From positions 186,001 through 250,000 of the forward strand of contig NC_083373.1 in the NCBI RefSeq assembly GCF_029542785.1: 64,000 bases of DNA, read 5' to 3'. A program made the position numbers and the translations under genes. Shown here piece after piece: positions 1 through 64,000 of this stretch (positions are counted from its first letter, which is position 1; the number at the start of each line of letters is the position of its first letter). This stretch comes from Malassezia japonica (Eukaryota > Basidiomycota > Malasseziomycetes > Malasseziales > Malasseziaceae). Under the pieces are notes generated by a model. The model saw only the letters and a list, made by a program, of their open reading frames with translations. It was not told the DNA's origin and searched no databases.

Positions 1-237
1 TTTGTCGACCGCTCCGCGCTCCGTGACCACCTGCTCCGCATCCTCGACGCGGCCTCCGAGCGCCTGTGCGCCGGCCGCGTCGTTTTTTGTCTTGAGCGCA
101 ACCTCCCAGACCTCTCGTCTCTGCTACGTGGTCTCTGCTATGTAGGTGGCCAAGTCACCTCGCTGGCCGGCCAGCCGGACGCAATCGTCGACGCGCGCCC
201 AATCCCCGCCTTGGTCTTGGTCTCCGTGGCGTTGTAG
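1..237 (+). CDS. 3' end of a gene, possibly ornithine decarboxylase antizyme (partial)
   Basis: Frame 1 is open from the first base of the window to a TAG at 235-237, giving 78 codons that lack their 5' end. The translation contains RVVFCLERNLPDLSSLLRGL followed by CYVGGQ. This resembles the C-terminal part of antizymes, where a strand-helix segment with a hydrophobic core is followed by an aspartate, a leucine-rich helix and a V-G-(G/F) turn. Antizymes bind ornithine decarboxylase and target it to the proteasome; their expression normally needs a +1 programmed frameshift, which would lie upstream of the window and cannot be checked here. The family call is inference from a short weak match. 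It could equally be the tail of another conserved protein. PXA1 follows on the same strand after 147 nt. Confidence 0.45.
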   Translation, partial: FVDRSALRDHLLRILDAASERLCAGRVVFCLERNLPDLSSLLRGLCYVGGQVTSLAGQPDAIVDARPIPALVLVSVAL

Positions 238-384
238 TTTAGTTTATGTAATTTTTGTCGGAATTGTCCGCGATTGGCTGCGGAGATTGTGGTCGCCGGG
301 TTTGCCCACGGCCGAGAGCCGGTGCTATGGCGCCGAGCCTCACCACACCGCTCTCTGCAGACGCGTCCGCCGTGTGCTAGAGCC

Positions 385-2910
385 ATGGCGATTCAGTCTC
401 GACTGCGCCCCATGTGGGAGTCGGCAAAGATGAAGGCGCTTGAGCGTGCCATCAACTTTGCCGTCTTCTACTCCCAAAACTACACAAACATCCAGCGCGT
501 GCTGCGTGTGATTTACTTTACCGGACTCTTGGGTGGTATGGCTATGATGTTCAAGCCACGCAAGGGCAAGTCGGGAGCGCAGCAGGAAGTTGCGGCGGCG
601 CGCAAGGGCCGCAGGGGTGGCAGCGACAGCAAGAAGCCGCCGCGCGTTGCGGTCGACAGTGTTTTCTTCAAGCGCCTCGGCTATCTGCTGAAGATCATCT
701 TCCCGTCATGGCGCTGCAAGGAGATGGGCCTGCTGGGCGGTTTCACCCTGGCGCTCGTCTTCCGTACGTTCTTGTCACTGTACGTTGCCGACCTCGACGG
801 TCGCATCGTCGCCTCGCTGGTGCGCGGTGAGAAGCGCTCGTTCTTTATGAATGTGCTCGCGTGGATGGCCATTGCGGTTCCGGCCGTGTTCACCAACAGT
901 ATGATCACGTACCTGAGCTCGTCGCTGGCCGTCGCGTACCGCGTGCGCCTCACCGACTTTATCCAGCACAAGTACCTCCAGAAGCTCACCTTCTACAAGC
1001 TGAGTAACCTGGACGACCGTGTGAAGAACGCCGACCAGCTCATCACGGTCGACGTGCAGAAGTTCAGCCGTGCGCTTGCCACGCTCTACGGTAACATTGC
1101 TCTGCCCGTGCTCGACGTGATGCTGTACAACTTCAAGCTCAGTACCACGGTCGGCGCCGAGATGATGATGGCCACGACGCTCATCATCCGTCTCACGACG
1201 ATCCTCCTGCAGAAGCTCACCCCGCCGTTCGGCCAGTATGCTGCGACCGAGCAGCAGCTCGAGGGTGAGTACCGCTTCAGCCACGCGCGCCTCATCGAGA
1301 ACTCGGAGGAGGTCGCCTTCTACCGTGGCCAGGAGCTCGAGAAGCATCTCATCGACCGCTCCTACTTTTCCCTCATTAAGCACGTGAACCGCGTGTTCCA
1401 CGTCCGCATCGGTCACGGTATGATGGAGGAGGGTGTCGTGAAGTGGCTGTGGGGTGCCATTGGTCTCGTCATTTGCTCGGCCCCTGTCTTCTTCAAGGTG
1501 CCGGGCATCACGATGGGCGGCGGCGGCGGTAGCGACATGGGCTCGCGCACCGAGCTCTTCGTTACCAACCGTCGTCTGCTCCTGTCGTCTTCGGACGCCA
1601 TGGGCCGCATCATGTACAGTTACAAGGAGCTCTCGGAGCTTGCTGGCTACACGGCGCGTCTCATGGAGCTGATCGAGGTGATGGAAGAGGTCGAGCAGGG
1701 CAAGGCCAAGAAGCGCACCGTCACTTCATCGAACGACGAGGAGAAGCAGCAGAAGGAGAACATCTTCTCGCGCCGTGGTGAGATCTCGGAGGGCTCCGAG
1801 GAGGTCATCTTTGATCAGGTCCCGATTGTCAGCCCCAACGGCGACGTGCTCCTCGACAAGCTCTCGTTCCACATTCACCCGGGCCAGCATCTCCTGATCA
1901 TCGGCCCGAACGGCTGTGGTAAGAGCAGCATGTTCCGTATCCTCGGTGGTCTCTGGCCGGTGTACGGCGGCAAGGTCATCAAGCCTTCCAATTCTGACTT
2001 TACCTACATTCCTCAGCGTCCTTACCTCTCGCTGGGTACGCTGCGTGACCAGATCATCTACCCCGATACGATCGAGGAGATGCACGCCAAGGGCGTCACG
2101 GACGACGACCTGATGAACATCCTCCAGGTCGTCCAGATCCAGAGCATTGTCGAGCGTGAGGGCGGCTGGGACGTGAAGCGCGAGTGGCGTGACGCTCTCT
2201 CGGGCGGTGACAAGCAGCGCATTGCTATGGCCCGCCTGTTCTACCACAAGCCCAAGTACGCTATCCTGGACGAGTGCACTAGCGCGGTGACGCTCGACAT
2301 TGAACGTATCATGTACGAGCACGCGACGGACCTGGGCATCACCATGCTTACTGTCTCGCACCGCCCGTCGCTCTGGAAGTACCACTCGCACGTGCTCCAG
2401 TACGACGGCCAGGGCGGCTACGTCTTCACGGAGCTCGACGCGGAGAAGCGTCTCGTCCTCCAGGAAGAGAAGCAGCAGCTCGAGCAGAAGCTCCTGCTTC
2501 TGCCCAAGTGGCAGGAGCGCCGCGAGGAGCTCCGCGCTATCCTCGCCAACCGCCCCAAGGGCAACCACCCTAAGGAGACTCCTAAGGAGGCACCCAAGGC
2601 CGAGACCCCCAAGGCCGAGACCCCCAAGGTCGAGGCCCCCAAGGTCGAGGCCCCCAAGGTCGAGGCCCCCAAGGTCGAGGCTCCCAAGGTCGAGGCCCCC
2701 AAGGTCGAGGCTCCCAAGGCCGCGGCTCCCAAGGAGGCCCCGCAGCCGGCCGCTGCGCCGCGCAAGAAGGACACCTCGAAGAAGTCCAAGCCCAAGGCCC
2801 CCGACGCGCCTGCGGACGCGCCTGCGGACGCCTTTGGCTCGAACAACGGCTCTGGCCCTGCCCCTCCGATCGACTTTGCGGCCCTGAGCAGCTCGAAGCC
2901 GTCCAAGTAA
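385..2910 (+). CDS. PXA1: Peroxisomal long-chain fatty acid ABC half-transporter (ABCD family)
   Basis: Intronless, 841 residues from the ATG at 385, which has a good context (agccATGG); the frame is open further upstream but no family homology precedes this Met. Residues about 95-420 form an ABC_membrane_2 domain with FRTFLSLYVADLDGR and the EAA-like NSEEVAFYRG typical of ABCD proteins. The nucleotide-binding domain has Walker A GPNGCGKSS near residue 507, signature LSGGDKQR near 604, Walker B YAILDECTS near 625 and the H-loop TVSHRP. ABCD half-transporters dimerise in the peroxisomal membrane and import acyl-CoA for beta-oxidation. Which Pxa paralogue this is cannot be fixed from sequence alone. 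Unusual: residues about 735-785 are tandem PKVEA-type pentapeptides inside a long Lys/Pro/Ala tail that ordinary ABCD proteins lack. Confidence 0.93.
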   Translation: MAIQSRLRPMWESAKMKALERAINFAVFYSQNYTNIQRVLRVIYFTGLLGGMAMMFKPRKGKSGAQQEVAAARKGRRGGSDSKKPPRVAVDSVFFKRLGYLLKIIFPSWRCKEMGLLGGFTLALVFRTFLSLYVADLDGRIVASLVRGEKRSFFMNVLAWMAIAVPAVFTNSMITYLSSSLAVAYRVRLTDFIQHKYLQKLTFYKLSNLDDRVKNADQLITVDVQKFSRALATLYGNIALPVLDVMLYNFKLSTTVGAEMMMATTLIIRLTTILLQKLTPPFGQYAATEQQLEGEYRFSHARLIENSEEVAFYRGQELEKHLIDRSYFSLIKHVNRVFHVRIGHGMMEEGVVKWLWGAIGLVICSAPVFFKVPGITMGGGGGSDMGSRTELFVTNRRLLLSSSDAMGRIMYSYKELSELAGYTARLMELIEVMEEVEQGKAKKRTVTSSNDEEKQQKENIFSRRGEISEGSEEVIFDQVPIVSPNGDVLLDKLSFHIHPGQHLLIIGPNGCGKSSMFRILGGLWPVYGGKVIKPSNSDFTYIPQRPYLSLGTLRDQIIYPDTIEEMHAKGVTDDDLMNILQVVQIQSIVEREGGWDVKREWRDALSGGDKQRIAMARLFYHKPKYAILDECTSAVTLDIERIMYEHATDLGITMLTVSHRPSLWKYHSHVLQYDGQGGYVFTELDAEKRLVLQEEKQQLEQKLLLLPKWQERREELRAILANRPKGNHPKETPKEAPKAETPKAETPKVEAPKVEAPKVEAPKVEAPKVEAPKVEAPKAAAPKEAPQPAAAPRKKDTSKKSKPKAPDAPADAPADAFGSNNGSGPAPPIDFAALSSSKPSK
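2593..2727 (+). repeat. 15-nt tandem repeat encoding PKVEA pentapeptides
   Basis: Nine consecutive 15-nt units lie in frame within the 3' end of PXA1. Two read PKAET, six read PKVEA (2623-2712) and one reads PKAAA. The central six units are nearly identical at nucleotide level (CCC AAG GTC GAG GCC with a few silent C/T changes), so recent expansion by slippage or unequal exchange is likely. Copy number is probably variable between strains. Confidence 0.95.
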
Positions 2911-3001
2911 ATATTCTACTGGATATCGCCCACGGAGGAAGTAGACCATAGTGCATTACACATGCATGACTAGCACGTTGGGACTACAGGTATTCGCCAA
3001 C

Positions 3002-3577
3002 TTAGTTCTGCGAGAGAGCAGACTGGATGGCAGAGTAGACTTCCACCTCGATCTCGGCCTCGGCCTTCTCCTCAGGAGAGCCGCTGCCGCTGGCGACGCG
3101 CTGCGCCTCGGTGAGGCCCTGGCGGACCGCGTCGGGGGAGAACGAGTCAAGAGTGAAGGCCTCAACGGCGTTAACGGTGAGGCTGTTGTCAGGGTGGATC
3201 GTGGCGAAGCCGCTCGAGACTGGGTGAGCAGGAAACACGTACCGAAGAAGCGCTTGCTCGTGCCGCTCGACTCGATCACCTCGAGCAGACCAGGCCGGAG
3301 GGACTCGATGCTGGGAACGTGCGAAGCGAGGATACCGAGGTCACCGCTGACAGCCGAAACGTTGACCTGGGTCACCTCCTGGGCGTCGTAGATAGCCTGC
3401 GTGTGTTAGCATTTGATCGGAGCGATCAGAAACGCCTACCTTGTGGGGGACAACAAAGCTGAGCTTCAGCTTGTCGCTGACAGCCTCGGCGTAGCCACGG
3501 CGGGCACCAGCCAGGTTAGAAAGAGCAGGGCGGAAGCCCGTGGAGCGGAGCGAGCGCGAAGCCAGAGCAAACACCAT
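3002..3577 (-). CDS. ATP16: Mitochondrial F1 ATP synthase delta subunit
   Basis: Three exons on the minus strand: 3440-3577, 3243-3396 and 3002-3219, joined over introns of 43 nt and 23 nt, giving 169 residues. The N-terminus MVFALASRSLRSTGFRP is Arg/Ser-rich with no acidic residues, as expected for a mitochondrial presequence. The body starts KLKLSFVVPHK, then AIYDAQEVTQVNVSA and the beta-sandwich signature GDLGILASHVPSIESLRPG, which identifies the delta (bacterial epsilon) subunit of the central stalk. The C-terminal helical hairpin ends AIQSALSQN. Both junctions restore conserved sequence and frame (phases 0 and 1). The divergent neighbour ATG6 begins 153 bp away, and a CACGTG box lies in that shared promoter at 3674-3679. 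Confidence 0.94.
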
Positions 3578-3730
3578 CGTCGTGTCGGATCGGTGAACAG
3601 AAGCCAGCGCCGAGCCACTCCCTGCCCGGTCCGGCCAGGCCAGCGCATGCATCGGCCGAGGCCGGGAAGAAACCACGTGCCGTATGCCTCCACCTGCGCC
3701 GCTAGCGCTCGGACATGCTGGGCAGGCACG

Positions 3731-5129
3731 ATGGGCTTTAATTGTCAGCGGTGTGCGCAGCCGCTCTTGCTCGATGCGAGCCTAGAAGAATGCGACGATG
3801 ATAAGGTGAAAGAGGTGAAGGAGGTGGTCCGGCAGGCGTTTCCCACACCGGGCCCCTCCACCGCGCCGACCGACCCCGCACAGCGCCTGGACGCGCTGGG
3901 GGTCAAGCGCAGCGTACGCGAGGCGCTTCTCGCGCAGATCCGTGCCAAGAGCAAAGAGACCAAGGAAAAAGAGAAGGAGGAGGATGCTCAGTCCGTGCAG
4001 TACGCGCGGCTCTTTCGGGTCCTCGCGGCGCTCCCGGGCCTCGATGAAACCAAGCCAATCCAGCACCCGCTCTGCGATACCTGTACGCAGCAGCTGCTCG
4101 AGTGCATGGCGACTGAGATCAGCGATGTGCGGCAAGAACGTGATACCCTACAGCTCCTGGAGCGCGAGCTGACCCGCCTCGCCTTTGTCGAGGGCGATAT
4201 GGAAATGTCGGCGGACGACAAGGCGCGGTGGCAGCGCGAGCAGAATGCCGTGCTGCGCGAGATTGAAGAGGTACGTTGGCTTGCTAATCCAGATGGAAGC
4301 AGAAAAGCGGCGGCTCGAAAAGGAGATTGCGGAATGCGATCACGACGAGGCCAAGCTCCAGCGCGAGCTCCGGGCCACGAAGGAGGAGGAAGACGCGCTG
4401 GAGAAGGACGAGAATGCGTTTTGGAAAGAGTACAATGAGCAGATGGCCGAGCTCGAGCAGATCGAGTCGCAGACGGCACTCATCACGACCCAGCTCGAGA
4501 ACGACAAGGCAATCCTCGCGCAGCTTGAGAAGACGAACGCCTACACGGACGTATTCTCGATCACAGAAGACGCACGGGGCATGCCGTCAATCAACGGCCT
4601 GCGCCTCGGCCGTCTGGGGTCGGGCAGCCACGCACACGAGCAGGTCGAGTGGCCCGAGATCAATGCGGCGTGGGGCCAGACGGCGCTCCTTCTCACGGTC
4701 CTCGCACGCAAGCTCGACTGTACTTTTACCAAGTACGCAGTCCACCCGCGGGGCTCGTACAGCACGGTGGAACGCCTCGAGCCCGACAAGGCCGTCTACG
4801 AACTCTATGGGACGAGCGACTGGCAGATTGGACGCCTGCTTCACTCGCGGCGATTCGACTATGCCATGTCGGGCATTCTGCACTGCGTAGAAGAGCTCTG
4901 TGAAAGGGCAGTGCAGCACGACGCGTCGCTGGACCTTCCCCACAAGTGCGTATCGTCTCTGACCCAGAATCCATAAAGACACCATTGGCGACGCCAGCAT
5001 CCGACTCCAGTTCAACCAGCCAGACACATGGACGCGCGCGAATCGATACCTCTTATTTACGTACGTGGTCTGCCTTACCCTAGACTCCGTGCCTTGCTCG
5101 AGAGGACCCTGGCCCCTGCCCCTTTGTAG
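3731..5129 (+). CDS. ATG6: Beclin-1/Atg6 (Vps30), PI3-kinase complex subunit
   Basis: Four exons (3731-4270, 4293-4945, 4968-5060, 5084-5129) separated by introns of 22, 22 and 23 nt encode 443 residues. The N-terminus has the family CxxC (NCQRCAQPLLLD) and a second HPLCDTC motif around residues 115-120. A coiled coil runs roughly from 125 to 260 (EAEKRRLEKEIAECDHDEAK and following). The evolutionarily conserved domain includes TDVFSITEDARGMPSINGLR, the WPEINAAWGQTALLL segment and LPHKIHKDTIGDASIRLQF. Atg6 works with Vps34 and Vps15 in autophagy and vacuolar sorting. The last exon (ending LRALLERTLAPAPL) is short and diverges from the usual ending, so the final junction is the least certain. 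TIM17 follows 98 bp downstream on the same strand. Confidence 0.92.
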
Positions 5130-5227
5130 CCTTACCAAGCATCACGTGCCGCAGAACTCTTTCGCGTCGTCAGCGGGGATCTTCGCATCGAGGCGGCATT
5201 TCGCAGCTGGCATAGACAAGAGCCGGT

Positions 5228-5815
5228 ATGCCTATTACACAGAGTGGCCACCCTGGCCAAGACCATTCGCGTGACCCGTGCCCATGGGTGATCTTGAATG
5301 ACTTCGGTGGCGCTTTTGCCATGGGCTGCATTGGTGGCACAATTTGGCACGGTATTAAGGGTGCCCGCAACTCGCCGCGTGGCGAGCGCTTTTTGGGCTC
5401 CGTGTCGGCCATCAAGGCCCGCGCGCCTGTCCTGGGTGGTAACTTTGGTGTGTGGGGTGGTCTCTTCACCTCGTTCGACTGCACTGTCAAGTCGGTCCGC
5501 CAGAAGGAAGACCCCTGGAACGCGATCATTGCCGGCTTCTTCACCGGCTCGACCCTGGCCATCCGTGGTGGTCCCAGGACTGCCGCGGGTGCGGGTGTGA
5601 TGTGCGGTATCCTTCTGGGTGTCTTTGAGGGTACGTTGACATGTGTTTCTGACCGCTGGCGTGGGTGTCCTTATGCAGCGTTTGCTCGCCGAAAACAACA
5701 AGCCGGTACGTGTGTGTGTGTGGCTGACGCTAGATTGCTCCGATCATGTATGTCGCCTTAGAGACTGACCCACAGTCCGGATGCGCCGGTGGCCCCGACG
5801 ACCTCGTCGTCCTAA
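5228..5815 (+). CDS. TIM17: Mitochondrial inner-membrane translocase subunit Tim17
   Basis: Four exons (5228-5630, 5659-5705, 5734-5747, 5776-5815) give 167 residues. After an unusual extra N-terminus ([11 protein letters not shown]) the family start [20 protein letters not shown] appears, then four hydrophobic segments with GGxxxG-type motifs ([18 protein letters not shown]) and the tail [15 protein letters not shown]. Tim17 is a channel component of the TIM23 presequence translocase. The first intron (5631-5658, 28 nt) begins GTACGT and has a CTGAC branch-like motif, but the junction that restores [12 protein letters not shown] requires the intron to end in TG, not AG. The nearest AG (5677-5678) would shift the frame and destroy the conserved tail. 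Introns 2 and 3 (28 nt each) are ordinary GT-AG. The start Met is the least certain point. Confidence 0.9.
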
Positions 5816-5907
5816 CGTATATTCTCTACGTGCTTGCACCATGGCAGCGCCCTGCCTTGGGTGCGTGTGTAGTGTACATGAACTACATGGCAATAATCTC
5901 ATATTCC

Positions 5908-6953
5908 CTATTCGTTGACCAGCGCGTAACACGTCCACTGCGATGCGGCAACGTGTCGGACTGCTCCAGCAAGCTCGATACGCTGCAGCTCGGTGTGCCA
6001 GGCGAGGGGCGCGGCGTTCGGGCCCAGTTCACCGTGCTCATCTGCGTTAGGAGTGCGACGTACTGCTTCCAATGCCCCACAGTGTATTGTCCGTCAGGAG
6101 GAAATAGGTGTTCGAGGCGCCGCACGCCACAGCAGCGACGTCTGTCGGGAGGTCCAGCAGGAACGGAGGCTGGATCGCGCCGTCCGCATCGGGAATCCAG
6201 CCCCAACCGTAGCAGTCGCCATCCTTGGTGCGTACTACGCTATGCCGATTGCCACAGGCGACATCCGCCAGAGCAGAGGGGAAGGCTTCGCACGGAGAGA
6301 AAAAGGGAACGGGATGCAGGGTATACGAGTCGAGGGGCAGCCCAACATCCCCGAGCTGCCCAAAGCGATTGTCTCCAAAGGAATAGAGGGGGTGGGTGCT
6401 TGCTTCCTCGCTTAGAAGGAGAAAATGAGCACCGCCGGCGTCCACGCGACGAAACGCCGGAGCGGTCTGTGCGCCGTGCGCAGAGAGGAGCATCCCTTTC
6501 GTCTTCTCCGTCCCATCGCTTGCAAGCCACGCGCCGACCGTCGAAAAGAGCCACGGATCGCCGCGTTCTGGGTGAGCCGTGCTACGTACCAGACAAGGCA
6601 AGAATACGCCCAGTGAGGTCGGCCGCTGCATCGCGCCATGTACAGCGCGCTTCGGCTCTCGTTCCGTCGGGGAAGTAGACGTGGCCACGATTCAGGTACG
6701 CCAGGATTTCATCTTGCCCAATCGCACGTCCCATGGCCTTGGTGCGTGTCACTGTTGGAACGCTGTCCAGCCCGCAATCCGCACCACCCAGCACAAAGGC
6801 CTGGTCATGGTCGCGAAACACGACCTGCGTTGCACTCACAGCCAGGATCGCGGATGCTGGCGCAATGTGCACTATTTCACGAGCACAAACGTCTCGGAGC
6901 GGGCGTGCTAGCTGCCCGTGCACGTTGGAGCCCCAGCCGTAGAGCTCCGGCAT
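5908..6953 (-). CDS. ATS1: RCC1-repeat protein Ats1/Kti13
   Basis: Three exons (6590-6953, 6064-6567, 5908-6041) with two 22-nt introns give 333 residues, the usual length of Ats1/Kti13. The protein starts with an RCC1 blade, MPELYGWGSNVHGQL, and continues with blades such as YSFGDNRFGQLGD, VACGNRHSVV and LWGIGS joined across intron 2 to NEHGELG, exactly restoring an RCC1 repeat. Known relatives bind Kti11/Dph3 and support Elongator-dependent tRNA wobble-uridine modification and diphthamide synthesis. DPH2 is also in this window, though not adjacent. The divergent gene MSY1 starts only 50 bp away, so both share a very short promoter. TIM17 converges from the other side with a 92-bp gap. Confidence 0.85.
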
Positions 6954-7003
6954 GGCATGGCGTCTGTGCGAAGCCCGATCGCCCGATTTATTGTCTTCTC
7001 GTC

Positions 7004-8538
7004 ATGCTTCGGTTGGTGCAGCGAGCGGCGCGTAGCGGCGTGCGCGTGCGCAGCGTGCTTGTGCGCCTGCAGTCATCGGATGTACGGCCCAGTCTCTTAG
7101 ATGCACTCGAAGAGCGCAACATGGTCCAGGCGACGACGTCGAGTTCGCTCAAGCCGCACATGGCGACAGTGGAAAAAGGGGCCTTGGTGCCTCGCACGGT
7201 CTATGCCGGTGTGGACCCTAGCGCGCCCAGCATGCATGTGGGCAACCTTCTTCCGCTCTTTGCACTGCTGCACTGTGCGCTCCATGGCCACACGGCGCTT
7301 GTGCTTGTCGGCGGCGGAACGGGCGCGATTGGCGACCCTTCCGGGCGCTCGACAGAGCGCTCCGCGCTCGATGCAGAGCAGCTGAAGGCGAATGTCGCGT
7401 CGATCCGCGCACAGATGTACCAGTTCTTCCACAATGCAGCGGCATACCTAGAGCGCAGGGGCATGATCAATGCGCCTGTGAATACATACACGACCGAAGG
7501 AAGCGCCAATCCAGCCGGCGAGTCGCTCTTTGGCTCGGGGCTCGATGTGCGCATCGTCAACAACTTTTCGTGGCTGCAGCCCGTGTCGCTAATCCAGTTC
7601 CTGTCCGAGGTGGGCCGCCACGCGCGTGTGAATGATATGCTGGCACGCGACAGTGTCAAGAACCGCCTTACGACGCCCGGAGCGGAAGCCAACAGCGCGC
7701 CAGGTCTCTCGTTTACCGAGTTTTCCTACCAACTGCTCCAAGCCTACGACTTTAGCGTTCTGCACCGCGCACCGTGGCACTGCTCGCTCCAAATCGGTGG
7801 CTCGGACCAGATGGGCAACATTAGCGCCGGCATTGACCTGATCCGCCGGCAACAGGCAGCCGACGGTGCCGACATTCGCGAGGACCCTGCGTATGGTCTG
7901 ACGCTCCCCCTGCTTACGACCTCGAGCGGGGCCAAGTTTGGCAAGTCGGCCGGCAACGCGGTATGGATCAGTCCGTCGTTGCTCTCGGATCTCGACTTTT
8001 ACCAGTACTTTTTGCGCAGCGCAGACGCAGACGTCGAGCGCTACCTGCGCTCGCTTACGCTCCTTTCGTCGGACGAGATCGCGAGTGTTCTCGAAGAGCA
8101 CAGCAAAGACCGCACGAAGCGGCTTGCCCAAGAAAAGCTCGCGGCCGAAATGACGGAGCTGGTCCGTGGCGAAGCCGCGCTGCGTCGGGCGCGTGTCGCG
8201 ACCAAGGTCCTCTTTGGTACGAGTTTGGACCAGCTGCGCACGGACGAAGTCCTCTTTGCCTTTGAGGATGACCCACGTCTCGTGCATATGCCGCAAGGTG
8301 CGCTCGAATCGGAAGTGTTGCGTCTCGCGGTCGATTCCGGCCTGACGGCGTCCAGGAGTACGTTGTGTTACTGACAGTAGGCGAAGCACGTCGGCTCCAG
8401 CAAGGCGGAGGGCTCTACCTAAACGGTGCTGCTGTGACGGACGCCAAAGCGACCCTCTCCACATCCAATCTACTCGACGGGCGTTTTGTCGTGATGCGTG
8501 CCGGCAAGCACAACCGCAAGATTCTGGTCCTGGCGTAG
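7004..8538 (+). CDS. MSY1: Mitochondrial tyrosyl-tRNA synthetase
   Basis: Two exons (7004-8357 and 8381-8538, intron 23 nt) give 503 residues. The N-terminus MLRLVQRAARSGVRVRSVLV is a typical mitochondrial presequence. Class I synthetase features are clear: YAGVDPSAPSMHVGNLLPL (HIGH-like region), GGTGAIGDPSGR, the tyrosine/tRNA site QIGGSDQMGNISAGIDLIR and the KMSKS-like KFGKSAGNAVW. After the intron comes an S4-like RNA-binding end, SEARRLQQGGGLYLNG, finishing RAGKHNRKILVLA. The splice junction was chosen because the second of two nearby AGs, at 8379-8380, restores RSEARR. A tRNA-Gly gene begins 59 bp downstream. Confidence 0.94.
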
Positions 8539-8597
8539 TACCCAAAAGTGACGACTGTTTTAAATATGCTAAACGTAGCGTGACAATGTAGGACTTG

Positions 8598-8703
8598 GCG
8601 GCTATCGTCTAGTGGTTTAGGATCTCACCTTCCCATTTGCCCAAGTGGCGCACGCTTTGTGCGGAAGTAGGTGAGGACAGGAGTTCGAACCTCCTTAGTC
8701 GCA
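8598..8703 (+). tRNA. tRNA-Gly(CCC) with 33-nt intron
   Basis: The acceptor stem GCGGCTA pairs with TAGTCGC followed by discriminator A8703 (one G-U pair). The D arm is GTCTAGTGGTTTAGGAT, the T arm AGGAG-TTCGAAC-CTCCT. Anticodon stem TCACC (8625-8629) pairs with GGTGA (8670-8674); loop bases 32-37 are TTCCCA, giving anticodon CCC at 8632-8634. The intron 8636-8668 sits at the canonical position after base 37, and its GGAAG can pair with the anticodon region. Both internal promoter boxes are intact. Confidence 0.88.
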
Positions 8704-8704
8704 C

Positions 8705-8715
8705 TTTTTTTTTTT
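8705..8715 (+). terminator. Pol III T-run terminator of tRNA-Gly
   Basis: Eleven consecutive T residues begin one base after the discriminator base of the tRNA. The run also lies 17 bp from the stop codon of the convergent HIT gene. Confidence 0.85.
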
Positions 8716-8732
8716 GAAGGTTTCTAGGAACT

Positions 8733-9322
8733 CTACAGTTTGGCGAGCGTGCCTGTGGCCGTGCGCATGCGGTTGGCAAGGTCCTCGCCTTCCTCGTCGC
8801 CGAGCTCGTCGCGCCGGCCCATCAGCTGCAGCGTCCCTTGGGTATTGTACTTTTCGAGGGGGGACGATGAGCCAGACGGCAACGGGGCTGGGACGATATG
8901 AAAGTGCACCTAAAGTAAGTCGGTTATATACATACGTGGTCCACCGCCTGTGCATATTCCTGATTCGCAGCAACTTGGAGCCCCGTAATGCCAAAGGCTG
9001 CATGAGTCGTGTAAACGTACCTTTTTCCATAGTGCGCGCGACCGACACGACATTGAGCATGAGCGATGCAGACTGCTTTGGGCTCAGATCCGAGATGCTC
9101 TTTACATGCGACTTGGGCACCACAAGCGTGTGTCCTGTTTGTGAGCTGCGTCGACGTACCTGCACGAATCGGGAGCACGTCGAGAAATGCAATCACGTCG
9201 TCTGTCTCGGCGACAATGTACGCCGGCTGACGCCGCTCGATAATGTCGCAAAAGACACACTCGCCTCTCGGCATGCGCCGGTCGTCGTGTGACTTGAGTC
9301 GGTCGAGCAAGTGCGAGGTCAT
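8733..9322 (-). CDS. Histidine triad (HIT) family hydrolase
   Basis: Four exons (9160-9322, 9021-9134, 8936-8997, 8733-8909) with introns of 25, 23 and 26 nt give 171 residues. The start region MTSHLLDRLKS precedes CVFCDIIERRQPAYIVAETD, then AFLDVLPIRAGHTLVVPKSH, and the catalytic triad HVHFHIVP is created exactly by the third splice. HIT proteins hydrolyse nucleoside phosphoramidates or dinucleoside polyphosphates. The AETDD-VIAFLDV-RAGHTLVVPKSH arrangement fits the general HIT/Hint branch, but a specific yeast orthologue (HNT1) is not certain. A 45-residue acidic C-terminal extension rich in Gly/Glu/Arg follows the triad. Its ATG is separated by only 38 bp from that of the divergent gene GPI19. 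Confidence 0.88.
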
Positions 9323-9360
9323 GGCTGGCAGCAGCCCTCCGCCTCCACACTCCACGCCGG

Positions 9361-9853
9361 ATGGCACGGCGCGACGGCGCGGCCGAGGCGGGCGATGCGC
9401 CGCTTTACCGACGGAGCAATGCAAAGAGCGAGACGTATGGATTTTCGCTGTATATTTTTGCGTCGGTCCTGTGGGTCTTGTGGGTCCTCTGGGCAGTGTG
9501 CCCCGACTCGGTGCTGATGCGCCTCGGCATTGCCTGGTTTCCTCGACGCGACTGGGCGTACCTGCTGATCGCTTGGTCGCTCGTGCTTGTGCTAATGACG
9601 TACATTGGATTCGGCGCACTAAACATGTACCATACCCCCCCGCTCGACTCGCTCGACTGCATGACAGGTACGTCGCGCATCTCACCCAGACGACGCCGCG
9701 GTCATTTATCCCACCCTGGCGCACGACGCGCGCCCTCTCCCCCCCATGACCATATCTGAGACGGGCTGGGCGGGCTCCCCACTTTGTGACGACGTATACG
9801 ACTTGTCGCCGGGCCTCGTGTCGCGCGCGCTGTACTTACATGACAAGGTATAG
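9361..9853 (+). CDS. GPI19: GPI N-acetylglucosaminyltransferase subunit PIG-P/Gpi19
   Basis: Two exons (9361-9667, 9690-9853; intron 22 nt) give 156 residues. After a polar N-terminus come two transmembrane hairpin segments, ETYGFSLYIFASVLWVLWVL and a second one beginning WAYLLIAWSLVLVLM, joined by the PIG-P linker WAVCPDSVLMRLGIAWFPRR. The C-terminus after the splice has DLSPGLVSRALY, resembling the conserved tail of the family. PIG-P is part of the ER complex that makes GlcNAc-PI, the first step of GPI-anchor synthesis. No alternative start Met exists before the first membrane segment. The stop codon lies six bases from that of the convergent coiled-coil gene. Confidence 0.85.
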
Positions 9854-9859
9854 GTAGAA

Positions 9860-11330
9860 CTACGCATCTTTTACAAAAGGCAAAGCGTGGCGGCGGGAGT
9901 GGGCTGGCGCATGCGGCCGTGGCGACGGCGCGCGCTCGAGCGACGCATACTTTCCTGCATCGGAAGCGGCACGCCGCCGCTTGGCAGGCTGCGCCTCGGC
10001 GAATGGCTCGAGGCCACGCTGCCACTGCACGGTCTGTTCTTCGAGGGCATCGCGCTTTGTACGTAGCGTCTCCAGCTCGCAGTGGAGCACATCAATGTGT
10101 GCCGTGAGCGAGTCAAAGTGTTTCGACTGGGCGTCCTCGTCGGCGAGGGCGGCAATCTCGGTAAGCAGATCGGCCTGGCGCGAACGCTGGGCGTAGGCTT
10201 CTTCGTACCACGCAACGCGCTCCAGCTCGTCTTGGAGGTGCGCCACTTGCTTCTTTGCTTGGTGTAGCTCGGCAGTGAGCTCGGCGGCCGACGCCTGCGC
10301 CTCTTGCGTCTTGCCGCGCTCTTGGGCGCGCAAGGCGCTGAGGACTTTGCTATGCACGGCATGCGTATGTGCCAGCTGTGCCTCGAGCCATGCACACCGG
10401 TCCTCAGCCGAGTGCCACTTGGATTCGAACAAGGCAGCGTCCTGTCTCGCGCACTGCTCGGCGAGGCGTGAGCGTGCAATGCGCTCCGCGTCGAGGTCGG
10501 CATCCTCGTCGTGTTGCGCGGCGAGCTCTTCCAATGCATCGCAGTGCGCTTGCAGCGACTGCGCGCGTCCTTCGGCATCCTTGAGCTCGTCCATGAGCGC
10601 GTCACGCTGTGCGAGTGTCGCCGCGAGGTGTGCCTGCACGTCTGCAGCAGCGCGGTCAATCACCACCTCGCGGACCATCGACTTGGGCGAGGCGGGCGTA
10701 GGCCGTGCTTGGAGGAGTGCGCTGGCCGTCTGTGCGAGCGCACGCAAGTTGCGCTGCATAAGCTCCGCCACGCTCCGTGCTTCATCGAGCATCGCCTGGC
10801 GTTCGTCGAGCTCCTGCGTAAGCTCAGCGCACCGCTCAGCGTGTGCCTTGGCCTCTTCCTCGGCCTTCTGGCGCTTTTCCTGCGCTTCGTCAAACGCGCG
10901 CTGCTGGAGCTGCGCCTTGCTCATGTGCACCGCGCGCTCCTTGTACCGAGTAATCATCGCGTCCTGCTTCTCGATCTGTGCGCGGAGCTTTAGCTCGCGC
11001 TGGCGTCCCAGTTCTGCGTGAGATGGGCGACGTACGAATGTCTGTGCGGAGGTCCTCGCGCTCATTCTGGAGCGCATGTTTCTCCTTCCGAAGCTCGTCA
11101 AGGCGCGCCTCGGCGAGGCGCGCGACCTCTTCGGCCGTCTTGTGCCTGGGCAAGTGTGCATCGCGCGGAATATTCTCGAGGTTCTCCAGAGGGAGCAGAC
11201 TCGCGCGCGGCGTGCGTGCCTGCGGCGTGCGCACAGGTAGCCGCGACGACGTCGTCTCGGACTCGCGCCGTGCCTGCGGCGTCTGGGGCACCTGCGCCAT
11301 CGGCACCCGGCCGGGCGTCGCTCGCTCCAT
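9860..11330 (-). CDS. Coiled-coil protein of unknown function
   Basis: Two exons (11036-11330 and 9860-11013, intron 22 nt) give 482 residues from the first in-frame ATG at 11330. Residues 1-65 are basic and disordered with several Ser/Thr-Pro sites (QTPQA, RTPQARTPRAS), which could be proline-directed kinase targets. From about 75 to 430 the chain is almost continuous coiled coil rich in Glu/Gln/Arg/Ala (ARLAEARLDELRKEKHALQ and similar). The tail is basic (AKRRRAAS) and ends FVKDA. I do not recognise the family; a cytoskeletal, spindle-pole or kinetochore role would be only a guess. A perfect TCACGTGA palindrome lies at 11367-11374, about 37 bp upstream of its ATG and inside the 54-bp gap to MRC1. 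Confidence 0.8.
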
Positions 11331-11384
11331 CACTGCCTGGGCCAAACAACACCGCGCGTGTTGCTATCACGTGATGTGGGGTAT

Positions 11385-14300
11385 CTAGGGACGAAAGCGC
11401 GCTTCGCGGCGCAGGACGTTGTGCACGAGCACCGACGGTGCGGAGCGTGTGGGCTGCGCCATGCGGTTCTCCGTCGTAGGTACCGAGGCGCGTTTCGACT
11501 GGCCAGTGCGCCGACGGTCGATGCCGGAGCGCCCGCCGCGCTCCTGGCGCCAGTTGGGCTCGTTGCTGTACTCTTCGAGGAGCTTCGCACGGCGCTCTTG
11601 CACCTCGCGGGGGAGGTCCTTGGCGTCGACGTTGGGGCGGAAGACGAGACGCGCGTACTCTGCATCCTCGTCATCGGTCGGCTGCGGCGCAGTGGGGCGG
11701 CGTGCATGGAGCTTGTGCGAGACGTCCTCCTCGGGCTCGGACGGCGCTTCTTCCTCCTCCTCGTCCGCCTGCAGCGCATGCCGGCGGATCTCGGCACGTA
11801 GGTCGCGCGCAGTGATGCGCTCCTCGTCGCTGCTTGCCTCGCCGAGGAAGTCGTAGCGGTCCGCGTCTTCGGTAGCGTGCGTCTCGGTATAGGTCCTGAC
11901 AAACGCCTGAGAATCGTCGCGCTCGGCCAGTTCCTCGAGGCCGTCCTTGTCGATGCGCCGGCGCTTGGCCTGGAAAGAGGGCGCACGCATCTTGCGGCGC
12001 AGCTCGTCTTCATCGGCATCTTCGTCGAGCAGCTCGGCAAGGGGGTCGTCGAGACGGCGGCGCCGGCTGCGCAGCATACCTTTGATGGCACGCTCGTGCA
12101 GGGCCGTAGCCGCGGCGTCGTCTTCCTCGCGATGCTGCAGGTAGCGCTGACGCGCGGCCTCGTCGCGCTCGTCCTCGTCCTCATCGCGCTCGTCGTCCAG
12201 CAGACTCTCGAGGTCTGCATCGTCGTCCGAGCCCTCCTCCGGCTCGGAACCCGAGCCGCGGTCGCTAAAGACACCGCCAAGACCGCCGTGCTCGCCGCGG
12301 TGCGGCTCGTCCTCATCGGACTCTTCAGCCTCGCCATAGACAAATGCTGAGCGCTCGGGGCGGCGCGCTTTGGGCTTGGCAAGAATCGACTTCCAACGCG
12401 CCTGGGCGTCGGACGAGGCCGAGTGGTGCGACGCTTCCGAGAGCGCGTCCTCCTCCTCTTCCTCTTCCTCGTCCTCCTCCTCCTCGTCATCCTCGGTGTC
12501 CGAGCCAGAAAGCGCTTTCAAGAGCGCCGCATCCGCGTCCGCATCGACTTCGACTTGCGGCATGTCGCTCGCCTCGGACTCGTGGTCCAATGCAGGCGCC
12601 TCGTCGTTAGGCGCCTCGTTCGGCACATCATCGGCCTGCGACGCCCACTCGTCCTTGCGCTCCTTGGCGCGCATCCGCTGCGACGCGGGCGGCGCCTGCG
12701 TGGCAAATTCGGCGGGCTTGGTCTGGGTAAAGAAGCCGTCCTGATTAATGTACATCATGTCGTCGCCACGCGGCGCCTGTGCCTCGCGGAAGCTCTCTGC
12801 GTCGCGCTCTGCAAGCGACTCGTCGAGCGAGGGCAGGAGCTCGGGCGAGAGGAGCGCCTTGGCCTCTTCTTGCTGTGCGCGCCGCAGCGCCGCGAATCCG
12901 TCGCTGCTGCGCGCGCGCGACGGCGGCGGCATCGCTTCCTGGCTACGCGTCGGATGCGTAGACGCGGACGGCGTCGGATCAAAGAACTGCGTCATGCCGC
13001 CGACCGGCCCCTCGCGCTGCTGGTTCGCAAAGAGGTCGAGCGACGCGCCGCGCGTCGGGCCGTCTTGCGTGCTCTCAAAGAACTGCGCAAGGACCGACGA
13101 ATTGGAGTCGGTCCGTGCGCTCTTCATCGACGCCGGCTCAGGCTCGGTGAAGAGTGGTGCCTCGCTCAGCGACGGGCGCTGCGTCGGCGCAAAGAAGCGA
13201 CCGAGGTCCACATCAAGCTCGGGATCGTCCTGTGCAATCGGCGAGAGCGGCACATTTTCCTTCTCGCTTTGCTCCTGCGAGCTCGCCGAGTCGCGGCGGA
13301 CGTTGGTATGGCGCTCCGTGTCGACAGGGTCATCTTGGTGCACGAAAATTTCCTGCGAGGACGGCGGCGTGTCGTCCTGGTGCTTTTCAGGGGCGGCGGG
13401 CTCCACGGGCCCTTGGGCCTCTTCCGGCTCTTGAGTCTTCTCGGGCTCCTCGGGGTGCTCCTTGGGCTTGCTTTTTGCTTTTCCTTGCTTCATAGCGGCA
13501 ATCTTGGCATTCTGCTCGTACGACTTGCGCAGCACCGTGGCATTGAGCTGCGCAAGGTCCATCACAACGGGGACGTGCTTGCGGTGCGGCGGCGAGTGCG
13601 GCTGTTCCTCGCCGTCGTCGGCATAAATCGGCGAAGAAGGCGCCAGGGTCCCGGCAACCTTGTGGGCGGCCAGCGCAAACGAGTGCGCCGCCGCGTCCAT
13701 TTCCTTGTCGCCGACGACGCCTGCGTCGGGCGCCGCCGCGTTTGGCGAGCGGTACTCGTCCGTAGCGATGCGTTGCCGGCGCGGCGTCCGCGGCCGCGCC
13801 CCGAGCGCGTACAGCTGCTGGTCCGCCTCGGCCCGTTCCGTGTCGCGGGGCGGGGCGCGGAAGTGTGTGCGCGGCCGCTTGGATGGTCCAGTGAGTGCCA
13901 CGACTTCCACGTCGCTGTCGCTGTCGGGCTGCGCGGGCTGCGCATGAAGCATGGCCCACTTGCGCTGCGCCCGCTCTTTTTCCAGGTCAGGAAACGGATC
14001 AAGCGCACGCGGCGGCGTGTGTGCACGGCTACGCGGCGCAGGCATACGGTCTGGCGTGGAGGACGACTCGACGGGATCCGAGCTGCTCTGCGGCGCGCTC
14101 TCCGAGTGCTGGATCGTGCTGAGGAGCTCAGAGAGCTGGTAGCGTTTCGGCTCGCGCTTGGACAGTGTCGCACGCTGCTCACGCCGCAGACGCGCAGACA
14201 TACTGTGCATCTCGCGCTGGTCCTTGCGCGAGAGGCCCTTGACCTGCGGCTTGGGCGCCGGCGCTTCGTCCTCAGAGCTCTCCGCGAGCGGCGGGCTGGG

Positions 14301-14738
14301 GCGTGGCTCGGGCGCGGCCGGCTCTTTTTCTTCCTCCTGCTCGTCGTTCTGTGCGGCGCGCTGCCGCGCAAGTTCGCGGAGGCGGTCCATACGGCTCTTG
14401 CGCTCGTCCCCTACCTCTTCCTCGCTCTCATCCGAAAAAAAGAGCGGCGCGGGCTTCTCGCCCCGCCCCCGCATACGCTGCGCGGCCGCAGGACGCGGCA
14501 GCTCCGTATCACTCTCCTCAATATCCGTCTCGAGCGCGGGTGAGTGCGCGCGCATGCCGCGTTTTTCGGGCATCGAGGCGACGCTCGTATCGTAGCTCGT
14601 GTCTTCCATGGCGCGCTTCGTGCGCGCGTTCGGCGAGGACCCCAGCTGGAACGACGGGGAACTTCCACGCGATGAGCCCGAACGTGTTGATGCGTCGGGA
14701 GAAGGCGCGCGGCGTGACCCGTACACGATCTGCGCCAT
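11385..14738 (-). CDS. MRC1: Replication checkpoint mediator Mrc1/claspin-like protein
   Basis: Intronless, 1117 residues from the ATG at 14738 (MAQIVYGSRRAPSPD). The frame is open further upstream into the antisense-free 3' end of DPH2, but that extension is not protein-like. The protein is highly acidic and Ser-rich with scattered SQ/TQ sites. Near residue 166 it has KGLSRKDQREMHSMSARLRR, and near residue 798 the MRC1-domain pattern SAFVYGEAEESDEDE followed by HGGLGGVFSD, with long Asp/Glu runs on either side. Mrc1/claspin travels with the replisome, couples polymerase and helicase and relays signals to the checkpoint kinase. The tail ends with basic segments and RSAPSVLVHNVLRREARF. Family assignment rests on the two motifs and composition. 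Confidence 0.8.
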   Translation of the reverse strand: MAQIVYGSRRAPSPDASTRSGSSRGSSPSFQLGSSPNARTKRAMEDTSYDTSVASMPEKRGMRAHSPALETDIEESDTELPRPAAAQRMRGRGEKPAPLFFSDESEEEVGDERKSRMDRLRELARQRAAQNDEQEEEKEPAAPEPRPSPPLAESSEDEAPAPKPQVKGLSRKDQREMHSMSARLRREQRATLSKREPKRYQLSELLSTIQHSESAPQSSSDPVESSSTPDRMPAPRSRAHTPPRALDPFPDLEKERAQRKWAMLHAQPAQPDSDSDVEVVALTGPSKRPRTHFRAPPRDTERAEADQQLYALGARPRTPRRQRIATDEYRSPNAAAPDAGVVGDKEMDAAAHSFALAAHKVAGTLAPSSPIYADDGEEQPHSPPHRKHVPVVMDLAQLNATVLRKSYEQNAKIAAMKQGKAKSKPKEHPEEPEKTQEPEEAQGPVEPAAPEKHQDDTPPSSQEIFVHQDDPVDTERHTNVRRDSASSQEQSEKENVPLSPIAQDDPELDVDLGRFFAPTQRPSLSEAPLFTEPEPASMKSARTDSNSSVLAQFFESTQDGPTRGASLDLFANQQREGPVGGMTQFFDPTPSASTHPTRSQEAMPPPSRARSSDGFAALRRAQQEEAKALLSPELLPSLDESLAERDAESFREAQAPRGDDMMYINQDGFFTQTKPAEFATQAPPASQRMRAKERKDEWASQADDVPNEAPNDEAPALDHESEASDMPQVEVDADADAALLKALSGSDTEDDEEEEDEEEEEEEDALSEASHHSASSDAQARWKSILAKPKARRPERSAFVYGEAEESDEDEPHRGEHGGLGGVFSDRGSGSEPEEGSDDDADLESLLDDERDEDEDERDEAARQRYLQHREEDDAAATALHERAIKGMLRSRRRRLDDPLAELLDEDADEDELRRKMRAPSFQAKRRRIDKDGLEELAERDDSQAFVRTYTETHATEDADRYDFLGEASSDEERITARDLRAEIRRHALQADEEEEEAPSEPEEDVSHKLHARRPTAPQPTDDEDAEYARLVFRPNVDAKDLPREVQERRAKLLEEYSNEPNWRQERGGRSGIDRRRTGQSKRASVPTTENRMAQPTRSAPSVLVHNVLRREARFRP

Positions 14739-14868
14739 CGTTCGATCGCAGCAAAGGCGCGGGCGGAAACGACGCGCGTGGCACGCGCTGCACGGAAATG
14801 CACGACGCGTGCCAAGCATGTGGAGTAGCGCGTCGCGCTTAGTAAGGTATCGGGGTATCGGCTCGAAG

Positions 14869-16572
14869 CTATGGTGGGCACGAGGGCTCGTTCTGGACGC
14901 CGCCTTCGGCGTCGCCGTCGGCCGTGCGGTACTGTTGTGCGAAGCCGGCCATGCCTTGCTCGAGGACGGCCGCGGGGCGGTCTGTGCCTTCGTTGGCGTC
15001 CAGGCCGACCCACGACCGCTGCTGGTGGTGCGCGAGCGCAGCGCTGTCGAGGACCTTGACCATGCGCCCCGACGCGTCGCGCACCGCGAGTTCGTGGGGT
15101 GCGACGTCGAGTTTCTGGAGCGCCTGGCTTGTCTCGCCGACGTCAGCGTCCTTCTCTCCGTAGCGCGTGCGCGTGACATAGGTGCCGGTCGCAAAGGAGT
15201 AGTGCGGCTGCTCGTCCTCGTCGGGCGCCTCGTCCGTCTCGACCTGCGCCGCGTCATGCACGGCCGCCTCGAGGTCCAGGACGTATGCGCCGCTCCAAGG
15301 CACTTCGCGCCCGCCGTGCGCGCGCACAGCGAGCATCATTTCCCACGGCGTGACGATCGGGCGCAGAAACTCTTTCGTGTCGAGTAGCGAGTTTTCCGGG
15401 CAGGCAATAAGGACAAAGGCGTCAATCTCTTGAAAGTTGGCGAGCTTGGCAGGATTCAGCTTGCCGACGCTGATCGTGTAGACCTTGCGTTGGGACACGG
15501 GCGACGTCAGGACGCGACGCAGCTCCTTGACCAGTGGCAGGTAGGCGTGCACGCCGAGCGTGCCGATCACGAGGCCAATGACAGAGGCATCGCGTGCTTT
15601 TTGGATTGTTGCGTAGCGCCGCATTAGCAGCCGGTTGGTCTTGCCGGTCTCGGTGCGCGTACGCTTAGCAGCAGGATCGTAAGAGGCGACCGCATGCTGG
15701 GGGCCGAGCGTGAGGAGGAGGTGTGTCAGTGCGCGCGACTCGGGGCCAAGGTACAGCGCGGCGGTCTTTTCGAGCGTGACGTGCTCCGGCAGCTCAAAGT
15801 GGCGGCCGGCACCGAGCACCGACGCAGACAAAGGGTCCGGCATCGCCGTCGCGGTGGGCGGCGGCGCGCCTTTGACGTTCGCCGTCGGCGTGGCGTCGGC
15901 TGTGTCGCTTTTTGTGCGCTGCAGCAAGCGCGCCTTGTACGTCGAGAGTGTGTCGACTTGGGACAGGAGGAGCTGCGGCCCAGTCCACGCATGCTGCAGC
16001 GCAGCGTACACGTCGCCGGCCGCGTGCTCGTACGCGACATCGTACGTCAGGACCACCGCCTGGAGCGTATCGAGGGGCAGTGCATTGCCTGCGTCGCACA
16101 GGCCGCGTACGGCCTCGTCGACGTCGATGGCGTGCCGCGGAAAGGTATAGAGCGCCGGCAGCTTGGCCGTGGGGCTGAGGCACGCGTGGCCGTAGTGCAC
16201 GACAGCGTCCGCCTGTACATGCGCCGCGGCGACCTCGTCGACGCAGCAGCTGCCGTAGCTCGTGTCAGCGAGGATATAGAGTCTCGGCACCTTGCCGCCC
16301 AGGCGCTGCAGCGCGCGCTGCAAGGCGCGGTACAGCGGCACAGAGTCGACGAGCGCCTCGTCAGGAAACTGGAGAGCGACACGCTCGAGCGGCGGCTCGA
16401 TGCGCTCGTCGCTCCCCGGCCAAAAGACGAGGTCGCGCGCCGTCCGGTCTACCTGGTACACTTCGTCTACCGAAGCGTGTGTGTGCTCAGCGGTAGCGAG
16501 CACCGCACGTTCGTCGAGCTCGACTTCATGCTCAATGACCGCGGCATCGGCAGAGCTGAATGCAGTCGCCAT
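14869..16572 (-). CDS. DPH2: Diphthamide biosynthesis protein 2
   Basis: Intronless, 567 residues. Dph2 pairs with Dph1 in the 4Fe-4S enzyme that starts diphthamide synthesis on the elongation factor 2 histidine. Visible family signatures are ERVALQFPDEAL, YILADTSYGSCCVDEVAAAH (cluster-region cysteines), VVHYGHACLSPTAKLPALY and, in the C-terminal third, VLIACPENSLLDTKEFLRPI with VTPWEMMLAV. The length fits fungal Dph2. The ATG lies only 13 bp downstream of the stop codon of the preceding same-strand ATPase gene, so its promoter must overlap that coding region. ATS1/KTI13, encoded elsewhere in the window, acts with the Dph3 partner protein in the same pathway. Confidence 0.93.
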   Translation of the reverse strand: MATAFSSADAAVIEHEVELDERAVLATAEHTHASVDEVYQVDRTARDLVFWPGSDERIEPPLERVALQFPDEALVDSVPLYRALQRALQRLGGKVPRLYILADTSYGSCCVDEVAAAHVQADAVVHYGHACLSPTAKLPALYTFPRHAIDVDEAVRGLCDAGNALPLDTLQAVVLTYDVAYEHAAGDVYAALQHAWTGPQLLLSQVDTLSTYKARLLQRTKSDTADATPTANVKGAPPPTATAMPDPLSASVLGAGRHFELPEHVTLEKTAALYLGPESRALTHLLLTLGPQHAVASYDPAAKRTRTETGKTNRLLMRRYATIQKARDASVIGLVIGTLGVHAYLPLVKELRRVLTSPVSQRKVYTISVGKLNPAKLANFQEIDAFVLIACPENSLLDTKEFLRPIVTPWEMMLAVRAHGGREVPWSGAYVLDLEAAVHDAAQVETDEAPDEDEQPHYSFATGTYVTRTRYGEKDADVGETSQALQKLDVAPHELAVRDASGRMVKVLDSAALAHHQQRSWVGLDANEGTDRPAAVLEQGMAGFAQQYRTADGDAEGGVQNEPSCPP

Positions 16573-16585
16573 AAAAAAAACTATG

Positions 16586-19500
16586 TCAGCCTAATTGGGC
16601 AATATATTTCGCAAGGCCCAAAAAGTGCTCCTCCGCAATGCTGGAAAAGTAGAACTCGTGCTCGGAGTTGTGATCGGCGACGAGGTTGTGCGCGAGTTCG
16701 TGGGCGACCGAGAAGTAGACCGAAATGAGCGGTGTCGCGAGGCGGCCCGCACGCACGTCCTCGTCGTGCCATGCGAGATAGTAGCGCAGATTTAAAAAGA
16801 GACTGCCGCCACGGTTGAACGCAATGCTCGGCCCTTTTGTATCGCAAAAGACGTTGAGCGCACGGGGATCGACCTGGAAGATGGCGCCGATCGGGCCGTA
16901 GACGTGGTGGATGAGCCGCTCCAAAGCGCCGGCATTGTGCTCGAGCATCTTGGCAGGATCCAGCTCGACGCTTGCATAGACATTCATTCCCGCGACCTGC
17001 CCGGCGAGGCGCAGGTCGGTCGTGATGCCAGACACGTCGCAGTACGACGATGCAGCCTGGCGCACCTCGCGCGTCTCCGCCTGAGACTGGATCACGCGCG
17101 AGCCGTCCGGACGCGAGGCTTGGATCGCTTGCTGGACGTGCTGCCGGATGTTGGATGCGGGCGCAATCGGCTGGTCGTCGCGTGGCGGCTGCGTCAGCGG
17201 CCCTTGGGGCGCGCGCTGGATCGAAGATGAGCCGTTCGCAAGCGACGAGAGCTTGTTGCCGGTAAACTTGTTCTTCCAGTGCTGGAAGAGGCCGCCGTTT
17301 GCGCCTTGGAGTGCACCAACATCCAGGGGGGGCATCGGGCCGCCGGGGCGCGTAGGCACCATGCCGAGGCCGTTTTCAGGCACAGGCGGAGCGGGCGCCG
17401 GCTCAGGAGCACGGGGCACGAGACCTTTCTCGGGCGGCGCGCCCATGGCATCCTCGAACGCATCGAACGCATCGTGGGGCGGGAGGCGGGGTTTCTCGGG
17501 CTCGACGTGCCTCCGGGGGTACTTGTTCTCCAGAAGGACCTCGCTTGCACGTTCCATGTGCTCCGACGGGAAGGACTGCACGAGCTTTGTCAGGTACGCC
17601 GGATCCGCAGCCGGAAACATTTGCAAGAGCTCGGCGACGCACGCCTTGACATCCAGCGCCTCTTCCTTGACCGGGGCCGACGGCGCCGGGCGCTGCTGCG
17701 CCAGCATCTTGTCCACGTTGAATCCCTTGCGCTTAAGACTGCGCAGCGGTGTCGAGAGCACCGTCATGAGCAAGAGCACTTCCTGCAGTTGCTGCTTCGT
17801 GAGAAGGAACTTGGTCAGCGCAAGCGCCACCTCGAACCAGTCCACGTCGAGTCCGGCTGCAAGGTGCAGGACGAGCGCCTTGCGCTGCATCACGGCCATC
17901 GCCGAGCACTGCTGTACGTCCTTTGCACTGGTCTGGCCGTGGCGCAGCGTGCGCGTAAGCTGCACGCCCTGGCCGCCGACGTCGACGACGACCAGCGCAT
18001 CCTTGAGCCACTCAAACTCGCGCTGGATCTCTTTGCGGCCGCTCGCGCGCTTCTCGAAGAGAAAGAGCGGCGTGCGCTCGAGGATCGTCGCGTGCACCGC
18101 CTTGGCACGCGGCGTGTCGCGCCGCACGTCGTTCGAGACGGCGTACGACTCGTCGATGAGCGAGCTGAGATACGGCGCACCGAGCGGCGCGTACAGCTGC
18201 GTCTCGAGCGCGTCGTCCGGCGGCGCGGCGTACAGATGCTCGCCAAAGAGCATGTGTGCGTGCGCGTCGTCCACAATCACGACCTCGCTCGGGCGCCGCA
18301 GTGCATATTCCCGCGTCGCGTCGTCATCGTCCCCGGCGCCAGGCACCTTCTTGAGGCCCAGGAGGATCGGCGTACGCTTCACGGTATACAAGGTTTCCGA
18401 AGAGAGCGACGGGAGCTTCTCGGAGATGCGGCGCAGGACGCCGAGGTAGGCCTCGGTGCTTCCACAGAGCTTGTAGAAGCGGGGCGCATCCGCAACGAGT
18501 TTCTGCACGACTTCATCCACGCTTGGCTCGTCCGAGACGCCGCACGCACGCAGGAACGTGGCGGCGCTCGGGCCAAAGTCGATATAGTCAAACACCTCGC
18601 GGTACTCGGGTGCAATGCTCTGCGAGGATTCGGGTAGGAAGTAGCAGTCGCGCGGCGCCATGTGCACGTACGCGCTTCCGCGGCGCACCGGAATGATGCG
18701 CGCACTGCGTAGCTTGCGGATATCGCTCGTCGCCAGGTCGCGACACGACGAAAGGAACACAAAGATGCGGCGGGCCGTGTCCTCGTCCTCGGGCGGCGAG
18801 GCCATCAGCCTCTGGGTCAGCATCTCGCTCGCGGGATGCGCACGCAGCTGGAGCTTGACTGCGTCGAGCGGCGGAAGAACCGCCACGGCGAAGCCCATGG
18901 TCGCTGCCGCCGCATCGGTGTACACTTGCGACGGGGGGAGGAGCGTGCCGGCGGTGGTCGGCACAAACGCAAACGCATCAGCAGTGCGCAGCGAGTACGT
19001 CGCGCTGTATACGCTCGTAAACTTGCTCAAGAGGTACTGCAGTGCGATTGGGCGCAGCTGCGTATCCTCGTTCGCACTCGAGGCGAGGCGCAGCAGCTCC
19101 GAGAGCGGAGGATGACGGCGCAGGCCAAGTGTCGTGATGAGGCGCGCCTCGTCCGAGCTGCTGCGCCACGACTTGCCCTGCCAGTCAAGCACCGGCAGGC
19201 GCAGTGCCCGCAGCTCATCCAGCGGCTCGTAGACGTCGGCGGCCCGCAAGCGTTTGCCGGTCTGGTCGCCTTCCACTGGGAAAATGGCCGTGCTGGTCAG
19301 GCGCTCCATCTCGTTTACGCTGAGCATGTCGCGGTGCTTGGCGAGGTAGCTGACGAGGTCGACGTGCGACCAGTCGCCTGCCGAGATGAGGCGGTCAAAG
19401 ATGAGCTGGATTTCGACGTGCTTGCGCACATGCAGCGCCAGCAAGAGCTTTTCCAGGTTTCCCTTGACCATGAGCGAGGGAAAGGCGAGGACAGGGAGAT

Positions 19501-21889
19501 CGCCAAAGAGCGACACGCTTGAAAAGTATGCCTCGTTCGGGCGTTTCATGCCGAGGCGCGTGGGGATACAGCGCAGCGGCGTGAGCACCTTAACAATGTG
19601 GTCGCGTTGGTAGGTCGGCAGATTGCCCCATGCCCATGACAGAGTGCCAAATACCTTTTCGGCATTTGCAGGCGACTGCGTCAGGCCGTGCTCTGCGACG
19701 ACCGCTGGCGCGGGCGACGCGTCGAGCGAGACCATGTAATCGAGCCACGCAGCCACCGTTAACTCGTCCCAGCCAAACACGGTTATGAGGTCCTGCGTGC
19801 GCAGCTGGCGGGACACTTCGTACACCAAGCAGCTTGGCGGAAGCGGCACACTCGCCGGCACTTTTTGGGGCTGCAGCACCGTCTGTACGTCCGACAGTGC
19901 CTGAATCCGTGGCTCATTGTCGCCGTTGGGAATGCTGACCATTGCGCCCCGCACAAGCTTGTTGCGCAGCGCCGCGTCGTACGAAGGGTGCTCGGCAACC
20001 ATCAGCCACCACCGCAGGCACGCGACCATTTCGTCGACGCTCAGTGCGCGGCTGCCGAGCTCGCCAAAGACATCGTCCAGCGTGATATCCTGTACCATGT
20101 TGCGCGCGCGCAGCTGCGTCACAAATGTCTCGGCGCTCTCGAGGTGCTCGGCAGGGAGCACGGGCAGCTCCTTGACGAACTCGGCGAGCATCGCACTGGG
20201 AAAGCGCACTGCATCCGAGGCACGCACACCCTGCGTCGAGATCAACGAGATGCACGGGCGGCTGCAGCAGGCAAAGAAGGCGTCCTCCAGCGCAGCCGAT
20301 ACGCGCTTCGACGGCGAAGATGCGTGGAAGGAAAAGAAGCGCATCGCGTGCAGCGCACAGGCAAGCAGGTGTTCGCGGCTTCTGGCCTTTTCTTCGCCAC
20401 TCGCGCGGTCGACTTGGGCGACCCACCGTGCTCCGATACGCTGCATCTCGGCCTCGTACGCTACACGCGCAATGTATCCACCGATACCGAGCAGCTCCAT
20501 ATTCCAGCGCGCACAGTAGCGGTCGACAAAGTCGAGCGACTCGCGCTCGACGGTCGGAATAAAGCGCGCGGCCATATGTCCACTGAACGACGTCGTTTGG
20601 TGTGTCCGGAACCCAATAAAGACACGGCCCTGTGCGTCGAGCGACGGCATGAGTCCAAAGAACAGGCGGCGAACGTGCTCGTCGATCTCGGTATACGCCG
20701 ATTCCGGCGGGGGCACGCTGCTTGCCTCGAGTTCGTCCTTGCCCATAAAGACCATGTGCAGCGGCGTGGTCTTTGGCAGCTGTTTCTTGGTGCTGCGCTC
20801 AATTTCCCGCAGGAACGCGCTGTCGGCAGACACGCCCGCGTATGCAGAAATGAGCGAGAGGTGCAGCTGCGCTGGCACGAGTTCGAGCAGCCCGTCGACG
20901 TCCATGGCCGTTTCGGACGGCGTCGCGCTTGGCTTGGCTGAAAAGTTTCCGAGCGCGCTGGCGAGCATCGATGTGAGGCCTGCACCGGCCGACTTGGAAA
21001 AGGCTGAGACGAGCGACTTTTTGAGGCTCGGCCGCTCTTTCTCCGCCTCGGCAGCCGCCTCGAGCAGGACGAGGCGGGCAACGTGCAGCTGGACGTGTAG
21101 TGCCGTCGACTGCATCGTCTGCACGCGCAGCATGCGCCCCGGCGACGTGCCGTTGAGGTGGCGCGAGGGGCTCACGGCCTGGGGCGAGTCTACCTCCTTA
21201 GACAGGCGGCACAGCAGCTGGTCGTCAAGGTAGAGTGCGATGCGGCGCACACCGGTCGTAAAGGTGAGCGACGTCGCGAGGAACTGGCACAGTGCGAGCG
21301 GAGACTCGGGAAATGGCGTCGGCTCGCGCAGGGCCATCAAGAATGTCGTCCACGGCATGCCAGTCGACGACACGTCCGTCTGCGGCGACTGCGCACGCCG
21401 CGTAAAGAGGGCGTCGCCCTTCCAAAAGAAGCCCATGAGCTCGTTTCCGGACGAGACGATCGGCTCCTCGCAGATCGAAAAGAGCGAGTAGAAGCCGACA
21501 CCAAACGCACCGATGCGCTCGGGGTCGGGATTGCCTTCGGCGATGCGGCGCAGGCGGTTCCAGTCGTCGTTGCTGAACGGCTTGCCGTTATTGCGGAACG
21601 TCCACTGTGTGAGCGGCGCCGTTACATCCGGCGCACGCTTCTCGGCACTAGGCATATGCGCAGGCAGCAGTGCATGGGGCACGGTGGCGCTCGTCGCGAA
21701 CCGCAGCTCGCACTCGGTGGCGCCTGCATCGTCGGCATTTTGCAGGAGCTCACGAAAGACGGTGAACTCGGCAGAGTAGCGTGCAAGGATTTTGTCTATC
21801 AGCGCACGCTGGTTCACCGTGATAGCCTCTTCGGGACGACCATCGTCCAGCAGCGCGCGGTGCGCTGCGTCTCGAAGTCCATGCGCCAT
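16586..21889 (-). CDS. Giant HSP90-like (GHKL) ATPase, DUF3684 type, with C-terminal HExxH motif
   Basis: Intronless, 1767 residues from the ATG at 21889, chosen because homology to ATPase folds begins at once (TVNQRALIDKILARY). The Bergerat-fold motifs are clear: RELLQNADDAGA (Asn near residue 51), RNNGKPFSNDDW near 100 and GAFGVGFYSLFSI near 128. This is the sacsin/HSP90 style N-terminus of fungal DUF3684 proteins. Around residue 1430-1475 there is a CUE/UBA-like segment (VAELLQMFPAADPAYLTKLV). The C-terminus contains HELAHNLVADH at 1730-1740, matching the zinc-binding spacing of metzincins without their usual glycine. The biochemical role of the family is not known to me. DPH2 starts 13 bp downstream. 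Confidence 0.85.
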   Translation of the reverse strand: MAHGLRDAAHRALLDDGRPEEAITVNQRALIDKILARYSAEFTVFRELLQNADDAGATECELRFATSATVPHALLPAHMPSAEKRAPDVTAPLTQWTFRNNGKPFSNDDWNRLRRIAEGNPDPERIGAFGVGFYSLFSICEEPIVSSGNELMGFFWKGDALFTRRAQSPQTDVSSTGMPWTTFLMALREPTPFPESPLALCQFLATSLTFTTGVRRIALYLDDQLLCRLSKEVDSPQAVSPSRHLNGTSPGRMLRVQTMQSTALHVQLHVARLVLLEAAAEAEKERPSLKKSLVSAFSKSAGAGLTSMLASALGNFSAKPSATPSETAMDVDGLLELVPAQLHLSLISAYAGVSADSAFLREIERSTKKQLPKTTPLHMVFMGKDELEASSVPPPESAYTEIDEHVRRLFFGLMPSLDAQGRVFIGFRTHQTTSFSGHMAARFIPTVERESLDFVDRYCARWNMELLGIGGYIARVAYEAEMQRIGARWVAQVDRASGEEKARSREHLLACALHAMRFFSFHASSPSKRVSAALEDAFFACCSRPCISLISTQGVRASDAVRFPSAMLAEFVKELPVLPAEHLESAETFVTQLRARNMVQDITLDDVFGELGSRALSVDEMVACLRWWLMVAEHPSYDAALRNKLVRGAMVSIPNGDNEPRIQALSDVQTVLQPQKVPASVPLPPSCLVYEVSRQLRTQDLITVFGWDELTVAAWLDYMVSLDASPAPAVVAEHGLTQSPANAEKVFGTLSWAWGNLPTYQRDHIVKVLTPLRCIPTRLGMKRPNEAYFSSVSLFGDLPVLAFPSLMVKGNLEKLLLALHVRKHVEIQLIFDRLISAGDWSHVDLVSYLAKHRDMLSVNEMERLTSTAIFPVEGDQTGKRLRAADVYEPLDELRALRLPVLDWQGKSWRSSSDEARLITTLGLRRHPPLSELLRLASSANEDTQLRPIALQYLLSKFTSVYSATYSLRTADAFAFVPTTAGTLLPPSQVYTDAAAATMGFAVAVLPPLDAVKLQLRAHPASEMLTQRLMASPPEDEDTARRIFVFLSSCRDLATSDIRKLRSARIIPVRRGSAYVHMAPRDCYFLPESSQSIAPEYREVFDYIDFGPSAATFLRACGVSDEPSVDEVVQKLVADAPRFYKLCGSTEAYLGVLRRISEKLPSLSSETLYTVKRTPILLGLKKVPGAGDDDDATREYALRRPSEVVIVDDAHAHMLFGEHLYAAPPDDALETQLYAPLGAPYLSSLIDESYAVSNDVRRDTPRAKAVHATILERTPLFLFEKRASGRKEIQREFEWLKDALVVVDVGGQGVQLTRTLRHGQTSAKDVQQCSAMAVMQRKALVLHLAAGLDVDWFEVALALTKFLLTKQQLQEVLLLMTVLSTPLRSLKRKGFNVDKMLAQQRPAPSAPVKEEALDVKACVAELLQMFPAADPAYLTKLVQSFPSEHMERASEVLLENKYPRRHVEPEKPRLPPHDAFDAFEDAMGAPPEKGLVPRAPEPAPAPPVPENGLGMVPTRPGGPMPPLDVGALQGANGGLFQHWKNKFTGNKLSSLANGSSSIQRAPQGPLTQPPRDDQPIAPASNIRQHVQQAIQASRPDGSRVIQSQAETREVRQAASSYCDVSGITTDLRLAGQVAGMNVYASVELDPAKMLEHNAGALERLIHHVYGPIGAIFQVDPRALNVFCDTKGPSIAFNRGGSLFLNLRYYLAWHDEDVRAGRLATPLISVYFSVAHELAHNLVADHNSEHEFYFSSIAEEHFLGLAKYIAQLG

Positions 21890-22156
21890 GGAGAGCGAGG
21901 TGGAGGCCGCGTGTTGGTTGTGGAGGTGAGCAAGGGAAGGGAGGGGAGTGGGCGAGGGGAGGAACGGGGGTGATGAGACAATGGCACGGCGAGCCAACGT
22001 ATCGACGCAATCAGCCCAAGCCTGCGTACGTAGGCACCATTCGAAAGCGATCCGCTGAGGATCGCCACTGATTTCGACGCTCGAAGGGACAGCACTATGG
22101 ACCTTTCTCCCCGTCCACCCGAACACACAAGGCGCTGATGACCGTATTTCTACGCT

Positions 22157-24463
22157 CTACAGACCGATAATCTCCTCCAGCTGCAGGGCATTCACGTCGC
22201 GTTCCTCGCACTTGCGCGCAAGGTCCGGGCGCTGCATCAGTTCGAGCGAGACACGCAGAATTTCCCAGAGCGAGTTGTTTTGAACGCCGCGCAGTTCGTG
22301 CGGCAGATCATCCTCCGACGCATGCTGCAGCGTCAGGGCCGTGTACGAGTGCTCTGCTGCCTCTTGGTACATCTTCAAGTTCAGGCACGAGATGCTCAGA
22401 TTAAAGTGGCAACGCGCAAAGCCGGGGCGCAGGCTCAGCGCCTGGTGGTAGTACTCGAGCGACTCGCTCGCGCGGCCCGAGTTGCTGAGCGTCGCGCCGA
22501 TACGGTTGTACAAGAGCCAGTCGTCCGGGCGCGCCTCGAGTGCCGCACTGAAGCAGTCCACGGCCTTGTCATACTCGCTACACGAGTTGAACAGGACGCC
22601 GAGCGCAACCTGGACGTCCGCGTCGATCGAGTCGCCGCCAGCGACGCCCGAGCGCGCCATCGCCATTAGGGTGCTCGCGAGGCGTTTGTGGCGGTCGGCG
22701 TTGCGTCCCGCGTGCGAGCGCACCACGTCCTGGTAGGTATCGTTCACCTGGATCCAGCGCTCGATCGACTCGAGCGCCGCGTCGCGGTCGTTTTCGTTGG
22801 TATAGCTGACGGACAGTGCGAGCCACGCCTCCTTCATGCGCGGGTTGATCTCGACCGCCTTGCGCAGCGCCGCGATCGCCTGCTTCTCCCGCTCGTTCTC
22901 CTGCTGGCGCAGACCGAGGCCGTACCACGCATCGGCCTTGGACGGATCGGACTGCACCGCCGCCTCGTGCTCGAGCACGCTGTCCTCCGACGTCGGCACA
23001 CGCGAGTGCATCGAATGCTGGTACGTGCGGTCCGCCCCATATGGATTGTTCTCGTGGAAGCGGTAGTCCGGCGCGGTGAACGGGAACGGCTCGCGCGTCT
23101 TGTCGCGTCCATAGATCCCAGTCTCGGACGCCTCAAACTCGTCCCAGTCGCTCTGCAGCTTGGCCCACTCGGCCTCTTGCGCGCTTACGCGGCCGCGGCC
23201 TTGCGTGCCTTGCCACGCGCGACCGACAAAGTCCTCGTCCTCGTGCTGGGGCTGCTCGGTCATGACGTCTTCTTCCCAGTGCCCCTGGCGCGCGCCCGGC
23301 ACGTTGCCGCCCATCGACGTCCACTTGCTATACTCGGCCGCGACAGGGTCGCCTTCGCGCGCTTGCTGCATGGCATCTTCGCGCATACGCGCAGCCACGT
23401 CGCCGCCGTCGCCGATAAAGGCATTCTTGCGCATGTCCTCGGCACGCTCGCGGCCTTCGCGCGCAGCGTCTTCCTGCTCCCAAAACTCTTGGAGGCTCAT
23501 GCCTTGGTCTGCACGCGCCTGGAGGAGCGGATCGCGCTGGGTATGCGTGTACTGCGCGTTGCGCTGCTGCATCGCCTCGGCGCCCTCGCGCATCATCGCG
23601 TCGAGTTCGGCCTGCGTCGGCGGTCCGCTGGACGCCTTGCCCTTGCCTTTGTCGACCTGGCCGTGGCTGTCGACGATCGACGTGCCTTGGACCTCTGCCT
23701 GGCGGTCGCGCAGCTTGCGCATCAGCTGCAGAAACTCGCTCTGCTGGAATTTGTCGCTGCTGTCGTGCTCGACACTCGACAGGAGGCGCGCGGCGGTCTC
23801 AGCGAGCTCGTCCGCGTCCATCGCGCCGAGCTGCTCGTCGCTCGGCATCGTCGCCGGCGCAGAACTCTGGGCGCGGTGCTGCGCATCGACCGCGGTAAAC
23901 GCAGAGTCCCACGACGAGCTGTTCATCGTCTCGAGCGGCCCCCGCTGCACCTCGGCGGCGCGCTGCTGGTAGGCAGGGCCGGCGTGCATGCCGCCTTGAA
24001 AGTGAGGGCGGAACATGGGCTGCATCCCGTACCGCGGCACAAAGCCGACTGGTCCCTCTTGCTGGGGCGCCGCCGCCACCGGCGCCGCCGCGGGGCGGTA
24101 GGCCATAAAGTCGCGTGCCCACGCCGGCGTCGCCGCCGCCGCATGCGACGACGAGGGCTGCGCGCGCTGGAACGACGCCTCCATGTCGCGCCACGAGCCC
24201 ACCTGGCTCACGGGCGGCAGCGCGTTGCGCATCTGGTCCACATGGAACGGCGCCACCTCCGGGCGCTCCTGCCCGAAGAACGCGGGGTCCTGCGCGGCGG
24301 CCGGGCGGGTGCGGAACCCCCCCGGCCGTCCATCGGCCACCGAACCACTACGATGTGTATCAAACTGTGACCCGCGGTCCTGGCCGAACCGCTTGCCGAG
24401 CTGCTGCAGCGGATTCACCGGGCCGCACTCGGCACCCCCGCCCAGCATCTCTGGAAGGGACAT
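22157..24463 (-). CDS. PEX5: Peroxisomal PTS1 import receptor Pex5
   Basis: Intronless, 768 residues from MSLPEMLGGGAECGPVNPLQ; Cys13 sits where Pex5 proteins carry the conserved cysteine used for mono-ubiquitination and recycling. The N-terminal half is disordered with several WxxxF/Y-type motifs (WARDF, WDSAF) that in the family bind Pex13/Pex14. From about residue 508 to 725 there are TPR repeats, including DAWYGLGLRQQENEREKQAI, ALGVLFNSCSEYDKAVDCF, and WLLYNRIGATLSNSGRASES, the PTS1-binding part. SPS19 in this window ends in SKL and is a predicted cargo. The frame is open upstream of the ATG and continues into the last exon of AIP1, whose stop codon lies only 35 bp away. Confidence 0.94.
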   Translation of the reverse strand: MSLPEMLGGGAECGPVNPLQQLGKRFGQDRGSQFDTHRSGSVADGRPGGFRTRPAAAQDPAFFGQERPEVAPFHVDQMRNALPPVSQVGSWRDMEASFQRAQPSSSHAAAATPAWARDFMAYRPAAAPVAAAPQQEGPVGFVPRYGMQPMFRPHFQGGMHAGPAYQQRAAEVQRGPLETMNSSSWDSAFTAVDAQHRAQSSAPATMPSDEQLGAMDADELAETAARLLSSVEHDSSDKFQQSEFLQLMRKLRDRQAEVQGTSIVDSHGQVDKGKGKASSGPPTQAELDAMMREGAEAMQQRNAQYTHTQRDPLLQARADQGMSLQEFWEQEDAAREGRERAEDMRKNAFIGDGGDVAARMREDAMQQAREGDPVAAEYSKWTSMGGNVPGARQGHWEEDVMTEQPQHEDEDFVGRAWQGTQGRGRVSAQEAEWAKLQSDWDEFEASETGIYGRDKTREPFPFTAPDYRFHENNPYGADRTYQHSMHSRVPTSEDSVLEHEAAVQSDPSKADAWYGLGLRQQENEREKQAIAALRKAVEINPRMKEAWLALSVSYTNENDRDAALESIERWIQVNDTYQDVVRSHAGRNADRHKRLASTLMAMARSGVAGGDSIDADVQVALGVLFNSCSEYDKAVDCFSAALEARPDDWLLYNRIGATLSNSGRASESLEYYHQALSLRPGFARCHFNLSISCLNLKMYQEAAEHSYTALTLQHASEDDLPHELRGVQNNSLWEILRVSLELMQRPDLARKCEERDVNALQLEEIIGL

Positions 24464-24498
24464 GGTGGGTGGCAACCCTGGCTGACTAATTTCAGGGA

Positions 24499-26364
24499 CT
24501 ACGGGAGGTCCACATGCCACTGCGTCAGATCGATCACGTACCGTACGCACGACGCCGTCGGCGCCGGCCGACGCCAGCCCGTTGTCCGTCCAGGCGACGC
24601 CGGCCGCACCACCGGCGTGCGCGTTCTTGTAGACAGCATGTTTCATAGGCCGCTCCACCGACCACACAAAGACGTGCGTGTCGAGCGACGCACTCGCACA
24701 GTGCGTTCCTTCAACGTTCCACGCGAGCGCCGCAATGCGGCCCGAGTGAAAGACCCAGTGCGAGAGTTTGAGCTGGGTAAGAAACGGGACGTACCGATTG
24801 TGCTTTGACATCGTACACGAGCACCTTGCCGGACGACTCGCCCGCGGCAAGCAGCGTGCCATCTGGCGAAAAGGCGAGCGCAGTGATGGTGCTGCGGCCG
24901 TTCTCGAGGGTCGCGACCGGCTTCCAGTCGGAAAAGAGGTGCACCTTGGCGTCCTCCGTGCCGACAGCGACCATTTTGCCGTTGTCGACCTGCGCACCGA
25001 CCGCGGTCACGTTGCCGACTTGAAGCGACGCGGCGCTGTGGTGGTCCACCGCGTCGGTCACAACGTCGATGCCTTGCTCGCTCGCGACGAGCGCCGCCAT
25101 CGGCGTCACCGCGAGGCTGCGCGGCTGCGCGGTGAGCGAGATCGGTGCGCTGACCGTGTCCTGGATGCGGCGCAGCGCATCGTCCAGCGATACGTAGTCG
25201 ATCTCGGCCTCGCGTGCAGCCACGCCGACAATGCTCGGCGCGCCGCTCGCGAGGGGCTCAGCAGAGACGTTGCCCGACGTGTATTCGTACACACGTCCGT
25301 CGTACGAGCCGGCGACAAGCGAGTGGCGCAGCGGAGCGTACGCCAGCGACGATATGCCTTTGGTCGGCGCAAAGAGCACGCGAGCCTCGAGTGACGCGCT
25401 GCTCAGCGCAAAGTCCAAGACGTACAGCGCACCGCCGAGACCGACAGCGATAAGCACTTGGGGCTGTGCCCAGACGAGGCCGACGAGCTGCGCGTCGACC
25501 TTGGACGCAGCCCGCTCGGTCGCGTCCCACGTCGCTACGCACTCCCCGTTCTCGACGCGCCACACTTTGACGAGGCCATCCGCGCCGGCCGTCGCGAGGT
25601 GCTTGCTGTCCGGCGCGTAGCTCACGCCGTACACGGTGCCGTTGTGCGCCTGCTGCTCGCCGAGCGCCTGCTGCTGGTCGCCGCTCTGGCCGTCATAGAC
25701 CAGCACCTGGCCGTCGGAGCCACACGAGGCAAACGTCGAGCCGTCCGCGGCGTAGGCAACGTCCTGCACAAAGCGCGTGTGGCCGCTCAGTGTCTTGCTG
25801 TACTTGAACGGGACGCCGGTGTAGAACACGACGTGCGTATCGTCGCCTGCCGTCACCGCACGAAACGGGCGCTGGCGGCGGATCGCCACAGCGTTGATCG
25901 GCTTGCTGTGTCCCGAAATCTCGCCGACGCTCGAGCCCGAGTCAAAGAGGAACGCGTGCCCGAATCGCTCGCGGCCGTCGCCGACCGCAATGATGCGCTT
26001 GCTCTCGCCGTCCCACTGAAGATCGGTAATCTTGCCGGACAGCGCCTGCGTCTGCAGCTTGAGCATCAGCTCGCCGCTCGCGAGATCCCACACTCGCACC
26101 AAGCCGGACGTGTCGCCGCTCGCCGCATAAAAGCCGCTGGGCGCAATGCGCGCGACCGTCACAGGGTGGGCGTGCTGGGCATAGACCAACGTCGACTGGG
26201 GGTTCTGTGTGAGCACAATGACCTACTTCGAGATCGCGGAGGAATACGGTACGCCCTTGGCAGTACACGACTTTCTTTCCATCAGGACTCGCACTGAGCT
26301 TCGTGGACGAGCCACGCGTCACGGCAGGGTTTGCAGCGTACGTCGCGTCCACACGCAGCGCCAT
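24499..26364 (-). CDS. AIP1: Actin-interacting protein 1 (WDR1 family)
   Basis: Four exons (26227-26364, 24795-26204, 24542-24772, 24499-24519), all three introns exactly 22 nt, give 599 residues, the normal length. The start aligns with other Aip1 proteins (about 16 residues before VTRGSSTKL). WD repeats include VARIAPSGFYAASGDTSGLV, GSSVGEISGHSKPINAV, FVQDVAYAADGSTFASCGSD and LATAGADGLVKVW, in the two-propeller order of the family. The last exon adds only WHVDLP and a stop after GADGVVRT. Aip1 works with cofilin to disassemble actin filaments. If the final intron stays in, the frame misses this stop and runs into PEX5. The divergent Nudix gene begins 38 bp from its ATG. Confidence 0.94.
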
Positions 26365-26402
26365 GGCGGGAAGTGGACAGTGCGCGCCACGTGCTCTCCA
26401 CC
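26365..26402. promoter_or_regulatory. 38-bp divergent promoter of AIP1 and the Nudix gene
   Basis: Only 38 bp separate the two divergent start codons. The spacer contains one CACGTG palindrome at 26388-26393 and no TATA box. Since both N-termini match their families, transcription start sites must lie at or within the opposite coding region, or the leaders must be extremely short. Confidence 0.6.
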
Positions 26403-27404
26403 ATGGCGAGCTTGCTGGACGTCGTGCGCCAGTGCCAGAACGACAACCCGTGGGAAGACAAGAGCCTGCGCGCATTCTGCGTCGATGGTGTGCAGATAGG
26501 ATTCGTGCCGGAGCATGTGCTCAGCGTGATTGAGGCCTACCTCGCAAAAGAGCCGTCGGTCGTCGTCATCGAAAAGGACGTGCTCACCTTTCGCCCGGAC
26601 GCCGACGCGGCGCAGCGCAGTAGAGACATGGCGCGCCTCGTGGAATGGATGCGCGATACAAAGAAGTTCCCGGATCCGCTCGACGGTAGGTTGCAGCGCT
26701 GACGCAGGCTGGCGCAACGAGCGGTACAATATCTATGGCCCCGGCACGGACGGTGCGCGGTCCTCGGTCGCATTTACGCTTGAGCGCGCGGCGTGCGGCC
26801 TGTTTGGTCTGACGACCTTTGGCGTGCATCTTACGGTAGGTTGTGTGGCTGATATAGGCCTATCTTCCCGATGGCCGCATCTGGGTGCCGCGTCGCTCGC
26901 GTACCAAGCAGACCTGGCCGGGATACTACGACAACTCGGTCGCTGGCGGCATCACGGCCGGCGATCCGCCTATGGAGTCGATCGTGCGCGAGTGCCAGGA
27001 AGAGGCGGGCCTCCAAGAGGAGCATGTGCGCCCATACATCAAGGTACGTCGTCTGACTGACGCAGCAAACCGGCCTCATCACCTACTTCTACAAGACAAC
27101 CGGAGGATGGCGGCAGCCCGAGATGCAGTACATCTACGACCTTGCGCTGCCCTCGGATGCGATCCAGCTTGCGCCGGGAGACGGCGAGGCAGAGTCGTTC
27201 GACCTGCTCGACATCCCCACGGTGCTCGACCTGATGCGTGCAGGCAAGTTCAAGGCCAACTGTACCCTGGGTACGTAATTTTTGTCTGACACAGTCCTCA
27301 TCGACTTCCTGATGCGACACGGCTGGCTGACGGCGGAAAACGAGAAGGATTATACCGAGATTGTGTCGCTGCTGCACACGCCCCTGCGTCTTCCTACGCC
27401 GTGA
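26403..27404 (+). CDS. DUF4743-Nudix hydrolase
   Basis: Five exons (26403-26685, 26708-26835, 26858-27043, 27066-27270, 27295-27404) with introns of 22, 22, 22 and 24 nt give 303 residues. The N-terminal half is a DUF4743-type region ([31 protein letters not shown] across intron 1, [19 protein letters not shown]). The Nudix box is [20 protein letters not shown] followed by AGL, a match to Gx5Ex7REUxEEx with the usual catalytic glutamates. Relatives such as yeast YJR142W and plant NUDT20/24 act on damaged thiamine diphosphate derivatives; that substrate is inference here. Two donors are GTAGGT instead of GTACGT. The start codon is 38 bp from that of AIP1. Confidence 0.88.
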
Positions 27405-27624
27405 GCGAAAAAAAAAAATAGCACGCATGTCAGAGCTCCTTCATCTGCACGCTGCCAACCTTCGATCAACACACACACAGCGACTCGGTCGCACGCTTTG
27501 CAGTCCAGCATAGATTTTGGATTGTACATCACTGCACAAGTAACTGCATGATCCACCTAATACGGGGCATATGTGCCATAGCACGACATGAGGAAGAAAA
27601 TACAGCAAGACAACAGCTCAGCAT

Positions 27625-27879
27625 TTAGATGTTGAGCTTGGTGCGGCGCCAGTGGCGACGGTTCTTGTTGTACTGGATCTTGTTGTCCGTCTTCATGCGG
27701 AACCAGTTAGGGATGGGGCTGCGTTGTTAGCATCGTTCTCTCAACAGCCCGCCACCCGCGGCGGGGACGTCAAATACGTACCGGTTCTGGCGCGAGGCCT
27801 TGGCAAGGGTGACCTTGGTGCGGAAAGACTTGTTCGAGGGCTGCACGGTCAGTACGCCATACCACCCTCTACCTACCAT
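27625..27879 (-). CDS. RPL39: 60S ribosomal protein eL39
   Basis: Three exons (27877-27879, 27782-27840, 27625-27718) give 51 residues: M, then [20 protein letters not shown], then [20 protein letters not shown] and [10 protein letters not shown]. This is the complete basic eL39 protein that lines the ribosomal exit tunnel. The first exon is just the ATG, a common arrangement in fungal ribosomal protein genes. Its introns are the exception in this window: 36 nt and 63 nt, the latter the longest intron found. A TCACGTG box lies at 27943-27949 in the 155-bp divergent promoter shared with SPS19. The gene is too short in any single frame to appear as a long open frame. Confidence 0.95.
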
Positions 27880-28034
27880 TTCAGACGCTCCAAGAGTGGT
27901 AAAGAAGTAGCAGCCGCGGTTGCGGTCCTGAGGTAGGTAATGTCACGTGCAAAACTACAAACGGTTTTCATGTAGTCCGGCGTCGCATCTCCACCGGCGC
28001 CCGTGCGAGCGCTAACTCCGCACTCCGCATTATC

Positions 28035-28928
28035 ATGTCGGAGTCGGGACCCCAGCCTTTCAAGCACCTCGCGGTGCCCCCGCAGGATGTATTCAAGCCG
28101 GACTTGTTCAAGGACCAGGTCGTATTTGTGACCGGTGGCGGTTCGGGTATCTGCTATAAAATCGCCGAGACGCTTATGCGTTTCGGCGCCAAGGTCGCCA
28201 TCGTCGGACGCAAGGCCGACCGCCTGCGCGCCGCGGCGGAGCAGCTCGAGCGCGACACGGGCTCCAAGGCGATTGCTACGCCGGGAGATGTGCGCAAGAT
28301 TGAGACGATCGAGGAGGCGGTCAAGCAGACGATCGACGTCTACGGCAAGATCGACCACGTCATCTGCGGCGCCGCCGGCAACTTTTTGGCGCCGATGATG
28401 GGTCTGTCCTCGAATGCGTTCCGCGCGGTGGTCGAGATCGATCTGATTGGCACATACAATACGGTGCGCTCGACAATGGAGCACGTCAAGAAAAACCACG
28501 GCAACTACATTCACATCTCCGCGACGCTGCACTACTCCGGTCTGCCGTGGCAGGCCGCGCCTTCGGCCGCCAAGGCGGGCGTCGACGCGCTCTCGAACGT
28601 GATTGCCGTCGAGCTCGGTCCGTTTGGCGTGCGCAGCAACTGCATTGCGCCGGGCCTCATCAACGGCACCGAAGGCGCCGACCGTCTCGTGCCTGAGGGG
28701 CGCGACGAGTTCGTTTCGGGCTTCACGCCCGTGCAGCGCATCGGCGAGAAGGACGACATCGCGAACGCGGTCATCTTCTTGCTCAGCCCGGCCGCCAGCT
28801 GGATTTCGGGTCAGATTCTGGTCGTCGACGGCGGCTCAACGCACTTCCGCGGGCCCATGCTGCCGTACCCTGATTCGGTGCTGGACCCGGTTGCATTCAA
28901 GAGCCTCATGCCAGGATCAAAGTTGTAG
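28035..28928 (+). CDS. SPS19: Peroxisomal 2,4-dienoyl-CoA reductase
   Basis: Intronless, 297 residues, short-chain dehydrogenase fold. The NADPH site is VVFVTGGGSGICYKIAETL, followed by GRKADRLRAA, the CGAAGNFLAPMMGLSSNAF segment typical of DECR2/Sps19, and ISATLHYSGLPWQAAPSAAK. The C-terminus MPGSKL is a strong PTS1 signal, so the product should be imported by Pex5, also encoded in this window. The enzyme reduces 2,4-dienoyl-CoA during beta-oxidation of unsaturated fatty acids with even-numbered double bonds. The TAG stop (28926-28928) directly abuts the reversed stop codon of KU70 (28929-28931) with no base between them. Confidence 0.94.
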   Translation: MSESGPQPFKHLAVPPQDVFKPDLFKDQVVFVTGGGSGICYKIAETLMRFGAKVAIVGRKADRLRAAAEQLERDTGSKAIATPGDVRKIETIEEAVKQTIDVYGKIDHVICGAAGNFLAPMMGLSSNAFRAVVEIDLIGTYNTVRSTMEHVKKNHGNYIHISATLHYSGLPWQAAPSAAKAGVDALSNVIAVELGPFGVRSNCIAPGLINGTEGADRLVPEGRDEFVSGFTPVQRIGEKDDIANAVIFLLSPAASWISGQILVVDGGSTHFRGPMLPYPDSVLDPVAFKSLMPGSKL

Positions 28929-31032
28929 TTATGATGTAGCAAGATGAGCACTTAGCACGCCCAGCAATTCATTCTTGCGGCCCGAGGTCGGCAGGCCAAA
29001 GTGGTGGCACGCGGCGCGCAGGTCGCCAACGAGGAGCTGCGTAAGTAAGGTAACGTACCCTGCCTAGTACACCTTCGTTGTACATATTGCGCACCTCTTT
29101 CTCGCGTGCGGGATCAAACGGCGCAGAGGGAGCGCTCGCTTTGGGCGCACGGGGGGGAGGTGGCGCAGGCGTGGTGCGTGGGTCCGCCAACAGAGCCTCG
29201 TTCCACGTCCGGATCGCTGCGCTGGCACGCTGGGTAAGACGGAGAAGAACGCACCTCGTGGATCAGATCATAGTCGGGTAGAATGGTATCCCTGTACGCA
29301 GGCACTGGCGTTCCGAATGCCGACGCCATTAGCACACTATAATGGTGATGCAGCGCGGGGTTCGTAAACGCATCGGGATTCAAGGGCGCCTTGCGCAAAA
29401 AGGTGTCTATCACCTTGCCAGCCGCCACGACCTCTTCGCTGTTTGCTGGGTGAGTCGGGCAACGTACCGTTGTCGGTGTTTCCAGACGGTGCATCGCGGA
29501 TATCGTCAGCGTACGGCAGGACAATCATGTTCATGCCGGGCGGGACGAGCTGGTTTCCTTCTTCGTCGAGCTCTTCGGCCTGGGGAAGGATCGCGACAAA
29601 GGCCGGAATCACATTCTCCCTCGGGGCATACAGGCCCAGCGCGTACTTGTTCTTGGTCAGCATGGACTGCAGCAGCGCCGCAAAGGTACGCTTGCTTCCA
29701 GGCTGCTCGAGGTCCGAGGGGTACAGGAAGTAGGCATGCTTAATATTTTCGAAGAAGTGAAGTGTGTCTCTGCTCTTGAAGCCAAGGAGCTTGATGCCGG
29801 GAATGCACCCAAACGTGCGCAAGGACTTGACCTCGTCCTCCGACAGCAGCACCTGCGCCGGATTCATGGGATCGTCGCAGATCTGGTAGGCATTGGCGAC
29901 CTGCGCGGCACTCACGCGGTTGCCGGACTGGGTATCATAGAGGTGCTGGTACGCCATGACTTCGTACATATCCTCCGGGTCTTCCATGCCGTACGACGAC
30001 ACCTTGACCGGGGGGTCCTTGGTCGCCTCCGAGACCAGCGCGTAGCCCTTGACGTGGATGCGCCAGTGCGAAGGGCGCTGAGCCTTGGCGTGCTTGTCGT
30101 CGTTCGGCTTGGACAGGCTGCCGAGGTCAAAGAGCAGGTCAAAAATGACGCGCTTCGGCATTTCGCGGCCCCCCATTTGCTCCTCGAGCTCCTGCAGCTT
30201 CAGCGCCGAGTCCCATGCCTTGCGTTTCGACCCATTCTGGTCCTGCATCTGCCGCAAGCGCCACGGGCGGAGCGCATCATCCACAATCCCGTCGTCGTAC
30301 ACGCCCACGATCTCTGCATAGAACGCATTCACACGGAACTCGTGCAGCTTGGTCGACATAAAGAACGGCTCCATGTCGATGCCTCGACGGTACATATCCT
30401 TCATACGGTCGATGCATGCTTTCTGTGCCAGCTGCTTAGACTCCCCGGGCTGCGGCTCGTCTTGGTTCGTAATAAAAAAGATGCGGCGTGTACCGGCTTT
30501 GGCACTGGGTGAGTCGCGCGACGTACGCCGAGGTAAGCAAGTGCAGTGCATTCGACAAGACATGCTCAATCGGCATTTGGTCCGAAGGCGCAAACCGCTT
30601 CTCGAGCACACTGGAACCGCGCTCGGCCGCTGGGTCAGCCGCGATACGTACCCGCAATGAGCTCCTGCAGCGCATACGTGACTGGCACATTGACTTGCTG
30701 TGGCTTGGTGTACTCGACCGTGTGTGGCTTGAACCCACTGCGGCTTTCGGTAGTCATCATCGACTCGGCCTGCATAAGAAGAACGACGTACCGTATTCCA
30801 CAAGAGGATGCCGACGTGGTCCTTGGGCGAGCTCACGAGCTTCATTTCCATGAGACGCGCCGCTGCTCGGAGCGCCATCAGCAGCGGCGGCTCGTCATTT
30901 TCCGCAGCGTGCATCGTCGCTCCACAGTCAATCGCAAACAAGACCACATCTCGGTGGTAGTAGTTCTACATGAGCCGTGCCACCTACCTCCCACGGCACC
31001 GCATGCCCTTCCTCGCCGCCGCCCGCGTCCAT
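28929..31032 (-). CDS. KU70: DNA end-joining protein Ku70
   Basis: Eight exons (30988-31032, 30792-30965, 30652-30769, 30527-30629, 29468-30504, 29255-29445, 29059-29229, 28929-29036) give 648 residues. Six of seven introns are exactly 22 nt and one is 25 nt. Domains in order: an alpha/beta vWA-like region (DVVLFAIDCGATM, VGILLWNT, RRIFFITNQDEPQ), the Ku core with PFFMSTKLHEFRVNAFY, GIKLLGFKSRDTLHFF and ALLQSMLTKNKYALGLY, and a C-terminal SAP DNA-binding domain (LLVGDLRAACHHFGLPTSGR). Ku70/Ku80 binds DNA ends for non-homologous end joining and telomere protection. The first exon (MDAGGGEEGHAVPWE) is needed because the next exon has an in-frame stop directly before its acceptor. The divergent histone-fold gene starts 88 bp away. 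Confidence 0.94.
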
Positions 31033-31120
31033 GCTGGGTGTGGAGATGTGGAGGTGGAGCGGGCGCGTGGCGCGTGGCTTTGTCGCGCGTCGGAACGGCG
31101 CGCGTTCGTTTCGAAGCGCG

Positions 31121-32046
31121 ATGGACGTTGAATCCGCAACTGCCCCGGTGCCTGTCCCCCAGGCACCTGAAAGTGTCCCGCCTCCTGTTCAAGAGAGTGA
31201 GGAGGTGATGATCTCGGACGTGCCCGAGACAGAGGCGCCTAGCTCGGCGCTGGATGGCGATGTCTCGGAGATCGCCGCCGACACGACGATGGAAGGCGGG
31301 CCGAGCACCTCGAAGCGTGCGCCCCGCCAGTACGTCCCGCCGCAGAAAGGAACGACTGTATTTCCCCTTGCGCGTGTGTCGAAAATTATCAAGGTACGCC
31401 GTGCGACTAATTTAGGCCGACAGCGCAGTGGACATTTGCAGCAAAGAGGCGACGTTTTTGATCAGTGCTGCTACGGTACGATTTTTAGTCTAACAGCAGG
31501 AGCTGTTTATCAAAAAGTTTGTCGAGGAAGGATGTACGAATGCACGTATGGACAAACGCAAAATGGTCCGCTACGATGATATGGGTACGTCGATCCCACT
31601 CACCCGCAGCCAAGGCCGCGCAGCAGAACGAATACTTGGATTTTCTTCGTGACGTTGTCCCCATGCCCATCCCGCTCTCGGTAGCCATGCAACAGCGTGC
31701 TGATCTTGCGCAGAGCGGCGAGGGCCATGCACTGGATGTGACGGCCGAGACGCCTGCAGAGGAGCCTGCCGAGACGCCCGTTGGCGCCCCCCATGCCGAG
31801 AGCCAAGACCTGGACCATATTTCTGGCGTGGCGAGTGAACCGGCCCCCTATGCGTCTATACCCGAGGTGCCTGCCTCTTCTGGTCAGCCCGTCGAAAACA
31901 GAGTGCCTGCAACGCAAGATTCCCTGCCCAGTTTTTCGCAGGCGTCGCAAGCGACACCTGCTCCGTCGCTCTCTGCACCAGCTGATGCTGTGAACATTTC
32001 ATCTGCACAGTTTTCCCATGATTCGTCGACTCCTATGGACATGTAG
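31121..32046 (+). CDS. DPB3: Histone-fold protein, Dpb3/CHRAC15 type
   Basis: Four exons (31121-31393, 31416-31475, 31500-31584, 31610-32046) with introns of 22, 24 and 25 nt give 284 residues. The histone fold, residues about 75-165, reads TVFPLARVSKIIKADSAVDI, CSKEATFLISAATELFIKKF, VEEGCTNARMDKRKMVRYDD and MAKAAQQNEYLDFLRDVVP, most like CHRAC1/POLE4/Dpb3, which pair with a Dpb4-type partner in DNA polymerase epsilon or chromatin remodellers. The long N- and C-terminal tails are acidic and Pro/Ser/Ala-rich. Intron 2 ends in CAGCAG, so two acceptors three bases apart are possible (an extra Gln). Which complex it joins cannot be told from sequence. Confidence 0.8.
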
Positions 32047-32090
32047 CACGCTAGTCCCGCACTGCATCCCGAAAAAAAAAAATGGCGTCG

Positions 32091-32096
32091 AAAAAA
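32091..32096 (-). terminator. Pol III T-run terminator of tRNA-Ser
   Basis: Read on the minus strand this is T6, starting one base past the tRNA 3' end. A second, longer T-run follows at about 32072-32082. Confidence 0.8.
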
Positions 32097-32097
32097 T

Positions 32098-32190
32098 CGA
32101 CAACTACAGGGTTCGAACCTGTGTGGGCGGAGCCCATGAGATTGCTGAAAGGATTCAAGTCTCACCCATTAACCACTCTGGCAAGTTGCC
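32098..32190 (-). tRNA. tRNA-Ser(UGA) with 11-nt intron
   Basis: Read on the minus strand the acceptor stem GGCAACT pairs with AGTTGTC, discriminator G as in serine tRNAs. The anticodon stem TGAGA/TCTCA encloses C-T-TGA-A, anticodon UGA, and an 11-nt intron (32143-32153) after base 37. A long variable arm (TGGGCTCCGCCCA) marks class II, and the T loop GGTTCGAACC is standard. It sits in the 214-bp gap between the histone-fold gene and MET3. Confidence 0.9.
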
Positions 32191-32260
32191 AATAAACCAG
32201 ATCGGGACGCGCCATTGCGTCCTTTATTCTCTACGAAAAAATAAAGACGGGGCTGTGCGC

Positions 32261-34010
<1,750 letters not shown>

Positions 34011-34113
34011 GATGAGAAGAAGTTGTACAGCAACGTTGACACCTGCAGCACTTTCTTCGGTGGGGCGCTACCGATTGCGCCATCGGACCGCGAACGCCCG
34101 CCCGCCTCCACAT

Positions 34114-34125
34114 CACGTGCACGTG
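34114..34125. promoter_or_regulatory. Tandem CACGTG sites upstream of MET3
   Basis: Two CACGTG palindromes lie head to tail without a spacer (34114-34119 and 34120-34125), preceded by T so that the first reads TCACGTG. They are in the 215-bp gap between the MET3 start and the MIR1 stop. In yeast, Cbf1 with Met4/Met28 binds TCACGTG to activate sulfur genes; applying that here is inference. Confidence 0.55.
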
Positions 34126-34225
34126 CCAGCACGACGCTGCAAAAAAAAGGGCCGTGCTACAAGAAGATGCAATAGGCGCAAAGGCGCTTGGTTCGGCTAG
34201 TGGGAGACTAAGTACGCCGGGATAA

Positions 34226-35221
34226 TTAGGCCTTCGAGATCTCAGTCGAGTTGGTGGCACCGAGGGCAGCCTTGATCTCACCGTAGATACCGAACTGGAG
34301 GGCAGTGATGGTACCGACCATGATAAGACGGGTGGTGAGACCGGTGAAGAGACCGACGATACCGAGCTCGCCCGAGAACTTGACGAGACGGCCGACGGTG
34401 GTCTCGCCAGGGAGAGCCTTGGTCTTGTTGATCTTCGAGAGCAGGGTGTCGGCGGGCTGCGAGATGACGGCAGCGGCGAGACCGGCAGCGAGACCCGAGC
34501 CAAGGTTGTAGACGGTGGTCTCGGAGGGCGTGAGGTCGTTCTTGGTCTTGCCCGAGGCACGGAGAGCAGCCTCGAGGACGATCTCCATGGTCGAGAACTT
34601 GGCCATGTTGTAGGGCACTTGCTTGAAGAGGATGGGGCCGAAACCAGCGTAGAAGCCGCCAATGCCCTCCTCGCGCAGGATACGGGCGAAACCGCCAAAG
34701 AGACCGTTAGCGAAGGTGGGCTGCGAGACGAGACGGATACGGGTGGCCTCGAGGGGGCAGAGCGCAATGTCGGCGAAGAACTCGGCGAGGGCCGAGGCGG
34801 CGAGGTAGACGGGCATGCGGTTCTGCTGGGCCTTCTCCATACCGATGTTCTCGACGATGAGCTTCTTGAACAGCTCGTAACCGCCGAACTTGAAACCACC
34901 CTGCAGGAAGTAACCGGCAAAGGTGGGGCCGAAACCAGTGAGCAGAGCACCGGCACCCTCCTTGGCAATGATCTGACGGAAGCTGCCAATAACACCCTTG
35001 TTGTAAACCGTGGGCTCAAGCTGGATACGGGTCTTGACCACATCGACGGGCGTCATGGCACCGTGGGTGATGGAGCTGGGTCAGCGATGCAATACGTACC
35101 AGCACAGCGCACCGGCAAGGGCAAAGCGCGAGTACAGGTCCACACCAGTGGGGGGCTTGGCCTCCAGCACAGAGTTGACGGGGTAGGCAGAGCCAACAAA
35201 CTTCTGGGTGTACGACGACAT
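34226..35221 (-). CDS. MIR1: Mitochondrial phosphate carrier
   Basis: Two exons (35100-35221, 34226-35075; intron 24 nt) give 323 residues. Three mitochondrial carrier repeats are visible, beginning [30 protein letters not shown] and [15 protein letters not shown], each with the Px(D/E)xx(K/R) signature and followed by gate helices such as [20 protein letters not shown]. The sequence pattern is that of the phosphate carrier Mir1/Pic rather than a nucleotide carrier. It imports phosphate for ATP synthesis, fitting ATP16, which is also in the window. The N-terminus [20 protein letters not shown] has no cleavable-looking presequence. Confidence 0.93.
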
Positions 35222-35446
35222 TATGGCGATACCGAGTGGTGGGTTGGAAACGTCTTCGACATTGGGTTGTTCTTTTGTGCCGCGGTCGGACAGCTGCTGC
35301 ACGTGCCGCAGGGCCCGCGGACCTGATAGGGCGCGGCGACCGGGACGTGCAGAAACAGGCCCCCTGGTTGGCTCTACGGGACTCCACCCCGGTTCCGGCC
35401 GAAGACGGAGCGACGCCTGCCCTGGCGGCAGACAGGCCCGTGCACA

Positions 35447-38400
35447 TTATTCGGACCAAGGCGCGAGGAGCTGGCCTAGGTTTTGGAGCTCCTCGGGGAG
35501 CGCAGCGCGCACATGCTGCATCGCGAGCGTAGAGATGCTGTTGTGGATACGCGTGACGAGCTGCGCGAGGATGTGCATCAACTCCGTGTCCGTGGCTTCT
35601 TCACGCGTCGCGATGATCAGCAGCTCAGGATAGCGCGTCAGGCACCGCTCCACCACTTTGCTGCGGTCGGCATGCGGCGGGGGCGCAGTGTGGCCGTGCC
35701 CGCGTACAATATCGTGCAGATCCGAGCGCTCAGGGTCCAACGGATCGATGCCAGGGAAGCACATGCCAGTCGACAGCGCCTCAAGGCGCAGGCACAACAG
35801 CCCGATCTGTTTCACCTGGTCTAGTTCCAGCAGCTCCATCGTAGGCTCATAGATCTGGAGCTTGGTATCGCTGGGACGTACACCGGGGAGATGGCGGTAA
35901 CGTCCGCTGAGCTGCTTGGGGTATACCAGAGACAAATGCTCCGGAATCTCGATGCCTTTCAGGCGGCGCTCGCCCATCGAGATGATGCCGAGGCCGAGGC
36001 GCCGCAAAAAGACCACCTCGCGGGGGATGTGCGACTGGCCCAGCGGGGGGTGCGTCACTTCGGTCGGCGACGTCTCGGTGTCCTCGTACTTGCCGAGGAG
36101 CATTTCCAGCTCGTTCACCACATCGCGACTCACCAGAATCTGGCCACCGTCGGCAGCATTGCTAATACGCGCCGCACGGTTCACCATCGGACCAAAGTAG
36201 TCCATACGGTTGTTCACAGGATCCACCTCGCACACCGGCGAGCCCCAGTGGATGCCCATACGCACAGACAACCCACGGTAGATTAACGTGCCATCTTCGT
36301 CGTGGACAGGGTGCCCGTCGTCGGAGTCGAGGATCTCTTGCGGCCAGTCGACGCTGAGCAAACGCAGCTGCACGCTAAAGCACCACAAGAGTGCCTCGCC
36401 GACGGACGGGAAAGAGACCATGAATGCATCGCCTTCGGTCTTGGCCTCGTAGCCACCGATGCTGCGCAGCTGCCGGCGGAGCAGCAAGTTGTGCAGGCGG
36501 ATCGCGGCCTGCATGCCGGGGTTCGTCTCCCAGAGCAGCGTCGAGTGCTTGATATCCGTAAAGACCAGCGCCACCTGGCCAATCGGCGGCAGGACCTCGC
36601 GCTCGAGACGCGCCAGCGTGCTGTCATTGTCGGCGCGGCTGCGACGCGTGAGCTTCTTCGAATAGTCGACTCCGCGCTGCAGCGCATGCGCGTGCTGCAC
36701 GTTTGCATCGAGCTGCTCGTGGAAGAGCGCGCCAACCGCGACGACCATCACGGTAATGTGGCCCGTCGCGCCATAGCTCACCGCAATGTCACGCAGACGC
36801 TGACTCGCGTGCCGGGGGTGCTCGCGGTCCATGCGCGCGATATCCACCGCCATCTGGTAGGGAATGTACCGCCAAAGCTCGGCGTTCGCCAGAATCACAA
36901 ACTCGTCCGCATCCGTCAGCTCGACGCACTGCACCGACGGGCACGCCGAGATGATCGGCGTGAGCTGGAAGTGGCCAAACGCACGCGCGACGTGGACCTT
37001 GTCGTTGACATAGCCACGCAGTGAGACCCAGCCTTCAGCGCTGCGGATGCGCTGCGTCTCGTCGCGGTTCAGCGGATCGTGCTTCGTGCCGAGCACGCGC
37101 ATCGCTCCACCGACACGCGACAGGACGGCGAGTGCGTCGCCGACATTGGCAATATACAGGCGGTGACCACGCTGGTAGGCGAGAATGGCCGTGGCGCTCG
37201 CTTCCCACAGCATTTTGTGCGTGCCCGGGGTAGTGCCCGGCCAGCCCCAAAAGAGCTCCTGTGCCCCTGCGCCGTTCGCCGTGGCGGCGGCGGCAGCCGC
37301 CGCCACGAGGCTCGCGCCTTGCGTGCTGGTCGCCGCGGTCTTGTCCTTGGAGACGTCCATCCCCAGGACGTGTTCGGCGTACGTCTGGTCGAGGCGCAGG
37401 AACGCGCGGCGCAGCGCCGTCTCGACCCTGTCCTCACCCGGAGGCACATGGTGGCGGTGGTCGAGAAACGGCATGCCGACGCGGTGCAGCTCCTCGTTGA
37501 GGATACGGCCGCAGTGGTTCGCGACGTAGCGCGCAATGTGACTGCCTGCGCGCAGGCACGGATCGTGCCCCTCGACGAGGCCAAACAGCGCCTCGTGGTC
37601 CGAGTTGCGGTAGCTGGACAGGACGACATCCGACACGTGGAGCGCGTCGTGCATGCCGAGGGTGTCGGCAATGCCGTACGGCATCGAATTGATCTGCGAG
37701 AGTGTCGTGCGCACGCGGCGGTCGTCGGTCTCGTCCGGCAGCGGCTGGTGCGTCATGGTGACCTCCATCAGACCGAGCATGCGCAGGTGACGCAGGCGAT
37801 TAAAGTCGGCAATGTTGCGCTCGCGCCCTTCCGTACCCGTGAGCTTGGGCTTGATCTCAAAGCGCTGGTTGCCCGACAGGTTGAGGTAGCGTAGCTCGGG
37901 GTTGGCGTTCCAGTTCCAGTCATAGTGCCAGTTGGCAATGTTGTACTTGAGGATATTGTTGCCCGCGTCGAGCGAGCGCAGGCGCTTGAGCCGCCCAAGC
38001 TCTGCCGGGAGCGACAGGAGCTTGTTGCCATTGATAAACAGCACACACAGGCGCTCCAGCCGCTCCATGTCGTCGGCTGGCAGCGAGCTGAGCTTGTTGC
38101 CGCTCAGGTACAGTTCGCGCAGCTCGCCGAGGTGCGCGAGTGCGCCGACCGGTACTTCGTACAGGTCGTTCATGCTCAGGTTGAGCACCTCGAGCTCCGA
38201 GAGGAGCGTCAGCACAGAGAACACGTCGTCCGTCAGACGGTTGTCGGCCAGGCGAAGCAGCACAAGCGAGTACTTGAGCGGGTTCGCCCGCTGGCCGTCC
38301 GGCGTGGCCGTGTCGGGCGGCAGCGGAAAGGTATCGAGCAAGTTGGAGCTGGCGTTGATCGCGTACAAGTTTGGGCACCGCCAGAGGCCCGCCGGAAGCG

Positions 38401-41359
38401 CGCGCAGGTTGTTGTTCTGCACATCGAGGCGCTGCAGCGCGCGCAGCCCCCCGATCGAGTCTGGGAGGTGCGTCAGTGCATTCGCGGCACATGAGAGGTG
38501 CTCGAGCGCGGTGAGCACGTCGAGCGGCGGCAGCGACGCAAACTGGTTGTGGTCGAGCGTGAGGTGCGTCAGTGCAGGCAGCGAACGGAACAAGCTTTCG
38601 TTCAGGCGCGCGAGGTTCGCGTAGGACAAGTCGAGCTGTGTAAGACTCGCAATGGTCGGTGCCGTGAGCTGCGCCTGCGACAAGGGATTGTGCGCGAGCT
38701 CGAGCATCTGCACGGACGAGCTGATTTCTGAGTCGAGCGTCGTGAGGCAGTTGTGCGACGCGAGGACCGTCTTGAGCTTCGGCAAGGAGAGGACGTGTCC
38801 CAGCGAGTGCATGCTCGTGTTGCGCACGTCGAGCGTCTGCAGTTCGCTCAGGCGGAGAATCGCATCCGGGAGCCGGCTCAAGTTGTTGCCCATGAGCACC
38901 AGGCGCTCGAGGTTCGTCAACTGCGCGATTTCCGGGGGAATGTGCGAAATGGTATTAAAAGACAAGTCGAGGTCTTTGAGTTGCGGAACGTCACACAAAG
39001 CTTGGGGAAAGGTATCGAAGCGGTTGTTGGAGAGGTTCAGGTAGGACAGCGCAAAGAGCCGCGGCGTGTACTCTGGCATGACCGACAGGCGGTTGTTTAG
39101 CATCTTGATCACCTTGAGCTCGGGCAGTGCGTCCAGAGAAATGTGCGACAGTTCGGGGATGCGGTTCGTGGAAAAGTCGATGTGGGTCAGCGTCGCGGCC
39201 CCCGTGATGGACTGGGGAACATATTTGAGCGACAGCGCACAGCACCGCAGCATGCGCAGATTGGTGCACAGCTGCACAAAGTCCAGAGGGAGGTCCGACA
39301 GCGGGTTCATCGACAAGTCCAAGCTCACGATCCAGTGCGCGTGCCGGTAGACAAACACTGGGATCATGGTCAGGTGCATGCTCTGTAGGTTCAGGTGCTT
39401 GTACGTCTGCTCCTGCGCCTCGAGCGCGACGCTCTGCAGCGTCGGCACGCGGTCCGGGCGGAAGACGAAGCGCAGCACGTAGCTCATATCGTCGCGTCCC
39501 AACGTGTCGAGTCCGTCTGACTCGGCGTAGCCTGCCTGAAGCAGGCGGCGGCGCAGGATGCGCGCAGGGCGCTCGCTCGCGACCAGCGGGCGGTCCGAGC
39601 CCTTTTCGTAGAGAAAGAGGCCGTGGCCCTTGGCGTCCAGGAGGCCCACGGTGCGCGCAAGTACGTACAAAATCTCGGCCGCGGTCGTCTCGAGCGCGCA
39701 CGAGATCATGGAAAAGGTGTCGTCCTGGTGGTAGATACGCAAAAAGACACCAGGCTGCATCGCACTGCTCCCCCCCTCGTGCAGGTGGTCCGGTGTGAGG
39801 ACCGGCACGGGTGTCGCGTCCGCCTCGATTGCCGCCGAGTCGCCGCGGCGGCGTGTCGAAAAGTGCCAGGCCGTAGCGCGCGGTGCCGCGTCCTCGTCGA
39901 GGCCCGTAGGCGGGAGCTCGACGCGCGGCGTGTCCGACCCCGACTTGCGTGCAAACTTGCGGAAGGGAAGGTGCGGGGGATGCACGCCGTGGCGCGTACG
40001 CGGCTTGCTCTGCCGCTGGGATGCATTGCCCGTGTTGGACAAGAAGAACGGCAGGCGGCTTGTCTGCTCGTCCGGGGATGGAATGATCGACTCGGCGTCC
40101 GACACGCTGCCGCTGCGCCCGTGCGTCGCGAGCTCCGGCGCGAGAAGCATGTCGAGCTTCGACGGCCCGCTGCGGCGGCCGGCAAAGAACCGGCGCTTGT
40201 GGTTGTCTTCCCACGGCGTCGACGGTGCTGGAGGTGTGTGCGCCGGTGTGTCGGTCGGCGTCTCGTACACAATGATGCTCGTCGGCACCGACTCGCCGCT
40301 CGCGTCGAGCGTCGGCAGCAAGCCCCGGTCCGCATCGTCGACGTACTCGCCGGCGACGTTGTGCAGGGATCCCAGCATCTCGTCGTGCTGGCGCACGGCC
40401 CACGAGTCCGGCGCCATCCATGTCGAGCTCACCTCGTTGATGTGCGGGCGACCCGGCGGAAGGACGGTGAGCGCCGGCGCGGCGCGCGGCTCGTCGGCGT
40501 CGTGGTCGAATGCGTGCGGCGCCGTGGTCGGCGAGACGTCCGTCCGAAGCGAGTCCGAGGTCATTTGCGAAAAGGTGCTTTCGCGGCGTCCCGTGCCGTC
40601 TGAGACGCGCGACATGGGCAGGACGCGCGTCCATTCGTGAAAGTCGATGCCCGAATCGCGGCGCGAGCTGTCGGTCGAGGCGCGCGAGTAGGACACGCCG
40701 CGTGTCGCGTCTGAGTCGGTCGACCATCGCGAGCGCATTATCGGCGAGTTCGTGTGGCGTACCGGTGAGGTCGTCCGCGACGAGGTGCGTGTGCACGAGG
40801 GCGAAATGCTCGTGGCCGGCGACACACGCCCCGCGCGGCCGCGGTCGACAATGTCGTCCATCTGGTCAAAGTTGGTATCGAGCGCAATGCCGAGCGCCGC
40901 CGCGGGCTGTGACACGACGCCGTACGAGTCCGAGGCAGCAGACTCATGCGAAGCAACGCGCGCCAGGTCGTTCACCGGCGACAGGCGCATCTCGCTCTCG
41001 CCATTCTCGCGTCCAAAGAGCCACGGCCGCGAGCGGCGTGCGCCGAGCCGCGGCTCGTCCTGCAGGCTGCGCGCATCCGAGCTGCCCGTCGCCTTGGCGG
41101 ACCGTGGCGTGCGAAACGGGCGCCACTTTTTGTCGTCGTCGCTCGGCGTGCCCTTGTTCTTGGACGTGGTCCGGAAGAGCTGGAGCGGATTGAGCGTGCG
41201 GTATTTTCCCCCGTCGCTGCCCCGCTTTCGGGGCGGCGTCTCACGGCTGGGCGGTGTATCCTGCCACGGCGTAATGCTCTGGCCGTCGTGCTTGGCCTGC
41301 GCGACGCTCTGCTCAATGATCCCGCCGTCGCCCTCGGGGCGCGCAGGCGCTCCCTCCAT
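35447..41359 (-). CDS. CYR1: Adenylyl cyclase (fungal Cyr1/Uac1 type)
   Basis: Intronless, 1970 residues from the first ATG of the frame at 41359. Domains in order: a Ser-rich disordered region to about 530; a Ras-association region near 535-630 (GVFLRIYHQDDTFSMISCAL); about 20 leucine-rich repeats from 650 to 1200 (LTHIDFSTNRIPEL, LKDLDLSFNTISHIPPEIAQ and others); a PP2C-like domain near 1205-1565 (LYIANVGDALAVLSR) in which the usual DGHGG metal motif is degenerate (EGHDP); and the class III cyclase domain near 1590-1760 (VALVFTDIKHSTLLWE, EAKTEGDAFMVSF, MDYFGPMVNRAARIS). It makes cAMP for the Ras/PKA pathway. The divergent NIPA-type gene starts 86 bp away, with a CACGTG at 41390-41395. Confidence 0.96.
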   Translation of the reverse strand: MEGAPARPEGDGGIIEQSVAQAKHDGQSITPWQDTPPSRETPPRKRGSDGGKYRTLNPLQLFRTTSKNKGTPSDDDKKWRPFRTPRSAKATGSSDARSLQDEPRLGARRSRPWLFGRENGESEMRLSPVNDLARVASHESAASDSYGVVSQPAAALGIALDTNFDQMDDIVDRGRAGRVSPATSISPSCTRTSSRTTSPVRHTNSPIMRSRWSTDSDATRGVSYSRASTDSSRRDSGIDFHEWTRVLPMSRVSDGTGRRESTFSQMTSDSLRTDVSPTTAPHAFDHDADEPRAAPALTVLPPGRPHINEVSSTWMAPDSWAVRQHDEMLGSLHNVAGEYVDDADRGLLPTLDASGESVPTSIIVYETPTDTPAHTPPAPSTPWEDNHKRRFFAGRRSGPSKLDMLLAPELATHGRSGSVSDAESIIPSPDEQTSRLPFFLSNTGNASQRQSKPRTRHGVHPPHLPFRKFARKSGSDTPRVELPPTGLDEDAAPRATAWHFSTRRRGDSAAIEADATPVPVLTPDHLHEGGSSAMQPGVFLRIYHQDDTFSMISCALETTAAEILYVLARTVGLLDAKGHGLFLYEKGSDRPLVASERPARILRRRLLQAGYAESDGLDTLGRDDMSYVLRFVFRPDRVPTLQSVALEAQEQTYKHLNLQSMHLTMIPVFVYRHAHWIVSLDLSMNPLSDLPLDFVQLCTNLRMLRCCALSLKYVPQSITGAATLTHIDFSTNRIPELSHISLDALPELKVIKMLNNRLSVMPEYTPRLFALSYLNLSNNRFDTFPQALCDVPQLKDLDLSFNTISHIPPEIAQLTNLERLVLMGNNLSRLPDAILRLSELQTLDVRNTSMHSLGHVLSLPKLKTVLASHNCLTTLDSEISSSVQMLELAHNPLSQAQLTAPTIASLTQLDLSYANLARLNESLFRSLPALTHLTLDHNQFASLPPLDVLTALEHLSCAANALTHLPDSIGGLRALQRLDVQNNNLRALPAGLWRCPNLYAINASSNLLDTFPLPPDTATPDGQRANPLKYSLVLLRLADNRLTDDVFSVLTLLSELEVLNLSMNDLYEVPVGALAHLGELRELYLSGNKLSSLPADDMERLERLCVLFINGNKLLSLPAELGRLKRLRSLDAGNNILKYNIANWHYDWNWNANPELRYLNLSGNQRFEIKPKLTGTEGRERNIADFNRLRHLRMLGLMEVTMTHQPLPDETDDRRVRTTLSQINSMPYGIADTLGMHDALHVSDVVLSSYRNSDHEALFGLVEGHDPCLRAGSHIARYVANHCGRILNEELHRVGMPFLDHRHHVPPGEDRVETALRRAFLRLDQTYAEHVLGMDVSKDKTAATSTQGASLVAAAAAAATANGAGAQELFWGWPGTTPGTHKMLWEASATAILAYQRGHRLYIANVGDALAVLSRVGGAMRVLGTKHDPLNRDETQRIRSAEGWVSLRGYVNDKVHVARAFGHFQLTPIISACPSVQCVELTDADEFVILANAELWRYIPYQMAVDIARMDREHPRHASQRLRDIAVSYGATGHITVMVVAVGALFHEQLDANVQHAHALQRGVDYSKKLTRRSRADNDSTLARLEREVLPPIGQVALVFTDIKHSTLLWETNPGMQAAIRLHNLLLRRQLRSIGGYEAKTEGDAFMVSFPSVGEALLWCFSVQLRLLSVDWPQEILDSDDGHPVHDEDGTLIYRGLSVRMGIHWGSPVCEVDPVNNRMDYFGPMVNRAARISNAADGGQILVSRDVVNELEMLLGKYEDTETSPTEVTHPPLGQSHIPREVVFLRRLGLGIISMGERRLKGIEIPEHLSLVYPKQLSGRYRHLPGVRPSDTKLQIYEPTMELLELDQVKQIGLLCLRLEALSTGMCFPGIDPLDPERSDLHDIVRGHGHTAPPPHADRSKVVERCLTRYPELLIIATREEATDTELMHILAQLVTRIHNSISTLAMQHVRAALPEELQNLGQLLAPWSE

Positions 41360-41445
41360 CCTGGAGCACGGTGGAGCCACGCGAGAGTCCACGTGGGTCA
41401 GGGCAGTGTTGCGCCGGGGCACAACACCCTTCTCCACGCGTCGGG

Positions 41446-43324
41446 ATGTCGCTGTCGGACCCCGAGGGCAATCCGCCTGCGTTCAAGTTCATTGGACTGG
41501 TGCGTTGCGAGACTAATGCAGGGCCTTGCTGTGGCAAGTGGTGTGTTTATCGGGTCGTCCTTTGTTTTCAAGAAAAAAGGACTGCTCTCGGCGCAGCGAA
41601 AGTATGAGACGACCGCCGGCGAGTCGCACGCCTACCTCAAGAGCCCGCTGTGGTGGACGGGGATGATCATCATGATCTTAGGCGAGGTGCTCAACTTTGT
41701 TGCCTATGCATTTGCCGACGCGGTACTCGTGACGCCGATGGGTGCGCTGTCGGTGGTCGTCTGCGCGATCCTCTCGTCCATCTTTCTCAAAGAGTACCTC
41801 ACGCTCTTTGGCAAGGTGGGGTGTTTTCTGTGCATTGTCGGCTCGGTCATCATTGCGATCAATGCGCCGGAGCAAAAGACCAGCGGAAACATCCACCAGT
41901 ACCAGGACCTGTTCATTGCGCCGGGCTTCCTCACCTGGCTCGGCATCTGTGTCGTCTCCGCGCTGGTGATCATCTTTTTTGTCGCACCGCGCTACGGCAA
42001 AAAGAATATGCTCGTCTACATTACCGTCTGCAGCGTGATTGGAGGGCTGAGCGTGAGCGTCACGTCGGGCCTCGGCGCGGCCATCATCCTCTCGATCCGC
42101 GGCCAGAACCAGTTTACCTACTGGTTCACCTACTTTCTCCTCGGCTTTATTGTTGTGACGCTCCTCGTGGAGATCAACTATTTGAACAAGGCGCTAGAGC
42201 TCTTTAATACGGCCGCCGTCACGCCGACGTACTACGTGATGTTCACCGCCGCAACGATCATCACGTCCGTCATTTTGTCGCAGGGCATGCACGCGAGTCC
42301 CGCGACGATCGTCACGATCGTGTTTGGCTTCTTTACCATCTGCGCAGGCATCGTTCTGCTGCAGCTCAGCAAGATGGATCCCGATGAACTCGAGCAGCAA
42401 AAGGGCGTCGACCGCAAGTCCTCGGTGCTCGTGCGCCTCACCCAGATGGGGCACGAGCCAGAGAAGGAGAACGACATCTCGCACATCGAGGACCCGGGCA
42501 TGGACACGATCCGCGGCGGCATGGGCATCGTCGGCAGCATCATGCGCGCAAACAGCTCGCGCCGCGTCCGTTCCAGGCGCACACGCTTTGGCGACGACGA
42601 CGACCTCGAAGGCGACAACGTGCAGCGCTACCAGCTCTACGACCGCCCCGTTTCCTACACACCGGACGCGAGCCGCTCGCCGTCCATACACTCGCACCAC
42701 ACCGCCATCAAGTTCGCTCCGGGCGCCGACCAGCCGCACGGACACCACGGCGACGAGGGCGCCGACGAGGCGCCGCTGCCGCTCGCAGGCACCATCGGCG
42801 CGGGCCACGCTTTGGTCCCGATCCTCGAGCATACCCGGCACCCGGGCAGCACGCGCCACCTGTCGGAAAAGCGCGACTCGGCGTACACGCTCGGCAGCGA
42901 CATGTCGATGGACGAATACGACGCAGACCTCGCCAACCAGAGCGCGGCCGACATTCCCAATAACCCCCTGGCGCTCCCGCCGATCTGGAACGACGACCCC
43001 GATAGCGACGCATTCTACGGCGACGCCACCTCGCCCACGATGATTGTCGACGAGTACTGCCGCGACATTGAGGGGCCAGGCACGCCAAGCACGCACGGCC
43101 GCCGCACCCCAAGCGCCGCACGCCGCACGTTTTCGCGCGCACGCCGCCAGGACTCGGGTGAGCACTCGCTTGGCCTCTTTAAGCTACGCAAGCCCTCACG
43201 GAGCGGCACGCAGGACACCGCCGCACACGCGCATGACCACGCGAAACACATTCCTTTTGCAGGCGGCCGCGCGACAAGCCAAACGCGCGCCGCTGAACCA
43301 GAAGAGCGGCAACTCTTGCCGTAA
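41446..43324 (+). CDS. NIPA-type magnesium transporter family membrane protein
   Basis: Two exons (41446-41499, 41522-43324; intron 22 nt) give 618 residues. The first exon encodes MSLSDPEGNPPAFKFIGL and the second continues the first membrane helix, GLAVASGVFIGSSFVFKKKG. About nine hydrophobic helices follow to residue 310, including GEVLNFVAYAFADAVLVTPM and GCFLCIVGSVIIAINAPEQK, which are signatures of the NIPA (DUF803) drug/metabolite-transporter branch. After residue 320 a 300-residue hydrophilic tail rich in Asp/Ser/His/Arg is predicted cytosolic. Mammalian NIPA proteins carry Mg2+; the substrate here is inferred. It converges with MPC1 (50-bp gap). Confidence 0.88.
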
Positions 43325-43374
43325 CACTTGTATATTGTCCATCGCATATAGACTTGTTGCGTCTAATGTACTAT

Positions 43375-43764
43375 TTATGCACTGGCCACCGTCTGCTTCG
43401 ACCACGGCAGCTCGTTGCGCTCGTTTTTGTATTTCTGGGTAAGAGCAAGCGACGTACCACGAGGCGCACGATCTGTGTGCCTTGCGCAGCAGCATTCACA
43501 AAGTGACACGCAAACAGAAGCATGTTTCGCGGCTGCACACGCACTGCAAAGCGCATAAAGACGCACGAGTAGAGGAAGAGGGTGGGGGTCATGGTCGTCG
43601 AGATCATCGACGGATCCTTCTTCAAGTCCGCAATCGCAGCGAGCGGCAGCGTCCAGTTCGCCACAGGACCCCAGAAGTGCGTGGACTGAATCAGATAGGG
43701 CACGTACCATGAAATACTCCCGCGCAGCGGGAGACCGCAGCCAGGCCGTGAATGAGGAGGCCAT
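43375..43764 (-). CDS. MPC1: Mitochondrial pyruvate carrier 1
   Basis: Three exons (43708-43764, 43458-43685, 43375-43434; introns 22 and 23 nt) give 114 residues. The sequence starts [19 protein letters not shown] and after intron 1 gives [40 protein letters not shown] and [18 protein letters not shown], the core of MPC1, ending with a basic tail [14 protein letters not shown]1 forms a heterodimer in the inner mitochondrial membrane that imports pyruvate. A tetranucleotide microsatellite begins about 70 bp upstream of its ATG. PCK1 lies next to it on the same strand. Confidence 0.94.
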
Positions 43765-43834
43765 CGTGGTGGAGAGACGCGATGGGCACTTGTTGGGCAT
43801 AAATCCTCGACCTCTACGGGCCGCGTGCGGGGCA

Positions 43835-43907
43835 CGCAGTCAGGCACGTAGTGACAGTCAGACAGTCAGGCAGTCAGGCAGTCAAGGCAGGCAGGCAGTC
43901 AGGCAGT

Positions 43908-43943
<36 letters not shown>

Positions 43944-43945
43944 CA
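43835..43945. repeat. Tetranucleotide microsatellite (CAGT/CAGG)
   Basis: A run of mixed CAGT and CAGG tetranucleotides passes into an almost perfect (AGGC) tract of about nine units at 43908-43945. It occupies half of the 231-bp gap between the MPC1 ATG and the PCK1 stop codon, so it lies in the MPC1 promoter and the PCK1 3' region. Confidence 0.92.
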
Positions 43946-43995
43946 ATAAGTGAGTTAGTGATACAGAGTCTACTACACGCTAGCTCGCTACGAAA

Positions 43996-44781
43996 TTAAG
44001 AGCGCGCCGAGCTGGGGCCAGCCTGGAGCACCTCAGCCTTGACGTCCTTCTCGTACTTGACAAAGGCCTCCGAGAACATGCCCGCGAGCTTCTTGAGCTC
44101 CGCCTCGAAGCCGGCCTTGTCGGCCCAGGCGACCGAGGGGTCGAGGAGCTCGTCGGGGACGGTGTTGACGTGAGTCGGCACCTGGAGGTCAAAGACACCA
44201 GGGGCAAAGGTCTTGAACTCAGCCTTGGCCAGCGAGCCATCGTGGATGGCGTTGAGGATGGCACGGGTGAACTTCAGGGGGCAGCGACGGCCCACACCGA
44301 ACTTGCCGCCGGTCCAGCCAGTGTTGATGAGCCAGGCGTTGCACTTGACCTTGGCCATGCGCTCAGCAAGCATGGTCGCGTAGCGCTGGGGCTGCAGCAC
44401 AATGAAGGGCTGGCCGTAGCAGGTCGAGAAGGTAGGCGAGGGCTCCACGACACCGTCCTCGGTACCGGGGGTCTTGGAGGTGTAACCAGCAATGAAGTGG
44501 TACTGGGCCTGCTCCGAGGTGAGCTTCGAGACCGGGGGCAGCACACCGTAGGCATCGCAGGTGAGCATAATAACGTTCGAGGGCTGCTCGTCCGAGATGC
44601 AGGGAATCTTGGCGTTGGGGATGAAGTCGATGGGGTAGGCGCAGCGGGTGTTCTCGGTCAGGCTCGCGTCCTCGTAGTCGGGAATGCGGGTGACGGGGTC
44701 GTAGGTGACGTTCTCGAGAATCGAGCCGAAGCGGATGGCGTTGAAAATCTCGGGCTCCTTCTCAGCCGAGAGACCAATGGT

Positions 44782-44814
<33 letters not shown>

Positions 44815-45666
44815 ACCAGTGTCCGACCAGACGTGCTCGTCGTCACCAATGAGCTGGCGCTGGGGGTCGGCGGAGAGGGTCGTCTTACCGGTACCCGAGA
44901 GACCGAAGAACAGCGACACACCGTCCTTGCCCTGGTTGGCCGACGAGTGGAGCGAGAGCTGGCCGAACTTGACGGGCTGCATGTAGTGCATGACCGAGAA
45001 GACACCCTTCTTCATCTCACCGGCGTACTCGGTACCGAGAATAACCATCTCGCGGCGCTTGAAGTTGATCTCAACCGAGGTCGACGAGGTCATACCGGCA
45101 GTGAAGCGGTTGGCCGGGAACTGACCAGCGTTGTAGATCGTGAAGTCGGGCTCGCCAAAGTTCTCGAGCTCCTGGGCCGTGGGGCGGATAAGCATGTTGT
45201 TCATGAACAGGGCGTGGTAGGCGCGAGCGCAAATCACACGGACCTTGATGCGGTACTTGGGGTCCCAGCCGGCGAAACCGTCAAAGACGTAGATGTCGTC
45301 GCGGGTGTTGAGGTAGTCGATGGCACGCTCACGGTTGATCTCGAAAGTGTGCTCGTCGAGCTTGATGTTCACGGGACCCCACCAGATGTCGTCCTTGGAG
45401 GTGTCCTCGTAGACAATACGCTTGTCCTTGGGCGAACGGCCAGTCTTCTTACCCGAGAAGTTGATCAGAGCACCGTTGGAAGCAATAACGGCACCCTCCT
45501 TCTTAATGGCCTCCTCGTAGAGCTGCGCAGCGGGGCTGTTGCGCTTAATCTGGATGCGGTCCATGTCGAAACCAGCCTTGGAGAACATGGTGGTGTCGAG
45601 CGACAGGAGGGGGTTGGACTCCTGGTGCGTAGGGAGCTCATCGTGGTGGTTACCGGGGGAAGTCAT
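43996..45666 (-). CDS. PCK1: Phosphoenolpyruvate carboxykinase (ATP)
   Basis: Intronless, 556 residues from the ATG at 45666 (cacgATGACT). An in-frame ATG at 45699 would add 11 residues, but a TATATAAAG box sits only about 22 bp upstream of it, so the inner ATG is more likely translated. Signatures are [40 protein letters not shown], the kinase-1a P-loop [16 protein letters not shown] with [10 protein letters not shown], and [20 protein letters not shown]. It converts oxaloacetate to PEP, the committed step of gluconeogenesis. Carbon-source control is expected: a CCG-N7-CCG element lies in its promoter and an AcuK/ERT1-type regulator is encoded one gene away. Confidence 0.96.
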
Positions 45667-46075
45667 CGTGAAGTCTTTGTCAAAGCCGGAAGCTGACATT
45701 CCTACCGCTAACCAGCCCGTCTTTATATATTGTGCTACTTCGCCCTGACCCCATGCACAGTGATGCACTAGGCGGCGCTTCCCCAGTGCGAACCGCCGGC
45801 ACATCCGGAGCCAACCGGCATCGCGCAGCATGGCCACGCGCAGCTGCAGGTTCGCGAGATCTCCACCACACGATTTGTCATTTGACCCTGGTAAGCGGAC
45901 AATACCGGAACCTGCATAGAACTTCGACCCCGCATGGCACGGGCCTACCGGAGCGCTGCCCCGCAGCCGGCCCTTGTCGCCTGCAGGCCGGGCTCGCTCG
46001 GATAACTCGGCCGACATACACGTGGCCGACTTTTCTTGCTCGTCGCGCTGCCACTTGGTGGAGTCGAGAACAAAG
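45667..46075. promoter_or_regulatory. Divergent PCK1/TRM112 promoter region
   Basis: This 409-bp gap contains no gene. On the PCK1 side there is a TATA box (minus-strand TATATAAAG, 45721-45729). At 45805-45817 the sequence CCG-N7-CCG matches the site described for AcuK/AcuM gluconeogenic activators, with another CCG nearby at 45796. A CACGTG lies at 46019-46024, 52 bp upstream of TRM112. The GC-rich background makes single CCG triplets common, so the AcuK site is tentative. Confidence 0.45.
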
Positions 46076-46545
46076 ATGCGGCTCCTGACGCACAATTTGC
46101 TCGCTTGTCATGCCAAGGGGTGCGGCTCGTCGTCGAACAATTTCCCATTGCAGCTGCGCAATGTGCAGCTCGAGCTGATCGAGGCCGAATACAACGACGT
46201 CTTTCTCCGGGGATTTTTGCCGAAACTCGACTGGAACGCGCTCGTGACCACCGCGCAGCAGGTACGTCCAACGCGAAGGCTTACAGACAGCTCGGCCAGA
46301 CTTCGCTTCCGGAACAGGAGCCCGACTTTACGAAAGAGGGGCCCAGCGACGAAATGCTGCAGGCGCTGCACCACATCCTCCTCGAGGTACGTCCTCCACA
46401 CTGACATACAGCTGCACATTGCCGAGGGCGAAATGGTGTGCCCAAAGTGCGCGCACGTCTACCCTATTCGCAGCGGTATCCCGAACATGGTACGTGTGTT
46501 TATGGCTCATATCAGCTCCTTGCCGAGCACGAGATTCCCAAGTGA
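46076..46545 (+). CDS. TRM112: Methyltransferase activator Trm112
   Basis: Four exons (46076-46261, 46291-46386, 46412-46489, 46516-46545; introns 29, 25 and 26 nt) give 129 residues. The start [16 protein letters not shown] and the later [17 protein letters not shown] supply the zinc-binding cysteines; the chain ends LLAEHEIPK. In intron 1 an AG that directly follows the CTTAC branch motif is skipped and the next AG is used, which restores [20 protein letters not shown]. Trm112 stabilises several methyltransferases that modify tRNA, rRNA and translation factors (Trm9, Trm11, Bud23, Mtq2). It lies between PCK1 and the regulator gene. Confidence 0.93.
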
Positions 46546-46679
46546 TCGGACACACTCCGTCCTTCGCTCATACCCTAGCCTCGTGCGCCGAATGCAAGTA
46601 GAAAAATGAAAAAAAGGTACGAAAGATCCTCGGAGATTTCCCTATATGGTACACGATTAGCCACGCAGGAGAGTAGGCC

Positions 46680-48358
46680 CTACGACAGGATCGGGAGGAA
46701 CTGGGGTCAGTCACAGGATACGTACGTTGCCCACCACGTAACCAGGCAAGTCGAATGGATCACGCTTGATGGTAAAGCACCACGTGCACGGAATCGGCTT
46801 CCCTGCCGGGTTCAGCAACACACAGGTCGTCATCACGGACGGTGTGGTGTTTTCAAATGCATGGCTGGCAAATTGCTCCCTGGTGTGAGTCAGCGGCACG
46901 TACCAATAGTTCAGTACCGAGTCCTTGTCCATAAACTGGTAAATGTACTTCCCCAGCAAGTCCTCCTTAGACCACTGGGTGAGCATGCAGAACTCGGCGC
47001 CAACCAAGCAAATCTCGCAGGTGCGGCGCCATACGACAGTAGGCGTGCCCGAAAAAGAAATCAGCTTCTCGAATTCGAGAATGGTGCGCTGGAACGCACG
47101 TTCCACAAACACTTCATCCTCCCGGCTGAGCGCCATCTGCAGTGCAATCAGCGACGGACGGAAGATGGCGAGGGCGCGTACAATGCGGAGTACGTCGGCC
47201 TTCTCGTACTTTTGCGTGACATATTTGAGCAGAATGTGGTAGCCCTCGGTGTAGCGGAAGGGCTGTGTGTTGTCGCTGTACACCTTAGCCACGCGCTGCT
47301 CCCAGGCGGCTTCGGCCCCAGCGTCGTTTTCCGACGTGCGTCTGGCATCGTCGCTGCGCGATGTGCCTTTGTCGCTCTGCGACAGATTGCCAGGAGGAAA
47401 AACAGAGCTAGTGCTGATGTTCGACGAGGGGTTGCTGAGCATGCGTTGGTCCTCGTATGTGCCCGGCGCCCGGCCAGGTATGCCTTGGTCAGGGTACACG
47501 GGCATTTTGTTGAACTCGCCCGAGACGGGGTGCTGGTCGGGCATGGGGCGCACAGGCGGCTGCTGGACATTCCAGCTAGACAATTGCGGGGGCATGGAGC
47601 CCTCCTCGGCAGAAGGGGCATTGGAAGAAATGTGGTTGAAATGGGTATAGTTGTCCATCAGGTCCATAGCCGGTGCGGTGGGTACGTCGGGTGAATCACC
47701 GCTGAGTATGCTCGAATCAGCTTCGTGCAGCATGGAGGAAAGGATTGAGCACTCGAGCGACGTTGGGTCGAACCCGAAACCAGCTGTGGGGTCAAAGGTC
47801 GCCGGCATCGAGTCCGGACGAGGAAATCCACCCGGGGGCGCCTGCTTAAAGATGGATGCTGCGTGAGAATAGAGACGTACGTGAAGAGAACGAATTCGCA
47901 GGGTTGGCCATCGTCATATTGTCTGGAACATTGTTCACAAACATTTCGTTCGGTTGGCCACTGTCCGACGTCATGGACTGGTGCATCGGCGAGGCTGCGT
48001 CAGCAGAACACACGTACGAATATCATCCTCTTCCAAAAGATACTTGGCCTTCTTGCGGTACCCATCCACGCATTGGTCGCCGAGGCCTTTGCGAATACAC
48101 CGCTGACAGGGACGCGCTAAGGTCAGAGTGTGGGGACGTACCGTCATCACAGGTCAAATGCGCTTTCTGGCAGTGGTAGCACGCGCGGCTGGCCTTCTTC
48201 CGGCGGGACGGGCGCGTCGCTGGTTTCTCTCCATTGGTAGTGCGCTCTGTAGTCTTGGATGCCGAATCTTTGGATTTTGACGCGGGTGGGTTGTTGGCGT
48301 ACTTCGCCCTGCTGTCTGCCGGCGGAACAGCGGATCCACCAGCGTCGTCGACTTGCAT
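46680..48358 (-). CDS. ERT1: Zn2Cys6 transcription factor with PAS region, ERT1/AcuK/RDS2 type
   Basis: Six exons (48142-48358, 48018-48116, 47881-47994, 46904-47858, 46726-46879, 46680-46700; introns 25, 23, 22, 24 and 25 nt) give 519 residues. The zinc cluster, residues about 55-85, is [15 protein letters not shown] joined across intron 1 to [16 protein letters not shown], then [15 protein letters not shown], the exact signature of the gluconeogenesis activators AcuK, ERT1 and RDS2. The C-terminal third is PAS-like ([24 protein letters not shown] sequence with [15 protein letters not shown]) and ends YVVGNFLPILS. Relatives activate PCK1 and FBP1 on non-sugar carbon. Its own gene is 1 kb from the PCK1 start with TRM112 between, an arrangement worth noting. 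Confidence 0.88.
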
Positions 48359-48866
48359 GGCAGCTGCTCGGTCGTGCAATACGCTCTGTGCTACTTAAAG
48401 GAAGCGACACAAATGACAAGCTCGAGGTGGAGTCAATGCCAGATGCTAATGCAGACCATCGCAAATGAACCCTTGGCAGCAGCGCGCCTGGGCTTTTCCC
48501 CAACGCCGAACCCCTCTGATTTGTCATTATTTTCGCCCCTCGCCCAATCGCGCCCATGGCCCGCCGGCCGAGTGACTGTGGGTAGCATGGCGCGGCGCGA
48601 GGACGTGGCAGGCGTGATAGCGTAGTAGACACAGACAGCATAGAAACGAGGCGTGGCACACGAAACACGCTATACGAAAAAGGACACTGTATGACGACGC
48701 GCCGCACGGGCACCAGTGGATCAAGAGCCCGTGGCGCCTCGTACGACGCAGCCGTGCCGCGTCGCCGACGCTCTCAGTAACACAAGCTTGCGCGGACATC
48801 ATCTTCGGTCCTATATGCTACAGCAGTGCTGTGCAGCACTCCATGGGTCTTGTCAAATTGGCCGGC
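48359..48866. other. 508-bp spacer upstream of the ERT1-type gene
   Basis: No convincing gene or RNA was found. The short open frames on both strands are Cys/His/Arg-rich without any recognisable family and overlap one another. The left part should hold the promoter of the zinc-cluster gene and the right end the 3' region of NDUFB3. It is one of only three gaps above 300 bp. Confidence 0.6.
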
Positions 48867-49043
48867 TCAGTGGTGCGCCGGCTGCTGGGGCTTGAACATG
48901 CCGTAGGCAAGGTAGATGGCAAAAGCGGTGGCACCGAGGCCAAGGCCGGGGAACATGTTGCGCGCGTAGTAGCGCATGGAGAAGAGGGGGTGCTTGCGCC
49001 ACGCCTCGCGCTTCGCCCAGGGGTCACGGTAGAGTTCTGGCAT
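48867..49043 (-). CDS. Respiratory complex I small subunit, NDUFB3/B12 type
   Basis: One exon of 58 residues from the ATG at 49043. It reads MPELYRDPWAKREAWRKHPL, then FSMRYYARNMFPGLGLGATA, a single membrane segment, and FKPQQPAHH. RDPWAKREAWR is the hallmark of the B12/NDUFB3 accessory subunit. An in-frame ATG at 49079 would add 12 residues. A GTACGT donor at 49088 with a CTTAC branch motif and several nearby AGs suggests a small intron in the leader that would remove that upstream ATG. Presence of complex I is normal in most basidiomycetes. TOP1 diverges 256 bp away, with TCACGTGA between them. Confidence 0.75.
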   Translation of the reverse strand: MPELYRDPWAKREAWRKHPLFSMRYYARNMFPGLGLGATAFAIYLAYGMFKPQQPAHH

Positions 49044-49299
49044 ACTGTCTGTTTCTGGCGGTAAGCCTCGAAGGTGCATAGTACGTACTGTTCAAAAGCA
49101 AGTAATTCAGTACACAATATAATATCACTGGTCAGTACACGTTCGTCTTTCGCGAAAGACGCACCCTTTACGGTCACAGCGTCGCTGAGGCAAGCCGAGG
49201 CCGCGGCAGCCGACGAGGCTTGTGTGTCACGTGATTCAGTCCCCCGGCAGCGCGTTCAGTCCAACACGCTTTGATCGCGACGAGGAGGTAGTGCGAGCG

Positions 49300-51913
49300 A
49301 TGCCAGCAGAAGCGAGGGTGTGTATATGTGTCTAATCGCAGACCAAGCGGGCGCGTCTTGAACGTCCGATCAAGGATGAGTCGTCCGATGATGACATGCC
49401 GCTCAGTGTCCAAAAAGCCGAGGACTCGGACTCGGACGTGCCGATGGCCTCGCAGCAGCGTGAGGACGACGAGGAGGACTCGGATGCGCCGCTGAAGAAC
49501 GAGGAGAGTGAGGAGGAGGAAGAGGAGGAAGACGATGAGGAAGACGAGGGCCCAAAGCGCAAGCGCGGCGGGAACAAGAGCATGGGCCAGTCCAAGTCGG
49601 ACATCGAGGGCGGAGGCGAGCAGCGCTGGACGACGCTTATCCACAAAGGGCCGCGCTTCCCTGAGCTATACCAGCCGCTGCCTGAGGATGTCACGCTCAA
49701 GTACGAGGGCAAGCCGGTGTCGCTTCCGCCCGATTCGGAGGAAGTCGCCATGTTTTATGCAGTGAAGCTCGAGACGCAGCACGCGCAAAACCCCGTCTTT
49801 AACAAGAACTTTTTCGAAGACTTCCAGGATGTCTTGAAAAAGCACCCTCCTGTACGTCTCTCATCTGACCCAGCGCGACGGAACTAAAATCAAAAAGTTT
49901 GAAAAGCTCGATTTCCGCGAGATGTACAACTATTGGAAGTCGCTCAAGGATGCCGAGGCCGAGCGCAAAAAGAGCATGGCGCCGTCGGCACGCAAAGCAG
50001 AGACAGCGGCACGTAAGGCGATGGAGAACGAGTGGAAGACGTGTATTGTCGACGGCCTGGAGCAAAAGGCGGGCAATGTCACGGTCGAACCGCCGGGTCT
50101 CTTTCTCGGTCGTGGTGCACACCCCAAGGCGGGCCGCATCAAGACGCGTATTATGCCGGAACAGATCACGATCAACCACAGTGCCGACCACCCGGCGCCT
50201 GCGCCGCCGGCAGGCCACAAATGGGGCGAGGTCGTGGAGAAGAAGGACGTCACTTGGCTCGCCCTCTGGCGCGAAAACATCAACAACGGTTTCAAGTACG
50301 TCTTCTTGGACGCCTCGAGCACGTTCAAGACCGAGTCGGATCGCGAGAAGTTTGAAAAGGCACGTCGCTTGGACGAGTGCGTGAAGCGCGTACGTGCCGA
50401 CGTGCTCAAGAACCTCACGTCCAAAAACCGCGTGGACCGCATGGTGGCTACGATCGTGTGGCTCATTGACAATTTCTCTTTGCGTGCAGGCAACGAAAAA
50501 GGAGAGGACGAAGCAGAGACCTACGGCGTGTGCTCGCTGCGCTGTGGTCATGCAACATTGATTATGCCAAATCAGGTCAAACTGTCGTTCCTTGGTAAAG
50601 ATTCTATGAAGTTTGAAGAGACGCTCACGATCGGCAACAAGGACGTCTTTAAAAACATCACTATGTTCCTCAAGACCGACGGGACCAAGGTCGACGGGAC
50701 CTACACGCGCAAGGGACCGGAAGACCCCATCTTTGCCGCGCCCAAGTCCAAGAGCAGCAAGATGGCACCCCTCTCGCCGGATGCCGTGAACCAGTTTCTG
50801 GGCAAGTATATGAAGGGCCTCAGTGCCAAGGTGTTCCGTACCTACAATGCCTCGGCTACCTTCCAGGGTCTCTTGGACCAGACGGAGGACTGGCTTGCGC
50901 AGCGGCCAACGGCGCAGGAGCGCGAGATTACGCCTGCCAACCTCCGCGTGGCATACAATGAGGCGAACCGCCAGGTGGCTATCCTGTGTAACCATCAAAA
51001 GACGGTGAACCACGTGGTGCTGAGCAAGGCGCTGGACCGCACGCGCGACAAGATCTTTGCGCTGCAGTACCAAATCTTCAAGGAACGGCAAAAGCTTCTG
51101 ACGCACTACAAGGCAGCGGATCTGAAGAAGGAGTACCTTCCGAAGGAGCACGACTTTGCGAAGAATTGGAACCTTATTCTGGAGGAACCGGACCTAGACA
51201 AGTCGCGTATCAAGGAGCACGAGGAGACCATGATCCAGGACAAGAAGACGCGCATGACCACCGCGTTTGAGCGCCAAGAGTCTGAGCGCAAGTACCAAGA
51301 AGAGCTGCGCAAGCAGGCGGGCGAAAAGGTCAAGAAGGAGGAGGAGGACGTGAAGCCTGCCAAGATCACGACGCGCGCGCAGCTCAACGAAGAGCTCAAG
51401 GGTCTTGATGAGCACCTCAAGCTCTTGGAGCGCGAACGCAAAGCGAACAAAAGCGAGTCGTCAAACTGCAACGTGCCGTCCACGGCACGCAAGATCCTGA
51501 ACAAGTACGAGGCCATCAAGAAGCAGGAGGCGGAGATGATGAACAAGAGCAACACCAGTGATGTCTCGCTGGGCACGTCCAAAATCAACTACATCGACCC
51601 GCGGATTACCGTTGCTTGGCTCAAGAAATGGGACGATCGCCTCCAAGCCGAAGCTCCTCAGAAGAAGCAGCAAAAGGTCAAATCCGAAAGCAAGGAAGCA
51701 CAGGCTGCCAACAGCGCGACGAGCGAAAAGATGGAGCTGAACTTGCAGGTCATGAACATCGGGCAGTTCTTCCCCATGACGCTGCAGAAGAAGTTCCGGT
51801 GGGCGGCCTTTGACGACAACGGAAAGGACATCTCTCCGCGGTGGAGCTTCGTCAAGGACGCGCGCAAGAAGATGCGCACGCTTGAAAGCGGGTCTCGCAA
51901 ACAGGAAGAGTAG
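49300..51913 (+). CDS. TOP1: DNA topoisomerase I (type IB)
   Basis: Three exons (49300-49317, 49342-49851, 49874-51913; introns 24 and 22 nt) give 855 residues. The tiny first exon encodes MPAEAR. An acidic/Lys-rich N-terminus ([23 protein letters not shown]) precedes the core, with [17 protein letters not shown], the [14 protein letters not shown] region [38 protein letters not shown] and KVFRTYNAS. The catalytic tyrosine is Tyr749 in [14 protein letters not shown]. Unusual: about 40 charged low-complexity residues are inserted after it before the final [12 protein letters not shown], so the tail after Tyr is about 106 residues instead of about 40 in yeast or human enzymes. It relaxes supercoils ahead of polymerases. 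Confidence 0.95.
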
Positions 51914-52020
51914 TATTCAAAATTGCCAGTAGGTACAGGGGACGGTCGGTGCACAATGAACGCCCTGCCAGTTTCACCGGGCATTCATGTATGCACAACG
52001 AAGATAAACTTCCGATTCAA

Positions 52021-52125
52021 GGCAAGATGGCCGAGTGGTCTAAGGCGCAACGTTAAGGTTACCTTAATATAAGAGCTTCTAGCTTCCGTTGTCTTCGGGC
52101 GTGGGTTCGAATCCCACTCTTGTCA
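52021..52125 (+). tRNA. tRNA-Leu(AAG) with 27-nt intron
   Basis: Acceptor stem GGCAAGA pairs with TCTTGTC, discriminator A. The anticodon stem CAACG/CGTTG encloses T-T-AAG-G, anticodon AAG at 52055-52057, and the intron 52059-52085 lies after base 37. The variable arm and GTGGG-TTCGAAT-CCCAC T arm follow. It lies between TOP1 and RPC34, the latter encoding a Pol III subunit. Confidence 0.88.
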
Positions 52126-52131
52126 CATTTC

Positions 52132-52139
52132 TTTTTTTT
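52132..52139 (+). terminator. Pol III T-run terminator of tRNA-Leu
   Basis: Eight consecutive T residues lie seven bases past the tRNA 3' end, preceded by a shorter T-run. Confidence 0.8.
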
Positions 52140-52252
52140 AGGATCCTCCACACTGGAGGGAGAGCACATGGGCCGTGACTTGATCATGACTCCCGCGCAT
52201 TCTTTTCTTTTCTTTTGGTATCGATTGGCCAGCTACTGGGTCCTTGTTTACA

Positions 52253-53636
52253 TTACGTGAGCGTTGATTCGAGCCATCCCCTCTGTGGGGCATCAACGGC
52301 AGCGACGCCATTTTCCGTCGCTGTTGCCGTCTTTCCGCCTGCAGGCTCCGAATGGGTCCCAAAGTAGAGTTCGGCGCTGGCCGCAACTTCATCCACATTG
52401 TCGTTGCCCGACGGCGTCTGGAGCCAGCTCGCAGTGAGCGGAACGTAGCTGGTCGTAGTCCCCCCATGCGGTTGGAGCATGCGCTTTACGGCGCGGTATA
52501 CGTACGGGACATGCGTGAGGTTCGCAGCGCCCTCATCGTCGTCCTCGTGCTGCGATCCACTGTCGTCGTCGCTCGAGATGCGGATAGATTTGCGCTTGGA
52601 CGATGATTTCCGTTTGTTCTTGGACGATTTGCGTCTCGGCGGCGTGTCTTCTGACATGGCATCAGAGTCCTTCGAGTCATCGCTGCTGCTGTCCTCGTCC
52701 GAGCTGCTGTCGCGGCGGTTCCGGCGTGCACGCTTGCGGTGACGGCTGCTACCACGCTGCGCGCTGCTGTGGCGCTCCGGCTCGCTTTCGTCCGACGTAT
52801 CCGAGTCCTCGTCGTGGTCCGAGCGCCGCGTGCCTCGCCGGGCTGTCTGCGTTGGCAGGACGGGGATCTTTTCGATTTCATTGTCGTAAATGAGCAGGTC
52901 AAGCAATGCGACCACATGCTCCGGCTCCAGCTCCGTGTCAGTAAGTTTGGCTGCCTTTAGGTAGCGGTGCACGCTGGTCGCCGTCGGCAGATCGGCCGTG
53001 TGGGACGCCGGGTACAATGCCGAAGAGCGTCCGTCCTTGGGCCACGACTTGGACTGGACATACCTCAAGCACGCCATTGACAGTTCGTGGATAAAGCCCG
53101 TGTCCAGCTCATTGTCCGTATACCACGGGCCACCCGACAGCTCGATCGACGGGGTGAGATCATACAGCATATAGATTTTCCGCGTCGGAAACTTGACCGA
53201 CTTAACCGCCTTGACCAGCTGTTTCTGTTCCAGCAGTTTCAGGCAGCGATTCATGATCGTCTGGTGCAGATTCGTGCGTGCCTTGATCATTTTAGTCCAG
53301 ATGCCCTCGTTCTTGGCGTCCTTGATGTGGTTATAGATGATGAGCTCGTTCCCATCCATCGTTCCGAGTCTGGGTCAGTCATTTGACGTACACGCTAGCC
53401 TCGCCCTTGGAGATGGCGACATACTGGATGCCGTTGGGCCCCTTTTGCGCGTTAAAGAGGCTCTTTTTCAAGAGGCTATTGATCACGAGGAGCTGCTCCT
53501 CGATCGGCACGTCATTCAGACGGAGCGCTAGTTCTTCGCCTGTCACAGTGTGGTCCGGTGCAGCGAGCGCCGCGGCGTGCGCGCGCTTCTCGAGCGCCGT
53601 CAGCCCGCTCACGTCCGGCCCCTTTTTCGGCGGCAT
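52253..53636 (-). CDS. RPC34: RNA polymerase III subunit RPC34/RPC6
   Basis: Two exons (53392-53636, 52253-53369; intron 22 nt) give 453 residues. The first winged helix is in exon 1 (LNDVPIEEQLLVINSLLKKS), and the second reads across the junction, MDGNELIIYNHIKDAKNEGI then WTKMIKARTNLHQT. The segment FPTRKIYMLYDLTPSIELSG and PWYTDNELDTGFI are RPC34 signatures. RPC34 contacts TFIIIB and opens Pol III promoters. Unusual: residues about 258-365 are a Ser/Arg/Lys/Asp-rich low-complexity insertion (RHRKRARRNRRDSSSDEDSS), which makes this protein much longer than the roughly 320-residue yeast or human one. DUG2 diverges 100 bp away. Confidence 0.92.
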
Positions 53637-53736
53637 CCCAGTGCTGGACCAAAAAAAGCCACGAGGCGAAATGCCGTAAAAAGGGCCATTTCTCCACATT
53701 GCAACATCTTTGCACCATCGCGTCGAGGCGCTAAGG

Positions 53737-56448
53737 ATGGCGGGCTGCGCTACGTCGGCATTGGACCCGGTCGGTATGAAGCCGACGCAGGAGGAATCCG
53801 TCATAGGGGATGACCTACTGCAAGCCATCACGGACACGACCGCGCAGCCGCTGCATACCGTCACCCTGAATGATACCTCGATTCTGGCGATTGCTGTCTA
53901 TCAGGAACGCGGCCTGCTGTTTGCCGGCGCCCAGGACGGCACCATCTTTGTATGGGACTTGGTAACGCAACAGCTGCATGCCACGCTCATTGGACATACG
54001 CGCAGCGTACTTGCGCTCGAGCTCGCCGCCGAGAAAGGCTGGCTGTTTAGTGCCTCGTCCGACAGCACCGTGCGTCTCTGGAACGTGCGTGAGCTCGAGC
54101 CCCTCGCACTCATTTACCCCGCGACAGACAACACAGGCGATATCTTGACCATGACCTGGTGCTCTGCACTGCATACCCTCTATCTTGGATGCCAGGACAC
54201 GTCCATTCAATGGATCTGCATCACACCCGAAAAGCTCAGTGAGACGCCGCTACATGCCGTGCCCGAGTCGCGGCCGCACAAGTTCTTTGACTCCATGTCG
54301 CGCGCAATGTCCGGCGCGTCGAGCCCGCTGCCGCTCGCCGTGCGCACGGCCGAGCAACTTATCCGCCGCACGGCCGTGCACATGGCCAGCAGCGTCGCGA
54401 CGGATGCGCATCCTCCTCTGCCGTTGCGCGCATGTGCGCCGATGCAAATGTCGGTCCTCGCTGTGAACAAAACGTGCGTCATCCCTTCGGCCCACTTTGG
54501 CTACGTCTACAGCCTGACCATCGTCCCGGTTGCGAGCGGCGCTCCGATACTTGCCAGCGGCGCCGGCGACGAGATGATTCGTCTCTGGACGCTGAATGCG
54601 GACGGCATCCTCTTGCAGCACACGCTCGAGCTTCCGCTGCCGACGGGTGATGCGATCCTCACGCTCGGCGCGTGGGAGAGCACGCTGCTGGCCGGCAAGC
54701 AGGGCGGAACGATTGACGTGTGGGACATTGATAGCCGTACGCTGATCCGCACGCTGCGTGGCCACAACGACGATGTGCTGTGCATGCAGCTCGCAGAGCC
54801 GGGCGCGGAACGCACCTTTTTCTCGGGCAGTGCCGATGGCCATGTGTGTCGTTGGGACAAGTACTTCCGGTGTACTGCGCGCTGGGCCGCGCACGACGAC
54901 ATTGTGCAGACATGTGCAGTGTACAGCGGCAACCGCGCGGCCACGTCGCGCTACTCGTGGCTTACGGCGGAGCCTGTGCTAATCACCGGCTCCTCGGACG
55001 AGTGTGTGCGCCTGTGGTCGTTTGAGCCGCCGGCCGCGGTGCCTGCGGCGAGCGAGGAGGCGGCTGTCCCTCCCTCGCTGGTCCAGCGCCTTGCGCGCTT
55101 TATCCGCTACAAAAGTGTGTCGAACGGCCCCACGATGCTGGCCGACGATGAAAATATGGAAGATTCGCGACAGGCCGCGCACTTTTTAAAGACGACGCTG
55201 ATGGAGCTCGGGGCGAGCGATGTGCGCCTCGTCTCTGGCGGCGCGCGTGCGAACCCCATGGTCCTCGGCACGTTTCGCGCGTCAAAAGGCCCTGCGCGCC
55301 GCCGCTGCCTCTTTTACGGGCACTATGACTGTATTCCCGCGAGCGGCGAGTGGGACAGCAGCCCGTGGGAACTGAGCGGTCGCAACGGCTACCTGTACGG
55401 CCGTGGCGTCAGCGACAACAAAGGTCCAGTGCTGGCCGTTGCGTACGCCGCGAGCGAGCTGCTCCATGCCAAGGAGCTGAATGTGGACGTGGTGATGTTG
55501 GTCGAAGGCGAGCAAGAGACCGGCTCGAAAGGCTTCCAGGCCTGTCTGCGCGAGCACAAGGAGCTGATTGGCAAGATTGTATGTATCTCTTCTCACCCAG
55601 GACGTTGTGTTTGTCTGCAACTCGTACTGGCTCGGCGAGCAGCGCCCCTGTCTCACGGTCGGCCTGCGCGGTGTGATCCAGGTCATTGTGCGCATTACCG
55701 GCTTGCACGCCGACCGGCATTCGGGTGTCGACGGCGGCGCGGAGCGCGAGCCGATGATGGATGTACGTTTTTTTTTTAGCTCACCCAGATGATCAAGCTC
55801 CTTGCCACGCTTACCGACGGTGCGGGACGTGTCGCGCTACCCGGTTTCTATACCCATGTCCGTCCTGTCGAGGCACAAGAGCGTGCCTACTATGAGTCGA
55901 TTGTCCACGAGGCGCGCGGCCCGCCGACCAGCGCCGAGAGCCTCATGGCGTTGTGGTGCATGCCCTCCTTTACCGTGCACCGCTTGACGAACAGCAACGC
56001 GGGCCACTCGACCGTGATTCCGAACTCGGTCGAGGCGTCGCTCAGTGTGCGTATTGTCCCCGACCAGTCGCTCGATGCGATCGAGCAGCTGCTGCGCGAC
56101 AGCATCCAGCGCAACTTTGACGCGCTGCAGTCGACCAACCGCATCGAGGTGTCCGTCTTTCACCGCGCCGACTGGTGGCTCGGCTCGCTCGAGCTGCCGT
56201 ACTGGCACGCCCTTGCCGAGGCCATCGAGGCGGAGTGGGGCGAGCCGCCAGTGCGTATCCGCGAAGGCGGCTCGATTCCCGGCATGGCGATCCTCGAAAA
56301 AGAACTCGGCGCACAGGCTGTACATCTCCCTATGGGCCAGGCCTCGGACCACGCACACCTGCCCAACGAACGCATCCGCCTCGTGAATCTCGAAAAGGGC
56401 CAAGCGGTCGTCCGCCGCTTCTTCCACACGCTCGGTGCGATGGACTAA
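53737..56448 (+). CDS. DUG2: Glutathione-degradation protein Dug2 (WD40 plus M20 peptidase)
   Basis: Three exons (53737-55578, 55601-55762, 55789-56448; introns 22 and 26 nt) give 887 residues. Residues 1-440 form a WD40 propeller (GLLFAGAQDGTIFVWDL, GWLFSASSDSTVRLWNV, TFFSGSADGHVCRWDK, LITGSSDECVRLWSF). The rest is an M20-family metallopeptidase: LFYGHYDCIPASGEWDSSPW, LYGRGVSDNKGPVLAVAYAA, VEGEQETGSKGFQ and, near the end, GGSIPGMAILEKELG with GQASDHAHLPNE. This WD40-peptidase fusion is specific to Dug2, which with Dug1 and Dug3 degrades glutathione in the cytosol. The TAA stop overlaps the TAG stop of the convergent ATG27 gene. Confidence 0.93.
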
Positions 56449-57281
56449 ATCGGATCGTAGCCGCTGCGTGCGCCGCCCGACCCGCTCGACGCCGAGCGAA
56501 AGACGTGGCGAAAAGCGTCGCGAGCGAGATAGGGCGTCTCGCGCCAAAAGTCGCGGTTCGGCAGCAGGTCCCAACCCCGTGCGCCGTAGTGGTTGTAGTT
56601 TATCCAAATCCCGCCGAGCAAGTACAGCACCAATGCGGCGAGGGCCACCCAGAAGAAGAAGGAGATTAGCAATCCGATGCTCCTGAAGAAGCCCGGCGAG
56701 GTGCTCGGATGCCGGCCGTGGCACACCTCGCTCGACAAAATGTCCAGCGCAAGCGGCGCCTTGCTGTCCCAGCTCAGGTGGTCCGACGGCCGAGCGATCG
56801 GCACCTTGTGCTCTGGGCTGCAAAAGAACTGAACCTGGGTCTTTTGCACAATCTCGCCCCAACTCGGTGCGGCGAGGTGGATGATGAAGCGAGGCGCATT
56901 CGCGCGCGCGGGTTTGCGCTCGAGCGTCTCGGCAAGCTTGCTGGTCTCGGCCTTGGTCGCGGCCGGGACCACCTGCTCGATGCGATTCTCGCCGTGCTTC
57001 TCATTGGTCACCGACAGACACACGAGCGTCCCGTCCGGGCACTGGTCTTCGGCGTTCTTTGCCTTGTCAATCGGCAAGGGGTTGCACAGGTCGATCTGCA
57101 CCTGTGTCCGCGTGCGGCTCGGCGGCGTCGGCACAACCGAGTCGATGCTCAGCGGCCCATTGGCAAAGACGGGCGCGAGGTCCACCTTGTCGTCCTGGCC
57201 CCGCGCCGTCTTGCCCGTGTAAATGCACGGGTCGGCGCGCACCAGCAGCGCAAGGAGCACCACGAACCAGGGCCAGTGCAT
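56445..57281 (-). CDS. ATG27: Autophagy-related membrane protein Atg27
   Basis: Intronless, 278 residues from the ATG at 57281, preferred over one at 57308 because it directly begins a signal peptide (MHWPWFVVLLALLVRA). The lumenal part has the cysteine-rich MRH-like pattern (CIYTG, IDLCNPLP, QCPDGTLVCLSV, FFCSPEH, DILSSEVCHGR). A single membrane helix (SIGLLISFFFWVALAALVLY) is followed by the cytosolic tail NYNHYGARGWDLLPNRDFWR, typical of Atg27. In yeast the protein cycles between Golgi, vacuole and Atg9 vesicles. The stop codon (56445-56447) shares two bases with the stop of DUG2. VPS26 lies 48 bp upstream on the same strand. Confidence 0.87.
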   Translation of the reverse strand: MHWPWFVVLLALLVRADPCIYTGKTARGQDDKVDLAPVFANGPLSIDSVVPTPPSRTRTQVQIDLCNPLPIDKAKNAEDQCPDGTLVCLSVTNEKHGENRIEQVVPAATKAETSKLAETLERKPARANAPRFIIHLAAPSWGEIVQKTQVQFFCSPEHKVPIARPSDHLSWDSKAPLALDILSSEVCHGRHPSTSPGFFRSIGLLISFFFWVALAALVLYLLGGIWINYNHYGARGWDLLPNRDFWRETPYLARDAFRHVFRSASSGSGGARSGYDPI

Positions 57282-57329
57282 CGTGGTACGAACTACATCG
57301 GGCCGCATCGGGCGGCGGTATCTACAGCG

Positions 57330-58252
57330 CTAATTCTCTGGGATGCGGAAGATGGTGATCTCCTGCTGCTTGAAATAGCGGCGGTTCTCCTCGTCGATCA
57401 GGACGAGGTTGAGGTAGTAGCGCGTGCTGAACTTCTTGTTCACGTCGCGGAAGGTCGGTGTCAGGTCAAAGCCGCCGAGGAAGAGCCGGATGGGAATCGT
57501 CTCGCCACGCACCGGCGCGCCGTCCATGATTTCAAATTTGGTGATGGTCTCGGACTCGTTGTACTGGTTCGGCACCGCACCGGTCGTCTCGCGCCGGATA
57601 ATAGAGAGCTCCATATGCTTGATTTTGATGCGGACGAGCAAGAAGTAGATCTTGCCGACAATCACGTCCTTTAGATGGTACTTGGACTTGTTGTACTCAA
57701 ACTCAATGTGCAGGCAGTCCTCGATACCCACTTCCATCTTGATCGCATTATTCGAGTCGGGGGGAAGGCGGAAGGAGTGCACCCAGAGCTCCCGCTCCTT
57801 GATCACGTCCGACATCCGGCGGCTCACGGTCACGCGCAGAAAGTAGCGCAGCTTCACATTGATGCCATTGTAGCTCTCGTACAGCTTTTCCACGTTCTTG
57901 AACTCGAACGGAAGCGACTCGGACTCGCGCAGCTCGCCGGGCATCGCGAGCTCTTGCACGAGCGAGAGGAACTCGTAGTGGTTGCCGCGGTCAAAGTAGA
58001 GTTCTGTATCAGCTTAAAAAAAAACGTACCAATGCACCCGATAAACTCAATCTTGACGCCATCGTGCTGCATCCGCTTGGTATTCCGGGGCTGGATCACG
58101 ACCGAGCCCCGCAGGCTCTCTCCGTCAAAGTACACCGGGAGCGTCTCTTTCGCGGGACTCTCGAGCTTCACATCGACTTGTTTCCGATCATGCTCATCTT
58201 CGAGCCGCACATCAATGTCGACCGGCGTCGAAAAGCTAAAGAGCGACGACAT
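57330..58252 (-). CDS. VPS26: Retromer subunit Vps26
   Basis: Two exons (58030-58252, 57330-58003; intron 26 nt with a T10 tract) give 298 residues. [20 protein letters not shown] is the normal start; an in-frame ATG at 58312 is less likely. The arrestin-like fold shows [40 protein letters not shown] across the junction, [33 protein letters not shown] and [20 protein letters not shown], ending ITIFRIPEN. Vps26 with Vps35 and Vps29 forms retromer, which retrieves cargo from endosomes to the Golgi. Confidence 0.96.
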
Positions 58253-58416
58253 GCTCGCCCCACGCGTCCGTCGCGAAGTGCAAGCAGCGCCGGGGCCGCC
58301 GCTTATCTCCATCGCTTATTTCCTCGCGTGATTTTTGGAAAGGGGATACATCATTATACAAGCTAAGATCTATAAAACAGGTGTGCATGAACAGATCTCT
58401 TTGCATTAACAGGTCA

Positions 58417-60435
58417 TTAGGCATCCTTCTTCCCAAAGTGAACCGCGCCTTTCAGCACGACCCAAAGCTCGGCACGATCTTCCCATAGCGGCAGAATACC
58501 CACCGTAGCGATAGAGTACAAGAGCCACACAAAACCGAGCCAGACCCACGCACCCAGACCAGCTGGTTTCCAAATTCGCTCCGATGTCGCGACTGCCGGT
58601 ATGAGAACCACCAGAATAAACGAGGTAATGGACGAGATCCAAATGACACGCTTCGCCGCTTGGTCAATCACCGCAGGATCGAGACCAGCGGCACGGACGT
58701 ATTCAATGTTGTCCTCGCCGGGGTCGCGGTAGTGCATCGAGGTGGCGCAAGACTTTTCGGCCTTGTCGAGATCCTCGGGGGTAGCCGTACCGGAGCCGTC
58801 CTTGAGCAGCACCGGCATGTCCGGCTCCGCAAGTGCGTCCTCCGGCGCGTTGAACGCACGCGTGGCCGCAAAGTTGTAGTTCTGCGGCGAGATCAGACTC
58901 CAGACGCTGGTGATGATGGTCGAGACACAAATCGACACGAGGTTGCCCGCCAGCGTGGGGTACTGCTTGTTGGTCGTGGCGATCGTCACCTCGCCGTACA
59001 GCGCGTAGGCCGTCACGAGCCAGCTCAGGATACCGAGGCTTAGACCGACAAGCATGCCGGTCACACATCCCGCGGGGTTCGTCTTCTTCCACGTCAATGT
59101 ACCAAAGATGGGGAAGACGGCAGGAGAGACAATAATGCCCATCATCAGGTAGAGCCAGCCGAGCGAGATGCCGGCATAGTTCCAAATCAAACCAAAGATG
59201 GCCATGATCAGCGCCCAGACCAGCACGACGGCGTGCGAGACCAGTTGGATGTGCTTGCCGCTCGCATCGCTCTTAAAGTACACCTTGTACAGGTCAAAGG
59301 TAAAGACGGACGAGACGGCAATCTGCTGCGCGGACGTCGCCGAAGTCACCGCCAAGAAGATGAGAATCAGCACGGCGACCGCACCGCCCTTGCCGCACAT
59401 TGCGACCGCGACCGAGGGCGCAGGAAGTCCCGAAGTGATCTGCAGCTCAGTGAGCTTTGCCATGGTCGGGTCGGTCCCCATGAGTGCGCGTGCAGCGAGG
59501 CCCATTGTAGTGGCAAAAAGGAAGGGAATCGGGAACCAGGCACTGCCACCCAGCAGGAAACCGCGGGCGGCGGTCGTGGGCAGCGACGCAATCGAGCGCT
59601 GGTGGTACGACTGGTCGCAGAACACGGTCGCGAGGTTACCACAGATATTGATCACGCCAAAGATGAGGCCGTGCTTGGAGCGCATCGTGAGGTACGAGCC
59701 GCCCGCGTTGCCCTCGACCGGGTTGGCCTGTGCACTGGCCGTGAGCATCTCGGACATCTTCTCCAGGCTGCCAATCTTCCCGTTTCCGGTCCAGATCGAG
59801 AAGAAGAAGTAGAGGATAATGACGAAGAGTCCGATCGTGTGCGAGTAGTCGGCAATGAACGTCGCACGCAGACCACCCGTCACTGTGTACACCGCGACAC
59901 TCGTGGGAATCAAAAAGACACCGGCAAGGACATGAAGGCCGGTGAGCTCGGTGACGACCGCTGCGCCACCGAGCACGAGCTGCGACGAGACGAGCAGGTT
60001 GGTGACGAGCGCGAAGGCGACAAACAGCGCGTGCACCTTTTTGCCGTAGCGGATGCGGACCACTTGCAGATAGGTCGCCACGAATGGCGCACAGGTCTTG
60101 ATTTTGCAGGCCATAACGGCACACAGGAAAATTTGCAACGAGGCGCCGGCCGCGTACCAGTATGCTCCCGACACACCGTAGTTGAAGGTCATCACGGAGC
60201 TCTGCAGCAGCGACGCGGCCCACGTCCACGCAGACACAATACCAGCTGCGACGAGACCTGGCTTGACGGAGCGGCTTGCGCTATTGAATTCTTCGACATT
60301 CTTCGAGTCGTGATCGGTAAGCCGGTCCTGGATGAGCGTAATGAGCATCATCAGGCCGGCGAAGGCGAAACCGAGGCCGACAACGACGGCCCAGCCGACG
60401 CCTTGACCAAGCACTTGCGCGGGAGAATCCGCCAT
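58417..60435 (-). CDS. DUR3: Urea/polyamine active transporter Dur3 (sodium:solute symporter fold)
   Basis: Intronless, 672 residues with about 15 hydrophobic helices. The N-terminus GVGWAVVVGLGFAFAGLMML, then RSVKPGLVAAGIVSAWTWAA with SLLQSSVMTFNYGVSGAYWY, and the later LTGLHVLAGVFLIPTSVAVY and FCDQSYHQRSIAS are strongly conserved in fungal and plant Dur3 urea transporters. It imports urea, and in yeast also polyamines, at the plasma membrane. Urea is abundant on skin, so a role in nitrogen supply is a reasonable inference if this is a skin yeast. Upstream there is an inverted pair of GATA sites, consistent with nitrogen catabolite control. Confidence 0.94.
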   Translation of the reverse strand: MADSPAQVLGQGVGWAVVVGLGFAFAGLMMLITLIQDRLTDHDSKNVEEFNSASRSVKPGLVAAGIVSAWTWAASLLQSSVMTFNYGVSGAYWYAAGASLQIFLCAVMACKIKTCAPFVATYLQVVRIRYGKKVHALFVAFALVTNLLVSSQLVLGGAAVVTELTGLHVLAGVFLIPTSVAVYTVTGGLRATFIADYSHTIGLFVIILYFFFSIWTGNGKIGSLEKMSEMLTASAQANPVEGNAGGSYLTMRSKHGLIFGVINICGNLATVFCDQSYHQRSIASLPTTAARGFLLGGSAWFPIPFLFATTMGLAARALMGTDPTMAKLTELQITSGLPAPSVAVAMCGKGGAVAVLILIFLAVTSATSAQQIAVSSVFTFDLYKVYFKSDASGKHIQLVSHAVVLVWALIMAIFGLIWNYAGISLGWLYLMMGIIVSPAVFPIFGTLTWKKTNPAGCVTGMLVGLSLGILSWLVTAYALYGEVTIATTNKQYPTLAGNLVSICVSTIITSVWSLISPQNYNFAATRAFNAPEDALAEPDMPVLLKDGSGTATPEDLDKAEKSCATSMHYRDPGEDNIEYVRAAGLDPAVIDQAAKRVIWISSITSFILVVLIPAVATSERIWKPAGLGAWVWLGFVWLLYSIATVGILPLWEDRAELWVVLKGAVHFGKKDA

Positions 60436-60562
60436 CTTGGACTCGGTGTTTGATGGAAGGTGGCGTTCCAGTTCCAGTGGCGCCTTTTATCTACTGGCTT
60501 TGCACGTTCCGTTCCTACTTTCTCTGCATCGCGAACAGCTCGATTACAAAACCTTCTTCGTC

Positions 60563-60590
60563 GTTATCAACGTGTAAAAGTAATGATAAC
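60563..60590. promoter_or_regulatory. Inverted GATA-factor sites upstream of DUR3
   Basis: GTTATCA at 60563-60569 and TGATAAC at 60584-60590 form a perfect 7-bp inverted repeat, each half containing GATAA, about 130-155 bp before the DUR3 start. A third GATAA (minus strand) is at 60487-60491. Paired GATA sites are typical of nitrogen-regulated fungal promoters (AreA/Gln3 family). Confidence 0.6.
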
Positions 60591-61053
60591 CCGGTTGCTA
60601 TTACCCCCTTTTGTGATTGGCCAGATCACCTACGCGAAAATCTCGCTCGTTAAATTGGGCCAGTGACGAGCAGCTGCGGTGACAAGTGCGCATCTTTCCA
60701 AATCGTGGGTTCGATTTTTCTGCAGAATGCTTTTTTGCGCCACATGGCGCTTGTTACCGCAGGAAAGGCGGGGGAGGGGCCGGGGCTGCGGAGTCGGCGC
60801 GTTATCTTTTGCCAGGATAGTGTTCATTACTGCGCATTGGCGGTGCCTTTCGAATAAGCTTTTGCATAGATAGACGACTCTTGGCGCATCCTTTGCTAGG
60901 TCCTCGGTCGCCTGACGAGGCGATAGGCGAGCGAAAGACGCCACGTGCTTGCGGAGGCCCGAGTCTCATGACATAGAGAATAGATGGGGTAGGCGTCCAG
61001 AGCCCCTACGCATACTTGCTTATCGCTCCTAATTTAGTCTACTAGCTACTCCC

Positions 61054-61197
61054 ATGCTCCTTTTCCGTACCACGAGTCAGCTGCAGAAGCAGCAACAAGC
61101 ACGCGCCCCCAAGCTGGCGCGAGGCTTTCGCGTCTACTCCTTCATGACGCTGCGCAGCACCGCGGCCGGCTACCGTAGCTCGCTACCGTATGCCTGA
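61054..61197 (+). CDS. Small 47-codon ORF, mitochondrial-presequence-like
   Basis: The ATG at 61054 opens a 47-residue frame, MLLFRTTSQLQKQQQARAPK and onward, rich in Arg, Lys, Gln and Ser with no acidic residue, the composition of a mitochondrial targeting sequence. It stops at TGA 61195-61197. I do not recognise it. It might be the first exon of an unsolved gene (a GTAGCT or GTATGC donor lies near its end) or chance. Support is composition only. Confidence 0.25.
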   Translation: MLLFRTTSQLQKQQQARAPKLARGFRVYSFMTLRSTAAGYRSSLPYA

Positions 61198-61552
61198 TAA
61201 GCTGGGGTCGTCGCGAACCTGGACGACCTGGCTATCTAGCGTTCCTCCTGCGCATACCAGTCGGCCGGCGCTACCAGCTGTTAGCAGTGCGGCTGGCTTT
61301 CTCTCATGCACACCAGAACGCACGCTTTGCCCTGCGAGAGACGGTTCTTATCGCGCTTGCAGTATCTCTCATGACTGCGAGCATCGTTTGCGCAAATCAT
61401 CCCCCACCCTGTACTCCTTGTCGCTCTGCCTCCCCATATCATGTAGATTTCTCCACAGTAAGTAAGCGCAACCGCATGCATTCTATCACGATACACGAGA
61501 TGTCAAAGGTATGGTACATGACGTTGTAGCATGGCACTGGATGCCAGTACAT

Positions 61553-62216
61553 TTATTGCCGCCCACGGAAACCGCCGCTGCCGCCACGGAAACCGCCGCC
61601 GCCGCCGCCACGACCGCCGAAGCCGCCGCCGCGGCCGCCGCCGCCGCGGCCACCGAATCCGCCGCCGCGGCCGCCAAAGCTACCGCCGCCGCGGCCACCG
61701 AAGCCACCGCCGCCGCGGCCGCGCGGCGCACCACGGCCGCCGAATCCACCACCACGGCCGCCAAAGCCGCCGCGCGCACCGCCGCGGCCGCCGCCAGCGC
61801 CTCCGCGCTTCTTGGGTCCCTTGGAAACGCTCTTGGGCTTCGGGAGGAAGCGCTCAATCGGCAAGAGACGGTCGTCCGAGATGTATACGGTGTCCTCCGC
61901 CTTGAACGACGAGGCGACGATGCCCGGCTCGGTCTTGATCGTGAAGAACACCTCGTTGATGGGCCCCAAGATCTCGTCGACCTTTCCGATCTGCGACTTG
62001 TTTTCAAGGCTGGGTGAGCAAGGACACGTACAAAATCGGAGCGTTAAAGTAGGGAACGTGCTTCGGGTCGGTGCCCGCACAGAACATCTCGCCCTCGACG
62101 GCGTGCTTAAAAGTACCAAACGGAATCACGTTCGCAGGCGGGCCGGCATTGGCCATGCCGCCACGCCCGCCGCGACCGCTAAATCCACCGCGTCCACCAC
62201 GACCACCACGAAACAT
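61553..62216 (-). CDS. GAR1: H/ACA snoRNP protein Gar1
   Basis: Two exons (62032-62216, 61553-62009; intron 22 nt) give 213 residues. A short N-terminal Arg/Gly region ([20 protein letters not shown]) is followed by the Gar1 core, [36 protein letters not shown] (made by the splice) and [17 protein letters not shown], then a long C-terminal GGFGGRGG tail typical of fibrillarin/Gar1-type proteins. Gar1 is part of the pseudouridylation RNP. The tail is encoded by GC-rich near-repeats at 61560-61800, a place where copy number may vary. A CACGTG lies 46 bp upstream of the ATG (62262-62267). Confidence 0.95.
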
Positions 62217-62270
62217 GGTCGCTTTCCTGCAACGTTCGCGGCACTGGCAAAAAAGAAAAGGCACGTGACA

Positions 62271-64000
62271 CTACTTGGCGGGGCCGGGCGCCTTTGCGGC
62301 GAGGTCCGCGCGGAGGGCCTGGCCGAGCGCGATGTACTCGTCGAGTACCTCGGGATTAAGGAGAGTCGATTGGTTGATGGTGCTGAGGGGTGCGCCATTG
62401 ATCACTGGGTAAGTAAATAGACGTACGCTTTTTCACAGGCACCTCGACGCGCTTCCCGTTGAGCGTCTTGGGGCATCCCTTGACGCGGCGAATGTACGTA
62501 GGGACGTGGCGCGCGCTGCGCTGAGCACGAATGATGCGGCGCGCCTCTTGTTCAACCGCATTCCAGTCCGCCTCGTCTGGCGTGACGAGGAAGAGGACCA
62601 CGACCTCGTCGTCCTTGGCCGGGGTCTTGAGCGCGACCACGAGCGAGTCGCTGATCTTGGAGAGCGGTGAGGTCTCGGCGATCGCCTCGGAGCTCTCGAG
62701 CACCTCGTAGATCTCGGCGCTGCCAAAGCGGATTCCGCTGGGGTTCAGGATACCGTCGGAGCGGCCGAGCATGACGAGGCCGCCGTGCGGCGAGCGCATG
62801 ACCAGGTCGCCGTGGTACCAGACGCCTGGGTACTGGGTATAATAGCTGTCGCGGTAGCGCTCGTTCGGCTGGCGCCAGAATCCGAGCGGCTGCACAGGGA
62901 ACGGCTTCTTGCACACAAGGTCGCCCTCGACCATGTCCGGCACGCGCTCGCCCTGCGAGTCAAACACGTCGACGTCCATGCCGAGCGCAATGCACTGCAG
63001 CTCGCCTGCGCGCACAGGGAGCGTGACGTTGTTCGAGGCAAAGAGCGAGCAGAGGTCCGTGCCGCCAGTGATGCTGCCGACCTGCACCTTGTGCCCCACG
63101 AGCTTTTCGCAGTAGAGGTAGAGCTCGGCACGAAGGGGCGAGCCCGTGGAGAGAATTGCACGGACCTTGAGCTTGTCGTGCAGCTCCTTGGGCTCGTAGC
63201 CGCGGCGCTCGATCATGGAGAGGTATGCGGCCGAGGTGCCAAAGACGGTGATGCCGAGCTCCGCCGCGCGCTCCCAGAGCACGCCGGTGGGGAAAGCCGG
63301 CGAGCCGTCGTACAGCACCGCGGGGCACCCGCTCAAGAGCGAACCCACGAGCCAGTTCCACATCATCCAGCCGGTCGTGGTGTGCTGGAAAAAGACGTCG
63401 TCGCGGCTCAGGCCGCCGAGCAGCAGGTGCTCCTTGCCGAACTGCAAGAGCATTCCGCCCGCACGGTGCGTAATCGCCTTGGGCTTGCCGGTTGTGCCGG
63501 AGGAAAAGAGGATCCAGAGCGGCTGGTTAAAGTCGAGCTGCTCGTACTCGATCGTCGACGCCGCCTCGCCCTTCTCCGGCGCTCCGCTCGCGAGAAAGTC
63601 GGCCCAGAGGTGGCGCGTCAGGCCATGGCCGTCCTCCTCGCCCTGCACGCCGTCCGGGCGGTCGTTGGCCTCGGGGTGCGAGCCCGGGTAGGGGATGACG
63701 ATCACATGCTCGAGGCCCGCGCGCAGCTCGTGGCGCGCGCGCTTTGCGCGCGGCTCCTCGCCGTCTTCGCCTTCGCCCTTTGCCTCGCGGTCCTGCTCGG
63801 CGAGGATGCCGGCAATGGTCGAGTTGAGCTTGGCCGTGTGGTCGTGGAGCTTGCCGTTGTACAGCACCGCGTTCACGCTAAAGAGCACCTTGGGCCGCAC
63901 GGTAAGCAGGCGCTCCAGGACACCCGCAGTGCCAAAGTCCGGCGCGACGCTCGTCCACACCGCGCCGACCGCGCTCGCAGCGAGGAACGCAATCATGTTT
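62271..64000 (-). CDS. Acetoacetyl-CoA synthetase (5' end beyond window)
   Basis: Two exons visible (62427-64000 and 62271-62404; intron 22 nt), 569 codons including the stop; the frame runs off the right edge, so about 150-200 N-terminal residues are missing. The adenylate-forming motifs are LWILFSSGTTGKPKAITH, TTTGWMMWNWLVGSLLSG, SITGGTDLCSLFASNN, and GRSDGILNPSGIRFGSAEIY. The last exon reads LINGAPLSTINQSTLLNPEV, close to the ending of acetoacetyl-CoA synthetases rather than of acetyl-CoA synthetases. The enzyme activates acetoacetate for sterol or lipid synthesis. The stop codon lies 54 bp before the GAR1 ATG. Confidence 0.88.

What the first reader, a model, noticed from the sequence alone, without database searches (positions are those of the whole stretch)
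3220..62426. Spliceosomal introns with a hard floor at 22 nt
I placed 56 introns by restoring conserved protein sequence and frame. None is shorter than 22 nt, 27 are exactly 22 nt, and 53 are 29 nt or less; only ATP16 intron 1 (43 nt) and the two RPL39 introns (36 and 63 nt) are longer. The layout is rigid: GTACGT or a close variant, then a CTNAC-like branch motif whose A lies about 15 nt from the donor and 4-6 nt from the AG. This leaves almost no room between U1 and U2 footprints and no polypyrimidine tract. KU70 has six 22-nt introns and AIP1 three. Since 22 is not a multiple of three, retention always shifts the frame.
Basis: partly seen in the sequence, partly recalled or inferred. Interest (0 to 1): 0.75.

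Follow-up and report, generated by a model that had tools for sequence, protein, structure and literature searches.

The report
Yeast introns stop at 22 letters
In a small-genome yeast, likely a Malassezia, predicted introns pile up at exactly 22 letters with none shorter beyond chance, so this organism would let researchers measure how short an intron an ordinary-looking splicing machine can still remove.

Summary
In 260 kb of contig C4 (the window plus 196 kb of neighbours), a motif-only scan that uses no reading frame gives 129 hits of 22 nt against 2.0 in shuffled sequence. At 15-21 nt it gives 10 against 9.6, so nothing beyond chance. Of the 129, 28 lie in the window and 101 outside. A coding-frame model with a flat length prior and only GT..AG gives the same peak: 45 of 138 introns are 22 nt, against 1-7 for eleven decoy dinucleotide pairs. 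In 11 window genes, 27 of 32 junctions lie inside matches to known proteins. The layout is a GTACGT-like donor, 7 nt, CTNAC with its A at nt 17, then NCAG. U2, U6, SF1 and both U2AF subunits are found, as are a METTL16-type domain and a Cwc25-like protein; most look conventional. U1 was not found. The likely cause is a minimum donor-branch and branch-AG spacing of this spliceosome, with lengths pressed against it. Tiny introns are known elsewhere (Stentor 15 nt, Trichomonas 23 nt), and short introns are published for Malassezia. A 22-nt pile-up was not seen in the passages read. No RNA evidence was available.

The parts
3220..3242 (-). ATP16 intron 2, 23 nt
   Evidence: junction inside Pfam PF02823 match
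3397..3439 (-). ATP16 intron 1, 43 nt (exception)
   Evidence: junction inside PF02823 match
4271..4292 (+). ATG6/Beclin intron 1, 22 nt
   Evidence: junction inside PF17675
4946..4967 (+). ATG6 intron 2, 22 nt
   Evidence: junction inside PF04111
5061..5083 (+). ATG6 intron 3, 23 nt
   Evidence: junction inside PF04111
5631..5658 (+). TIM17 intron 1, 28 nt, GT..TG ends (non-AG)
   Evidence: spliced protein aligns ungapped over 151 residues to TIM17
5706..5733 (+). TIM17 intron 2, 28 nt
5748..5775 (+). TIM17 intron 3, 28 nt
6042..6063 (-). 22-nt intron, RCC1-like gene (named by eye)
   Evidence: frame restored; motif
6568..6589 (-). 22-nt intron, same RCC1-like gene
   Evidence: frame restored; motif
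8358..8380 (+). 23-nt intron, tyrosyl-tRNA synthetase gene (named by eye); 20 nt also in frame
   Evidence: frame restored
8910..8935 (-). HIT protein intron 3, 26 nt, splits the HVHFHIVP motif
8998..9020 (-). HIT protein intron 2, 23 nt
9135..9159 (-). HIT protein intron 1, 25 nt
9668..9689 (+). 22-nt intron, unnamed gene
   Evidence: motif and gene model
11014..11035 (-). 22-nt intron, unnamed gene
   Evidence: coding gain 12.5 log units
24520..24541 (-). AIP1 intron 3, 22 nt
   Evidence: junction inside match 5-596 to WDR1/Aip1
24773..24794 (-). AIP1 intron 2, 22 nt
26205..26226 (-). AIP1 intron 1, 22 nt
26686..26707 (+). NUDIX gene intron 1, 22 nt
   Evidence: junction inside PF15916
26836..26857 (+). 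NUDIX gene intron 2, 22 nt
   Evidence: between two Pfam matches
27044..27065 (+). NUDIX gene intron 3, 22 nt
   Evidence: junction inside PF00293
27271..27294 (+). NUDIX gene intron 4, 24 nt
   Evidence: outside the Pfam matches
27719..27781 (-). RPL39 intron 2, 63 nt (exception)
   Evidence: junction inside PF00832
27841..27876 (-). RPL39 intron 1, 36 nt (exception)
   Evidence: before the Pfam match
29037..29058 (-). KU70 intron 7, 22 nt
   Evidence: junction inside Ku70 match 297-645
29230..29254 (-). KU70 intron 6, 25 nt
   Evidence: inside match 297-645
29446..29467 (-). KU70 intron 5, 22 nt
   Evidence: inside match 297-645
30505..30526 (-). KU70 intron 4, 22 nt
   Evidence: inside the weaker match 16-218 (E 0.0025)
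30630..30651 (-). KU70 intron 3, 22 nt
   Evidence: inside the weaker match 16-218
30770..30791 (-). KU70 intron 2, 22 nt
   Evidence: inside the weaker match 16-218
30966..30987 (-). KU70 intron 1, 22 nt
   Evidence: at the edge of the match, not counted
31585..31609 (+). 25-nt intron
   Evidence: motif, gene model
33872..33896 (-). 25-nt intron
   Evidence: motif; alternative; the gene model prefers 31 nt
35076..35099 (-). 24-nt intron
41500..41521 (+). 22-nt intron
43435..43457 (-). MPC1 intron 2, 23 nt
   Evidence: inside ungapped MPC1 match 1-81
43686..43707 (-). MPC1 intron 1, 22 nt
   Evidence: inside ungapped MPC1 match 1-81
46262..46290 (+). 29-nt intron (25 nt also fits the motif)
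46387..46411 (+). 25-nt intron
46490..46515 (+). 26-nt intron
46701..46725 (-). 25-nt intron
46880..46903 (-). 24-nt intron
   Evidence: motif, also a hit; the gene model prefers 39 nt
47859..47880 (-). 22-nt intron
47995..48017 (-). 23-nt intron
48117..48141 (-). 25-nt intron
   Evidence: motif; the gene model prefers 39 nt
49318..49341 (+). TOP1 intron 1, 24 nt
   Evidence: outside the match
49852..49873 (+). TOP1 intron 2, 22 nt
   Evidence: inside match, with a 4-residue gap near the junction
53370..53391 (-). RPC34 intron, 22 nt
   Evidence: junction inside PF05158
55579..55600 (+). 22-nt intron, WD-repeat/peptidase-like gene (named by eye)
   Evidence: frame restored
55763..55788 (+). 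26-nt intron, same gene
   Evidence: frame restored; alternative to a 17-nt call
58004..58029 (-). 26-nt intron
   Evidence: coding gain 13.4 log units
62010..62031 (-). 22-nt intron
   Evidence: alternative to a 16-nt call; motif
62405..62426 (-). 22-nt intron, CoA-synthetase-like gene (named by eye)
   Evidence: coding gain 11.4 log units; frame runs 43 residues past the junction

Best explanation
The window carries predicted U2-type spliceosomal introns whose lengths pile up at 22 nt with none shorter beyond chance, and this floor is likely set by the smallest donor-to-branch (17 nt) and branch-to-AG (5 nt) spacings that the organism's otherwise conventional-looking spliceosome would tolerate. 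Shown by the calls: the motif order and spacing, the cliff below 22 nt, the restored reading frames, and the presence of U2, U6, SF1, U2AF1, U2AF2, a METTL16-type domain and a Cwc25-like protein. Inferred: that these introns are spliced; that pressure to shrink pushes lengths against a steric limit; and that SF1 on CTNAC with U2AF1 on the adjacent CAG reads the 9-nt block CTNACNCAG as one unit, so that U2AF2 would act mainly as the bridge and not as a reader of a pyrimidine tract.
For: Frame-free geometry: GTACGT-to-CTNAC gap counts are 0, 0, 0 at 4-6 nt and then 84, 21, 7, 6 at 7-10 nt. At gap 7 the AG follows at +2 in 122 of 131 hits. By total length: 22 nt 129 vs 2.0 shuffled; 21 nt 1 vs 2.3; 15-21 nt 10 vs 9.6. 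Coding frame with only GT..AG and a flat 6-150 nt prior: 45 of 138 are 22 nt and 7 shorter, versus 1-7 and 18-50 for eleven decoy pairs; at a harsher intron cost 24 of 80 and 5, versus 1-5 and 13-27. 27 of 32 junctions in 11 genes fall inside homologous matches, 15 of them 22-nt introns. The 129 hits are 127 different sequences, so they are not recent copies. Genome-wide, the 24-nt layout GTACGT N8 CTNAC N3 AG occurs 27 times on 8 of 9 contigs, vs 1 for the reversed control.
Against: No RNA reads of this organism were available. The steric part is inference: Stentor splices 15-nt introns with the branch A at nt 10 (PMC9505925), so 22 nt is not a universal limit. The length floor was tested on 260 kb of one contig, not the whole genome. 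A few motif hits sit at gaps below 7 (1, 3 and 1 at gaps 2, 3 and 4 for GTACGT). My two richer gene models, which overcall, contain sub-22 introns that I did not all check one by one: 24 of 408 and 7 of 278. U1 snRNA was not found, so donor recognition is unexplained. The cliff could reflect an information need of the 7-nt spacer rather than sterics.
Confidence: 0.7

Rival explanations
1. The floor is informational: the 7-nt spacer is itself part of an extended donor signal (G at nt 8, C or T at nt 9), so shorter introns lose recognition sequence rather than clash in space.
For: Spacer positions are not uniform in the 129 hits of 22 nt: nt 8 is G in 47%, nt 9 is C in 57% and T in 29%.
Against: The bias is weak beside the donor and branch positions, and many 22-nt introns without G8 still sit at gap 7 (list).
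Confidence: 0.2
2. The length is chosen by reading-frame surveillance: 22 is 3n+1, so retained introns shift the frame and are destroyed.
For: Lengths divisible by three dip in the motif-only scan: 24 nt 11 vs 27 and 17 for 23 and 25 nt; 27 nt 1 vs 11 and 5 for 26 and 28 nt. 12 of 72 lengths of 23-28 nt are divisible by three, one-sided p 0.0013 against one third, a crude test on uncorrected counts.
Against: 19, 20 and 23 nt shift the frame too; 19 and 20 do not exceed chance and 23 is about five times rarer than 22. This can shape the dips at 24 and 27 but not the cliff.
Confidence: 0.05
3. The 22-nt introns are copies of a recently spread intron element.
For: The layout is uniform and the length identical.
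Against: 127 distinct sequences among 129 hits; the shared positions are the splicing signals.
Confidence: 0.03
4. These are not introns but assembly indels, frameshifts or chance motif runs.
For: Single-base frame breaks exist in this assembly: the SF1 gene breaks frame at a run of eight C, with no splice sites there.
Against: 40 vs 0.93 expected, 129 vs 2.0; junctions restore known proteins, for example 151 ungapped residues of TIM17.
Confidence: 0.02

Closest known systems
Stentor coeruleus 15-16 nt introns (PMC9505925; passages read)
   Same: One dominant tiny length, fixed branch-A position, snRNAs present, U2AF1 and U2AF2 listed as present.
   Different: Branch A at nt 10 there, nt 17 here. 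Stentor introns are 75.6% A+U with no strong branch consensus; here the branch is CTNA[CT]. Stentor Cwc25 lacks the glycine-rich plug; here the protein starts MGAGDLN (two of the three glycines).
Trichomonas type B introns, 23-25 nt (PMC12316389; passages read)
   Same: Uniformly short, branch motif close to the AG; 23 nt called one of the shortest known.
   Different: 24 type B introns in that genome, with mainly poly-T fill; here 129 hits of 22 nt in 260 kb alone, in a GC-rich genome, with a GTACGT-like donor.
Branch-anchored introns of Yarrowia, Giardia and Trichomonas (PMC2483917; passages read)
   Same: Branch fixed a set number of bases from the AG and no polypyrimidine tract.
   Different: In the passages seen only the branch-AG distance is described as pinned; here the donor-branch distance is pinned too.
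Published Malassezia introns (PMC9241646, PMC6473144, PMC4634964, PMC7426719; passages read)
   Same: Review: 'very short introns'. M. restricta mean/median 37.2/30 nt, with predictor minimum set to 20 and then 15 and RNA-seq hints.
   Different: M. globosa mean 76-79 nt in PMC4634964. No 22-nt mode or floor is stated in the passages seen.
Bigelowiella natans introns (18 nt, as cited in PMC12316389; nucleomorph genome in its reference list)
   Same: Extreme shortness.
   Different: A relict endosymbiont nucleus; here a nuclear genome of 8.43 Mb.

Membership tests
U2-type spliceosomal introns | GT..AG ends with a donor consensus | tested here: met
   A3 88%, C4 81% in the 129 hits of 22 nt; GT, A/G at 3, G5, T6 and the AG are fixed by that scan, but needed only GT..AG and beat its decoys. 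One TG-ended exception, in TIM17.
U2-type spliceosomal introns | Branch-site adenosine matched by U2 GTAGTA | tested here: met
   CTNA[CT] at nt 14-18 (motif required by the scan, its position not); U2 with GTAGTA found.
U2-type spliceosomal introns | U1, U2, U4, U5 and U6 snRNAs | tested here: inconclusive
   U2 and U6 found. U1 not found; its family rang in none of the 14 control genomes, so absence is not shown. U4 and U5 not searched.
U2-type spliceosomal introns | Removal seen in RNA | not testable with these tools
   No RNA data here.
U12-type introns | ATCC or GTATCC donor and TTCCTTAAC branch (recalled) | tested here: not met
   Donor GTACGT-like and CTNAC branch.
Stentor-type tiny introns | 15-16 nt, branch A at nt 10-11 | tested here: not met
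   22 nt, branch A at nt 17 in 98% of 129 hits.
Stentor-type tiny introns | Cwc25 without the N-terminal glycine-rich plug | tested here: not met
   The Cir_N protein starts MGAGDLNMKKSWHP: Gly-Ala-Gly where the paper gives Gly-Gly-Gly for human.
Branch-anchored introns without polypyrimidine tract | Fixed branch-AG distance and no tract | tested here: met
   2 nt between CTNAY and AG in 122 of 131 hits at gap 7. Only 3 nt lie between branch A and AG; 4 of 28 window 22-mers have a pyrimidine run of 6-9 nt upstream.
Malassezia genome (species group of the window) | 7-9 Mb, 6 to 9 chromosomes | tested here: inconclusive
   8,433,779 bases in 9 contigs, 62% GC in the window fit PMC7426719 and PMC7025860; no named sequence match was obtained (timed out; one search found no marker gene).

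The most novel reading that the evidence does not exclude
22 nt is the hard mechanical minimum of an ordinary plug-bearing fungal spliceosome. The whole genome's introns have been driven onto that wall, so that over half of each intron is signal and U2AF no longer reads a pyrimidine tract. Going shorter, as Stentor did, required losing the Cwc25 plug.
Probability: 0.3. Interest if true: 0.75.

Novelty: new variant of a known kind. Interest (0 to 1): 0.55.

Why it matters
How close a donor and a branch site can be before two large particles cannot share them is, as far as I know, not settled. Here evolution appears to have run the experiment many times, in a fungus that keeps SF1, both U2AF subunits and a Cwc25-like plug. 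The cliff between spacer 6 (0 GTACGT cases) and spacer 7 (90 cases) predicts where splicing should fail. It also matters practically: gene finders with a minimum intron length above about 20 nt would break such genes, which may be one reason for mean intron lengths of 76-79 nt published for M. globosa (PMC4634964); that link is a guess.

Tried and rejected
Introns shorter than 22 nt: of the seven short calls examined, four (14, 16, 17 and 19 nt) are pieces of 22-26 nt introns and three (13, 13 and 16 nt) gain at most 3.4 log units. The ten motif hits of 15-21 nt: six nested in 22-28 nt introns, two with an in-frame alternative 3 nt longer, one in a TIM17 exon, one of 19 nt with no gain. Sub-22 introns of the overcalling gene models (24 of 408, 7 of 278) were not all checked singly; one search also joins neighbouring genes, so neither model carries the main claim.

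A supposed 22-nt intron in SF1, which I took from the translated frames, is wrong: one search shows a frame break at a run of C with no splice sites.

A U1 with a G opposite donor +4 (a compensating change): 17 places with ATACNTACCTG were found, none with T. I looked at all 17 (15, for six of these only from the match onward; two in held sequence). By eye none is a U1 and several are donors read backwards, and Rfam finds no U1 in the 15 fetched places at E up to 10. Two further U1 patterns gave nothing that I recognise as U1. Loss of U2AF as the cause of the missing tract is rejected: both subunits are present.

Genus: three database searches timed out, and a scan of held sequence for marker motifs found no usable gene. 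Of 15 gene models were compared with databases; RCC1-like, tyrosyl-tRNA synthetase, the WD-repeat/peptidase gene and the CoA-synthetase gene were not. Papers: 10 searches, passages only, except one section of PMC10581693. The proteogenomic and the 2013 M. sympodialis genome papers (identifiers recalled) are not held and may well describe intron lengths.

Full report
WHAT WAS CHECKED. The window is bases 186001-250000 of contig C4 of an 8,433,779-base genome in 9 contigs, 62% GC. I also held the neighbouring 196 kb of C4, so most statistics are on 260 kb. No RNA data were available, so every intron here is a prediction.

THE PEAK WITHOUT ANY READING FRAME. In the window GTACGT N4-34 CTNAC N1-12 AG occurs 40 times, against 0.93 expected. 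In 260 kb, the gap between GTACGT and CTNAC is 3, 0, 0 and 0 at 3, 4, 5 and 6 nt and then 84, 21, 7 and 6 at 7, 8, 9 and 10 nt; two unrelated hexamers used as donor controls show no such peak. With donor GT[AG]NGT, branch CTNA[CT] and the first AG, the length counts against the mean of 20 shuffles are: 15-21 nt, 10 vs 9.6 in all; 22 nt, 129 vs 2.0; 23 nt, 27 vs 2.3; 24 nt, 11 vs 1.5; 25 nt, 17 vs 1.5; 26 nt, 11 vs 2.1; 27 nt, 1 vs 1.6; 28 nt, 5 vs 1.7. I did not count nested hits outside the window.

THE PEAK FROM READING FRAME ALONE. I trained a coding model on long open frames and let a Viterbi path cut out any GT..AG stretch, with no donor or branch model and equal cost for all lengths. With lengths of 6-150 nt allowed, 45 of 138 introns are exactly 22 nt and 7 are shorter; eleven other dinucleotide pairs gave 1-7 of 22 nt and 18-50 shorter ones. 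At a harsher cost per intron the figures are 24 of 80 and 5, against 1-5 and 13-27. The total number hardly differs between real and decoy pairs (138 against 127-138), because frame breaks must be bridged by something; it is the length distribution that differs. Of the seven sub-22 cases, four are fragments of 22-26 nt introns and three have little support. Two richer gene models overcall: 24 of 408 and 7 of 278 introns below 22 nt, against 129 and 118 of exactly 22 nt.

PROTEIN EVIDENCE. I spliced 15 window genes by hand-placed introns and compared 11 with solved structures or Pfam. Junctions inside a match: KU70 6 of 7 (three of them in a weak first stretch, E 0.0025), TIM17 3 of 3 (51), MPC1 2 of 2 (52), HIT 3 of 3 (82), AIP1 3 of 3 (83), ATP16 2 of 2, ATG6 3 of 3, RPL39 1 of 2, NUDIX 2 of 4, RPC34 1 of 1 (59), TOP1 1 of 2 (60, with a 4-residue gap near the junction): 27 of 32, 15 of them 22-nt introns. 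In the HIT gene the 26-nt intron divides the family's own motif, DH|VHFHIVP. Other window introns rest on motif and frame only, as marked in the parts list; at 33872, 46880 and 48117 the gene model prefers a longer intron than the motif.

ANATOMY. In the 129 hits of 22 nt the layout is G1 T2 A3(88%) C4(81%) G5 T6, seven loosely constrained bases, C14 T15 N16 A17, C18(81%), N19, C20(91%), A21 G22 (letters fixed by the search pattern are not evidence in themselves, their position is). The branch A is nt 17 and lies five bases from the last base. With gap 7, 122 of 131 hits keep exactly 2 nt between branch motif and AG; at gaps of 8-12 the same 2 nt is still the commonest (38 of 64). Only 3 nt lie between branch A and AG, so no tract fits there; 4 of the 28 window 22-mers have a pyrimidine run of 6-9 nt further upstream. 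127 of the 129 sequences are different.

MACHINERY. U2 and U6 are present with intact branch-binding and ACAGAGA boxes. U2AF2 is present but below its family cut-off (224.4 of 310.3 bits for its main piece). In the alignment to human U2AF65 two RRM1 positions that I recall as RNA contacts change from Y to D and from F to M, while RRM2 looks closer to human; I could not compare other fungi. SF1 is present; its frame break at a C run is not an intron. A Cir_N protein, which I read as Cwc25, keeps a glycine-rich start (MGAGDLN); Stentor's Cwc25 lacks that motif (PMC9505925, passages). A METTL16-type methyltransferase domain (PF05971, a family that also rings in bacteria) is present and keeps NPPF. 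U1 was not found by family or by three patterns; the family search rang nowhere in the controls, so this is not absence.

HOW IT MOST LIKELY WORKS. Shown: a one-sided cliff in donor-branch distance and in branch-AG distance, with counts heaped on the first allowed value. Inferred: deletion pressure in a compact genome pushes introns down until the spliceosome can no longer hold the donor and branch helices together; that wall is 17 nt from donor G to branch A here. Stentor's branch A at nt 10 shows that the chemistry allows less, and its changed Cwc25 suggests what may have to change to go lower. Frame surveillance can add a secondary effect (fewer 24- and 27-nt introns, crude test) but cannot make the cliff, because 19 and 20 nt would shift the frame equally well.

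WHAT IS KNOWN. Short introns in Malassezia are stated in a review (PMC7426719, passage). M. restricta introns have mean/median 37.2/30 nt (PMC9241646, table passage), annotated with RNA-seq hints and a minimum of 20 and then 15 in the predictors (PMC6473144, passage). M. globosa was annotated with mean 76-79 nt (PMC4634964, table passage). Elsewhere: Stentor 15-16 nt (PMC9505925), and Trichomonas 23 nt, called one of the shortest known (PMC12316389). I found no statement of a 22-nt mode or floor in the listings and passages from searches; the main M. sympodialis papers are not in the library. That the organism is a Malassezia is inference from genome size, contig number and GC.

Noticed in passing
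5631-5658: TIM17 intron 1 restores the protein only if it ends in TG (GTACGT...CTGACCGCTG), a non-AG 3' splice site, or else the assembly is wrong there.
   Followed up: partly
donors across L019-L038 and window: Donor position +4 is C in 81% of the 22-nt hits although U6 ACAGAGA is intact and a METTL16-type domain is present. In Saccharomycotina the +4 switches described are almost only between A and U (PMC10581693, section 6 read).
   Followed up: partly
whole genome G000: U1 snRNA was not recognised by Rfam RF00003 or by 5'-end patterns; none of the 17 matches of ATACNTACCTG is the canonical ATACTTACCTG.
   Followed up: partly
L043 about 1637-1644 (minus): The SF1 gene breaks frame at a run of eight C with no splice sites there; probably a sequencing indel.
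   Followed up: partly
lengths 24 and 27 nt, 260 kb: Intron lengths divisible by three are under-represented in the frame-free scan, as if retained in-frame introns were selected against.
   Followed up: partly
8600-8703: By eye a tRNA-like sequence with a possible intron, reported by neither ARAGORN nor Rfam.
   Followed up: no
32097-32191 and 52021-52125: Two tRNA genes of 93-105 bases (Rfam), long enough to contain introns; ARAGORN reports only the first.
   Followed up: no
8358-8380 and C4:139026-139049: In two introns an AG lies directly after the branch C and a second AG 3 nt later; both readings keep the frame, so the actual 3' site is open.
   Followed up: partly
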